Shown here: positions 1 through 64,000 of the stretch, piece by piece
How the letters are laid out: each line of letters opens with the position of its first letter
How positions within the stretch are numbered: position 1 is the stretch's first letter
NCBI RefSeq assembly: GCF_964355755.1
Contig: NC_092674.1
Coordinates: 5,833,001 to 5,897,000, forward strand
Reading direction: 5' to 3'
DNA length: 64,000 nt
Source of the DNA: Antedon mediterranea
Lineage: Eukaryota > Echinodermata > Crinoidea > Comatulida > Antedonidae
Position numbers and translations under genes: made by a program
Notes under the pieces: model-generated
The model's database searches: none
What the model saw: only the letters and a program-made list of their open reading frames with translations
Told to the model about the DNA's origin: nothing

Positions 1-320
1 CTTTTCTTGTGCAGTCAGTGCCACTTCATTTTCATTCTTGATAGGTCTGGTAAGAAGGTCTTTTGGAATCTGTTTTGGAATACAAGAGAAGATGCTTATA
101 AACCTTTACGTTTGGAGAGTGTAAGCAGTGGCTATGAGAGCTCACTGGCTAAACCCAGAGGCCCTTGAAAAAGTCTAAAAATACCAGAAGCCTCCAGCAT
201 TGGATGGTCACTTAGGACCTGGATGTAAGAGTTCTGTCAGAAAATCTTACTTTTTCTATAGGCGCCGAAGTAATGAAATGTATTCAATCAAATAAAGGTG
301 AATATTATTTGTGATCTTAC
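1..320. other. DYNC2H1 intron, left window edge
   Basis: This lies downstream of the donor of exon 321-463. No stretch matching the next expected DYNC2H1 exon (start of the stalk) is visible. On the minus strand positions about 1-105 are open in one frame, but I recognise no family. Confidence 0.5.
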
Positions 321-3300
321 CTTTTCCATGCTCTTTCGACTCCATCCCTCCATCCACTGAACAGAGCAGCGCTTGTACAGAGCAGGGTTACTCTTACAGT
401 TAACAGCAAAGAGAGGGTTAGCACAGTCCATGATCAACACAATGTGGAGGTTGATTTGAATTCCTTGAAAAACAAAATAGTACGGCAATGTCATGAAAGT
501 TATTATTAACCATAAGAGATAGGAGTTACAGTAGAGAACCATAGAAAGCAAAGAAACCACTGAAACTATGGTACAAAGTAATGTAGCAGTAAGTACATAT
601 ATCTTTGTTATTTTGACTTACTAGAGGCATAGTAATTGGAAAGAGCTCCTCTGAAGCCTTCTTCCGATGCTCTGTCTCTGATGGGTGCCAATAGAGGCTC
701 AAGCTCTTCTGGTGTGTACAGTCCTGGTACTTCTCCTGATGACAGCAAGCTGTTTATCATCTCCAGGAACTGGGCATGCACAAACTGATGGTCTTCCATC
801 AATAGGACCACCTGCTCACCTTCAATACCTGTTAACTGCATCACCTGTTGAAATAATAATTGATTGATGGCAATATTTGATAATATATATATTAACTAAA
901 AATTAACTTGTTATGACTATTTTTATATGTAATTATATCTATCTATCTAGCAATCTATCAGTCTCTCTGTCTGTCTATCTCTTATTCAGACACCAGATAT
1001 GTTGTACAAAATTATCAAGAATATATAACTTAATCGTTCATAGGAAACTTATGATATACTGATGGCTCTAATGCCCAGCAATAGAGTGAACCACTATTTG
1101 CCAATTCACCTATTCTGATCTCAGAATGCAGTGTACAGTAGTTGCTATATAACTTGTGTTATAAGTTGTATAAGTGCTAGTGCTTTACAGTCGATCGTAC
1201 ATCATTATGCTTTTTGATTTCAACATCTTTATTTATCACACTTACATTCTTTAGATCATTCTTAAATTGCTTCATTCCATAGTTTCTAGACATTTTAGGT
1301 GTATACAGCTGAGCTCTATGCATAAAAGAGACCAAATTAGCTGCAGTTCTTCTGCCCACACCACTACGACCTGCTAGGAGCAGTGATCCTCCAGGCTGGG
1401 TTAGAACTCTGTCAACCCGAGCAATGTGATCAAGTACCTCTCGGAAAATAATCAGGTCAAGTTCACGAGTCTCACGGCCTAATGAAAATGAAGAAAATAA
1501 AGATTCATCAATGAGACTGTACGATAAGATGAAAACTTGTACATTTTTTAAACAAAATCATTATCGATTTTAACAGATATACTTTACAGTGAATGGTGGA
1601 CAGTTCCATTATTTTTAGATGTTTCTGATTAGTAAAAGTCTATATAATCAATAAAGTAATAGTAAATCAAATCTTACCATAATCAAGGACACCTTTTTCA
1701 ATAACTTCTTTCAAATCTTTTGAGGTGAGTTTACCTAGAGCTTTGCCGTTAGGTGGTAAGGGAGCACCAGCACTGCTACCTGCTTCAGCCCTCGCTCCCC
1801 ACGTCACAAAGTAATTATCTACAATAAAGTTATAGTGACAGATATAAATGAAGATACTGGTACTGGTACTGGTTCAAATAACCGTCTCACAGAGACATCT
1901 GGTAGCCATTGACTTGAAGTTGGCATTTGGATAGTAGAACACAGTACAAGTAATATTTATGTTATGTAACTGTAGGTAGACCTTAAAACTTTAATTTACA
2001 CAAATATGAAACAAGAGATCAGTTTTATGTTTACTTCAGATGGTTGGAAACTATTAAACCTTTTGATAGTTTAATTATCAGACCAAAATATCTATATTTA
2101 AAACAATTTTTTAAGTGGTTCAATCTTGACCATTAACTGACCATTGAGGGTGTCAAGAACATGTCCAGCATTCCAGTCAGCTTGTAGAACACCCATCAAG
2201 ATACTGTCAAAAGCTGCCATGCCCTTCTCACCAACAAGTCTATCACGGAACAGTCTTCTTGCCTCGTAGGCCCATACCTCAAGGACATAGTCACTGGTAC
2301 CCTCTGAAGTTGAGGCATTAAGGTCATATCGTAGCAGAGCTAGCACCCATTGGGTGACATCACGAGGTGTGAATAAGTAGTGACTGTAATCATCAACTGT
2401 GAATCGTGAACGCACCTAAATATACAACACAATAAAATCAATTTATGTGTAAATAAACAAAAAAATATTCAAAATAAGTAAGACAAAGACATTGAAGAGT
2501 CAATGAGGATACATGAAGTCAGGTCGCAGAAACTAATATTGTATATGAGCCATAGAACACCACTGCCTATGCTGAAACCAACCTGTTCATAAACTTGAAT
2601 CATAGAGCCAGCCAGTTGATGTATTCTTGAAGCTGAGCCCCAGACCACATGCCTCTCTAGGGTCTGGTGTAGCACAGGCCTTAAGTATGCACTGTAGATA
2701 GACTGCAACTGGTCTTGGTCGGCATAACTGAAAGGAAGTGATTATGCAAAATAAATTGAAAATAACTAAAATAATACTTTATTCCTTTCAATACAATGAC
2801 ATCTAATATTGAATGTACTGCAAAACAATGATTACCAGAATTAATTTAATTTACCCTATACAACAGATGCGTACGATAGATGTGAATCTTGATGTAAGTT
2901 GGTGGCGCCCTACTGTGTGTCCTGCATTCATACTGGCAACAATTTGCACTCCTTCAAGACCGACCCATTCCAAATTAGTGTCATAGAATCCCTTATAGGT
3001 CAACACCTGTTGTAGGAAGGCAGTCAGTTGGCTTGTTCCCCACTTGTCAGGCTTAGGCAAGTTGAGATCCTTGAGATACAGTACAAGGGTCTCACAGTCC
3101 TTAGGTCTGTACACTCGGCCTGTGTTTGTACTGATTACCATACACATCTGCTGAAGCTTCTGGAGGATGTGAGTGGGTGAGGTCTGGGCGCTACAGTGAA
3201 CTGTGGAAATCTGTACTGAGCGCAGTTGTGAGAAGCAATGTTTTAAGACCATTCTAAAGAAGGAAACAAATGAAAGTATTTTTCATTACTTTAAATGACT

Positions 3301-6300
3301 CTAGTCATTGGTATGGAAATACTGTAGTTCTTTCAAATAATGCATTTGTCAGTGTGGAAATTAAGCTTTGTTTGAAGAAGTTTTGTTTGTTATGAGTCAT
3401 CCTCATAAGACAAGCCATCTAGTTTGTGGCCCTATCAACAGTTTGTTTATTTTCTTGTTCTGATTAATCACTTTATGTTTAAATTATCTTAAAGTGTTGA
3501 TGAATAAATGTATATATATATAAAAATGGATTATTACTTTAAATAATTTTGCCTGTAAAAGCTTCTGGATACAACTTACCCTTTGCCGCAACCATCAGGA
3601 CCAACAAGAATAAATGGTTGTCGGTTCTCTGGTTTTAACCATGGTGCCAGATAATCAAAGCAACGTTGTACTCCCGGTGTACCGATGACTGGTAACGACT
3701 CCATAGATGAAAAATCATCAGCATTTAGGTCTTCAGAAAGCTGTAGCAAAAGCAGAGAATTTTAATTATTTTAACATGATAATTATTAAAATAAATATAC
3801 AAATAAAGTGAATTGTATGTTGCATCCTCAATATTTTAATGAAGCCAAGATAACAAATATTAAAGCACAGTGTATAGAATTAAATATTGAATACAATTTA
3901 ATATCAATATACCTGTGTCTCATATGTCATCAAACTTCCAGTGCGTTCATCATAGTAAGTATCAAGTGGTCTTCTGGGGTCAGGGGGCATCTCTCGTGTC
4001 CAATTGAAAACCTACACAAATTTTAGATCATCATAACACAACATATGTATATCAAGCAAAGACAAAAAAAAAAAAAAATGATTTCTTGTGCAATACCTAA
4101 TGTTATAACTTTTTAAAGTTTATTGTCTGTTTTTGCCATCTGTATTGTTATTACTTGTTTTAGCATCAGGAAAAAGAATTTTACTTTTGTATTTCCAAAA
4201 GTGACAATATATATGTATCTTCAAAAGTACTTTTTAAATTATTGAATTATATGATTGATCAAAGCCATGTATTTAGCTAGTAAAAAGGATGTAATATAGA
4301 ACTCACTTCTTTGGCAAAGTCTATACGTGTAGATTCACTCAAGTTACTTCCGAGACCTCTAATCAGAGCCACAGCGAACTGCGACTTACAAGTTGCACCA
4401 AACAGATGCGACAGACCATTCCACACCACTCCTAACTTGCTGGTTTCCACTACAAAGTCATTCTTTGAGAGGACCCACTGCAGACCCCGGTAGAAGTGGT
4501 CCTCTATCCATCCCTCTAGTTGGTTCCTTGTTTCTTCAGGATTCTTCTTTATCCAAGACTTCACCAGTTTCTTTTCATCAACATCTTCGTCACTAAAACA
4601 GATTAATTATTGCATTGATATATTAAGCTCTGTCTACACTATCAAACCTTATGTGATGTGCCCACATATATAGACATGATGATGTGTTATCACTACCATA
4701 TTTAAGGGCAAATTTTTTGTTAAAACAAGTTTGATAGTGTAGACAGAGCTATAGGCATATAGGATTAAAAATAGCAAATACACAATGTATTGTACATAAA
4801 GCAACTAAAAGGAAAAGAGTGGAGTTATTGAAATAACAACCACAACAGAGATTTGAACCCATACCTCTAGGATTAAAAGGTAAATACCATCAAGTTTCAT
4901 CATCACCATGGCTTACCTTAAAAATATCATACCCATCCTGGATATTGTAGCTGGCGATGCACAGCTAAGATCATGTGTTTCAAATAAGAAATTGACATTG
5001 GGACCGAATTGGATACGTTCTCCTGACGGCATGGTCAACAGTCGATTGTCATCCAGTACTGAGTTCAATGACTCAATCCATTCTGGGTCAATGTCACCAT
5101 CACAAATGATCCATGACTGAACCTCTGCAGAATGAATTTAGTTTAGTAATTTTTTCTTCAAATTTTTTTAGGTATTCTCTGGAGTATGTTTGAATATTTC
5201 TCAGTTTTACCAGGAGAGATACAATGTCACTTACCTTGAGGCTCTCTGACAACCTGTCTGGCACTGCTGGTCAGTACTCCATCTGACCATTCTCTTGTGT
5301 CCATATCAATATGTCCAAGTAGCTAAAGATCAAGACAATTAATTCAGATTATTGCTGCTTTTATTACAACCAATTAAACCAGATAAATTTTAGTTTCTAT
5401 GTTGATATTTGTTAGAATCTTTTACACATACCTGAGTTCTTGGCATGGCTTTGGGGTTCATTGTATGCTGTTTCACCTGTTGTCCAATCTTCCCAAGAGC
5501 TGCTCTTAGAGTTTGCCAAGTGGTGGATTTACCAGACCCACTAGGTCCAACAACCACTACACCTGTTCTCTGCCGCAGCTGCTCATACAACTCCATAGCC
5601 TTTTTGATCTAATAGAATATTTAAAGAGACAAATATATCGAATAACTTTACAGCTAAAAGCTTTTTCATTTATACTATGGAAAACTTTCTTCTTCTTTAG
5701 TAGGTGCTTCATTCCTAGTCATGTAGGTGTTAGTTATTACAATTGTAGGCCTACAGGCAACCTTTCTTCTTTCGACAAGACTTTATTTACAATAGGCATA
5801 TGAATTATAGTGAGAAGCTGCCAAGGTAGCAGGAAGGTAAAAGGAATCATTTATTTACTTGTGTATCCATAACAACAAGATGGTTCTCTGCACAGACTTC
5901 TTTAAGAGCATTTGAGAGTTTCTCAAACTCAATGTCTTTGAGTTCCACTCCAGGGAATACATCTCTCACCAGAGCATCAAATCGTTTGGCATCAGAAAAA
6001 GTCAACTTAGAAAGCGTGTTTACTCTTAGGGCTTGCACAACCAACTTGCTCTCTTCAATTTTGACAGGCTCTGTAGAATAACAAAGACAACTAAGTTCAC
6101 ACAAACCAACTGTGGTATTTAGTAGTAAGTACTTGCTTTCAATAGGTTAAACGGATATAGGACGTTGTTTACTGGTCAGAGATGCTTTATATGGTGTGCT
6201 CGGATTGTTAAACTTTTATTTCAAGAATTTGGCACCATGTTGGTACTACTGGTTGGTAGAATTTCATAATATATGCTTTTTCCTTTATTTCTGGTACAAG

Positions 6301-9300
6301 TTGTTTACACTTCAAATGTATGACTGTTATTAGACTTACCCCCTGATTCATTGGCATGTTGCCTTGAAGCCTGTAGTCTGTTACCACATCCTCGTAGTAC
6401 AGTCTTTAATGCTCTTAACCCCCAGTCATAATGCTGTTGAGGTGTCAAAAGTTCCCTAGTACATAGAAAGTTGTAAGTGTTTAAAGATTATGCATCTTAA
6501 AAATAATCAAAATGGAGAACTCTTTCATCGATTACTTTACTACTTTTATAGTAACACTCTGTTATCTTACTTGGAAAGATTAAATATTGCCACAAGTTTT
6601 CTACCAAGTTCTTTCCCTTCCTTGAAGCCCTCTGAAAACAAGATCACTTCTGCAATGAGCTCAATGTCAGGTTTTGACATGGCTACTGGTCGGAAGAGCT
6701 GCTTCAAGTTGTCAGGTAGCTTCTGTCGACCACCATAACCTTTTCCTGCAGGGTTCAAGGTGATGAAGATACCAGAGTTCGAATCGATCTCAATCTGAAA
6801 ATTTAAAAACACAAATCAACATGCATCATAAGCTTGGTTCTCACTAGGATGCAATGCAAGGACATAGAAATTAATAATCCATTACATTGTGATTGGTCAA
6901 TTAATACGTGCATTGGAGTCATAATGTGAACCAAGCTTTACAAATGCACTACAGACTAAATAAGTAATTCCATTTTCATCTGCAAAAGTCTGAGACTGCC
7001 ATCTTTAATAGCCCATAACAAAATATGTTAACAGACATTCTTGGATTTCACTTACAGTTCTATCAAGTAGTTCACAAGTTGGTTTTCTGCTCTTCATTGT
7101 TGCCTGTATCGTTTGAATCTGCATAGATACAGCTGATAACACAGCCTCTTCTAAACGGTTGAATTCGTCAAAACAACCCCATGCACCACACTTGACCAAT
7201 CCAATGAAAATCCTTCCCATTGATTTGACATCAATACCCTTGAAAAAAATTAAATAAATATGTATCTGAATTTATAAAGCAGACTGGCCGATTCTCGGTA
7301 CTGTATCTATCTGTATCATAGGAATATATGGTAATGCAACATCACATGTGTCACACATGTATCCAGTAGTAACCTAACCTTACATGACACAGGCATATAA
7401 ATGAGATGCTGTATTACCAAATATTTCTGATACTTAGATAGATAGTATGTGGAGAGACAGCACTGTGAATCGGGTATTAGCAGACAATCCACTGAATAAT
7501 TGCAAATGGAAAAAGAGTACTGTCAAAATGTTCTAATAAAGGATGAAATATAGAAAAAATTATGGATGCATCCCCTTAAACTTGGTTCCTACTTGGATGC
7601 AACACAATGATGTAAGCACAACACAAGCAAGGTGATTGGTGTAATTAGTTGTGTTGTGTTTACATCCTTGTGTTGTGTTTACATCCTTGTGTCCTATTGC
7701 AAACCAAGCTTTAACAGAGGTTCTACTTTAGTTCTATCTCCACATACCTCATCGCAGTTAAAGACGAGCACTTGGCGTCCAAACAGTCCTCCAAGCGCCT
7801 TCACAGATTCTGTTTTACCCGTTCCAGCAGGGCCATATGGATTACCTCCCATACCCATATACATACCCTGAGTGAGTGTCAGGTAGCACTTATCTGTCAG
7901 AGGGGTATGTACCAGTTTCGATGCATTACCTACAATTGAACAATTCATGTAAGATATGTATGATATAATAAAGGTTAAATATGTTGAAGTTAAAGATAGT
8001 TAGAAATAGTCATTTTGAAGCAAATCTCTAACTACTCTGACCCTCTTTCCCCAAGAATTAATAGAAGTTGATAAATTTAAACATTTTATAAAATGTTAGT
8101 ACGATAGTTAAAAAAGAAAATATTTAATACAAACTAATTGAGACAAACATTGAAAATAGCCTTTCCTAATATGTCTATCTGCCTTTCTCCATTAAACTTT
8201 TTTTTTATTTTTCTTTTTTTTTACGAAAACATTTGCATCCAGTGTAAGTGTATCGCCCATTCAATTTTTCAGATTTGATCCTCACCTTGGTATTCATATG
8301 TATATTCAAACTCTGCATCTACCATTCTCATTATAGCGATATCATCATTTCTGGTGTAGTATCGTAGTTGTTTCTGCCACAGCCACTCATCTGTGCTAGT
8401 GATATTGTTTTTCATCAATTTCTGTACAACTTCTATTCCATGAATTGTATCCAAAATTAATGCCTGTGGAAACAATGTTTTCTTTGCTTAACCTATTTTT
8501 TGTGTTTGTTCACATTTCATTTTTTTCCAAAAATCCATTGGTCATACAAATATACTTAAATGTTTTTATATCTGTTGAATAGAGTTTTTGTTCAATCTAT
8601 GCTATAATTGTATATTCACCTTTAATTTCAGTTCCAGGACATCTTTTTGTCCACCAATCTGGACATTGGCTTGAGTATATGCATCAAGTTGACCTTCAAC
8701 CTCACTTAGGAATTGCTGCAGACTGTTCCCCTTGATCGCTGCTTCGCATTGTTCTGTAAACTGGATTTGATCAGCAAGGCATAAAATCTATCACATACAG
8801 AAAAAAAAAAGTTAAACACCAGGGCTCGATTTATCTTTTTCATGTTGCTAGCCCACTGGGCTAGTTCACTGTAGATTTCACTAGCCCATACATTATTTTA
8901 CTAGCCCACTCTTAATATTATCGCACCGTGATAGCAGGGCCGCCATATAAATGAATTCAGGCATTTTGTACAATAGAGGGCGCACTAATCTAAACGCTCG
9001 AGAATTGCTAAACATTTACATAAATACTTGCATGAAAAATTACACAAAATTGTATTTCTTTATTGTTCACATTATAAAAATTAACTTTGCGTCGCGACGC
9101 ATAGTCTATTTTATGCTCACCATATTCACAGAATCGATTTATTGAGGTCTTTTTGTTGTTGGGCTTCAACCTAGCCAAGAAAACTAATTAGATTCTGTCT
9201 ACCTTTTAGCCTAGGCTAGGCCTAGAGAGCCTATTAATTATTATTTATAGTAGGGTAGCTAGGATAGACGTAGGCCTACCTAGCCTAGCTAGATCGCATT

Positions 9301-12300
9301 GGAGCACCTGGCCTACTCTACTCAACTGTTACCAAAATGGTAGTATCTAGCTAGGCCTAGCTGCTGAGCAGCCATCACGATGCCAAACGATGGCTTTTGA
9401 TTCTATCTAGGCCTACGCATATTATAAAATATGGCCTCCATGGCCTACCTACAGGGATAGAGCCAGCCACCCGGCCCTACAAAATATCCCTAGCTTTGAT
9501 CTGTGACAACCAGGCCTGACAAGACTAGACAAGTTATTTTTAACATTGACAAAATTCTACTACATTTGGCCAATCACAGTTCGTTATTTATGGTCATATT
9601 TTTGTGACACGTTTGACCTGATAATGAAGCTCCGCCTACTTCACAATAACCTGGGTGACAAAAACATAAATGGCCAATCATAATTCGGAAAATTTGCTTG
9701 ATTATGAGAGGCTCCGCCTACATCATCACTTGTTATGGCCACAGCAGCGCGCGAGTGGTATTTTTGCTGATGTTGCCAAGACATATGTCTTTTATGCTGG
9801 AGTTATTTTTATGAGGTCATTTCGTCCCAATTTCGAGTTCCCACAACCTACTAGCCATCCGGGCTTAAAGGAAGATACTTTAGGTAGCCCGGAGCTGTTT
9901 TTACTAGCCATTGTACGCCGGGCTAGCACTAAATCGAGCCCTGAACACTGAGCCTAATTGTACAAAGAGAATTAATAGGCAAGGTTAACACTATTTGACT
10001 TAACCTGTGAGTAGGTATTACGCTTAAACTTATTCCTGGTTAAATGCTCAAATATTATACTTTATTGGATGGGTTACAAGGAACTTGGAAATTGTCAATA
10101 AATGGAAGTACATTATCACAAAGGGCAAGTCAGCACTGGAGGAAGGTAGTGATCTGCAACACTATTCATAAGCAGATCCAAGAAAAACCCAGTCATCCCT
10201 TGATACACAAGAGATTTTAAAGAATCATATTTCAAAATCCTGGATTATGAAAAATTATTTATAAAACTATCTATTTTTGTTACCTGTGATGGATACTTAG
10301 ATGGATCAACTCCAGAGCTGCTATCATTCTTGTAAGCCTGTAAACATTCAAGAAGTAACTTCTGTAATGTGGCAGTCATTTCAACCGCCAACCTTCCAAG
10401 CCAAATCTAAGGAATACAAAAATATAGCAAACAGTAATAGTAATAAGCTCTGTCTACACTATCAAACTAGTTTGACAAAAAAGGGTGATGTTCCCAAATA
10501 TGGTAGTGATATGCCCAAACATGGTAGTGATATGACATCATCATGTCCATATATGGGCACATCACATTATTATTTTTCTAGAAAGAAATAGCAAACAACA
10601 AGCTTATGGAATATCACTGTCTGATGACATGTTTCAAAAAGAGAAGAGATTATGGAATTTGAAAGTCTGTTGAACAAGAAGACAATCAAAGCTGACAAGA
10701 TATCAAAGACAGGAGGGAAACGACCTGCAAGATCAGAAGTTGATAATAATGATGATGAAAAAGATATAAAATGTAAAATAATCTTACCTCAACCTCTGGT
10801 ATGATCTCAACCGGTTTCAGCAATGGTACAACTTCTCCTTCTAGTGATTTCATTGTCAAAATGTGTTTACATCCTTCATCAAAGTCTACACTATGGATTC
10901 CAGCAAAGAGTTTCTTCAGGTGAGACTGAATGACTGTGGGGTTTGTTGACTGACCCAATATCTCAAGAAGGTCGTCGTCTCCGATGAAGTAGAAACGCGG
11001 AAATACTGAACGTTTCTCCTGCAATTCAAATGATAGAAACCGTCACGAAGGTATTTACCATCAAATTTCGTATTTTTTTACCATTGGTTTGATATAAAGA
11101 ATTGTATACACAAGTAAAGTTGTTGTTTATGTCTATATAATGTCATGCTGTGGTGTCACCATATAAAGAGTACAGATACTATGTGTTCTAAATGGTCAAT
11201 GAGTTGCCTACCTCTAAGTATTCATTTAATGCCTTCTGACATCTCTGCAACTGATCCAGCTCGGTTACCAGGGTATTTCTCAAACCTGGTCGTGCCACAA
11301 ACGACAATAAACGGTTGTCACGGGTAACATCCATCATTATGCTCCTACAATAGTAAAAACCAGTAAATCTAATTTTTGCAATTATTAAAAATAAATTACA
11401 AAAAAGGCCTTGAACTAGAAGTGTACTCTGTCCCAGAGATCTGTAGTGACATATTATCTTGAATCCTGCTTTCGATGCTAAGTAGAATAAAGGTAAATTA
11501 TTGTCTGTAGTGTAACTAAGTGAAAAAAAATAAAAATTAAAATATGCTATAAATACCTGAAGTCTTCGTCAACCCTTCTGAACCTTCCTTGTTCCTTCGG
11601 CAATGCACCTCTGCCAAAGATCGGCACCAGATACACCCACTTACGCTGCACCTGATTCAGGTTGTGAAGATACTCATCCAGATCTGCCAACCTCTGCTCC
11701 CAAAGTGTTGCCTTATCCAGGAATCCCTTGTAGTATGGTGAGTCTTTAAGGGACTGTAATAGACTCTGGTTGTCCCCAACCTGATAAATGCATTGAATGA
11801 AGCTGTATGTTCAATATTATTACCTTGTTTCATGAGAAATACCGGCATAGCTTTCTCTTATGAAATAATATATACTACAGTAAGGTACTAATTTAATATC
11901 TATTTAATAGTAATCATAATTCTATACCTGTGTGACAAGGTCTTTCCAATCTTTGATGAGCTTGATGGTTGCATTTTGACTGTCAGAGTAGTCAGTCAGA
12001 TAAAAGACAGCTGCAGCACCCCAAAGTTCAAGTTCTCTCAACGCCTCACGAATTGACACCTCACCTTGGGCTCGATTGAACAGCTCCTACAAATGATTAT
12101 TATTACAATTATATAATTATAAAACAATTATCTGCTTTATGTATTACACTACACCCTGTGAAAGATTAAACAATGAAAAAAAAAATGAAAAAAAGTCTAA
12201 CCTTTAGTTCATTTCCATTGGCAACAATTTCATTGGATGCATTGAGAACATGTCCAAAGGTAAGTTTCTCAAGAGTGGTATCCCGAGGCATCTTTAACAT

Positions 12301-15300
12301 ACGGAACATCTCCAGCCAGTGGTCCTGGGAAAGTACTTCACCACGAACATACTTCAATAATGGTATCACATGCTGTAAGAAATCAAATCAATTATAATAC
12401 ATGTTGAAGGATAATACAAGATGATAAAGAATGCAGCAATGCAGAAAATATTGTGGGAGATTCACACTGTATTTCGTAAAAGAGGATTGCTTAAGCTCTC
12501 TCTACACTATCTAACTATTATGACAACAAAACTGTGATGTGTCCAAATATGGTAGTAATATACTCAAATATGGTAGTGATATGACGTCATCATGTCCATA
12601 TATGGGCACATCACATTTTTTTGTCACATAAAGTTTGATAGTGTAGACGTAGATGTCATCATATAGCAGAATTGACATCATCAAACACCATATAAACCAG
12701 GTACCTAACACAGTGTCGAAGCTCAGTTTAGTCAATGGCACCAGATGCCACTGCTCTTCTGTCCTACTTACCCTGTATTTCTCAATGTCTTTATTGAGTC
12801 TGACTGACATGAGGCTAACATCTCCTTCTGTATCTCCATCTCTGAGCCTCTCTGCCCATTGGCCTAAGAAGTCTTCAAAATGGTATGTTTTGGATCTGCC
12901 AAAAAATAATTATTCAAGTATATAATTTAACTCAGCATCGACTAAAACTTTACAATTCTGTAGTATATCACCTTTTAAATAACAATAATTCAAATTCATA
13001 TAATTTTTTACCAAAAAGGCTTACCTAAATGTCACCCAGTCTTCTTTGGCCAACTCATTAAGCCCAGTGCTAAACTCCTCATACAGACCCCACATCCCCT
13101 CATGTATTTTGATATCATCTTGAAGCTCATTGGCAAGTTCAAATTCAGGATTTGGAAGATCAAAATGCTTGCAGTCAAACCTGAAATATTAAATATTAAA
13201 ATCTAAATATGAAAAATGTTAATGATTGATTTGTATAAAGATTCGAATTAGTGTATTATTATTTCAAATAATATACCCCAATAATCTAATACAATATAAA
13301 TATATTATATCATAACTAAACCATACTAAAAAAAAATAACTAGGAAAAAAAACAAGAGAATGGATTTAGCATAACAATATAAACAATTCATATATATTAA
13401 TGTCAGATACTGATAAAAGTGGTCTTAAGAATCTTATTATCATCATCAGAATTATTATTATCATCATCATTATTATTCAATTATCAAATTGAAGAGAATT
13501 TTTTTTATTTCAGTAGTATTGAGTTTTCATTAAAATTTATATTACATAACTAAGTTATAATTGTCAACAATGAAGGCATTTCTGTTTCCAAACTATAATT
13601 ATAATGTCAACTGCATTAGGATACGATGTATCATATCATGTAACATATAATTATGTATATAACTAAATTACTAAAATAATAACAAGTTTCTTACCAACCA
13701 ATTAAAATTCACTTTATTTAAATACTAGAAAGACTAATAATATTAAAAACCGTTAATAAACCATCATCATTGAAGACATCCATAAGAACAGAATGACTGG
13801 TCACTGTATGTCAGAGCAAGAAAGTTTGGAAGCACTTAAACCATAAGAGTAATAAACCTCTCATAAAAAAAGGAACCAGAAAGAATGAGTTTGGAAGATT
13901 AAATCTCTCTTAAAACAAGGAAGGAACTATTTTGGAAGAATTTAAATTAGAAGATTAAATCTCTCTTGAAACAGCAGAAGAACCTGAAGGAACTACAGGT
14001 AGTTTGCGGGAACTTTAATAAAAAAATTAAATCTCTCTTAAAACAGCAGAAGAACCTGAAGGAACTACAGGTAGTTTGCGGGAACTTTAATAAAAAAATT
14101 AAATCTCTCTTGAAACAGCAGAAGAACCTGAAGGAACTACAGGTAGTTTGCGGGAACTTTAATAAAAAAATTAAATCTCTCTTAAAACAGCAGAAGAACC
14201 TGAAGGAATTAGTTTGGAAGAACTTAAATCAGAAAATTAAGTCTCTCTTAAAACAGCAAACGAATCTGAAGAAACTAGTTTGGAAGAACTTAAACCAGAA
14301 GAATAAATATCTCTTAAAACAGCAAACAATCTAAAGGAACTGGTTTGGAAGAACTTAAATCTAGATTAAATCTCTCTTAAAACAGCAAACAAAACTGAAG
14401 GAACTAGTTTAGAAGAACTTAAATCAAGATTAAACCTCTCTTAAAACAGCAGAAGAATCTGAAAGAACTAGTTTGGTAGAACCTAAACCAAAAGAATAAA
14501 TCTCTCTTAAAACAGCAAACAAATCTGAAGGAACTAGTTTGGAAAACTGAAATCAAGATTTAACCTCTTTTAAAACAACAGAAGAATCTGAAGGAACTAG
14601 TTACCAACTTAACTTAAATCAGAAGATTAAATCTCTCTTAAAACAGCAAAAGACCCAAAGGAACTAGTTTGAAAGAACTTAATTCAAGATTTAACCTCTT
14701 TTAAAACAGCAGAAGAACCTGAAGGAACTGACTGGCTAGAAAGAACTAGTTTGAACGAACTTAACTTAAATCAGAAGATTAAATCTCTCTTAAAAAAGCA
14801 AAAGAACCCAAAGGAACTAGTTTGGAAGCAGATTGAAATTATTGGAACTAACAGTTCACAAAAGTGCATTTTAGCATCCTACTTTCATATTGTGACAAGA
14901 ACTTAAAAGGCACCAAACAAAATGAACAGCACAGACGGAGACAGATTAATTGAAAATAATAATAAATCCATGACATTACTTGTCATTGTATTACTGTTAT
15001 CAATTATATCAATAATTACTAATATAATAGTAATAATTACATTTGTTTTAACTAAAAAATTATGGAAGAAACAAAATGTGTTTATAGTATCTCTTGCATT
15101 GTCTGATATAGTTACAAGTGCTATCATAACTGTCAGTGTTATTGCAGATTTTAATAGAACACATGGTGTAGGCTTTCATTATTCTAAAATATCTAACTTT
15201 GATACATTTACTTTACTTTATGCTACAACAACCACTTCTATCCTTACATTTACTGCCATCGCAGTAGATCGTTACATAGCCCTTGTTTGGGCACCGTTTA

Positions 15301-18300
15301 ATTACAACACAATCGTAACACCTAAACGATGCATCATTGCATGTATCCTAATCTGGTCTATTCCAATTGTTTGTTACTTTGGGTCAGAAAACATACAAAT
15401 AAATGCACAAGTACATGCACAAATACATGCAAAAATACATGCAATAATATATACAAGCTGCTTTTTTCTACTTCTTTGTTTTACATGTTACCTTTATCTT
15501 AACATTTATCAGAGTTTGAGCCATCAGAATTCAGCTGTGATTCAACAAAACGCAGAGGAAATTGAACGTTCTAAAAAACTTGTCAAAACATTCTTAACTA
15601 TAATTGGAGTATTTATCATTTGTATGTTCCCAACTTTCTGCTATTCAGTTACGTATGCTGTTGGAATTTATACAGAACTGAATACAGATAATTCAACCAA
15701 TACTTATTATGTCTCAATGCTTGCTACTTTAAACTTTCTGGCTAATCCTATTATATACTGGTGGAGATTGAGAGAATTTCGTTTGGCAATTCTTAGACAT
15801 ATCCCTTATTTAAAGAGGCACAGACCAAATAGCATAGCTCCTATCAACTGAACAAACATTTAGGACAGAAAAAGGATTAGGATACAAAAATAGATTAATT
15901 TAAAGCTACTTTTAACTATGATTTTAACTAAGGAAGAATTTAGGACAGAATTTAGGACAGAAAAGGGATTAGGATACAAAAATAGATTAATTTAAAGCTA
16001 CTTTTAACTATGGTTTTAACTAAGTAAGAATTTAGGACAGAATTTAGGACAGAAAAAGGATTAGGATACAAAAATAGATTAATTTAAAGCTACTTTTAAC
16101 TATGGTTTTAACTAAGTAAGAATTTAGGACAGAATTTTAGGACAGAAAAAGGATTAGGATACAAAAATAGATTAATTTAAAGCTACTTTTAACTATGATT
16201 TTAACTAAGTAAGAATTTAGGACAGAATTTAGGACAGAAAAAGGATTAGGATACAAAAATAGATTAATTTAAAGCTACTTTTAACTATGGTTTTAAGTAA
16301 GTAAGAATTTAGGACAGAATTTACTGGACAGAAAAAGGATTAGCATACAAAAATAGATTAATTTAAAGCTACTTTTAACTATGGCTTAAGTAAGAATCAA
16401 TGTATTTGTATTTTTGTATTTTATCTGTACTATATTTTAACTTAACCAAACAATTTAAAACCACATGTTTGACTGGAAAATAATAATGAAATAGAATTAT
16501 GGTCCTCAGTTTTTTCCACAGAAGCAAAATTTACCGGAATAAATTAATTCTTCTGGACAGTAAGAAAATATAACCTAACAATTGGAGGCTATATTTTGTC
16601 AAAATCTATAAAGTTCAATATGTTTTGACACTTTTTAAAAATCTAGATTTAGAGTTGACTAAATTAGAAATTATCATCTGCATGTCACTGTTGTAACTGA
16701 TTAATTCAATTTTAATATAAATAAGACTGAATACAAATTATTGCAAATTGTGTTAAAAATGTGTAGTTAGATAATATTACAGTAATAATTGCAAATTGTG
16801 TTAGAAATGGCTGTTAGATTAAATAAGTAAATATTAAACTTCAATCAAAAATATCAATGGATATAATTTAATATAATATCTCATCTCTTTTAATGAACTG
16901 AATAACAGAAGTGTGTCAGGGACTTACCACAACATTGAATTACAGTTGGAAAACTGAAACGCATAGGAGTACTTTTCTGAAAGATGGCTCTGAAAATCCC
17001 ACGCATATTAACATAAAGGTTTTAAAGCAGAGTATCATAAATCAACCAGAAGGAACTTGTGTGAAAGAAGATATCAAATATCCCATAAACAAATCGGCCT
17101 TAAACCAGCATAAAGAACCAGATGAAACTAGTGTGAAAGCAGACACAATCTGCTAAGATTAAATCGTGCTTAAACCTGTATACTGGAAGGAACTAGCAGG
17201 AAGCAGGTGAGACAAGAAATAGTAAATCTCTCTTAAAATAGCATAAAGAACCAGAAGGAACTAGTGTGAAATAAGACAAAATCTGCTAAGATTAAATCTC
17301 TCTTAAACCTGTATACTGGAAGGAACTAGCAGGAAGCAAGTGAGACAAGAAATAGTAAATCTCTCTTAAAATAGCATAAAGAACCAGAAGGGACTAGTGT
17401 GAAAGCAGATAAAGTATGCCACAAAATCTGTCTTAAACCAGCATAAAGAACCAGATGGAACTAGTGTGAAAGCAGACACAATCTGCTAAGATTAAATCGC
17501 TCTTAAACCTGTATACTGGAAGGGACTAGCAGAAAGCAGGTGAGACAAGAAATAGTAAATCTCTCTTAAAACACCATGAAAGCAAAAAAAAAACCAGTAA
17601 TAATTAGATTGTACTGAGCACTTCATGGCAGATATTTTCAAGAAGTTGACAGAAGGAGTCTAAAGAAAATAAGAGGGACTTTTTTTTCAATTTGATTATA
17701 AATGTCCTATCACTATCTATTTTTACATTGACAATTTCTTATGCTTAACTTTACAAACGTTTTTAAGCATCATTGAAATGAATAGCATAGTAAGAAATGG
17801 TTCTTCACCAATTGAAAGGATTGATATACCAATAACACTAGTTGTAGTTGTATTGTTTTTAGCAATAATTTCAGTGATTACTAATATAATAGTTATAATC
17901 ACTGTTTTTTCAATTAAAAGATTATGGAAGAAACAGAATGTGTTTATCATATCTCTTGCGTTGACTGATGTGGTATCAAGTGCTGCATTGATCGCTACTA
18001 CTATAGTTGATTTAACTATAACATATGATCTACAAATATCATCAAAACTTCCTTATTTAAATACTTTGTACATATCTCTGGCCACTACATCTATGTGTAT
18101 GTTTGCTGCCATCGCAGTAGATCGTTCCATAGCCCTTGTTTGGGCACCGTTCAATTACGACACAATTGTAACACCTAAACGATACATCATTGCATGTATC
18201 CTACTCTGGTTTATTCCAATTTTGTGTTACTTTTTGTCAGCAAAAACACAAATACAAGGAATAATATTTGCAACTTGCTTTTTGGTACTTCTTTGTTTTA

Positions 18301-21300
18301 CAAGTTATCTTTATTTTAACATACACCGATGTCTGTGCCATCAGAATTCAGCCGTGATTCAACAGAACGTGGAGGAAATTGAACGTTCTAAAAAACTTAT
18401 TAAAACATTTTTAATCGTAATTGGAGTATTTGTCATTTGTATGTTGCCATCTTTCTACATTTCTCTTATGTTTTCTGTTGGAATTTATACTGGATTTAAT
18501 ACAGAAGTTTTAAAACGATTGTATTATGTCGCAGTGCTTGCTCTATCAAACTCTCTGGCTAACCCTATTATTTACTGGTGGCGGTTGAGTGAATTTCGTT
18601 TGGCTATTCTTAGGCATATTCCTAATATACGAAGGCACAGAAGTCCTAATAGCATAGCTTCTTTTACCTAAAAACACTTAAAAAAAAACTGTTTTTTTAC
18701 TCAGAATATAAACAGTTGGTACCGACTGGAAAAATTCCATTAATGAAAAAAAATATTTTTCAACATTGCTTGACTGACAACACCGATTAATTCAAAGACG
18801 GATATTAAAACAACATGAATGTTTATGAGTTGAATAAGGAGACAATTTTCATGAATTAAAGATTGCCTTTTAACATGATGAAGTTGAGTAAAATAGTACA
18901 GTCCAGCTTTGAACTCATGTGGGTGGATAGAAAACAGAATAGATGATGAAGACTGGATTGTTTGTTTATCTATTGATTACATCATTGGTTTTATATTACA
19001 TACAGTAAGTTATTGTACACACTCCTGATGTTTTTGTATTCATACCAAAAATAGAAATTCTGTTACATGTGTCTTGTTACACATTGTGTTCTTCAATTAT
19101 ACTCATATATACAGTAAATTGATATAATTCAATTATCTATAACAAATTTAAAAAACACAAATTGTGTTATGAAACAACAGACAATTATTACAGTAATAAT
19201 TGTTTACCTGATAAATAGGAAATATAAAACTTCATTCATAAACATAATGAATATAACTTTTTATTTCTTCACAAATGAACTGAACAGAAGTCACTCAATA
19301 GAATGGCATTATATTGCAGGATAATAGAAACACAGTGCAGTACTTTTCCCAGGAAAAAAAACCAAAAAACTATAGTGTGAAAACAGGTAATAAACTATGC
19401 TACAACAAAACCTGTCTTAAACCACCATAGAGAACCAGATGAGACCGGTGTTAAAGCAGAAAAAATATGCTTTTCTAGGACAAAATCTGTCTTAAACAGC
19501 ATATGAACCAGACAGGACCGGTGTAAAAGCAGATAATCACCCTTAAACCTGTATACTGGAAGGAAGAACCAGACGGTGTGAAAGCAGATTAAATCAAATC
19601 TGTCTTAAAATTACAATAATAACAATTATAATCGACGTTGATTGTACTCTTTTTGGAAGAGACTTCCAATTTTGGAACATGAATTTTCAAGCAGTTTTGT
19701 TTTTCAAGTTTTCTTTATTTTAACATTTACCAGAGTTTGTGCCATCAGAATCCAGCTGTGATTTAACACAGAGGAAATTGAACGGTTGAAAAAACATTTG
19801 TCATAATAATAGGAGTATTTGTTATTTGTTTGTTCCCAATGTTTTACTATGCTTTTATGTTTGATGTTGGACTTTATACAGAATCTAATACATACACTTT
19901 AACTGTATTTTATTATGGATTATTGCTTGCTATTTTAAACCCTCTGGCTAACCCTATTATTTACTGGTTGAGGTTAGAAGAATTTTGTTTGGCCATCCTA
20001 AGACGTATCTCTATGAATCGTCTAGGTAATGAACTGAAACAGGTATATAGTTTACAATAATTTATTTATTTATTTTGGTATAAAAAATATAAAATACAGA
20101 GCGGCAGCTGGGCTAAAATGCTTGCATTACAAAATAAGACAAGACAGCTAACAATTACATATAAAAATACAAAACAGAATTTACAAAGTCCTTAATATTG
20201 CACAAAGCTAAGAATATTGATGTTTAGTATAAAAATAATGAATGTTCATTAATAGATGGTACAAATAATTTCATGACATGACTGATGATGAGATTCTAAA
20301 TGACTAGAATCAACTTAAGTGTATTATTGTACAAATGAATAGATTTTATTAGTTATGAAAATATGTAAGGTTAGTCAAAAATAGCAAATATGTAGGCTAA
20401 TGTATTAAAATCTCAGCCAAATACACCAGTTCATTGAGTAAGATAAAAATATAAAAGTCATGATAATATTAGTGAAAAAATAAAATGAAAACAACATACA
20501 CTAGACTTTCTCTCGTTTTTTCTAGTTCATCAAATTCAGCCCGTTTTTCTTTTACGACCTGCACTGCCTTCTTACATGCCTCTACGTCATTCTTCTCCAG
20601 AACGTCCTCGTTTGGTTTGAATTGATGCCAACGTGCCGAAAACTTCTCAAGTTCAGAAGAGAATGCCTTGACTCTCGACTCAACATTATTTTTCATGACA
20701 GAAATCTGATAAAAAATTAAAATAAATTGATTTCTTTAAAGTGAGTTTAAGCCAATTGGTACAGGCCAATATAACAACAGGATGATGAGCTCCGGTGAAT
20801 CAAAGAGTTCATCTGTGGTTGCGACCCGATCAGTACCATGCCTAAAAAACGCTTGACTGATTTTAGATTGGCCAATTGGTTTCCTCAAACATACACCGCG
20901 CAAATAGTACAATGCTGTAGCTGCAACTAGTATCAGTCAATCATAAGATCAAAGGACTGTTACAAGTTCCTATCTTGGCGAGGCGAGCTCAGCATCCATT
21001 TCTTTGATTGCCTTGGTTGATACTAATGACCTAGAATAATCTAAAAGAATGAAACCTCACCTGCTCTCTGACCATTAACTGATGACTTTCCATCATAAGT
21101 TCAAACTTGTCCCATTTTGCTTTCAGTTGCCCAAGCTGTTCTACTCCAGTAGCAGCCACAGACCGCAACAACCGGTTCTTAGTTTCTGCAATATCAAATT
21201 GTGGCTGGATCTGGAGAAAGTGAAACATATTCATAGAGTAAAAATAAATGTAATTTGAACTGTGTCTTTAATGTTATATATACATTATTTCTAGTCGGTC

Positions 21301-24300
21301 TCGTAAACAGGAATCTGGCAACTATCGTTCTCAAAAAGTTAAAGACAAAGAAATTTCACGCTAAGCTCCGCCCACTTTGTTAAAGCTCTTGAATAAATAA
21401 TGAGCACTGTCCTGTGGCTTCTCATCGTGTTTCGTAAAGCTATTGACCGGAACAACAACAAAATAAAGTAGTGAATTGGTGTTTTACTGTACAGTATATA
21501 CTTGCCTCCAACCTCAAGGTCCTGATTTCGCTCACGACTGCTTCTACTCCATTCCCCCAAGCCTCAAATAATTTACTATAGATTTGGATTTTTATAAAAA
21601 AAAATTATTGATCAAAATCGCCATAACTGGAAACATTACTTACAATTGGTTTCGTGGTCACAAGTTCTGTATGCCTAGCATTTGCTTGACCTATCTCTTG
21701 AACCGTTTGAGGTCGGGTCGATAGTGACTCTATAGCCTCTGTTACAAACTTGTCTATATCTGTCACATGGCTGTTGATAGATCGGCGAAGAGAGTTGAGG
21801 AGAGCATCAAAGAGCTGTTGAATATGGTCATCAATCACACCTCTTACCGGTGTTGTTGATACGGTGATACAGTCAACCTTAATTTGGCTATACAAAAGTA
21901 TTAGAAAATAAAAACTATTATTAAACTCTGTCGACACTAGCAAACTACTGTAGTTTGACAAAAGAAGTGTGATGTGCCCAAATATGGCAGTGATATGCCC
22001 AAATATGGCAGTGATATGCCGAAATATGGTAGTGATATGATAGTGAATGATTATCATGTCCCTATATGTGCATATCACATTGTTTTGTTACATAAACTTT
22101 TATAGTGTAGACAGAGCTTTACATAATGAAAATGTTGACTTTGAAGGCTAGCTATTACAACTATTCTTTCAAAGCCGTTGAATTTATAGAGGGCGCATAG
22201 AAAAGATAGGTTATGCGACATATTTTTACAAGCAAGTTATTTTGACTGAATGATCAGTGTGTGAGGTTATGGATCTAAAACACCTGAGATCAAAACCCAT
22301 CAAGATCACTGGACTTGGTCGTGGTTTAATTGACTAGGCAATATAACATGTCATATCACCCTTTTGGGTAATATAACATTTTCTATCTTCGTCACGGTAG
22401 CCATTTCGACTAACATTTTCAAATTCACATAGGCTCAGGGCTGCAAATTAAGGGGTATTTGGTCGCATTTGCGACCTAATTTTTCTGTTTGCGACTAAAG
22501 AAACAGAATAGGTCGCGCATAGCGCGACAAGATCGTCTGCTTGTGCGAGTTGTTTCAAATTGAAGTCGGGTGTGTTTTCCCTATTTCAAACACTGTGTAA
22601 TTTAATCTCTCTACTACGGAAGGCTCAGGAGTTTCCACTAGTCACCGCCGCCGCAAAGGTGTCAGGTTCATTCAAGCGTACAAAGCCCCTAAACATTTTA
22701 CACTCGTTGTGATTGGAAGTTCGTTGCATGCTGCCTTAACCAATCACACAAAAGGACACCAAACACACAGCACAGTGTGACGCGCGGACGACACAAACCT
22801 CGTGGAAAATCACCTCCGTTTTAAAGAAGGAATATAAAATCAATTGTACCGCCGTACACAGAAGTTAGCCAGGGCGGGCGCGGTAGATACAAAGGATTGT
22901 CGCCGCGCAGTCATCAGCATTTTTTAGGCAGTATAAATGGTTATATCATGATTAATAAATAATGTAATTAATGATATGTATAATAATATCTATTCATTAT
23001 ATAGATTAAACAGCAGTATTGTTTATCAGTAGATTTAATACTTTATTCCAGATTCTGATTATCGAAAATTATATATCAGAGAAAATACCGCAACTTTTCC
23101 TACAAAGTAGCTTCGTAGATAAAACAGGCTACGTTGTTGGCTTTGTAGGTTACATTGTTTGGCTTCGTTAGTAACCTCAATAAACAACCTCACGATGTTC
23201 TTAGTAAGTAACAAGGTGTGAACATTATTATTTAATGTGTTATTTTTGACTGGCGGAGAGGACCAATTTGTACATTACTAAGAAATATATAATATAATAG
23301 TTTTTATTTGTAAATATTTCATTCGTGTGTGTTTTTTTACTCTCAACGGCGAATATAAATTTCTCACAATGTAAACGTAGAGACACGATCCAACACAATG
23401 AACTATGCCAACTAATAAAAATAATATAGCGAACGTCCAGTCGATCCAGAAACATGCAAACAAAAAGATCGTAAACAATTCATTCTAAATATAGTATCAG
23501 AACGTTCAATCGGTCGCTCAAAAAGACTGCCGACAGAAGACCGTAATTAATACAGACCTAGTTTTTTGGTCACATGTCATGAAACGCGATACTCTGTTTT
23601 ACCACCGCAAACCTCTCGCATGTTTTTTTTTACTCGGTACGAGGGGGATGGCTACAAAACAGTGTACCTGAATTTTGCGTCACATGAAACGTAATACAGC
23701 TCTAAACTGTTCCCACGGTCCACACGTTTTTCCCCTCCAAATTCTGGTCGGGTCTTTTGTCGTAATAATAATTTACAAAGGCCTATGTTAAATCTTAACA
23801 TGGAATATATATTTATTTTGCATATATTTTGTTGGTGTCCTAGCCAAGGTGTTGTTGTTTTTATAATTCGCTAAACCAAGGTAGGATTGAATCATGTAGG
23901 CCGCCGAAACTCTCTCTGCTGAGGGCCCGATTTCGTCTCGTCGGCGGATGTCCTGCCAAATTAGGACAACCGATGTGTAGGGCGGCTACAAAAATTAACG
24001 TCTTAGACTAGGATTTTAATTAGCCAACAATATATGTTTGTTTCCATTGTTTATGCTCCTAACTAAAGGCGATGACATTGGTGTTTACAAACCGTACGAT
24101 CGACGCGTAGATATTATCATAAAATCGTAGGCATGGCAACGAACAATACTTTGGAAATTACAGGATATGTTTAGCCATGGAGGAAATTTTTTCCTCCATG
24201 GTTTAGCGAACAATAACCTACGATCTATTTACGCGTAGGCTACGAAAGGTTACGCGTATATACAAAGCAGTAATTTCTTTCTGTACCGTAACAATAATAG

Positions 24301-27300
24301 ATCTTGCGTGAATATAAGTGGCGCATCAGGACCAGTGCCTAAAAAATGTGCATAACCCAAATTAATTGAATTCTTCAGTGCTGAATTTTTATGTGCTCAG
24401 AAATCGATTGAAACAACCTATAATTACTCAAAAATCGCCCCCCCCCCAAAGCGGGGCCATTGGCGGCCCCCTGACCCCCAGCCTAAGGTTGTACTGTATT
24501 TCATTTTTATACACCCCCCCCCTCTAAACTAAAAACGGATCTGCGCGGATGGGGTTTGAGGGAAGGGGGTTAGTTTGTAGATGAAAAGGTGCTACTAAAA
24601 AAATTGGTGGTGCTACCAAAAATTATTATGAGCCATCATAAAAATGTGATAGTGCTACCAAGTAAAAAAGTTAATTTGCAGCCCTGAGGCTATGCAATAT
24701 AATATATACATACCTTGGCAGTTTTTCTGCATCTCTACCTTTGCCTTTAAGAGCTTTGAAGTTCCTCTCCCAGTCAGGTACTGTATGAAGCTGTTCTTCT
24801 ATCAGCTTATCAAGATCAACTGAGCCAAGGACAACCCATGGCTTATAATAAAAGAAGATTGAAAAGTAAGGTTAGTCTTAGTAGTTAATATAGAATAGAT
24901 TAATGAAGAAAACCAGAGAGAAAAATTTACCTTGAATCTATGTAATGCCTGTAAAAGTTTATGGAAAAGCTCCTCAGCTTTGCGGTAAAGAAGAGGGAAG
25001 CGGCTTGCATTCCTTTCTATCATCACAGGAAAGATAAGCGTCTGGCCTGGGTGGGGGTCACTTAACCCTTTGAAGTGATTTGGGATACTAATAAACTTCT
25101 TTATTTCACGGAAGTACTTTGCTCGAATTTCTTCTAGTGAGGGTCGGAATTGAAGCTTTTGCTGCCTAGGAATAACAAAAACAATATTTAAACGATACTG
25201 TACATTATAAATACATAAACAATTTATCTTACGCCTTATCAACAAATTTCAAGAATTACAGATATCCAAAAAAAATAAAATGTTAATGTTAAAAATGTTT
25301 AGGAGCTTTTTATTTGAAACAAAAAGTTTAAAATGTCCAGTTTACTGAAAACTCCGGTGTTCATATGCATTTGGGGAAAAATGACTACAAGACATTTGTT
25401 TCTAGCCATAAGAGTTTTGAGTAGAAACATACCTGTATACGATTTCCACTTTGATCTCTGGTAGGTTTTCATGTAGAGCTTCCAGGCCCATCTGATACTG
25501 GTGTTCCAAGGCCTTGTACAGTTGTCTATCCCAGTGTAGCTTCCATGTTTTCATGTCTTCTAGCTTATAGCCCTATACCATAAAAAAAAATATCAGTTAA
25601 TTACTAACACTGGTCTACCAACTATTAGGGATCACAACACCTAACTAGCTCTAATGTGTAATCGCTGAAACCACAAAAAAAGCATTAATACAGTGACCTT
25701 GTATACAAATTAAAAAAACACTACACTGTAGGACATAATTAACTGTTCACACAAAAAGTGTTTCGTAAACACTGATTTTCTATTTGCAGTGTCCACCGAA
25801 AAAGTAAAAGTTTGAGCTCTTTGGATTTTGTGAAACCAGTAGAATATGCTTATTGCCGAAGTAGCTCAGTACCTTGCTGTGTAGATCTGCCATTATGGTT
25901 CTGATATCATTCAGGCCTTCCTTCCAACGTGATGGCTGTCTCAGAAGATCTACGTTCATAAGATAGACTACCTGAAATTATAGATAACCAGATACATGTT
26001 GTTATTATTATCATCACTTTTTTTAGGACTTTCATTGAACCATGTCTTAAGAAACTCTCTATCAAGAGATGTCTAGTTCTCAAAATTGTTGTGTGAAAGA
26101 AGAGGATTTATAAAGCGCTTCTTCATTATAGATCAAAGTATTGTATGTACATAATCGTATTCTACATTAAACTCTGTCTACACTATCAAACTAGTTTGAC
26201 TAAAAAAATGTGATGTGCCCAAATTTGGAAGTGATACGTCCAAATATGGCAGTGATATGACATCATCATGTACATATACGGGCACATCAAATTTGTTTGT
26301 TACATAAAGTTTGCTAGTGTAGATAGAGCAATTTAATTTGTAATTTAACAATCTAATCAACCTTTTCTGAGATAGTATTGTGAATTTTACGTAGCCGCCT
26401 GTTCTCGGTGGTCAGGCGCTCAGCTGCAGCCTGCAACTTCTGGATATAGGCTTCCAGTTCTTCTGGATTATCCCAAGTAACTTGCAACTTGCCATCAGAT
26501 TCCTTCGCACCTTTCTTGGGATTCTTTATGATGTTTTGAAACGCTATGGCTGATGTCAACATCATTGGCCGTTGGCTTGGAATCATCTGTTCAGCTATGG
26601 TGTTATGGAAATGAGCCACCTTTAATATGCAAATTAACAAGAAAAAACATTCAATATTACAATATTAATGGTAAGTGGGTGCAACTGACAAGTAAAGACT
26701 GCTTACTATATGTAAGTCGAGTAAGCACCTCAAACAAGTCTAACAAGTTTGTTTATTATATATTTATACTGGCCAACCTCTTCAGTCAAAGACTGGTCTC
26801 CCCGAGGACCCAGTCTCGAAAGATGTACTAGGTTCTTTAAAGTGCACATGAGCTATATGTGTACACTGGACCTACGGTTTATAGTCCTTATCCGAGAAGA
26901 CTCGTTCTACCACCAGAACCATGGAGTGCAGTGAGCCTCGAACCCGATGTTATAGCTATGTAATTATGGTTCCACTGCAGCTCGGCCACACACTTAATCA
27001 CAAATGAAAAAAATTCTCGTTCACAACATTATCAGGACAAAGCCAATAGCAGTAAAATAACATGTAGCGGTAAAATATTTATAATACTTTTAATAAGTTT
27101 CTGATTAAATTTCTTGTGATTTAGCAATACACTTACCTGTTTCAGGATAACACCATGTCGGTAAAACTTCTGAGCAATATTTGCCGTGTGTTGGATCTTA
27201 GCTGGTATAGCAAAACCGAGACCTTGAAGCTGACGCACTTCACGTAGAAGAGTCACTAACTTGTCACCATAATTGACCACAAGTTTGTCATCTCGTGTGT

Positions 27301-28369
27301 CAAAGTCCATCAAACGTCCAGTTGTCTGTAAACTACAAAAAGAAGTCAAAATATCGAGAAAAATAAAGCTCCTGTTTTTTAAAATGAAATTAAGTATTGT
27401 CTTTAGCTTCTAGCATCGATACAAGTGCTAGTCAGTGGCTGTAATTATTTTGATTGGATGGTAGTTTAACTAACCTCATTGATAGTTTACTTTTATCAGT
27501 GTTGTATGCTAATCAGATGTCTTGAGGAAGTTATGATTTAATAACAAAAATAACTCTAAATGTATTAGGCATCATTTTCCATTACATTTGCTTATGATCA
27601 ATAAACAAATCTTACCCAAGTGGTTTCCTTGTATCTTCAATAGCAGCTTGTGTGTCTTGTGACCAAGTATCAAACTGATCTTGCCGCCAACTCTGCAACT
27701 CCTCCAATAGATCCAAAGAATCCTTTCTGAATCGACTGAATCCAGATAGATCATTTAGCAAAGCTTCTGCTGTGTGACTGGTTTCCTCGACCTGATAAAC
27801 AAGATATTTGATACAAGATAAAATACACTTAGTAACTGGATTTGTAAGATGTAAGCCTATTCTAAAGCTGTCTACACTATCAAACTAGATTGTTTCAAAT
27901 TAATTTCCTATCATCAGGATTGTGTATGTAAATACCCTTTATTATTTTCCTATATTTAGATGAAGTTTAAATGGACAGGGAAGTACTAGTAATAAAGAAT
28001 AAATTCAGCAGAAACTGTCAAACAAATAGAAACCTTAGCCTCCAGCTGTCTGACCCAGACAATGTTATTGGTGACCTCTGGTAAGTTCTTGCCCAACTTT
28101 GGCTTCCCTTCGTTTACTCTGGTGTTAAAATCCTCCTTGATGATTTTTATGTATTGTTGAAGCTGTTGCAGAAGTGTTTCCCTGAAGACCAAAAAGTATT
28201 AATTACTGAGTATAGTGCAGGGTATGGAATTTGGGAAAAATTAGCAGGTGCTTGCATTAAAAATCTTGAGTTCAGATTTAGCCTATGATCAAGCGGTTAA
28301 GACAGTGGAACCACCAATATCGACAAGGGTTCGAGTCTCACTCGCTCCATGGTTCTGGTGGTAGAACAA

Positions 28370-28403
<34 letters not shown>

Positions 28404-31400
28404 AGTGTACACAAAATGCTCATGTGCACTTTCATGTGTACATCTTTTGATGTGAGTAAGGGGTTACCTAATTGGTGTACTAGTTCACACAGCCACTGTC
28501 ACACATAGTCACTACTTAAACGTAGGCCTTCTAGTAAGCTTCCTAGTTCTGTTATAATCAATTTGTTGATTGTGGAACTAAATTAGGAGATGGGATTATA
28601 CTTGGTAATATAAATTGTATATAAAAACAATAATCATATAAAACAAAAATATAACATAATACATTGGCCATAACAGGGGTGCAGAATTCTACTTCTACAA
28701 GACCAAAATTAAAAAGGTTTAGTACAAAAACCTCTGCACTCGGGATGTGAAGGATAATAGATAAAACTGCCTACACTATCAAACTAGTTTGACAAAAAAG
28801 TGTGATGTGCCCAAATATTGTACATCATCATGTCTATATATGGGCACATAACATTTTTTTGTCTCATCAAATGTGATAGTGTAGACAGAGCTTTAAATGT
28901 ACCTCTCTGAAACTAGTTCTTTCTTGACGCTGTCTCTTTTGACAAGTTCCTTATAACGCTGGAATTCTCTAAGAAGCTGATGTGAATTTTTGCTCAGCTT
29001 TTGAAACTGGCCTCTCAACTTTCCTGCAATCCTCTGTTCCGCTGGTGCCATAGCTAGAAAATAAATTAAAGCATCATGTTACTTATGTTTTTATTTTTCT
29101 ACATATTTGGAAAGAAAAGTGGTTTTAAAATCTAGTTTTCCTTTCTCGTGTTTTGGGTGTATGGGTAATTTTTTTCTATAGTTAATGTCCCTGAAACATA
29201 GATAAACTATAACATCCATTACCGATAGAGAAAAGAAATAAAAGCAAGTGTAAAATTCAATATTCTGAGGCTGTTTATTTCGAAAGGGTTACCCTTCCTT
29301 CCAGCTGAACACACAGGGCACCTTATATCCAGGGGCACTGTTAAAATAGCAAAATATAAAAATGTAAACAAACAGAGATGCCTACCTCTTTCATATTGAG
29401 ACACGGCAGCTCTCCAAAGTGGTTGAGTATATGGGTTGTATTGTAGAGGGTTTAGGCCTGCAAACGGACTGAATGCATCACCAGTTCTCAGTTCTTGCTG
29501 CTCCCCAGCTGAAAGAAGCCTTACAAGTTGTTCATGGATACTTCGTAAGGTCATCACCTGAACAAAGAAACAACAAACATGGCATTTGAATAGTGGCTTC
29601 TCTGAAATCTTGTTGCCATTATCAAAATACATGTTTTTAATTTCTTTTAAAAAAATGTCATACACATCCAACAGTGAGTAACTCGCCAATTACAGGATGG
29701 ATAAACTATTTTATAATTCATTGTGCTTATAAACTAAAAGTCTTATTTGAGGCTTAGTGAGTGGAGTTGAAAGAGTCATGAGTTACAATCCTGGCACTAT
29801 GTTAGGATTGAACCCTGGACGTTGGGATTGGAAGGCAAACACATTAATCACCAAGCTACAGCCCCACTACAACCACCAAGCTACAGTTTCACTACTGTGG
29901 AACTTGCATACAAAAACACAGAGCAATATTAAGTAATAAATAATTTAAAGAGATCACTGGCCTAACCTCTTGGAGTCTCACTGACAGTTGTGACAACCCC
30001 TCTGGTGTGAATTTGTCATCCTTCCATGGGTTCATGGGCTCAGTCTTCCATAATTGACCAGTCAGCTTCTCACAAGACATAGTCCATTTATCGCAGATTG
30101 ATATCCCCCTCTGTAGAGCCTCACGGACACGGAAGAAAGGATCACGCCAGATGTCATAGTTGCTTAATTTGCGCTGTACAAATCTGCCGAGTTCTCCACC
30201 TAAAATTTGGTATGTAAAAACAATTGTGTTCGTTTGTGAGGGAGAAGCCCATATGCATATAAAATGAAATATTTCAGGCCGTTTCATATTCTTTTATGGG
30301 TTGTCTATTCTGGAATAATGGGATGTTAGTTCTATATGGTAGTAGGACCTTAAATATTTTATACAACACAATTTGTATTGTAAATTTGACAATTTATTCA
30401 CCTATAACATCTAACAAATGTTGCATTCTTCTTCCGGGGTAGGGGTCAAATTCCCCTTGCCTCCAAACCTCATCCACCGCATCGGTGGTTGTTTCAACTA
30501 TCTGCAGACCTTCGTCCAATGAGAATCCATCCAGATTACCATAATCCCTTGCGATTGGTTCAAACAGGGTTTGAAAATTCTGAGCACGTTCTTTTATGTC
30601 TAATGTGTTTCCTGACATGGCTACCTCAGCCCAATACTGGAACTCATCAGTAGGAGTCAGAATACCTATATTAGAAAATAATTGATTGATTGATTGATTG
30701 ATATTTCAAATTAATTACACAATAAATTTAACATTTTATGCTTTAGGTAAAATATTTGTTTACCTCAATGATTTTAACTTTTATTGTGGGCATGTGGTGC
30801 AGTGTGTATGACATTGGACTACTGATTGTGAGGTCAAATTCAAAGCATCGCATTGCTTGTATCCTTAGGCAAGACCCATTACTTAAGTTTATGCTTCTCC
30901 CCACCCAGGTGTACAAATGGGTACCTGGTAAGGTCAAGACACAACTCTGCGCTGATTACTACTGTAGCTGCATTATGGGAGTATGTTTCATACATGTTTG
31001 ATCTAAAATTTGGGTAATAATATGTACAGCACTTAGAGGTTCCACAACAGTAGGTGCTTTATAAATCCAGGATATTATTATTATTAATAGCAATGACTGG
31101 ATTTCAATACAAAATTGAAAATTAACTCATTATCAAAGTCAGAGAGAAATACTAAGCTCCATTCTAACATTAGTCCTTCATTGGGGCTTATGAAAGATAA
31201 AAAAATAATACAGAATCTTATGATACCTCCAAGGCTATCTTCTTTCGCAGGAGACCCTCGCTGAGTCGGGTCTTGTTTGCGGACAACACTGCTTAGCCCA
31301 GCTTCCAGTTGACTCAGCAAACTCTGTAGTTTGGGATCAAATCCTTGCGACCATTTCTCATCTTCAAGTAATAAAGGCGCGAACACCTAGAAAGCAAAAA

Positions 31401-32222
31401 AACAAAAATAAAATGTATTCTACAATGACAATAGATATTCAGTATAGTACATTTTATATTAAATTATTATTATTTAATTATTATCAAAATAAACAGTACT
31501 TACTAATACCTAGCCTCATAAACATAACTTAAGCTCTGTCAACACTATCATTCACACTTTATGTGACAACAAAATGTGATGTGCTCATATATGGACATGA
31601 TGATGTCAAATCTACCATATATAAGCTTATCACTACCATATTTGGGCACAAAAACTAGTTTGATTGTGTAGCCACAGCCTTAGTTTAAGTTGTTTCTGAT
31701 GCGTCAATGGTTACTTAATCATATTTAAAGTGCCTTGAAAATGTTAAAGAAATTTGTAACTTTACCCTTTTGACTGAATGGTAGAGTGAACTGATAGGAG
31801 AGTCAAGCATGCTTGATACAAGTACAACATTATGCAGGTTATCGGGTGTTATCACTACCGGTTGAGACTTGAAGAAGACAAACACTTTGTCTTTTGTTTC
31901 ACTCGGTTCCACCTGTAAAAAAAATAACATAAATAATATCACTCACAGAATATGACTGAGGTAATAGTTTAATAATTAATGTTAATTAGGATAATAAATA
32001 ATTTTTTATTAAAATTAATACCTTATTTGAGAGTTGGATGACCTTTTCATTTCCTCTATGTTTTAACTTTGCAGCCAGTAGTGAAACATTTCCATCGTCC
32101 AAGAACGAATTAATTTCTGATGTTCCATTTAGCCCGGTGATCTGCGGACTTGAAGTATCAATTGAGAAGTAGTTCCCAAATGTTGTTAGGATAAAATCCT
32201 TCCTGGAATCACCCGACCGCAT
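321..32222 (-). CDS. DYNC2H1: Cytoplasmic dynein 2 heavy chain 1, 46 exons, 3' end outside window
   Basis: Motor heavy chain of dynein-2, which powers retrograde intraflagellar transport in cilia. The ATG is at 32222-32220 and the codons run leftward. Coding exons (low-high): 32022-32222, 31766-31912, 31227-31386, 30402-30665, 29967-30199, 29386-29557, 28903-29053, 28034-28181, 27616-27791, 27137-27332, 26362-26619, 25873-25971, 25433-25572, 24931-25165, 24714-24841, 21644-21887, 21061-21210, 20500-20705, 13025-13180, 12772-12895, 12202-12372, 11928-12086, 11557-11780, 11212-11344, 10788-11018, 10284-10406, 8620-8787, 8286-8463, 7748-7929, 7056-7238, 6571-6794, 6340-6455, 5859-6070, 5432-5608, 5235-5322, 4917-5124, 4307-4592, 3913-4011, 3580-3740, 2855-3253, 2583-2727, 2142-2415, 1678-1818, 1246-1478, 622-844, 321-463. 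All have GT/AG borders and sum to 2,823 codons without a stop. Similarity to vertebrate DYNC2H1 is continuous, from the N-terminus (FILTT..NYFS) through the linker to AAA4. It is DYNC2H1 rather than DYNC1H1 because tail segments such as '[16 protein letters not shown]' match dynein-2. Human protein is about 4,300 aa, so roughly one third lies beyond position 1. Boundaries come from homology and splice consensus, so single sites may be off by a few bases. Confidence 0.97.
622..1478 (-). CDS. DYNC2H1: DYNC2H1 AAA4 module exons
   Basis: Exon 1246-1478 carries the AAA4 P-loop as [10 protein letters not shown], with Arg in place of the usual Walker Lys. As I recall, vertebrate DYNC2H1 has the same substitution, so this is a family trait. 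Exon 622-844 carries '[13 protein letters not shown]' and '[13 protein letters not shown]'. Exon 321-463 follows and ends in phase 0 at a GTAAGA donor. Confidence 0.95.
2855..3740 (-). CDS. DYNC2H1: DYNC2H1 AAA3 module exons
   Basis: Exon 3580-3740 ends in the AAA3 Walker A loop GPDGCGKG. Exon 2855-3253 (133 codons, the longest in the window) continues with '[16 protein letters not shown]', the Walker-B-like '[11 protein letters not shown]' and '[12 protein letters not shown]'. Dynein-2 family members share the GCGKG form of this loop, so it is not a local oddity. Confidence 0.95.
4626..4750 (-). mobile_element. MITE family A copy
   Basis: Ends 'agctctgtctacactatcaa' and its inverse. The interior has 'gtgatgtgccca' and 'tatcactaccatattt'. 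In a DYNC2H1 intron. Orientation is defined by the 'tggtagtgatatgcccaaat' strand. Confidence 0.9.
4838..4892 (-). repeat. tRNA-like SINE fragment
   Basis: On the minus strand, 'ggtatgggttcaaatctctg' gives a B box. No full element can be followed. Confidence 0.45.
4917..5608 (-). CDS. DYNC2H1: DYNC2H1 AAA2 module exons
   Basis: Exon 5432-5608 carries the AAA2 Walker A loop GPSGSGKST (about residue 1985). Exon 5235-5322 continues with '[15 protein letters not shown]'. Exon 4917-5124 encodes '[13 protein letters not shown]', the Walker-B-like strand, and '[19 protein letters not shown]'. AAA2 binds nucleotide structurally in dyneins. The three introns are short (about 100-130 bp). Confidence 0.95.
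6830..6938. mobile_element. MITE family B copy (diverged)
   Basis: 'aagcttggttctcactagga' and the inverse 'atgtgaaccaagctt', with interior 'gtgattggtcaatta'. In a DYNC2H1 intron. Confidence 0.75.
7056..7929 (-). CDS. DYNC2H1: DYNC2H1 AAA1 motor module exons
   Basis: Two consecutive exons (7748-7929 and 7056-7238) encode the start of AAA1, the main ATP-hydrolysing site of dynein. The first contains the Walker A loop GPAGTGKT (about residues 1692-1699) followed by [21 protein letters not shown]. The second holds the Walker B region [11 protein letters not shown]. Both motifs are intact, so nothing here suggests a dead motor. Exon 6571-6794 continues with the sensor-I-like stretch '[14 protein letters not shown]'. 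Confidence 0.96.
7578..7712. mobile_element. MITE family B copy (diverged)
   Basis: 'aaacttggttcctacttgga' to 'gcaaaccaagctt', with 'gttgtgtttacatccttgtg' repeated twice near the right end. Confidence 0.75.
8820..9943. mobile_element. CAGGG-ended DNA transposon with 5-bp TSD, element 1
   Basis: This is a 1,124-bp non-autonomous element in a DYNC2H1 intron. Terminal inverted repeat: CAGGGCTCGATTTA at 8820 and TAAATCGAGCCCTG ending at 9943. It is flanked by a perfect 5-bp duplication AACAC (8815-8819 and 9944-9948). Subterminal 'ctagccca' motifs recur near both ends. No transposase is recognisable; open frames inside are shadows. The ends resemble hAT elements, some of which make 5-bp duplications. 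Confidence 0.9.
10445..10575 (+). mobile_element. MITE family A copy, right end lost
   Basis: The left end 'agctctgtctacactatcaa' and the interior repeats 'atggtagtgatatgcccaaa' are present. It stops after 'gggcacatcacatt', without the right inverted repeat. Confidence 0.88.
12494..12654 (+). mobile_element. MITE family A copy
   Basis: 'agctctctctacactatcta' and the inverse 'tttgatagtgtagac' near 12,647. The interior repeat is in two copies. In a DYNC2H1 intron. Confidence 0.9.
13860..14830 (+). repeat. Minisatellite upstream of GPCR copy 1
   Basis: Three units of exactly 72 bp start at 13957, 14029 and 14101, followed by degenerate 63-75 bp units to about 14,830. Each has an 'aaatctctcttaaaacagca' core followed by 'gaaggaactagtttggaaga'. 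The 72-bp units are multiples of 3, so they give an open frame (13966-14334) of 24-residue repeats. I treat that as a by-product, not a gene. Confidence 0.9.
14922..15851 (+). CDS. Single-exon rhodopsin-like GPCR, copy 1
   Basis: This is a 309-aa seven-transmembrane receptor with no intron, nested antisense in a DYNC2H1 intron. Visible landmarks: a TM1 hydrophobic stretch near residues 20-47, '[13 protein letters not shown]' in TM2, '[10 protein letters not shown]' (DRY box) at the end of TM3, TM6 '[18 protein letters not shown]', and 'NPIIYW' in TM7, an NPxxY form. The extracellular end of TM3 and the short second extracellular loop lack the paired cysteines typical of class A receptors. That loop contains a 4-residue repeat (x-x-H-A). 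The ligand is unknown. Large echinoderm-specific families of intronless, tandemly arrayed rhodopsin-type receptors are known from sea urchins and are often proposed to be chemosensory; membership here is inference. Copy 2 lies 1.9 kb downstream. Confidence 0.9.
   Translation: MNSTDGDRLIENNNKSMTLLVIVLLLSIISIITNIIVIITFVLTKKLWKKQNVFIVSLALSDIVTSAIITVSVIADFNRTHGVGFHYSKISNFDTFTLLYATTTTSILTFTAIAVDRYIALVWAPFNYNTIVTPKRCIIACILIWSIPIVCYFGSENIQINAQVHAQIHAKIHAIIYTSCFFLLLCFTCYLYLNIYQSLSHQNSAVIQQNAEEIERSKKLVKTFLTIIGVFIICMFPTFCYSVTYAVGIYTELNTDNSTNTYYVSMLATLNFLANPIIYWWRLREFRLAILRHIPYLKRHRPNSIAPIN
15861..16393 (+). repeat. 92-bp tandem repeat, six units, 3' of GPCR copy 1
   Basis: The anchor 'ggattaggatacaaaaatag' recurs at 15874, 15966, 16058, 16151, 16243 and 16337 (spacing 92-94). 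Each unit ends with 'gctacttttaactatgg'. It begins about 10 bp after the stop codon of copy 1, so it would lie in the 3' UTR. Copy 2 has no such array. Confidence 0.92.
17030..17580 (+). repeat. Minisatellite upstream of GPCR copy 2
   Basis: Units of about 60-125 bp share 'aaatctctcttaaaatagca', 'agaaccagaaggaactagtg' and 'cctgtatactggaaggaact'. The core matches the array upstream of copy 1, so the two arrays descend from one duplicated unit and then diverged. Confidence 0.85.
17778..18671 (+). CDS. Single-exon rhodopsin-like GPCR, copy 2
   Basis: This 297-aa receptor is clearly a tandem duplicate of the one at 14922. Both share '[10 protein letters not shown]' or its equivalent, 'LVWAPFNY', 'QNSAVIQQN', 'EEIERSKKL' and 'NPIIYWWRL'. 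The TM3 box reads 'AVDRSIAL': Tyr of DRY is Ser, a single TAC-to-TCC difference from copy 1. The reading frame is otherwise intact, with all seven hydrophobic segments. The second extracellular loop is 12 residues shorter than in copy 1, which carries a repeat there. There is no TM3/ECL2 cysteine pair. Start MNS.. corresponds to the start of copy 1. Confidence 0.88.
   Translation: MNSIVRNGSSPIERIDIPITLVVVVLFLAIISVITNIIVIITVFSIKRLWKKQNVFIISLALTDVVSSAALIATTIVDLTITYDLQISSKLPYLNTLYISLATTSMCMFAAIAVDRSIALVWAPFNYDTIVTPKRYIIACILLWFIPILCYFLSAKTQIQGIIFATCFLVLLCFTSYLYFNIHRCLCHQNSAVIQQNVEEIERSKKLIKTFLIVIGVFVICMLPSFYISLMFSVGIYTGFNTEVLKRLYYVAVLALSNSLANPIIYWWRLSEFRLAILRHIPNIRRHRSPNSIASFT
19380..19610 (+). 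repeat. Degenerate minisatellite upstream of GPCR remnant
   Basis: The elements 'aaatctgtcttaaa', 'agaaccagatgagaccggtg' and 'cctgtatactggaaggaa' recur, in the same position relative to the receptor remnant as in copies 1 and 2. Confidence 0.75.
19690..20060 (+). pseudogene. Truncated GPCR, copy 3 (TM5-TM7 remnant)
   Basis: DNA similarity to copies 1 and 2 begins around 19,697, within TM5 (nucleotides for 'LYFNI'). It continues through 'CHQNPAVI', where a small deletion creates a stop, then 'EEIER' in a shifted frame, and ends with an open stretch (19830-20060) including '[10 protein letters not shown]'. TM1-TM4 are absent and no start is usable. This is a decayed third member of the tandem array. 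The open 3' part is not evidence of function. Confidence 0.85.
20750..21017 (-). mobile_element. MITE family C copy
   Basis: The right end 'gattgccttgg' and left region 'caacaggatgatgagctccg' match the inverse of the copies at 41.9 and 44.6 kb. The interior has 'ataagatcaaaggactgtta'. Between DYNC2H1 exons. Confidence 0.7.
21924..22118 (+). mobile_element. MITE family A copy with extra interior repeats
   Basis: The 'gtgatatgcccaaatatgg' interior unit occurs three times, making this the longest copy. Ends 'actctgtcgacactagcaaa' and 'tagtgtagacagagctt'. Confidence 0.9.
22436..24686. mobile_element. CAGGG-ended DNA transposon with 5-bp TSD, element 2
   Basis: This is a 2,251-bp element between DYNC2H1 exons 24714-24841 and 21644-21887. 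Inverted ends: CAGGGCTGCAAATTAA and TTAATTTGCAGCCCTG, flanked by AGGCT at 22431-22435 and 24687-24691. Its right TSD ends 22 bp from the exon donor. It contains GC-rich runs near 24,440-24,560, one of the tiny hairpin insertions (24,176-24,200) and no recognisable transposase. Confidence 0.9.
24176..24200. mobile_element. Tiny palindromic insertion, copy 1 (25 nt)
   Basis: A perfect hairpin starting CATGGAGGAAA and ending TTTCCTCCATG, flanked by GTTTAGC at 24169-24175 and 24201-24207. It sits inside the CAGGG-ended element 22436-24686. Confidence 0.75.
26170..26330 (+). mobile_element. MITE family A copy
   Basis: 'actctgtctacactatcaaa' and the inverse 'agtgtagatagagc'. In a DYNC2H1 intron. 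Confidence 0.9.
26780..26995 (-). repeat. tRNA-derived SINE family D copy
   Basis: Inverse of the copies at 28.3, 39.9 and 58.9 kb. Contains the body motif 'ataaaccgtaggtccagtgt' (inverse here) and a tRNA-like head. Confidence 0.85.
27865..27892 (+). mobile_element. MITE family A terminal fragment
   Basis: Only the left inverted repeat 'gctgtctacactatcaaact' remains. Confidence 0.65.
28284..28525 (+). repeat. tRNA-derived SINE family D copy
   Basis: Head 'aagcggttaagacagtggaa' and B box 'agggttcgagtctcactcgc', then the shared body 'ggactataaaccgtaggtcc'. Confidence 0.85.
28765..28892 (+). mobile_element. MITE family A copy
   Basis: 'actgcctacactatcaaact' to 'gtgatagtgtagacagagct', ending 10 nt from the donor of exon 28903-29053. 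Confidence 0.88.
29750..29900 (-). repeat. tRNA-derived SINE family E copy
   Basis: On the minus strand: 'gctgtagcttggtgattaat', then 'ccaatcccaacgtccagggt' and 'tcaatcctaacatagtgcca'. Same family as 42,845-42,930. Confidence 0.7.
30785..31085 (+). repeat. SINE-like element with ATT tail (family F)
   Basis: tRNA-like head 'ggtgcagtgtgtatgacatt', body 'caggtgtacaaatgggtacc', 3' end 'ggtgctttataaatccagga' followed by an ATT microsatellite. In a DYNC2H1 intron. Confidence 0.65.
31531..31679 (-). mobile_element. MITE family A copy
   Basis: 'aagctctgtcaacactatca' and the inverse 'gtttgattgtgtagccacag'. Flanked by TTAA-like sequence on the left. Confidence 0.88.
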
Positions 32223-32226
32223 TGTG

Positions 32227-32244
32227 TTATTCACCAAAATTCAT
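32227..32244 (-). promoter_or_regulatory. Five-codon uORF before DYNC2H1 start
   Basis: An ATG at 32244-32242 opens a frame of five codons ending in TAA at 32229-32227, 4 nt before the main ATG and in a different frame. If transcription starts upstream of it, it could lower initiation at the main start. A 'ttttag' just upstream (about 32,249-32,254) could be a splice acceptor, so the 5' UTR may be spliced. Confidence 0.45.
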
Positions 32245-32599
32245 CAATCTAAAATACATTTATCAGAAAAGGTATTGAGTTAATTTAAAAATAGGCTAGG
32301 GCCTAGGCCTAAGTCATGAATGAAGTAATTGTAATAGTAGGAGCCCCCTAGAATAGGGCTAGCCTAGGCCTGCATGCAACGACAACCTAGGAAGGTGTTT
32401 GTACGAGTCGCATACAGATACAGATAGTAGGTCTAGCCTAGGCCTAGATTATAATAATCAATAATCAATAATAATAATTTATTTCTGAAATAAAAACAAA
32501 ATACAGTTAACATTTTCTAAAATAATAAATAAAAAAAGAGAAAAAGGGTACCCCACTGGAAGCTAAACTTTAAAATGTGGGGTCCGGGCAACATATTTA

Positions 32600-32630
32600 A
32601 GTAAGGTAAGGTAAGGTAAGGTAAGGTAAG
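32600..32630 (+). repeat. GTAAG pentanucleotide microsatellite
   Basis: Five consecutive 'taagg' units, 380 bp upstream of the DYNC2H1 start codon. Confidence 0.9.
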
Positions 32631-33539
32631 AAACATGACATGATAATGAACAAAAAAGGCATTTATAAAAAAATGTGACATGTCTTTTTATTCAAGAATA
32701 TATTTATCGGATCTCCTCTCCATGACTAATCGGCGCCGACTAATCTAACTTCACTATGATCTTGCCTAGTTTAAATTATCATCATTACACTTCACTTTGT
32801 TTACTTTTTAGGCTAGGCCTAGGCCTTAGACAAGGCCAGACTGAGGTGGCAAGACTCGGCAGCGGGTCCTGTCCGCCGTCGTCAAGACTGAGGCGTCTGG
32901 TTTCCAAGAAGATGAATCATAATTTAATAACTCATAATTATAGACCCCGACAGAAACAAATACACCCAATTGAACATGAAGACACTTTTACAATATATTA
33001 TGTAAATATTTCAATAAAATAGTAGAATTCATACCTTAGATAATTAAATACAGCATAATATAAATTGTTTGTACCTAAATAACATCTGTCTGAAAAAATA
33101 AAATAGGAATGTGTGTCAAATATGATAAACATTCTATGAAACGAGTTATCTGATTGGTTAAAACTACTTAATCTAAAGCTTGGACGAATAAGATTTCGCG
33201 ATATATACATCGCGGAATGTAATAGCTTTGCGCAGCCGCAGAAGTCATGTTGATAGACTGAAGGGTCGGGGAAATGAATGAATGCGAAAGGCAGATTTCC
33301 CTAAAATAATCTAATGAAGAACGCAATTTAACCTCTTTTTACGGCAAAATATTCGTAAGTTTAATTCAATATTAATCAAAGTGTTATCTGACGTAATATA
33401 TTTGTTGTAAGTTGTAGTATGGATGAGTTATGGTTCGTTACAAGTAGAACATTTGTGCGTGTAGTGAAAAGCCGAGTGTTGGTTGTCGTTTATTAGAAAA
33501 GGACTCACCAGGGGAGAACCCAGCACCCAGTTGTACTGC

Positions 33540-33655
33540 AAGTGGTGCTGTCACGATAAATATGGTCCGGGGCCAAAATCGGTCCGGCCGGACCAGTTTT
33601 GGCTCTAAAATTGTGGCCAAAAGCAGTCCGCCACTGCCTAAATCGGTCCGGGCTT
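33540..33655. repeat. GGTCCGGCC-rich repeat, left block
   Basis: Repeated units of 'ggtccggccggaccagtttt' type. The same motif set returns in inverted sense at 37,205-37,410, on the other side of the hAT-like element. The pair may be the ends of an older element that the hAT element entered. Confidence 0.6.
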
Positions 33656-34019
33656 TTCTTCTGTCGATTTTAATTGAATTACTAGGCCTATGATGCTGTT
33701 TTAAGTTGTTTATGGCTAGAAAAATATCCCATGATATATATTAGTAAGTTATCTTGTCGGATAAATACTATAAATAAATGTATTTTATCTACAAACATGA
33801 CTTAGGTGTTCACTCATATTTCGGCCTGCCACACACTCACATGAACGGGTATGAGACGCTGATATTGCCAGCTAGATTTTATTTATGATTGAGGCCTTTT
33901 CCTTCCTCAGCCTAATCAATATTGGATAATTGTTTTATAATAATTGCAGGGGCGCAGCCAGTGGGGGGGTCACGGGGGTCCTGACCCCCCCTTTTTTTTT
34001 AGAAAAAATAAATAAAAAC

Positions 34020-34589
34020 ATGAGACAACAATACAGATCAAGTCATCCTGGAGATACTGTGGAAGATTACTACCGAGCAGTATTACCAAATCAGCTTCTT
34101 GATTACAAACCGAGTTAAAAACCCGTTTTTCTGCCGATAACAGGCCATGCTTTAAAATATTTGGCGTAGCACCCGAGTCTATCGTGAAGTGTAATGTTGA
34201 AGAAGTCTTCAAGGAACTTGAATTTGGTACGATGATCTGCCAAGACACGAACATCTTCATTCCGAGCTTCAGTGATGGAAGCGACTGTGTAAAATTAGCG
34301 GATCCAGATGTGTTCCCGAATGTGCGTGCACTTCTTCTAATCGCGTAGGCCTATGCCCGTAACGTCTGCTGAAGCTGAGCGGAGTTTTTCGACTTTATGG
34401 AGAACGAAAACCTGTTTGGGAAATCACATGTCTTATGAGCAGCTTTCGGGATTGTGCCTCATGAACATACACTTTAACATGAACATTAATACAGAGAATG
34501 TCATACGCGAATTCTGTCTCCAAGCCAAGAAGAATGTTCCAAACTTATGTTTAAAGATGCATCACGCGATGTCAAGAGCGCCGTTATAG
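34020..34589 (+). pseudogene. Broken hAT transposase C-terminal region
   Basis: Reading the plus strand, 'DTVEDYYRAV' appears near 34,055. A frame change then gives 'ADPDVFPNV', and after an in-frame stop, 'PVTSAEAERSFSTL' at 34,353. The last is the signature of the hAT dimerisation domain (family usually PVTSAxxERSFSxLR). At least two frame breaks and the missing N-terminal half (zinc finger and catalytic core) show it is not functional. It lies inside the CAGGG element 33947-36879. Confidence 0.85.
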
Positions 34590-34652
34590 TAACTAACGTA
34601 AAATGTATGATAATAATTTAGAAGTTAGTTATTACAATTATGTAGGCCTATA

Positions 34653-34689
34653 CTAGATGGTACGCTCGCTTCGCTCGCGTACCATCTAG
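34653..34689. repeat. 37-bp perfect-arm hairpin
   Basis: The arms CTAGATGGTACGC and GCGTACCATCTAG surround a short loop. The loop motif GCTCGCTTCGCTCGC recurs at about 36,809 in the same transposon. It is probably a subterminal or internal transposon structure. Confidence 0.7.
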
Positions 34690-37204
34690 GTCTTGCCCAC
34701 AAATTGTTCTCGAATACATAATAATTTCAGCGTTAAAAAACTGGCGATTTCAAAATATGTACGTACCGCAGGACAATAATACATGTCGTTTACAGGAACG
34801 AATAAATAGACATTGTGATTTATGTACTCAACTAAAATTAGCACTCTGGGAATTACTTCAGAAAGAGAAACTTGTCACAAAATGAGACCAATTGTTTAAG
34901 TCAAATTTAAACAAACTTAATTTGTGTTTTGTATGTAACATTAGGGTTGAGGGGTGGGGAAGAGGATGGGTGCAAAGAGTTAAATATATTCTTTATCCAT
35001 AGTAACGAAATATTAATTGTTTTCATGTTTTACAAATAATATACCACTACACACAGTAAAACATTGCGATTTAATACTTTGTTGAAACTATCACCGTCAT
35101 AGTCGATTGAAATAGTACAGTACATGTAACGATACATCACTACGACGTGTATATGTTTATATAATGTAAAACAATTTGTGAAAACCACCTCTATTCGGGG
35201 AAATCATAAATTCGATTTAATCGTCAATAAATATTAAAAATTAATTATCTAACTCAACTTAATTAGTAGGCCTAATGGTTTTCAATTGTTTCTTAGAGCC
35301 AATTCATACTTAAGTTGGTTCCTACCCTACCCACCAAAGTTGTTCTGCGTTTAGGGCATGTGATGTACCGTAGGCCTATCTACTGGTTTTACAACGCTAC
35401 TCATGCTAGTGAGGGAAGGGTGATGATGTGGGTGGTTTAACTGCAATAATAAAGATGTATACATAATATACGGCGAGTGAAAACGCCAGCACATTATCCA
35501 TTTAAAAAAATTTATATCCAACCTCTGCAGCACAGATTGAAAAAAAAATGGATCGAATTTCTGTTATGAGTATACAGTACTTGCCTTTACGACGCCTGCT
35601 GAGGGAATAGACGCTTGTGGAACAGAGATTGGAATGTTCCATTCATCGCAAATCAATACATTTGTATAAACGTATATTAAATCTATCAAAATAGTATTTT
35701 TTAAAGAAAATCGGCCTGTCTTCAACATTATGATACTGTACTCTAGCTGTTCAACCGGTTTTCAGCTATTAAAATCAATTATCGTAGGAGGAGATAGGAA
35801 AATGCGAAACCTCCTCGCATTTTTGTGGCGGGTATTTTTCAAGATGGACATCCATTAGACAGTGTATACCACGATCGGAAAACACCCCGATTTGGGGCAA
35901 ATCGTTGAACCTAAATTCGTTTTAATCGTCAATAACTAATTATCTAACTTAATTTAATTAGTAAACAGGGTTACATTAGGTGGTTAAAATCAGTACCGAA
36001 AGTACGAACCAACTTTATATACCATCGAGTAAAAATTCTAGAAGTAAGGCGCGATTTACCGAATTTTGCCCTTACGTAAATTTGTATATAGAAGCTATCA
36101 CCTATACTATACATTCGAACAAAATAGGTATATTTTTAAACAAAATATTGTATGTACTGGGTATGATAAGCGTCTCACATACACACGGAGCTAAGATAGC
36201 TTCTTGGACTTGCACAGTGTATGAACTGTAACCTTACCTTCATTTTTTTTTTTTAACTGGTGGTCACGCAACTTATTTTGACCTCCATCCGCACATTTTT
36301 GTGTTTCTTTTGTTTATTGTAATTTTCTTTTTGCAATTTGTAATTTTTATCTTTTATTTTAAAATGTGTGGTGAAACCAATAAAACAAACAAAACAAACG
36401 GTTCTCATTTAATAATATCACTCCCTCCATGCTTTCATTCTAATTTCTTTTTTCAAACTTTTGCATCTCTACGTTCATTTCATGCAACTTTTGTATTGGT
36501 GAAAAGGGAGGAATTCAAATAATTCCTCCTCTAAGTTTACAGCCTCTCTACACAAATCAACAAACAAGCAAGAAAAAAAGTGTTTGTCTGTGGCAGCCTG
36601 GAATATAAAAATGTTCTGTAATGAAAATGAGAGTTGTTTTTTGTTTTCTTTGTTTCAGTTTATTAGTGTTAACATTGTCATATTTGTGTGTGCGTAAACC
36701 GATTCAAATGATCTAGATTGCCCTAGACCGCCAAAGCTTCCAGGGGGCTTCGCCCCCTGGACCCCAACCGGGGGCCCTTGGCGGCCCCCTGGCCCCCAGC
36801 CCATGGTTGCTCGCTTCGCTCGCAAAATACTCACATATTGGTTGACCCCCCCTTTAATTCTTTGCTGGCTGCGCCCCTGAATTGTATTGAATTTATATAG
36901 TGATTGATTAACCATAAATAGTTAATAATAATAATATTTAATAATTAAATTGTTTTTAACATCATGGGGAAACGAAGATGTTAAAAAAGAACAAAATAGA
37001 TTAAAAACAGGCAGAGATACATATTGTATACAAAAAGCCTAACAATTAGTACTAATTATTGATGAGTTACTACTAATAATAATAATTAAAAAAACAGGCT
37101 TAATTTATAATATTAAAATAACAAATAAAAGAGTAGTTTTCAATATAATGACTAATCATGGCCTTTTTTTAATGATATATACATTATGACTCATTTTGCG
37201 CACC

Positions 37205-37410
37205 ATATATTTGTAAGACCGGACCATATTTGGCGGCCAAAAACAGTCCTACTACCCGGACCGATTTTATCCTGGCCGGACCAGTTTTGGCGGCCAAAAT
37301 TGGTCCGGCCGGACAGGTTTTGGCAGCCATAAATGGTCCCCCGGACTGATTTTGGCAGCCAAAACTGGTCCGCCGGACCGATTTTGGCCCGGACTGATTT
37401 TGGTGTGACA
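37205..37410. repeat. GGTCCGGCC-rich repeat, right block
   Basis: Six or more short units combine 'ccggaccgattttggc' and 'ggccggaccagttttggc'. The block ends in 'gtgacagt' near 37,400; the left block starts near 'gctgtcac' at 33,545. That is consistent with inverted termini. Confidence 0.6.
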
Positions 37411-38715
37411 GTTCTTTTTACAGTGACCAAAGAGATGCTGAATAGTAGTAGTGTAGTAGTTTACAGTAGTATTGTAGCTGCAAAGCATAATAACGATATC
37501 ATAAGTTGCTTTTTTACACTGTTGGTGCCTATGTATATAGGATAGTATATTCTCTATTACATATTATAATTTAATTGATTTTAGGCCATTTTGTACAGGT
37601 AGTTATTAAATTCAATGTATGGCAATAATGAATAACATATTGTGGCATGGATGGTGCTTGAGTGTGTTTTTTATGAAGTGATGTTTTCTTTATGTTCTTG
37701 AATATTGTGCGGGAAACTCTGTCTGTATTGTATATGGAAGATATCTTCGATCGATGACAAACAATTCTGTGCAGCAAAGCGTAACCAAAAGAAATAACAT
37801 AGCATGGCGACCATACTTTTGCAGAACAAGTTACTTTAAAAAAATGTTTAATAACAAATCTCTGTCCACATTCTTGCTTTAAAAATGTTTGTGGGTTTAT
37901 AAATTTCTGTATCAACTTTCGTAGCGAACAACATCTTTTCCTTGGTGAGAAGACCCTATATACCTGTATTTATCTATTAAATACAATTAGATATCTGACC
38001 ACTATTTTATGGATGAATAAACATGCATCAATTTATCTGTAAATTTATTATTTAGTCTTTAATTTTTTTTTCTATTTTAACAGTTTTTGTCGTTTATTTA
38101 ACTTCTGTGGAGTAGCTTTGCTTCAGGTAGTAAATGTTGAGATGTCGTAATTTTGTACTTTATACTAAGTACATTGCAAGTAATTCTCGGGTAGACTCCA
38201 ACCCACGACCTATATCACTACTGGCATACATACAGTACCTCTAAACCACCAATCTTGAAAATGTTTGCCTAAAAAGCCCAAAACATTTTTCTTGGGTGGA
38301 AACTACAGTACCATCTTCAAGTTCAAATCGCTAGCACATTTTTTTTCATTTTTACCGTAATGGCATTGACCAAGATTAAGTAGAGACTTAACTGACTTTT
38401 TATTCAACTTGTCGTGTCATATTAAGTTAAGTATGACAATATCTTAAGAAGACCAGATTATTAATCACTTCCCTTTTAAAAAAAACTGCCTTACCTGTCA
38501 GAAATGATAACAAGTCTTCTTATTGCAGCAAATTTCTGAAACTACATTAACATGCTTGGATAATTACACGTACAGTAGAAAAAATATACTGTTAATCGAT
38601 TGATAATATTCTTAATAAATTCTAAAAAGTGTATAACTATTCTTATGAACGATAAACACATATTGTACTGTATTGTTGTAGAGTATTGCTTTGCTTCATG
38701 TTTTCAGGCACACTT

Positions 38716-38947
38716 AAGCTTGGTTCCCACTAGAATGTAACGCAAGGACGTAAACACAACGCAAGCGTTTCAACCAATGACAAGCGAAGTTATAGACAGT
38801 TAGCAATCACAAGCGAATAAGCCATCGCTTGTGATTGGTCAATTCACTTGCGTTGCGTTACGTCCTTGTGTTGCGTCGCTAGTGGGAACCACGCTTTACG
38901 TTGCGCTTACGTCCTTGCGTTGCGTCTTAGTGGGAACCACCAAGCTT
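38716..38947. mobile_element. MITE family B copy, tandem partner 1
   Basis: 'aagcttggttcccactagaa' to 'tagtgggaaccac', with 'aacgcaagcgtttcaaccaa' and 'cttgtgattggtcaattcac' inside. It is followed directly by a near-identical second copy. Confidence 0.85.
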
Positions 38948-38948
38948 G

Positions 38949-39148
38949 AAGCTTGGTTCCCACTAGAACGTAACGCAAGGACGTAAACGCAACGCAAGCG
39001 TTTCAACCAATGACAAGCGAAGTTATAGACAGTTAGCAATCACAAGCGAATAAGCCATCGCTTGTGATTTGTCAATTCACTTGCGTTGCGTTACGTCCTT
39101 GTGTTGCGTCACGTCCTTGTGTTGCGTCGCTAGTGGGAACCACGCTTT
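38949..39148. mobile_element. MITE family B copy, tandem partner 2
   Basis: Near-identical to 38716-38947 over almost its full length, including 'aagttatagacagttagcaa'. Recent tandem duplication or adjacent insertion. Confidence 0.85.
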
Positions 39149-39519
39149 AAGGTGCTTGTGTTGCATGGTTGCTGACAAAACTCCTCGGCCATTTGTGCCC
39201 ATAAAATAAAAACATTAAAAAGTGAAATATTGTCCTACAGTACATCTAGTCCACATCCACTTTAAAATAAAATGTACACTTTTTACTCGGGGTACCCGAG
39301 TCTAAGACTCTCTCATCTTCTCCTCCATCCGACACTATTGAGTAAAAAGTGCGATTTATAAAGTACTACTCCTGCCTTATTCGTTGTAGTATTGAGCTGG
39401 GATTTGGCATGAATATACTACAGGGACATGTCCTCAAAGCTATAGAGCCGGATTTTTAAATTTTAAACCGGATGCAGCCATATGACGTCTCGAAGATGGT
39501 ACCAACCATATAGCCGTAT

Positions 39520-39775
39520 AACTATTTGGTAGTGAGGTTAATAACCTCAACCGTTATTGATGTGTATGTGACATCACATCCCGTCTTATGACGTCATTAC
39601 AGCTTCTTTTGCTGTACCCCGAGTATCGCACATTCATGCTTTTTTTGAATAAATGAATAAACTATTTGGTAGCGAGGTTATTGATGTGTATGTGACGTCA
39701 CATCTCGTCTTATGACGTCATTACAGCTTCTTTTGCTGTACCCCGAGTATCGCACATTCATGCTTTTTTTTTTTA
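39520..39775 (+). repeat. Tandem duplication with TGACGTCA sites
   Basis: Two ~115-140 bp units, the second starting near 39,660, share 'ttgatgtgtatgtgac', 'cgtcttatgacgtcattaca' and 'gctgtaccccgagtatcgca'. Each holds a CRE-like TGACGTCA or a near match. Confidence 0.8.
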
Positions 39776-39897
39776 ATTTGATGTAGCTGTATAGATTTAC
39801 TAAATTAATGAGTACTGTACACAGTTTGCAATTGTGACAATAATAATAATAATAATTCATTCTTATATAGCGCATATACTGTAAGCAAGCTCTCAAT

Positions 39898-40258
39898 GAG
39901 TGAGTGAGTGGCCGAGCGGTTAAGACAGTGGAACCGTAATTAAGTAGCCATAACATCGGCAAGGGTTCGAGGCTCACTCGCTCCATGGTTCTGGTGGTAG
40001 AACGAGTCTTCTCGGATAAGGACTATAAACCGTAGGTCCAGTGTACACATAGCTCATGCGCACTTTAAAGAACCTAGTACATCTTTCGAGACGAGTAGGG
40101 GGTTACCCCGGTGTACTAGTCCACACAAACACAGCCACGGTCACACACAGCCACTGTGCAAATTGGGACTGGGCCGTTTTAGAGGTGTTTACCACCTGTT
40201 GGTCCAGATCCTTCACTAACTGAGTTAGTGAGAAGTCGAATAAATAAAATAAATAAAA
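39898..40258 (+). repeat. tRNA-derived SINE family D copy, best preserved
   Basis: A box 'ggccgagcggttaagac', B box 'gggttcgaggctc' (class II tRNA, Leu/Ser-like), a body of about 250 bp and an 'aataaataaa' tail. Confidence 0.88.
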
Positions 40259-40992
40259 AATCAATGCACTGCACATAAATTAAAATAGACAAGAAATAGC
40301 AATAATAATAATACTGTATAGAAATCTAGAAATCAAGTAACCAAAGATACTGACAATTATAAAAGAATCTTATAGGAACTCATTTAGACTTATCTAATTT
40401 GACTTTATTTTGAAGTACTGTACTGTAGGAGGTCAACTTAATTTGTGATTTTTTTTTGTACACCAGTTCAAATTCTATATTTCCTTTATGATTATGTATA
40501 TTCTAATATTATCCTAAGTTGATTAAACTTTGCCAATTTGTCATTATTAACAACACCCCATTAATTTCCTTTTGCACTGGAATAATTGGCTCTTTACTGT
40601 TGTGTGCTAGTATTGAATTCATTGTGTCCTTCCGTTGCAGGCCTTGCTTCAATTGTCGTTAGTAGGTCTTTCAAGGGTCATCCCTTTGAATCCCTGTTTG
40701 ACACTATGGTCAAAGTCTCAGTCCCTCCTTTTTCTTTGATTGAAAATGAACTTATGTAGATGGGAATAGGCAAGGAAATACAAATTTTAAATTGTTTGCT
40801 AAAGCCCATCTTTTTAGATTCCCATCAAGGTTTTGTGTATATTTATTGGAGAATAAAAATACAGTATACCTGTCAGTTGCTTAAGTTAAGTAAGATCAGC
40901 ATTTAAGCACCTGCAAAGTGATTTTAACTTTATTATAAATGTTGTCTTACTATTAATCATCATTCTTTTATTTATGTAAAATCCACAATTAG

Positions 40993-43900
40993 GTTTGCAA
41001 GGAAAAGAGAGTTCATCATCAAAGTGGAGGGAAATCGAAGACCTCATCAAAGTAAAACTCTTACCTCATCCTTCACAGAATTAGTAAGTATATTAGTTTG
41101 ACCTTTCAACTTTGTGATATACAGTAGAACCTCTATTAAGGGGACACCTCAGGACCCAACAAAGTGTCTATTAATAAAATGAATAAAGATTTGCTGTATT
41201 GTATCAAACTAACTTGACAAAATTGTGCCCAAATATGGTAGTGATGACATCATGTCCATATACGGGCACATCACAATTTTTGTCACATAAAGGTTGATAG
41301 TGTTGACAGTATAAAATTGGAAAGCAAGAATATTAATATTACAGTCACTTACTGTAAGATTAAAGAATTTGTAAATTACTTACTTCTTTTCTTGTAGAAC
41401 ATAAATCCTGAGCAAGGGACTTCTAAACAAGACTGGAGAGTGCCTTCTTCGCATGCTAGTATCAATTTCTTTAGCTCTGCTATAATGCCACCAAGACGAA
41501 AAAGACGCTCTCCCACTGCCGATGATTGTAAAGCAAAGAAGACACGCAAATCATCCAAGTAAATAGTATTTCCTTTTTTAAAAAAAAATATGAAAGAATA
41601 TATTTTTTAATTTGACTTTTATTATTGTGTTGAGACACAAAATGTACTGTAGTTCCGTATTTTCTAATCATGCTTATTTCATCATAAAACAAATGGTAAA
41701 TTTAAACGTTATATATTTATTAATTTATTTTGTTATAAAATTATTATTAAAAAATAAAAAGAAGACCCTGGAAGTTTCTATCGTAATCTATTGAAATAAA
41801 AACAAATAAGTAAGTTCGCAAAACTATTATATATATCATGCAAATTAATAGTATGATAAAATCATTGTTACAGTTATGATCTACCTGATCTGCCGAAAAG
41901 TATTTACAGTAATACTCATTTATCTCTAATCCAACTTGATCAAATCAAGGCAATCTAACAACAGGACACTGAGCTCGCCTTGCCAAGATAAGAACTCAAA
42001 ACAGTCCTTTGATCTTATGTCTGGCTGCAACAAATACCAACAGTACTGTACTATGTACAGTACATATTCTCTGGCGCGCTGTGTTTTTTTTCAGTGCGTG
42101 AAACTGGTTGTGTCGCAGCCACAGATAACCCCTTTGATCTCCGGAGCTCAGAATTCTATTGCCTAGATCAAATTATGCAAATGTCTTTCAAATTCATATT
42201 TTAAACATCAAGTAGTGATAACTATGAAAGCTAAGCCCATCATGGATATCAAAATCTGAGAGTAACACCCCTCTTGATCCATCTAACACCCACCTTTGTC
42301 TTCAATTCACTCTACAATGTGTATAACCTTGGATTGGTTAACGTGCATGTGGAAAAACAGTTAGGATATTTGCCCCTGTATTACACAGGTTATTGATGGA
42401 TTATGTTTATTAGAGAGAAATTATTATACAGTATCTGACTGACTCACAATCCTTTGTGATGATGGCACCTGACTGTAGAGAGTAAAGTGGGCTTCGCTTT
42501 TGTAATGCTTGTATTTGATCTGGAATTTGATCATTATTTGTAGTAAAATGAATGTACAGAAGTAGGATTGGCTGTATAATTAATCAAGGCAGGGTTTTTG
42601 ATAAGGATCTAGATATACTGCAGTAGGAAAAAAACCATTAGTTACAAAAACCTCTAACCTTGGCCTACTGTAGACCTAAAAAATGAACCACATATGTAGA
42701 CAGATACGCTGAGGTGGCTGGGTCCCCTTAAATTTTCAATGCAAAAGATAGAAAGTCAGGTTCACTTACTTATAATGTTTAGGCCCTAGCTCCCACTATT
42801 TCAAAATCAACTGAGACCAAAAAATAAATATGAAGTATGTTTCATGGAGCTGTAACTTAGTGGTTATGTGCGTGGCTTCCAATCCCAAGGGGTTCGGGGT
42901 TCAATCCTGACCTAGTGGCAGGGTTGTTTTAATATTTTATGAAATTTAAAAAAAAAACAATTGATAAAAAAATGAATCCTAAACTATCTGTTTCTTCTAG
43001 TGTACCTACAGCATACACAGATCTAACAGAAACGAGTTATCACTCTGCCTTTTCTGCCAAACGTTGTCTTGCTTGGTTCGAGGAGTACAAGGACAAAGAT
43101 TCAGGTTCGTTGGGTCCCGATGGCATGGAGAAATTCTGCGAAGATATTGGTGTTGAGCCAGAGAACATTGTAATGTTAGTAATAGCGTGGAAGCTTGAAG
43201 CATACCAAATGGGTTTTTTTACTATTCAAGAATGGATGAAAGGAATGACATCATTACAGTGAGTGTGGTACTCGTAGATGTTGTATAGCACATCTAAGTG
43301 TGTCCTTGCCATTCCCTGCCATACATTATATTCTCATATTCAACGACTGTAGGTACTATTGCATGATCAGCTTTTTGTAAACATTTTAAAGAATTCAGGA
43401 TTCTAGGCTGGTGAATAATGCACAACCAAATGTCAATTTGTGATTGCCAAAACCTGAGCGCTGCATTTACAGGCATAGTCTTCAAAGTTATTAATAATAA
43501 CTTCAATTAGCAAATGATTTAATTCATGAATGTTAAGTTACAAATACAGCCATATGTACCATTTTTGTATTTAAAACCATCAAAACAATTACTGTATATA
43601 GATTTATTGAAAAAATTATTTGTATTTTTAATTCACAGGGTAGACTCCATAAATAAACTGCAAGGAAAATTGGACTATCTTCGATCATTACTCAATGATC
43701 CACCTACGTTTAAACAAATATATAGATTTGCATTTGACTTTGCAAGAGTAAGTAAACAAATCAATTTTTTTGTAAGCCGAATAGAAATACAAACCAAAGG
43801 TTTAAAGAAATGAGATTGATTATTGATCGATTAATTGTTTATTGATTAGTGATTGATTTATTATTTATTGATTGGTTATTGATTATTCATTGATTGATTT

Positions 43901-44960
43901 ATTGATTGTTTCCGTTGCAGAAAAAAGACAAAAGAGGATTAGATTATGACATAGCAAGAACATTGTTACGCCTGCTGCTTGGTAGACAGTGGGTTCTCTA
44001 CAACTCATTCCAACAGTTTTTAGATGTAAGTGAATAAAACGTATTTGTTTCGTGCAATAATTATAATCAATATTAGTAATCAAAGGGTAAAGCCCTAGAT
44101 AGATAATATGATAATATTAATTGAAAACATTTTAGCATCCAAAAGCAAGTAACGATTTATCAATGAATTTATGATATACATTTTAGAATCTACAACAATT
44201 TATATTATGAAATTCACTGTGTTGGATGCGAAATCAAATAAAAGCCAACATTTTTTTACATTTTTAGCAAACCAATTGTAAGGTTGTGAACAAGGACCAA
44301 TGGTGCAATATTCTTGAATTCAGCCGTACAATACTACCTGATCTTAGTAACCATGATGAAGATGGTGCTTGTAAGTTGAGATGAGTAGGGCTAGTTGTTG
44401 TAGGCCTGTTGTGCTAGTTCTCACACAGCCACTGTCATTGATGGAGTAGAGAGCGTGTGATACTGACATGTTCACAACGCCATGAGCAATGATCCATTCA
44501 TTGGAATATACAAGAAATCACAAACAAACAATATTTACAGTATATGGTATAAAAAAGCAAAATACTAAAGTGATACACTATGCGATAAACCAAGGAAATC
44601 TAACAACAGGACACTAAGCTCTTTCGATCTTATGTCTGGCTGTGACAAATAACAACAGTATTGTGCTATGTACATATTCTCTGTGGCGTGCAGTGGTTGA
44701 TAAGGGGCGTAGTACTGATCATGTCGCAGCCAGAGATAAACCCTTTGATCTCCAGAGCTCCGCATCCTGTTTATAAATTGCCTTGGATAAATCCAGAGAC
44801 AGAAACATGCAATATGGACATATGGATTTAATATGGAATGTGGTAAGCTTTATGATATGGAATAAATAAGTACTATTTTTTAGTGATTTAAATTTGTTTC
44901 TTTTTAGGGCCTGTGATGCTCGACGAGTTTGTAGATTGGTTACGATCTCAATACTCATGA
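40993..44960 (+). CDS. DCUN1D5: DCN1-like protein, DCUN1D4/DCUN1D5 type
   Basis: Co-E3 scaffold for cullin neddylation that binds acetylated UBE2M/UBE2F and the cullin WHB domain. Coding exons: 40993-41083 (if included), 41398-41558, 43001-43258, 43639-43747, 43921-44025, 44268-44370, 44908-44960; stop TGA at 44958. From the ATG at 41485 ([10 protein letters not shown]..) the frame is 233 codons, close to human DCUN1D5 (237). The PONY domain is complete: '[19 protein letters not shown]', '[12 protein letters not shown]', 'YRFAFDFAR', '[14 protein letters not shown]', and the C-terminal '[16 protein letters not shown]'. The first exon joins in frame and aligns loosely with the longer N-terminus of human DCUN1D4, so the gene may make both forms. 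It is a likely pre-duplication orthologue of DCUN1D4/5; the symbol is given on synteny. AATAAA at 45105. Confidence 0.93.
41198..41309 (+). mobile_element. MITE family A copy, left end trimmed
   Basis: 'atcaaactaacttgac', 'gtgcccaaatatggtagtga', 'gggcacatcaca' and 'ggttgatagtgttgacag'. In a DCUN1D intron. Confidence 0.85.
41945..42168 (+). mobile_element. MITE family C copy
   Basis: 'tcaaggcaatctaacaacag' to 'tctattgcctagat', with 'gatcttatgtctggctg' and 'cctttgatctccggagctc' inside. In a DCUN1D intron. Confidence 0.75.
42845..42930 (+). repeat. tRNA-derived SINE family E copy
   Basis: 'gagctgtaacttagtggtta' (A-box-like) and 'ggggttcaatcctgac' (B box). In a DCUN1D intron, about 70 bp before the acceptor of exon 43001-43258. 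Confidence 0.72.
44590..44786 (+). mobile_element. MITE family C copy
   Basis: 'ccaaggaaatctaacaacag' to 'ataaattgccttgg'. Same interior as the copy at 41.9 kb. In the last DCUN1D intron. Confidence 0.75.
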
Positions 44961-45104
44961 AGAGTAGAGAACAGTGTAAAGTTGTACCTGAACAGTATTG
45001 AGAATAACCACAACGATCTCTCAACACAAATGTGTGTTACTAAAAACTTTGACTCTTTACGATGTCAATTCCAGTGTCCTAGGCAGGTTAAATGCAAGTT
45101 TATA

Positions 45105-45110
45105 AATAAA
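45105..45110 (+). terminator. Poly(A) signal of DCUN1D gene
   Basis: AATAAA about 145 nt after the DCUN1D stop codon. Confidence 0.6.
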
Positions 45111-45530
45111 TAACCATAGTGCTCAAACATCTTAAAAGGCAACTCTATTAAATTAAATCAAAAGGTAGTTTGCATGCCACAGAATATCCAGTGTGTTGCT
45201 ATATACAGTATAGCTGTAACCTTGTCGTACATGGTTCACGCACTGGTGTACTTAGTTTTGGCGTTTTTATTTTGATTTTAAACTTCACTCTTGAGGTTGG
45301 AGTGTTCTTACAAATGGCATGGAAGACGGTATTGATATTTGTATAATAGTATTCCCTAATTAACAAAATATGCTGAACAGATATACAGGTCTTCTGGTTA
45401 TATACTACAATTCCAACAAGTGAAAACAAAATGGAGTAGTGCAGAGATGCAAACAAACAACTGTCATTGTGTATAGCATTAGTATAAATGTCTAGTCCAA
45501 TACTCTATTTTCTGTTTGTATTTAAGCATA

Positions 45531-46158
45531 AGGGCCAATTTACACAGACGAGGGAGCGGTAACGGTAAGCGGTAATTGTAAGCGAAAAACCGCGTGGCTT
45601 TTCCCATTTACACAGCGGGCGGAGTTCGCGAACAGAGTGGTGGAAAGTAGGTGCGTGTAGGCCTCGAGGCTAATGCATGTTACAGTCACTGCTGGCCTTG
45701 ATGTGACTGACTGTCAGTAGGCCTAGCACACACATGCCTAAGTTTTGGAGGGAATTGTTGCCTAATAACGTACTAAAATGTATATTTTCTTTTCACTATC
45801 CTTATACGAACATTAGTCACGTCGTAGGTGTTTGTATTTCCGAATAAAAAGAAGAAGAAACTATAGGCTAGGCCTACTAACGGCACTCGTATTTATTGTC
45901 GTCTTTCACTCGACGGACGCAAAAAAAATTTGTTGATAGATGACGTCATTTCAATCATGTCGTTGGTTGGCAAGAATCCATAAATACCGCGCGGTATTTT
46001 CACAAAATCGAATCAGTTTCGATCATCCTGAGCGGATTTCCGCTCGTCCGCTCCGCGTTCTGTGTAAATGGTCATAAGAAATAACATAGATTCTATTTTC
46101 GCGTTTTCCGCTCAACTTTACCGCTTACCGTTACCACTCGTCTGTGTAAATTGGCCTT
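45531..46158. mobile_element. 628-bp long-TIR element
   Basis: 'gggccaatttacacagacga' at the left is mirrored by 'cgtctgtgtaaattggcc' at the right. The inversion continues inward through 'ggtaacggtaagcggtaa' and its inverse. A TA dinucleotide flanks both ends, consistent with a TA target duplication. No coding capacity. Confidence 0.8.
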
Positions 46159-46199
46159 TAAAAGAGTGACCAAACATAATATTGCATAATATTTTCATT

Positions 46200-46350
46200 A
46201 AAGGGCCAGTTTACTTTAAAAGTTAGTGGTAAATTTTTAACATAATAGTATAACTGGTAAAGTATTTAACCTACAAGTTAAACTATTTAACCTACATTTT
46301 GAACTGGTAAACTATTTAACCTACAAGTTGAACTGGTGAACTGATTTAAA
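46200..46350 (+). repeat. Short AT-rich minisatellite
   Basis: 'aactggtaaactatttaacc' with 'tacaagttgaactgg' repeats three to four times with variation. Confidence 0.7.
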
Positions 46351-46499
46351 CTAGTAATACTTAATCAAGTATATTATTTAAACAATGTCACTAATCATCT
46401 TTACTATTCAAAAATATTTTATCCAACTAATTAAGAAGTAAGTAATCAATCGCTTCCCGTAAGTTAGAACAGTTAATTTAGTAACTATAAAGTACAAAC

Positions 46500-46755
46500 T
46501 AACTAAAACTACAGTTCCCTAGATATCGTAGTTTACTTAACTGACTGGCCCACATTCTTGGTGAGCAGTCATGACCCAATCCCAGGGGTATGTTCTGTTT
46601 AGAGCAAAACTTAGTATTTAATATTGAATAAAATACTACATACATGTATTAGACGACAGTTCCCTGGATATCGTAGTTTACGTAACTGACTGGCCCACAT
46701 TCTTGGTGACTAGTCATGACCCAATCTCAGGGGTAAGTTCTGTTCAAAGCAAAAC
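46500..46755 (+). repeat. ~155-bp tandem duplication
   Basis: 'agatatcgtagtttacttaa' and 'ctgactggcccacattcttg', 'gtcatgacccaatc' and 'gttctgtt' occur twice, about 157 bp apart. Confidence 0.85.
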
Positions 46756-47851
46756 TTTAGTATTTATTATTATTATAATATAGAATTTTGACTGGTCAAT
46801 GAATACCAGTCTATGGTCTTTTCATACTGTTTTTCGTTGGAAGTATACATTGTTATATGGTTAAATAGTATGCACCATTATATTGATGGTGATCAATATA
46901 TAACGACTAGTAAATATATTATTTATATGTAGTTTCACAGTGCCATCTCTATTAATTACTCATTAAGTCGATGCTAAGATTGTTTCGAAAGGGATGAGTG
47001 CATTTCTAAATTGTTTTAAATAAATATTAACATAGGCCTTAGCAGACAAATGAAAGCAGCTTGTACAGTATTACAAGATAATATAGTCTTTGATCCACAA
47101 CTCAACTTTGATCCAACACATGCATTTTGTAAGCTCCTCCCATTTATGCATACTCATTAAAAATGCTGTTTAAATTCAACATGCTAGACAATTGGGTTTG
47201 TTTAAAAATGGGTCAGAGTTCACAGTTCAACAAACCTTTGTTTTTGTAATCTGTAAATAGCAACATTTTAAGCTTCCATAAAGAGAGGTTATTCTATAAA
47301 TTTGGTGGATTTTTTTCATATCTGCTAAATCTGGAGATAATTATTTTCAAAATATTTTTAAAGTATTAATAATTATTTTTACTTCATAGTCTTTTTTAAA
47401 TAAGTTATCCAATGTGTGTAGTATAACATAATGCATAATGTGCATAGTTTAATGTTGTTACATTGTATTCATATTGTGTCTCAAAACTATTTCATATTTT
47501 GTATATTTTTGAGTTTAAATACATTTTTGGGAAATGATTATCTGAAGCAAAAGTTTTGTTGCAATTTAGAAGAGGAGAATGTTTTTTATATTGATAAATC
47601 GATCTGGTGTTTTTTAAACAAATTATTTACCCCACCTATGTTGGCAGAACCTAGGTTGGTTCTGATATGGGTTTCTACATGTAAAATGTAGCTCCGTTGA
47701 TAATGTATATTATTTGAAATATAAATATGTAAAAATGGACAAAACAATTGTAATTCATTTATTGGTATTTAACCTGACAAAGCAAGAACACTACTTTCGT
47801 GGTCACGTTTTATAATGAAAGGACAGAACAAAAAGATTCAAGTTTTGAATG

Positions 47852-47857
47852 TTTTAT
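47852..47857 (-). terminator. Poly(A) signal of the 214-aa ORF
   Basis: TTTATT on the plus strand (AATAAA on the minus strand) about 115 nt beyond the stop of the 47969-48613 frame. Confidence 0.45.
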
Positions 47858-47968
47858 TTATACACTTTGAATATTTACATAATTACAATTATAAATTTAT
47901 CATTTTATACAAAGTACTTAAAAGTAGTTAAACTACATAATTTAAAGATAGATACTTCTTGTGAAATT

Positions 47969-48613
47969 TCAGCTTTCCTTAAGAAGAGCATTGATTGAAA
48001 ACATTTGACATTTCTTATAAGAACGTTTAGATTTACTAGCTGCATTTCTATAAATTGATTGTTCATTCTCCATTTTAACAAAAGTTGATCCATATTCCAT
48101 CGGTGTACATTTGGTATCTTCGTGTTTCGTCACTGGCATATAGTTTAGCGTTTCATACATCATTACCTCAGATTGCGGATCTTCCAACTGCGTAGTGCTT
48201 TGCGTATTTTCAATTCTTGTGCAATACATCGGGATGCTTGAAGTTCGTGGCACGATGACTGGTCCATTTGATACCGTATGAAGGTATCTCATCCATTCAC
48301 TGTACGTTCTGTCAGAGACATCAAAGCGCTCCATTCCATTCACTATGATGTTGTTTGGTAACAAGTTCTTCCATCCATCTCTCAAACGATACTTGTGTCT
48401 GCAAACTTGCTCGATGAATACAGATTTAGTCATACACTCCTCTGTGATATTCATATAGCATATCTCTGGGCAGATTCCTGTCATGGTTTGCAGTATGCAC
48501 TGGAAACAACCAGTATGATCAGGACACCGCAACATATCTGCCACAATTAGTTCGTTGAAAGACAGAGGCGTCATCATTTTACTGGAGATATCAGAAAATA
48601 GTACGGAAGACAT
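47969..48613 (-). CDS. Unrecognised single-exon 214-aa protein
   Basis: One uninterrupted frame, ATG at 48613. I do not recognise the family. The N-terminal third is cysteine-rich (a run of C and H residues from about 29 to 60, including 'MLRCPDHTGCFQC' and 'CPEICYMNITEEC'). The middle has 'VSDRTYSEWMRYLH'. The C-terminus is basic ('SKSKRSYKKC') and ends with 'MFSINALLKES', which fits the FxIxxLL pattern of an engrailed-homology-1 Groucho-binding motif. No signal peptide or membrane segment is visible. A minus-strand AATAAA lies near 47,852-47,857, about 115 nt after the stop, which favours a real transcript. It could be a lineage-specific nuclear protein or domesticated sequence; function unknown. 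Confidence 0.6.
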   Translation of the reverse strand: MSSVLFSDISSKMMTPLSFNELIVADMLRCPDHTGCFQCILQTMTGICPEICYMNITEECMTKSVFIEQVCRHKYRLRDGWKNLLPNNIIVNGMERFDVSDRTYSEWMRYLHTVSNGPVIVPRTSSIPMYCTRIENTQSTTQLEDPQSEVMMYETLNYMPVTKHEDTKCTPMEYGSTFVKMENEQSIYRNAASKSKRSYKKCQMFSINALLKES

Positions 48614-48619
48614 ATTCGA

Positions 48620-49336
48620 AGTTTAGTAGTTATTCGTAGTCTGTATAATAATTAAATGAAAGTTGCTATGGCTTATATACGAAAATGCCGCTTCTGTCAA
48701 AGAACACTGGAGTTAAGAAGAACAACAGAAAATGCTGCAAACAACACCCTTTTCGCGCGGCATGCCGCCAACCTATTGTTTCGCCGCCGCGGCCGCATTT
48801 ACTTCAAAGATAAAACCACACCAAAAACAATTGAATCGGATACAACGATCTCTTAATAGGCTAAATCTAAATAAATAAGAATTAAATTGGTATTACATAT
48901 AAAAATGATCATAAATCGTTTGCTATTACTTCATGCTATTATTACTAACCCTTCATTTCTTAGGAATTGTAAAAATTGTCATTGGCATGTGAAGATGTTC
49001 CCATCGAATCCATCCATCACTAATTCACACTCACTAATATTAAACATTTAAAAAAATTGGCATAACATGCAACATTTAAAGATTAGGACAATCCTGCTTT
49101 ATTGTTGTCTGTATATAATATATATTTCTTCATAATCTGTTATTTTGTCTTCTTAGTCGTTGAAATACATAATGAGTTCTGATAACTAAATGATCCTTGT
49201 GTGATCTTCCAAAGACACCCCCTAGTCTGTGACATCTTCCCCGCTACCGCTCGTCCACCTTAAAGTGAACCTCTAACCGATCTCTTTCCTTCTTTCTTTG
49301 CCGGTTTTCCCACATCCTTAACTTATACTGGATGTC
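48620..49336. other. Intergenic, no gene seen
   Basis: It contains a 66-codon plus-strand frame (48656-48856), divergent from the 214-aa ORF, with basic composition and no family match. Treated as chance. The rest is AT-rich. Confidence 0.45.
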
Positions 49337-51357
49337 TCATTCACGCCTCATGGCCAGTCTACGAAGGCGTTTTTTGTTCTGCCTTTCTTCCTCTTCTAGT
49401 TTGTACTATATAAAAAAGAAGCTTAAATTAGAGGGATTTTTGTTATAAATAAAATAAGTCAACTGCCATGTTGACATTCCCCATTGACATTGCTCATTTC
49501 TATTTTTAATAAGTGTATGTGGTATTTAATTATTTAGGCATACCTGGTGGAATTGATTAGCAACTGCCATTTTGACATTCCCCTCTCTCCTCTTCACCCC
49601 ACCAACAAAACCCCCTTGCTTATTTCTGTGTTTAATAAGTGTATGTGGTATTTAATTATTTAGGCGTACCTGGTGAAATTGATTAGCAACTGCCATGTTG
49701 ACATTCCCCTCTCTCATCTTCACCCCACCAACAAAACCCCTTGCTTATTTCTGTGTTTAATAAGTGTATGTGGTACTTAATTATTTAGGCGTACCTGGTG
49801 GAATTGATTAGCATGTTTAATTCCTTCCATGAGCGGATTGTTACGATGACGAGAAGGATGATCATTTTGAACAACATTGGAGAAGAGTGATGGTAACTCT
49901 CTGTCCACACCAGGCCCAAACGATAATTTAAGCTTATTCATGAGTCCGTATCGTGTCGGTGGTCGGTGGCGTCGTTGAAGCTGACTGTCTACTGACATTT
50001 CCGATGCAATGCTAAAAAAGAAGGAATATGACGATGATAATAATGATAATCATCATGATCATGATAATAATGATAATGATGGTGATGCTGATGTTGATGA
50101 TGATAATAATGATGATGATGATGATATGATTTATTTGTGATTATTACGGGTGATTTATACCTTTTAATCTGACTGGTTAGAATCTGTGCCTTGGCAATCC
50201 AATCATGGTCACCTTTTGAAGAAAAAAAAGAACGTAATATATAAATAAGTTTTATTCAATTTTAGAAATAATATATCTATAAATCTTTTAAACCAAAATA
50301 AACAATATCTTAAATAAAATGTATCTCATACCTTCTTGGACCATCTTTTCATCGTCGTCTTCTACGCCCGACCCCAAACTGTTCCTGTCGTCAGAGTTAT
50401 CCTCTGGGATAATGAGCTCATCGTCATTGTTAATGTCAGCAATCAGTTCAGCAATGGGCTGATCATCGTTGTCAGCAATCAGTTCAGCAATGGGTTGATC
50501 GTCGTTGTCAGCAATCAGTTCAGCAATGGACTGATCATCGTTGTCAGCAATCAGTTCAGCAATGGGTTGATCGTCGTTGTCAGCAATCAATTCAGGAATG
50601 GGCTGATGATCTCTACATTGAATTCAAAATTAAAGAAAGTTCAAATAATAATAGACCAAAATTCTAACATTCTGAAATATTTTTTAATTATTTAATTAAT
50701 TATGTACGCTATATTAAAGAGAGCATTTATTCAATAACAAATTAAATATACTCTACATGAGTATGCATACATTATTCAGAGTAGTATTAAAAACTGTAAA
50801 GTAATATTTAGGCTTACAGAACAATTGTTTCAGCTTCCATGTCTTCACATTTGAGCTCATCTACAGTACCTCTATGACTTCTGGTTTAAGGTCCGTTGTA
50901 ATACTGAAAAATAAGCAAATTAAGATATTGTTTGTAAAATATTTTAATTGAAGAATCCAATACATACATCTAGACACTATACTAAACAAATGCCAGACAT
51001 ACCTTCCATTGCCATTGGCAGCTTCTGTTGTCACCACATCAACTGGTGGTTGTTTATCATCAATAGTGTCTTTGATTGCTGCAGCATCGGTAGCATCATT
51101 ATCAAGTCCGACTCTCTTGGACTTCTTCAGTGATCGTCGAAGACTGGCAAAACGGGATTTAGACTTCTTTTTCTTGTCTTTCCCATATGATCCGACAGCT
51201 TATCTGTCGTGTTCTTAGATTCAGAACTTTCGGTGGTCATTATCTGGACATTTGGAGGATCAACACTACTTCCGTCTTGCGAATTAAATTCTTGGCGATT
51301 ATCCGCAACGAATTCCTCAACTAAGTTGCGTTGACATAAGGTCAAAGGATTACCCAT
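49337..51357 (-). CDS. Unrecognised six-exon gene with 12-aa repeats and an apparent frameshift
   Basis: Exons read right to left: 51003-51357 (ATG), 50818-50880, 50332-50612, 50161-50212, 49795-50011, 49337-49405 (stop). All have GT/AG borders and join in one frame, except that exon 1 starts in one frame (MGNPLTLCQRN..) and ends in another. The total is 1,037 nt, one short of a multiple of three. One extra base between about 51,132 and 51,200, where an A-run lies, would restore about 345 codons. Features: Gly2 with Thr6 and Cys8 (possible N-myristoylation and palmitoylation), a basic stretch 'SRFASLRRSLKKSKR', five copies of 'IADNDDQPIAEL', then a conserved-looking core 'RPPTRYGLMNKLKLSFGPG' and a charged C-terminal helix 'YKLEEEERQNKKRLRR'. 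I cannot name the family. Either a sequencing indel or a recent loss. Confidence 0.65.
49458..49810. repeat. ~126-bp tandem repeat that copies a splice donor
   Basis: Units end at 49543, 49669 and 49794. Each carries 'ctggtggaattgattagca' or a one-base variant of it (19 nt of exon 49795-50011) plus its GT donor and 100 bp of intron. The array starts with a partial unit near 49,458. Confidence 0.85.
50035..50132. repeat. GAT/AAT microsatellite
   Basis: Imperfect trinucleotide run (gatgataataat type) in the intron between exons 49795-50011 and 50161-50212. Confidence 0.9.
50435..50614 (-). repeat. Five 36-bp coding repeats (12-aa acidic units)
   Basis: 'gtcagcaatcagttcagca' recurs at 50435, 50471, 50507, 50543 and 50579, exactly 36 bp apart, inside exon 50332-50612. 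The reading frame is kept, and each unit encodes an acidic 12-residue block. The outer units have drifted (for example I-P-E-L instead of I-A-E-L). Confidence 0.9.
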
Positions 51358-52252
51358 TTGTAATTAATATAGAACAGTACGAGATATGAAATCAATATAA
51401 CTTCCCTGAAAGGTTTCCAATAGTTTTCTGAGCGTTTCTGTTATGATTCGTTTATATGGCGATTGCCTTCTGTATCGTAGTAACATCGAAGCGCGCACAA
51501 GGCGTTCATGCCAACAACGCGCAACCTATACGTGTGACGACGCCGCCCGCTACGTATAATCCATGATGGGCGTGGCCGGCGAAGGGGGGATATTTGAGTT
51601 GTACATCTATCGATTACACTATACCGTCATATATATCAATACAATTTCTAAATTTTATTCTACAAAATAACAAATTAATTTCATTTAGGAGATTTAGGGA
51701 TTTTGAATTGGATAAAAACAATTTTCATTCAACAAACAATATTACTATAAAATTATATTGATTGAAATAATAATTATAATGTATACTTCCAAATAATACA
51801 GAAACAAATTAAAAAACTTATAGGTAAAAAAAAAATTCATTATACTGTACTTTTTTTTATCTAACATCAATTTGGTTTTACCTTAAAAATAACACATAGT
51901 ACAATATACAGTTCAGTACTGTATAAAGAAACTATTCCAATGTTATATATCAATTTGATTTGACAAAAGTATGCAAAATCATTTTACAAATATTTAATAT
52001 AAATTAGCAAAGTATTGCTACAAGACTAAAATTTGTTAAAGCATTTTTTCTCAAATAATTACATTTTTAATAATAAAAACAAACGAAGTTTAATCCTAGC
52101 TTCACAAATAAATTTTAATTTAATTTATTAAAATATATCTAGTCTAAAATAATTCAGAAAAATTTCTGTTTCATAATATAAATCAAAATCATATTGTACA
52201 ACGTTTAATTTACATACACTAACCAAGGCTATAAAACAACACTTGCTCTAAC

Positions 52253-52274
52253 CATGGAGGATATTTCCTCCATG
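52253..52274. mobile_element. Tiny palindromic insertion, copy 2 (22 nt)
   Basis: CATGGAGGA..TCCTCCATG, flanked by CTCTAAC at 52246-52252 and 52275-52281. It lies in AT-rich intergenic DNA. Confidence 0.75.
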
Positions 52275-52724
52275 CTCTAACATAAATATTAAATAACTAA
52301 ACAAATTGTGTGTTTAAAAATAAATTATAAGACGCCATTAATGTTTTAGACAAAAACATGATAAATAAATTATAAAACAAGTATAAAATATAAAATGTTA
52401 ATAAAAAACTATAACTTTACAAATGTTGTGAAACTATATCGTGAAATCTAACAAATTATAAATAAGGACAAATTTATAAATCAAGGTAAGAAATGGAAAG
52501 TAATTATGGTAAATACTGTATAACTCTTTTTTAAAGTTTAGCCATACTACACTCTACAATGTATTTAAAATGGCAGTTTTCAATGTTTTATTTATTATAA
52601 ATTCTCAAAAACAGAACAATTTATTTAAAAAAATTAATTAATTACTTAATCAATTAATTACAATCACATATAATAGAACCCTTTATTAGGGACACTCCAA
52701 TTAATAACTATAAATAAATTAATG

Positions 52725-52805
52725 TAAATTAACATATTATGTAAATTAGCATACATTATGTAAATTAGCATATGTTATGTAAATTAGCATACATTATTTA
52801 AATTT
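52725..52805 (+). repeat. ~24-bp AT-rich tandem repeat
   Basis: 'atgtaaattagcatacatt' recurs three to four times. Confidence 0.8.
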
Positions 52806-53688
52806 GTTCAGTTTTGTATAAATTAAACTTATTAATAACAAATTAAGTGATTTAAAATATTTTAAAATTTCACAAAATATTTTATCAATTAATATTAAAC
52901 TTTATCCTTTCAGTATTTCAGAATTGGTTTAGGATTCAATTGAAATAATAATTGAAATTAACCACTGGAAAAACATTTCTTCAAGTTTACTGAGGTAAAT
53001 CATTCATCTACTGCAGTAACCCAGACATGAGGAATGCAATCTAATGAACACACACTCGAACCATTTTAAAGCATGTATTGTTCGTGGTTCTGATTGAAAT
53101 ATATTGCACTTGTAAGAAGTACCCAAGAAATTGCACTCTTTTTGTTTGTAGATTTGAAATAGTTAAGAATTCGGAGCAAGTATCAAGAAAAAAGCAAAGA
53201 AATGGATGGATTTTGACTGGTGAAAACAAAATTCTTCTAATATTGAATAAATTCATCTGGTTCCAAATAATATAAAGTAAAAATCCACAAAAAATTCTTC
53301 TAGTAAAAATATTTTCTAGGACTATTTTAGGAATGAATCACCTCTGCATTTCAAAATTTGGAACGATGAAAATAATACTTTTTAGAATTTGTTTACAGGA
53401 ATCCACATTAGGTATTATAATTCACCACCAGAAGGACCCCACTTGGTCTAAGGTGGGTTATCCTTGTATGCAAACACCAAAATAACAACAAGGCAACTCC
53501 ACCCTCACCCACCCTTTTCAAACATGGTCAGTTTGACCATGACTTGGTTTATTTTGTATTACGTATCACTGTACTTTATGTTAGGTCTAATAAATAAATG
53601 GAATAAAAACATAATCACTATTACCACCACCTTCACCACTAATGGTTACCAGAACCATCAGTGATACCATTCCCACAACCAATGGTAT

Positions 53689-56600
53689 CTAAACAGTGTG
53701 TTCTTTAACTACAATCTCATACGGCCTTGAATTTGGGCTCGGCATGTAAGACTCAACATTCACTACCGACAGTTTACTCTGAAATTCTTCCTCGTCCTCA
53801 CCAAGATTCGGAAGATGTGGCCAGCGCTCGACGAACGAAGAGCAACTAGAACTTGCAGTTGACATCCCTCTACCAGAAGTTTGTACGCATACAGAGGCCC
53901 CACTTGGACCGTGTGATGGAAGAACTGGGGGCACACCTTGCATTATCCTAGCCATGTCGCTGCCATCGTCTAGCGGACAGTCTGCAGGTTTATTGATAGA
54001 GTGAAGTACAAGACGCATTGATTTTCTGGATTTCAATGTTACTGGAAGACCTTCAGGTGAAGCTTGCGGCTCTATTTCTTCTAATTGTTGTTCTATTGTT
54101 GCATCTACAAATAAAATATATTATAATGATAGTTTAATTTCTTATAATTAAACCAACTGATTTGCGACGACCGACGACCAACCTACGTCACGTTAATTCA
54201 TTGTGCGCATGCAAAGATATTGGTACATGTTTGAAGGTTTCTAGATCCAGGCTGATGATCAACACCACATCAATTGACCTGACCTAGTTGGTCTTCGCAA
54301 ATCAAAAGCTCTTTATTAAAGAGGACACACGTACTCGTAGAAGTAAATTAAAAATAAAAAGTACTGTGGGATTATGTTGTTGCAAAGGATTATATTTTTT
54401 ATAAACTATAGAAATTTTAGACCTGGAGCCACACTTTAAGATAACATTAGTAGCACAGTAGTATTAAATTAAGATAATCAAAAGTAGTAACTGTCTAATA
54501 CCTTCCTCATCCTGGAAGAGTCTGTAGTCTGTGATTGGACATGTTCTCACAATAAGATAACGAGACACAAAGTAAACAACTGCCGTGGCCAAGCACAGAA
54601 TAGTGCAACACCGGAACAAAAAGCGCCCTCCATAATTGTAATAGATCACACCACCAATTATGGTGCCTACACCTCTCCCTGAAAACAAAAATAATGTTAG
54701 AAATTCAAGGACATTATGGATAAGTAGGGGCAGGTTGAAATTAAAGATATAACAAAAAACCTGAGAAACATCCCCTAATTTATTGGTAGCTCAGCTGTTT
54801 AATTATACATTATTATCTAGCAATTTAAGTAGTAATCCTCCTTTGGGTCAACCCTATTCTAGGGAAAATTTCCGACAAAAAAGGGGAAATGTAAGTTTTA
54901 TGGCCAACCCTACTCAGAAGATAATTTGTTCGGTCTTAAAGGTGTCCACATAATAGGAGTTCTATTGTATTCTGTATTGGGTTGAAAAAATATTTTTTTT
55001 TGGGGGGGGGGGGGCTTACCTATGCCCACATCAACGGTAGAAATAAAAGACTGAAGAGTGGCTGCCATACCAGGCGGCGATATTATACTAGCATACATCC
55101 TCATCGCAGCCCAAAATGCACCAAAAGTTACACCATGTAACGGTTCAACGATCAGCACCAAGTACGGGTTTCTTACCAACGAGTATCCAAGAAACCGAAG
55201 ACTGTAACACAACAACGTCAAATAAATCACATTTTGATGTCCTAAAAAGTCAATCAATCGACCAGAAAAGTATAAAAACGGGATTTCCGATAAACAAGTA
55301 GTGACCAGAGTGAGTCCCATTAACATATGGTCGCCATTCAAATCATTAATGTAAACAAATAAAAATGTTGATGTAATTCCGAAACACATTCCCATCACTA
55401 TGACTACAAGTAAAAATATTAGAATTTCTGCTTGACAAAGAACGTTGTATATATTTTTAAAACAGGAATTTGGTCTACGATGAGGAGGGAATGTCATCTT
55501 TATCGCTGCTAATACGCTTCCAAAAACTAAAACAAAAAACGAAAGATGTGCTGGCAAGTATTTGGCTTTGATTGAAGTGGCGTGGTTCTTATCGAGAATA
55601 AAACCCATTATGATTGCAAAAGAACCCCATCCTACTGCCCCCCATAGACGTTGCTTTCCATAGTCTCCCCGATCTTGTAAGAGTTCGACGACTGCCATGT
55701 CAACTAGCGGGAAATTATTGCACATAAAAACTTGCCCTGTCATTATCAAACAAAACATGATTACAAATGTCAAAGTTGAACTGCCAAGGGTCAAATTTGA
55801 TGTAGTATTCTGTTCATTGCAAATTGAATTTGTAAAAGTCTGATTCACTTTACAGCAGTAGTGTATGCATATGTCTGTAGTATTATTATTACACATTATC
55901 TTTTTGGTTAAACCGCTTGTATTAAAAACTGAAGAATATTGTCGAGTTGGAAGCAAGTCCTCAAGAAAATCACAGTTACAATTTGAACTTGTATTATTAA
56001 ACGTACTATTACGAATATTAGTATCATTAGAGTACGCTGCATTTGATTCCTCATTCAATAACTGCTTGAAAAATTCCTTATTGCAATCTTGAAATGATAG
56101 ATTCCCTGTGGCCGTCACATTTGCATATAAGACGGGTACAGGGGGAACAAATATTGTTAGGAAGTAGAAGATAGCCGAGCCTGACAGTGCAATTAATAAG
56201 ATGATCTTATGGCAGCTGTATTTGTCAGAAAGTAGGCCACATAACGGGCTGACGAGTAACTGTACTGCTGGTTCTAGGCCTCGGATTAAGCCGATTTGAG
56301 ATGTTGACAGGCCTAAAGCTATCATATACACAGGAAGATAAGGATTCAGGCAGGCCATACCTATATACAAAGAAAGATACATACATTACATACAAACAGA
56401 CAAAAATAACTTATAGATATTAGTGAAGATGTTTTTCCTAACCGTGCCTTTTTCCAACTTTCAATTAATGTAACTTTAGAAAATTAACTTTGTTTTAATT
56501 AATTGTTATTTGTATCCACATTGTGTATCAGAGGGAGCCTGATTTAATTTGTGAATTTTAAAATGTTTTTATTGAAATAACTGTAAGGGCAGGGGCATGC

Positions 56601-56727
56601 ATCTGATGTACCTTGTTTAACTATAAATTATGTTAATCTACACCAATTAACGAAATCATTTACCTGACAGATACAAGAAATACACGGCCTTTATGGGCAG
56701 AAATGTTCTATTAATTTCAACCTTCAT
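53689..56727 (-). CDS. MFSD6: MFSD6-like major facilitator superfamily protein
   Basis: Exons: 56664-56727 (ATG at 56727), 55020-56360, 54502-54678, 53689-54104 (stop). Together 1,998 nt, 665 aa, in frame. The start 'MKVEINRTFLPIKAVYFLYL' and 'PYLPVYMIALGLSTSQIGL' are typical of MFSD6-type transporters. 'GLLSDKY' is the MFS loop motif between TM2 and TM3. A large extracellular loop (about residues 105-220) is Asn-rich with roughly ten N-x-S/T sites and several cysteines, then the remaining helices follow. 'IIGGVIYYNYGGRFLF' is near the last pair. The cytoplasmic tail is about 140 aa, Ser-rich and acidic. The substrate is not established. It is shorter than human MFSD6 (about 790 aa), so the symbol is at family level. 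Divergent from EMC7, 1.1 kb apart. Confidence 0.88.
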
Positions 56728-57829
56728 CTTCTCACTGTGTATTACAAAAGAGGCAACCAATTGCCTTTAAAATTACAAATGTCAAACGACCATTGTTTTA
56801 GTAACTGTGTAATTAAAAGAAAAAACATGTTTATAAGTATAAACTATAATTATTAATAATATAATAATCATTATTACTGGAAAGTTTGCTTCCAAATTCC
56901 CATATACAGAGTATGAAAAAAATATATAAACATGAACATCACATCCTCATTCAATGACAGAAACTGGGGGGAAACGACCAACCTCATTAATGCAATTGTC
57001 AACTTCACATTCTCACACAGATGAGATGATACCTAGCAAAACCAGCCTAGGCTAGGCCTAGAGTAGGCCTAGTAGAGATAGAGATGATATGGGCTTGCTT
57101 GATAGACACATAAATTGGATAAACAACGCAGTCGGTTAACAACAAATTAGTAATAATTTACAGCTTATAATTATTCAACAGAAATTAATATTTTTTCCAA
57201 ACATACAGGAAATAAACAGGCAACATCTCTCTCGCCGACAAAATTGATGTCAATTTTTTTCTACACACATGAAATAAATAAAAGGGGGCGGGGCATGTTT
57301 ATAAATGTTTTATTTTATTCTAGGCTAGGCCAATACCATTATATTAAATGTAACAAATATGAAAACAAATAATTGAAAAATTATTGAAATACATTTATTT
57401 AAATTATATTCATAGTGTAACATATTATAAAGCCAAATAAAAGTATTTTTGATTGTAATACTATTTACAAGTATTTAATAAAATAAATAATTAATCCAAC
57501 TTAATATGAAGGCTGCCATTTTGAATGTTCAATTATATCACAGGTGAACCTAAACCAAAATATTAACTACCTAATATATAATTACAATATAGGTCATTTA
57601 AATACAAACAAAATATAAATAAATAAAATTGTGAAATGCTTTTAAAATAAATCAAATGTAAAAATATTGATATATATATTTTAGATAATTATTAATAAAT
57701 TCAATTACCTAATATAAAAATGAACTATTCGATATTTTTTAACTGGAGCGATGCAAGCGATGGTATCGCGAGAAAATTAGAAAATTGAATAGCCTAGGCC
57801 TACAATTATAAGTAAGATATAGTGTAAAA
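56728..57829. promoter_or_regulatory. Divergent intergenic region MFSD6-like / EMC7
   Basis: 1.1 kb between two head-to-head genes; both promoters must lie here or in unseen 5' exons. It contains 'aggctaggcctagag' near 57,050 and no recognisable TATA-type core. Confidence 0.5.
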
Positions 57830-60021
57830 ATGAAGGAAATCAAGATAATAGTTTTAGTTATTTGTTTAGGAGTATTTCAGGTAAAATGTGAAGATACTGA
57901 TGAAGATAATAATAGTAACACATACTATACAATAGAGGGTAAAGTAATTATATCTGGAGCTAAATTGTTGGAGTGGCTACCCGAAACAAGAATTCTAGTG
58001 GACGGAGGCGCTTACGTAGGCTTTATGAGGTAACTGCATCCTTCTAGTCTGAGGCCTAGGCCTGGAGCAACATTCATGCTTAGCTATACCTGGCTGTGTT
58101 GCTACTGTGTTACTATGATCATGATTTTAATAATAACTAGGCCTATGCCTTCAAACTATTTACAGTATTTGTATTATTGTTATTTTAATATTTGTATTGT
58201 TGATATGGAATGTATGTTTTCGAAATAAATTGAATTATTATTTAACAAAATGTTTAATTTTTTTTTATTATTAGGGCTGACGGAAGTTTTACAGTGGGTG
58301 GTGTCCCATCCGGATCTTATGTCGTTGAAGTTAGTAATCCAAAGTTCTTATTTGAACCAGCCCGTGTTGAAATCAACGGTAAAGGAAAAATGCGAGCTCG
58401 AAAAGTAAATCTTATTCAACCAAATAAAATAAATTTATTGTCATATCCTCTACGAATGAAATCTAAAACACCTAAAGAATATTTCCAAAAACGAGAAGAG
58501 TTCAGAGTTACAGATGCCTTAAAAAATCCAATGGTAAGTGAGAATTGTATGTAACGTGTAATACAGTAGTAAGTCACATTTAATACCCCAACAAGATATT
58601 AATCAAAGAAGATCTGGTATATAGACTATTTTGACCCATATAACTATTTAGGACAAAGAAATTCAATGGTTTCAACTTATAATTTATATTATTAAATGTT
58701 AAATAAATCTTAGTTTGTTCTATCATAAAGTTAATATTTGTTACTTTTTTCTCTCATACACAGGTACTGATGATGGTGGTGCCCTTAATATGTATTGTTG
58801 TTTTACCAAAACTAATTAATTCTCAAGATCCTGAAGTTCAAAGGGTAAGATATTCAAATGAGGTGTATTATCTAAATCATATGTACCATACCAGCAAAGA
58901 TAAACGATGCATGCCTTTTAATCAGTTATTATGGCCGAGCGGTTAAGTCATATGGCCGAGCGGTTAAGGCAGGGGCGCCGTTTACCGTACCTAAAGAGCC
59001 AACAACAACATCGGCAAGGGTTCGAGGCCGACTCGCTCCTAGTTCTGGTGGTGGAACAAGTCTTCTCGGATAAGGACTATAAACCGTAGGTCCAGTGTAC
59101 ACAGTTATAACCTGTGTGTACTTTAAAGAAACCCAGTTCATTATTCGAAAAAGAGTAGGGGGTTACCCCGGTGAACTGGTTCACACAATAGCCCCTGTAT
59201 CAGGGGGATTACCACCTATCTGATAGGACAGTGATTAATTCACTATTGGTAATCCTTGGCCACATTGCCTAAAGACATAAAATAAAATAAATAAAAAATT
59301 ATCAGTTTCTCTTGTCCAATATTAAAGATGTATTGTCCCCCAAAAACATGAACAATGTAGATTAATGTAAACAAGACTTTGAATAGGCCACAGTTTTAAT
59401 GAAGTTAATCATGTAGATTAAAAAAATGTTTCCACTTATAAAATGACAAATTCTTTAAAAATCAACTAAAACCCCATTGACTTCAAGGCAATCTGACTAA
59501 TTTCTGCTTTAAATTACAGTTTTTTTAGCTAAATCAATCCAATATTTGGCCAAAGTAAATAACTATTATGTGACATTAAAATAGCATATTTAACAAAACA
59601 TTTTGAACAAAATTATTTTTTAGGGGGTGGGGGAGAGGGGGGCAATGTATCTTTAAAAGATAATTCTTAATTGGGTTGCTTATTTGTTTATTAGTTTTCC
59701 ACAAATGATACATATAATTTTCTTAATACATCACTAAATATTTATAAATGTGGATGGTGGTCACAAAAAATCTAGAAGTAGACTTTAACAAAATAAAAAT
59801 ATTACTTGTTTGTGAACTACCTTTGCTAGAAATGAATAAGCAAATCATTATTTTTAGTTATAAATTATATTATTTATTTTTCTCTGTAGGAAATGCAACA
59901 ATCAATGAGTTTTATGAACCAAAATCAAAATTTACCCGACTTATCTGAAATGATGACGAATTGGCTAGGAGGAACACAACCAACAAAGAAAAGAGACAAA
60001 AGTAAAGTGAAGAAGAAATGA
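57830..60021 (+). CDS. EMC7: ER membrane protein complex subunit 7
   Basis: Subunit of the EMC insertase, which helps tail-anchored and multi-pass proteins into the ER membrane. Exons: 57830-58029, 58275-58533, 58764-58844, 59890-60021; 672 nt, 223 aa (human 242). Residues 1-20 form a signal peptide ('IIVLVICLGVFQVKC'). The lumenal beta-sandwich carries 'YTIEGKVII', 'RADGSFTVGGVPSGSYVVEV' and 'YPLRMKSKTPKEYF'. One membrane segment 'VLMMVVPLICIVVLPKLI' is followed by a short basic tail ending in KKK. All family landmarks are present. Intron 3 holds a tRNA-derived SINE. AATAAA at about 60162. Confidence 0.96.
58931..59297 (+). repeat. tRNA-derived SINE family D copy with doubled A box
   Basis: 'tggccgagcggttaag' occurs twice, 22 bp apart, at the head. 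B box 'gggttcgaggccgactc'. Tail 'aaataaaataaataaa'. It lies in EMC7 intron 3. Confidence 0.88.
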
Positions 60022-60161
60022 ACAATGAACTTATTGTTTTAATTTGATTGATAATTATATTTTTATTTCTTGATGGCGCCCATCATTTGTGACGTTTGGG
60101 GGAGTTGGAATCAAACGTGTTTTGGTGTTTTTTAATTTGATGTGCTCTAATTAATAATAAT

Positions 60162-60167
60162 AATAAA
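60162..60167 (+). terminator. Poly(A) signal of EMC7
   Basis: AATAAA about 140 nt after the EMC7 stop. Confidence 0.65.
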
Positions 60168-60184
60168 GTTAATATTTTTGCTTA

Positions 60185-60343
60185 AGCTCTGTCTACACTA
60201 TCAAACTAGTTTGACAAAAAAAGTGTGCCCAAATATTGTAGTGATATGCCCAAATATGGTAGTGATGTGACATCATCAAGTCCATATATGGGCACATTAC
60301 ATTTTGTTGTCACATAAAGTTTGATAATGTAGACTTACAGCTT
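60185..60343 (+). mobile_element. MITE family A copy
   Basis: 'agctctgtctacactatcaa' to 'gtttgataatgtagacttac'. It lies just downstream of the EMC7 poly(A) signal. Confidence 0.9.
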
Positions 60344-60344
60344 T

Positions 60345-62394
60345 ACATTTTAAGTCCGGTATAAGTCAATAAACTAAGAGAAGAGGCAACCCATACAAGT
60401 TTTACATTTACTATAACTTCACTGGGCCAGTGCAAGGGTGGTGTGATTTTGGGCGATTTGACCATACATATTATATGATAACGATAATAACAGTCAACCC
60501 TCTCAAATGCTAGTTAATCATTATGTGTAATAAATATACTCTCAACTCTCTCACCACTGGCCTAATATGTCAGGTTTCCAGAAATTCTGAATGTTACAAA
60601 AGATATTCTTTCTAAATAAAAGGTTTTCCTGTTTTTTGAGAGTCCATTATTGGGAGTGAGAGTCAATTGTGCTCAATTTGAACTAATACATTCTATTAAG
60701 CTCTGTCCACACTATCAAATTATGTGACAAATAAATGTGATGTGCCCATATATGGACATGATGATGTCATATCACTACCATATTTGGGCACATCACGCAT
60801 TTTTTTGTCAAACTAGTTTGATAGTGTAGACAGAGTTACTGTACATTAAAAGGATAACATAACATAATTTTGCGAACATATCAATTCGGAAAGAGGATAA
60901 AATTTATATTTTCAATTTTATAGGATTTTGAATATACAATCTCTTGACATGTAAGCCTTGAGAGACTGTATATTTAATTAGATAGGTAATAATTTTATAC
61001 ATTTGTTTATTAAATATATTATGTCTGTCTGTCATTATGTAGTACTGTCAAGTTTGATGACATGTTTTTATTTTAGGTTTTAATAGAAGTACAGTATGAT
61101 AAAATTGATTATGTAATGTAAATATGTAGGTGAATAAAATTACATATAAATCAGTGGCATGGTTTTTTATAGTTTCGAAACAAATTACATAATTTAACCT
61201 TTAAATCTAAAAACACAGCTGCTTTACAGTGCACACCAGTCAAAATACTGTATTGTATATATCTACCTAGCTTTTGAGACTTAAAGCATTAATGCTTCTG
61301 TGCCCCTCTTGACCAGAACATATTATTTGATTTATATGGGCTGTATTGTGTATTTCAACAGGTGGTTAGACCAGTGCTTTTTTAGTGTGGTTTTAAATAT
61401 GTTTAGATTTTGAGAATCAATTCAATCACTTTTTCGCCAAACAGTTTCAACAATTTATAGATCTTATAGAGAACATATTATTCTCTCTAGATTTTTATTT
61501 CACTTTTGGTTTCTGTATTGGGTTATAATGGCTAATCAATTCCATTTTGTTCAGTTCAATAATAAACAAAAACTCAATTGTTTTTGTATTGCATGTCTGC
61601 CTTACAATTAACAAGGCCAACAGCCATAAGTCGCATGCTCTCAGAAAAAAATGAACTTTCAAAAAGTAATGTACATCAAAACAGTTCAAAAAGTACAGAA
61701 AAGCGATAAAACGCATAGTGATACCGGACCGACAGACAGACCGACCGACCGACATAGTGAACTATTGAGTCGCGTTCACGCGACTAAAAATTGATTGAAT
61801 TATGGATATTTGAACGGTCATTTCCGTGTGCAGTAATTCTACGGACCAATAGCTGACGAACGGCGACATTGTCTCACATGACTTTTCCTTCTTTTCAACA
61901 ATTTTGTTGATACATTTTCGGCTTTTGTTTATTCTGTATAAAACTGATTCAAGACAGCGGTAGGTTTTGGTTGGTAAGCAATCACCTAGTTAATTTATAA
62001 AATACAAATTCATCTTTAATTCAACTTATAAAATATGAGTTAGCTAGCCTTAATATTAATTAGGAAGGAGGCCTACCTAGTTAGGCTCAGACCGGTTTAT
62101 TTACTATTATAGCATGCAAGTAGGGCTACCCTCTCCAAACGACACAGGCCTACCTCTTATAGCTAGGCCTAGGTTTAAGATGACACCGGGTTAGGATTTC
62201 CCTGACCACAGGATACATTTAGCAGCAGCATAACGTTAATACAATTATTAATTAATACATATGACTTTTATAGATTAGAATACACTTTTTAAAAATATTT
62301 TGCAAATAAGTTATATTTTTTTTAATGATATTTTCTGAATCTTTAATTATAATAGGAATGCAAATTTCTTTGAGGTTTTTCAACTTACACTAAA
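60345..62394. other. Intergenic, EMC7 to Rab9
   Basis: It holds one more family A MITE and a GACC/GACA run near 61,725-61,755. A possible Rab9 5' UTR exon ends near 61,960. Otherwise nothing recognisable. Confidence 0.5.
60699..60835 (-). mobile_element. MITE family A copy (uninterrupted reference)
   Basis: 'agctctgtccacactatcaa' to 'agtttgatagtgtagacaga'. It provides the empty site for the hairpin inserted in the copy at 63,295. Confidence 0.9.
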
Positions 62395-63021
62395 ATGCCA
62401 CCACACAAAAGTATACCAGTGTTAAAGGTTGTTCTACTTGGTGATGGGGGTGTCGGCAAAAGTTCCCTGATGAATAGGTTCATTAGCGACAAATTTGATA
62501 ACCTTTCATTTCACACAATTGGCGTGGAATTCTTAAATAAAGACATTGACGTAGACGGCGAAAGCTACACAATGCAGATATGGGACACTGCCGGACAGGA
62601 AAGATTCAAAAGCCTTCGCACGCCGTTTTACCGCGGCTCCGATTGCTGTTTATTAACTTTTAGCGTAGACGATTTAAACAGTTTTAAGAACCTTGCAATG
62701 TGGAAGAAAGAATTTTTATTTTATGCTGACGTACAGAACCCAGATACATTCCCATTTGTAGTATTAGGGAATAAAGTCGATGTCAGTGAGGATGACCGAA
62801 AGGTTTTTGAACCGATGGTTAAAACATGGTGCGAAGAGAATAACAATACGCCGTATTACGAAACAAGTGCAAAGACTGCGGTAAATGTAAAAGAAGCGTT
62901 TACTGCGTCGGTTCAACGTATCTTAGATCTAGACCATAAATTTGGAATTGCGGAAGGAAATGAACATGCGATTAATTTGAAGAACAAACCAAGCAATAAG
63001 CAATCATCATCATGTTGTTAA
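62395..63021 (+). CDS. RAB9A: Small GTPase Rab9
   Basis: Rab GTPase of late endosomes, known for retrieval of mannose-6-phosphate receptors to the trans-Golgi. It is a 208-aa single-exon coding sequence, like the human RAB9A CDS. Motifs: GDGGVGKSS (P-loop), 'FHTIGVEFLNKD' (switch I, Rab9-type), 'WDTAGQERFKSLRTPFYRGSD' start of switch II, 'GNKVD', 'ETSAK', and a C-terminal SSCC for double geranylgeranylation. Invertebrates usually have one Rab9, so the A/B distinction does not apply. A possible 5' UTR intron runs from a donor 'gcg/gtaggt' near 61,960 to an acceptor 'aatag' near 62,355. Confidence 0.96.
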   Translation: MPPHKSIPVLKVVLLGDGGVGKSSLMNRFISDKFDNLSFHTIGVEFLNKDIDVDGESYTMQIWDTAGQERFKSLRTPFYRGSDCCLLTFSVDDLNSFKNLAMWKKEFLFYADVQNPDTFPFVVLGNKVDVSEDDRKVFEPMVKTWCEENNNTPYYETSAKTAVNVKEAFTASVQRILDLDHKFGIAEGNEHAINLKNKPSNKQSSSCC

Positions 63022-63294
63022 GTGTGGCCACAACCTAGCAATTTTATGTACTGTATCCAATGCTTTGCAATTTTAAGAATGTCACTATTAAAATTACTAA
63101 AAATTATTATTATACACATACCTACTCATCATGGTGTAAAATTGGATTAATTTTAATCATACTGTAATTTGGATATACAATGGCACTGTATATTTTTTTC
63201 ATTGTTAAAGTAAGCCAATACTGTCTATGGGGCAGGAATATATCATGATTGATACATTTTTTTTAGTGGGAATGAATTCAACGACAAACCCTTA

Positions 63295-63474
63295 AGCTCT
63301 GTCTACACTATCGAAATTTAACAGACAAAAAAAATGTGATATAGACATGATAATGCTATATCACTACCATATTTGGGCACATCACACTTTTTTAGTCAAA
63401 CTAGTTTGATCATGGAGGTATAAAAATAGATATATATTTTTATACCTCCATGGTTTGATAGTGTAGACAGAGTT
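63295..63474 (-). mobile_element. MITE family A copy carrying a hairpin insertion
   Basis: 'agctctgtctacactatcga' to 'gtttgatagtgtagacagag', flanked by TTAA on the left and TTTAAA on the right. The 42-nt palindrome at 63411-63452 interrupts the right inverted repeat. Confidence 0.9.
63411..63452. mobile_element. Tiny palindromic insertion, copy 3 (42 nt)
   Basis: The arms CATGGAGGTATAAAAATA and TATTTTTATACCTCCATG surround a 6-nt centre, flanked by GTTTGAT at 63404-63410 and 63453-63459. It interrupts a MITE copy. The intact sister MITE at 60699-60835 has a single GTTTGAT at 60816-60822. Confidence 0.8.
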
Positions 63475-64000
63475 TAAAAAAAGTGAATACGGCAGAAACT
63501 TCATATGACATCCTGTACATGTAGTCTGAAAACCCAGTTGAATTTGATTCTCGTACACACAATCCACACCCCTCTCCCAACCATAATACAGTAAAACAAA
63601 GTTTCTCTAAATTTCTTTAAGTGTTATAATGTGCAAATTTGTCTTGTAAAGGGTGGTTGAATATTCACTGTAAAACTAAATAATGCTTATTGTAATAATT
63701 ATGCATGTTATTCAGGTGTGTTGTATATAATTATTGTAACATTGGATGTAAAGTATAATATATTGATAATAATAATGTTCAATTTAATATAGCACACAAT
63801 AAATGCAGGGCACCTCTAAGCGCTGAACAATCACAGAAAAAGTTATAAACTAGCAGAAGTTTAATTATGAAAAAGTGCAAATTAAAAAGGTGGGATTTGA
63901 TGTTCGTATCCACTCGTCATGTACATGGCCGACCTTTTCCTAAACTTATCCCAAAATTGTACAATGTTATGGCGTCGGCTAGTCAGTAATAAAAGCGCAA
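63475..64000. other. Right window edge, no gene seen
   Basis: AT-rich. Near 63,755-63,835 there is an inverted SINE-type tail (ATT run followed by 'tatagcacac' and 'ctctaagcgctga'). Confidence 0.4.

Follow-up and report, generated by a model that had tools for sequence, protein, structure and literature searches.

Three short palindromes in a 64,000-nucleotide stretch of the Antedon mediterranea genome (the window, meaning the whole stretch that was analysed) are, at a probability of about 0.93, the scars of excised P-superfamily transposons whose broken ends were rejoined. The first-pass annotation of the window had suggested a miniature mobile hairpin, and had offered fusion of transposon termini by internal deletion, or mobilisation of a hairpin in trans, as its origin. 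Each palindrome, with an exact 7-bp repeat on either side, lies precisely where that annotation had placed it. All three share the ends CATGGAGG...CCTCCATG and are 25, 22 and 42 nt long, and this pattern, with a gap of 0-30 nt, matched three times in the window and never in 100 dinucleotide shuffles. Footprint 1 (24176..24200, no strand assigned, 25 nt) can be fitted to the terminal inverted repeat (TIR) of a B-type element with 11 nt on the left, 15 nt on the right and a 1-nt overlap, and it lies between two copies of GTTTAGC (24169..24175 and 24201..24207, + strand). Footprint 2 (52253..52274, no strand, 22 nt) consists of 8 nt on the left and 14 nt on the right (CATGGAGGAAATAT) between two copies of CTCTAAC (52246..52252 and 52275..52281, + strand); it was placed with C-type ends by eye, and no C-type donor was found. 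Footprint 3 (63411..63452, no strand, 42 nt) is of the A type: its 8-nt centre, AGATATAT, is bordered by 17 nt left and right, and the left arm is identical to the donor TIR over 20 nt; the footprint is flanked by GTTTGAT (63404..63410 and 63453..63459, + strand).

A search of 354 Mb in 18 contigs found the CATGGAGG...CCTCCATG pattern (gap 0-30 nt) at 1,058 places, a number that includes copies multiplied by host repeats, so that independent excisions are fewer; the reversed-pattern control gave one. The flanks of 55 footprints outside the window were then read, namely 35 of the 50 places listed from the pattern search and 20 from a listing of palindromes with 17-nt arms. Directly next to the footprint on both sides, the exact repeat extended over 7 bp in 39 of them, 8 bp in one and 6 bp in one. 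At the other 14, exact direct repeats of 6-8 bp were absent; four of these agreed at six of seven positions, and the rest are mostly unexplained. Among the first 35 footprints, 26 exact 7-bp flank matches were observed, compared with a mean of 0.84 and a maximum of 6 when flanks were mispaired in 2,000 shuffles. The 7-bp repeats have the character of target-site duplications, as had been proposed, and the outcome that the first-pass annotation had named as refuting its proposal, a majority of hits lacking such repeats, was not what the 55 sites gave (39 exact). Raw counts at 29 sites showed a near-palindromic target preference of approximately GTYWRAC.

The proposed search for longer elements with the same ends and a transposase yielded an A-type donor of 6,324 bp (positions 1157-7480 of locus L079, C11:13871856-13878179). 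Its ends are those of the window palindromes, it has a perfect 32-bp TIR, CATGGAGGTATAAAAATAGAAGGAGAGAGCTC, and it is flanked on both sides by the 7-bp duplication GATACCG. Open reading frames on its - strand matched the TNP-like RNaseH_N domain (PF21787, 4.9e-24), the GBD domain in two pieces (PF21788, 1.3e-3, which is under the curated cut-off, and 8.2e-6) and RNaseH_C (PF21789, 1.3e-5), and a 590-residue frame matched the structure of the Drosophila P transposase (6p5a, 6.3e-5). P transposases usually carry an N-terminal, DNA-binding THAP domain. None was found in the donor frames scanned, where a small THAP exon could escape detection; the 590-residue frame starts with a zf-AD-like finger that scored under the curated cut-off. 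With an RNase H-like transposase bearing a GTP-binding insertion, a TIR and a target duplication in the 7-8 bp range, the donor belongs to the P superfamily. The link to P-type elements, which the first-pass annotation had called speculative, is therefore borne out by a donor that shares the ends and encodes a P-type transposase, and with it the transposition origin of the window features. Nine two-ended A-type elements were found, whereas the palindromes number about a thousand, host-repeat copies included. Copies of 0.88 kb fit a MITE or a short non-autonomous element better than the palindromes do. At the transposase loci L025-L029, L070-L074 and L075-L078 no two-ended CATGGAGG element was present; L029 and L074 contain footprints, and L027 and L075 have one CATGGAGG end each.

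Other end types were also examined. A second P family, with CTGAGACA ends, is represented by three copies of 5.55 kb that are 99% alike and have 7-bp target duplications; these elements were rejected as the source of the window palindromes, since their ends differ and they belong to another family. Short palindromes with CTGAGACA ends occur 82 times in the genome (reversed control, 0), and their retained prefix did not exceed 17 nt among 22 distinct listed sequences. When the flanks of seven were read, an exact 7-bp repeat was seen in only three and an 8-bp repeat in one. This family is a partial replication of the footprint pattern. A B-type element of 10,849 bp has a perfect 32-bp TIR; four of its eight listed frames were scanned against Pfam, with no match. 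L095, considered as a 1,051-bp B element, was rejected because its right half contains a separate footprint. For the C type, inspection by eye of 100 listed of 102 ends found no + end followed by a - end within 15 kb, save short palindromes.

The palindromes hold TIR tails and a few bases at most. Across the genome, 299 ends carry TIR positions 1-17 and only 14 carry positions 1-21, and the outer 17 nt are joined to an opposite end within 30 nt in 185 strand-matches (95 + 90). Row statistics were taken from 100 listed of these 185, all with arms reaching 17 nt and with symmetric places counted on both strands. Among these 100 the match to the 32-bp TIR ended at 17 nt in 8, 18 nt in 78, 19 nt in 1, 20 nt in 10 and 21 nt in 3, and never beyond 21 nt; among their 47 distinct sequences the corresponding numbers were 8, 29, 1, 6 and 3. 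The exact 17|17 product accounted for 24 of the 100. The palindromes have the make-up by which an excision footprint is defined, two target duplications around inverted TIR tails that do not extend much past 17 nt, but 13 of the 100 reach 20-21 nt, above what a strict 17-nt cut predicts. Base 18 was A in 92 of the 100. With these two observations an 18-nt cut, variable cutting and copied filler are indistinguishable. Half of the filler-free junctions (13 of 26) shared at least 2 nt, compared with 24.5% of simulated joins (P = 0.004, a value that takes junctions as independent and includes copies shared by descent). The retention edge is close to the 17-nt staggered cut described for the Drosophila P transposase (PMC7776569).

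We also analyzed one host repeat in which 40 scored copies, 97-100% identical, were each read at the same site. Three of the 40 are empty and carry a single, unduplicated GGTCAAAC, so that the single-copy empty allele expected of an insertion was found within the genome itself. Among the other 37 there were 26 distinct sequences, some of them set apart by a single base change, and the target was present in as many as five copies. At L053 three identical CATGGAGCTGGTCAAAC units are stacked, and some stacks of this kind could be tandem duplications rather than new insertions. Eight copies starting with CATGGAGGTATAAAAATATGTTTGAATC were rejected as separate footprints; they have common flanks, the 300 bases read contain no 7-bp repeat, and they look like one footprint end spread by a host repeat.

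These scars would arise as follows. A P-superfamily transposon inserts, duplicating 7 bp of its target, and is later excised. The transposase would nick one strand at the element end, whereas the nick in the opposite strand would lie some 17 nt within the 32-bp TIR, a cut biochemistry taken by analogy from the Drosophila enzyme. Each side of the gap would then be left with roughly 17 nt of the TIR as a single-stranded tail. The two tails would be inverted copies of a single sequence. If both were filled in and joined, the complete palindrome of 34 nt could result; shorter ones could come from tails that were trimmed and then annealed through short self-complementary blocks, and longer ones from the addition of a few bases. 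Repair was probably by end joining, and excision presumably took place in the germ line.

Common ends, 7-bp duplications and a high count would also be expected if the 18-50 bp palindrome were itself a mobile unit, inserted in trans by a transposase, and several palindromes at one target can be read as repeated insertions of such a hairpin. However, the arms of the 100 listed matches stop at 17-21 nt of the TIR, which is not expected of a freely shortened unit, the centres vary between copies in a way that leans to overlap joining, and the genome contains a complete element that shares these ends and encodes a transposase. Moreover, mobility of the Drosophila P element is quoted in passages of PMC1562414 as requiring a minimum of 138 bp from one end and 216 bp from the other. 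The palindromes also have no more than a few bases beyond TIR tails and do not qualify as self-transposing non-autonomous units, that is, as MITEs. We therefore consider both the miniature mobile hairpin and its mobilisation in trans very unlikely; excision of whole elements followed by end joining explains the fused termini. As for the proposal of ordinary internal deletion in resident elements, the termini are truly fused, and L107, a remnant of 111 bp in which one end is long and which lies between two GTCAAAT copies, is as expected of deletion or interrupted repair. But random fusion points should be spread along the entire element, whereas the 185 strand-matches have 17-nt outer arms, none of the 100 listed among them matches the TIR past 21 nt, and ends of 21 nt or more number 14 in the genome. 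Fusion thus stands, as the joining of two short TIR tails after excision, and fusion by deletion is extremely improbable.

Far more footprints than elements were found in the assembly, which would be accounted for if elements were present in the germ line and cut out of the sequenced tissue by somatic or programmed elimination. Against this, identical footprints are common to host-repeat copies (a 38-nt form is shared by L040-L042, and several states occur at GGTCAAAC), and some shared footprints bear apparent later point mutations. On these two grounds the shared footprints were inherited, leaving somatic elimination only a slim chance.

Germ-line excision followed by end joining would mean that the genome keeps a readable record of past jumps, about a thousand scars with few elements able to make them. 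Transposon jumps are normally counted from the copies that remain. Since a cut leaves a labelled scar, jumps without copies become countable, datable against host repeats and comparable between element types in one assembly. The scars may also offer a natural test of the germ-line repair of broken ends with long tails, with maybe hundreds of independent junctions, and they bear on the question of why certain transposons do not multiply. It is possible, though we hold this tentatively and at less than even odds, that P elements here move almost purely conservatively, end-joining the donor site without copying back, so that about ten copies persist as scars build up into the hundreds, an inherited hop counter, and that the element and a second type with CAGGGAG ends re-enter their own duplicated target, with up to four footprints stacked per site. 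Some stacks, as in L053, could be tandem duplications, which lowers these odds slightly. A more general caution is that very short palindromes with target duplications are not necessarily mobile units.

Excision footprints that retain TIR tails are known for the Drosophila melanogaster P element. The donor resembles that element in its RNase H-like transposase with a GTP-binding insertion and in TIR length (31 bp there, 32 bp here); it differs in the 7-bp rather than 8-bp duplication, in the lack of a THAP domain in the frames scanned, and in palindromes that outnumber two-ended A-type elements about 100 to 1, host-repeat copies included. Galileo, a P-superfamily element of Drosophila, has 7-bp, occasionally 8-bp, duplications and the palindromic target GTANTAC (passages of PMC4168063), much as here, but its TIRs are long (passages of PMC4168063 and PMC3573991), unlike the 32-bp TIRs of our donors, and those of PMC4168063 mention no footprint series. 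In Anopheles gambiae, P elements with TIRs of 27-31 bp occur alongside P-MITEs, which are short, non-autonomous and related to them through the P ends only (passages of PMC1562414); the latter are comparable to the 0.88-kb copies, although duplications there are 8 bp, and the word "footprint" is absent from the main text. For rice DNA transposons, excision repair involving filler DNA has been surveyed across the genome by comparing two species (PMC4423477), whereas one genome suffices for the P families here because TIR tails label the scars. Judged by titles and abstract openings in a literature that largely excluded subscription papers, we found no genome-wide census of P footprints. P footprints as such are already known; what stands out here is their scale, the ratio of scars to elements, and their stacking.

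The three palindromes in the window, at 24176-24200, 52253-52274 and 63411-63452 (footprints 1, 2 and 3, read as P-transposon excision scars), were confirmed on re-reading together with the flanking 7-bp repeats that the first-pass annotation had described. The window covers C5:5833001-5897000 of a 354-Mb assembly (18 contigs), and a search of that assembly for CATGGAGG-N(0-30)-CCTCCATG yielded 1,058 places, against 1 for the reversed control pattern, showing that the palindromes are a genome-wide feature and no local oddity. Element ends and palindromes were sorted by terminal inverted repeat (TIR) sequence into A, B and C types, and by the criterion applied 41 of 50 listed palindromes were A-type. 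Host repeats multiplied part of the 1,058, since 55 sampled footprints lay in 49 distinct contexts, as judged by shared flanks. The window also holds a short palindrome with CATGG ends at 53523-53541 (CATGGTCAGTTTGACCATG); three CATGG-end patterns were found there, two of them footprints, where about 1.3 were expected by chance.

The annotation had also suggested looking for longer elements with the same ends and a transposase, and one was found. For a subset of the P-type transposase matches (PF21788, n = 12; PF21787, n = 35) we scanned the surrounding 10 kb, and this gave one element that shares the palindrome ends: a 6,324-bp P element (C11:13871856-13878179; L079 1157-7480) with a perfect 32-bp TIR, CATGGAGGTATAAAAATAGAAGGAGAGAGCTC, at both ends and the target duplication GATACCG on each side. 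Its minus-strand ORFs, probably exons of one gene, match all three TNP-like domains, one of two GBD pieces scoring below the curated cut-off. The 590-aa frame matched Drosophila P transposase 6p5a (6.3e-5) and was 31% identical over 509 aligned positions to a second P family in this genome; it starts with a zf-AD-like finger scoring below the cut-off, and no THAP domain was detected in the frames scanned. Inside the element, a plus-strand ORF carries a PHD finger (L079:1392-1751; PF00628, 1.6e-6). In both P families a second ORF is convergent with the transposase (L079:2156-3202, plus strand; L025:5365-6336, minus strand); these second ORFs resemble each other weakly (23% over 186 positions, E 1e-4) and gave zero Pfam matches at E 0.01.

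If element ends had been fused arbitrarily, any length of the 32-bp TIR should be kept. Genome-wide, 299 ends (151 + 148) carry its first 17 nt and 14 (8 + 6) its first 21 nt. Nine of these 14 were classified, six as elements or longer remnants (both C11 element ends, C1:26623535, C8:19603283, C10:10870563 and the remnant at C2:20015498) and three as footprints (C3:20640216, C4:10011281 and C4:29251189). Among 100 listed strand-matches to footprints that reach 17 nt, the TIR match ended at 17, 18, 19, 20 and 21 nt in 8, 78, 1, 10 and 3, and among their 47 distinct sequences in 8, 29, 1, 6 and 3, respectively; position 18 is partly uninformative, because in the 17|17 product (24 of the 100) the partner end supplies a matching A. 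A strict 17-nt cut alone leaves the 13 listed matches at 20-21 nt unaccounted for, and a cut at 17 or 18 plus occasional longer or copied tails fits. In the review PMC7776569, Drosophila P transposase is described as cutting 17 bp within 31-bp inverted repeats, leaving 17-nt 3' extensions.

The 41 A-type footprints comprised 26 without filler and 15 with 2-15 added or unmatched bases. At least 2 nt were shared at 13 of the 26 filler-free junctions; when tails of 8-17 nt were joined at random, 24.5% shared as much (binomial P = 0.004, a rough value because copies shared by descent are still counted). The excess suggests end-joining repair in which the tails annealed at short stretches complementary to themselves, TATA among them.

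Flanks were read at 55 footprints outside the window, 35 from the 50 listed places and 20 from the listing of footprints that reach 17 nt of the TIR. Directly adjoining the footprint on both sides, the longest exact repeat measured 7 bp in 39, 8 bp in one and 6 bp in one, bearing out the expectation of 7-bp flanks at sites across the genome. No exact 6-8 bp direct repeat was present at 14 of the 55, four of which (L007, L093, L141, L143) have flanks agreeing at 6/7 positions. For the first 35 footprints, 26 exact matches were observed, whereas mispaired flanks gave a mean of 0.84 and a maximum of 6 (2,000 shuffles). At the L089 footprint the flanks are inverted rather than direct (tttagttatat / atataactaaa), the whole stretch forming a longer palindrome. 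Raw, un-symmetrised counts from 29 exact sites, three of them inside the window, gave a near-palindromic target of about GTYWRAC, with G in 17/29 at position 1, T in 24/29 at position 2, A in 25/29 at position 6 and C in 14/29 at position 7.

We paired by eye 17 matches to the 5' 200 bp with 20 matches to the 3' 200 bp, and obtained nine two-ended A-type elements, one full-length and eight of 878-936 bp, against 1,058 palindromes (41/50 listed being A-type); the pairing draws on the best-scored search candidates, and divergent copies may be missed. The remaining matches were single ends. All eight short elements were read by eye: the 7-bp duplication was exact in five, 6/7 in one and 5/7 in one, and the last, L105, has no duplication and a damaged right end. 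Locus L107 (C2:20015398-20017397) contains a 111-bp remnant, about 105 nt of it matching one element end with terminal CCTCCATG, between two GTCAAAT; it looks like a product of interrupted gap repair.

Three copies of about 99% identity, with 7-bp duplications (by eye), represent the second P family, a 5.55-kb element whose ends read CTGAGACAAC. Short palindromes from these ends occur 82 times genome-wide (reversed control, 0), with fewer independent events because many are one sequence in multiple copies; the longest retained prefix was 17 among 22 distinct listed sequences. Seven flanks were read, with an exact 7-bp repeat in three, an exact 8-bp repeat in one (L112, by eye) and neither in three. 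This family backs the footprint reading more weakly than the A type. Of the window's own footprints, number 3 belongs to the A type. Footprint 1 agrees with B-type ends (11 + 15 nt, one base shared); the B-type element, 10,849 bp on C4, has a 32-bp TIR, CATGGAGGAAAAAATAAAAGGAGATCTCTCAA, and a target duplication agreeing at 6/7, and no Pfam match was found in four scanned of its eight listed ORFs. Footprint 2 fits, by eye, the C-type end CATGGAGGAAATAT (8 + 14 nt), found at 102 places genome-wide (control, 2), with no element-like spaced pair seen among 100 of them listed. Elsewhere in the window, ORFs at 14922-15851 and 17778-18671 resemble by eye two rhodopsin-type receptors, and those at 54910-56382 and 62395-63021 appear multi-pass transporter-like and Rab-type GTPase-like.

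One target lies in a host repeat of 97-100% identity, and 40 scored matches of 231 candidates were all read at the site. Three copies (L066, L068, L115) are empty, holding a single GGTCAAAC without an insert. They all lack two nearby bases that other copies read carry, suggesting an older branch of the repeat and not precise excision. The 37 filled copies hold two to five GTCAAAC, between which lie differing palindromes, whole or partial; read from the first GTCAAAC onward, they fall into 26 distinct sequences. Such a series of states would be expected if elements inserted at one target again and again and were cut out imprecisely. Some of the 26 are separated by single-base differences alone, and some states are clearly inherited in common, for example the first 34-nt footprint; others diverge at the last footprint only. 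L053 holds CATGGAGCTGGTCAAAC as three identical units, perhaps a tandem duplication, in which case part of the stacking would have arisen without insertion. In L129 an additional palindrome with CAGGGAG...CTCCCTG ends lies between two GGTCAAAC, hinting at a further element type with possible P-type ends.

Conservative hopping of P elements and re-use of a duplicated target are the unusual claims here, and we hold them tentatively, with the odds somewhat against them. The scars themselves are a further case of a known kind of feature, because P excision footprints are already known from Drosophila and 7-bp duplications from Galileo; among literature titles and abstract openings, we found no genome-wide P-footprint census. 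Galileo sets the precedent for 7-bp target duplications at a palindromic site (PMC4168063), and the footprint targets here show similar traits.
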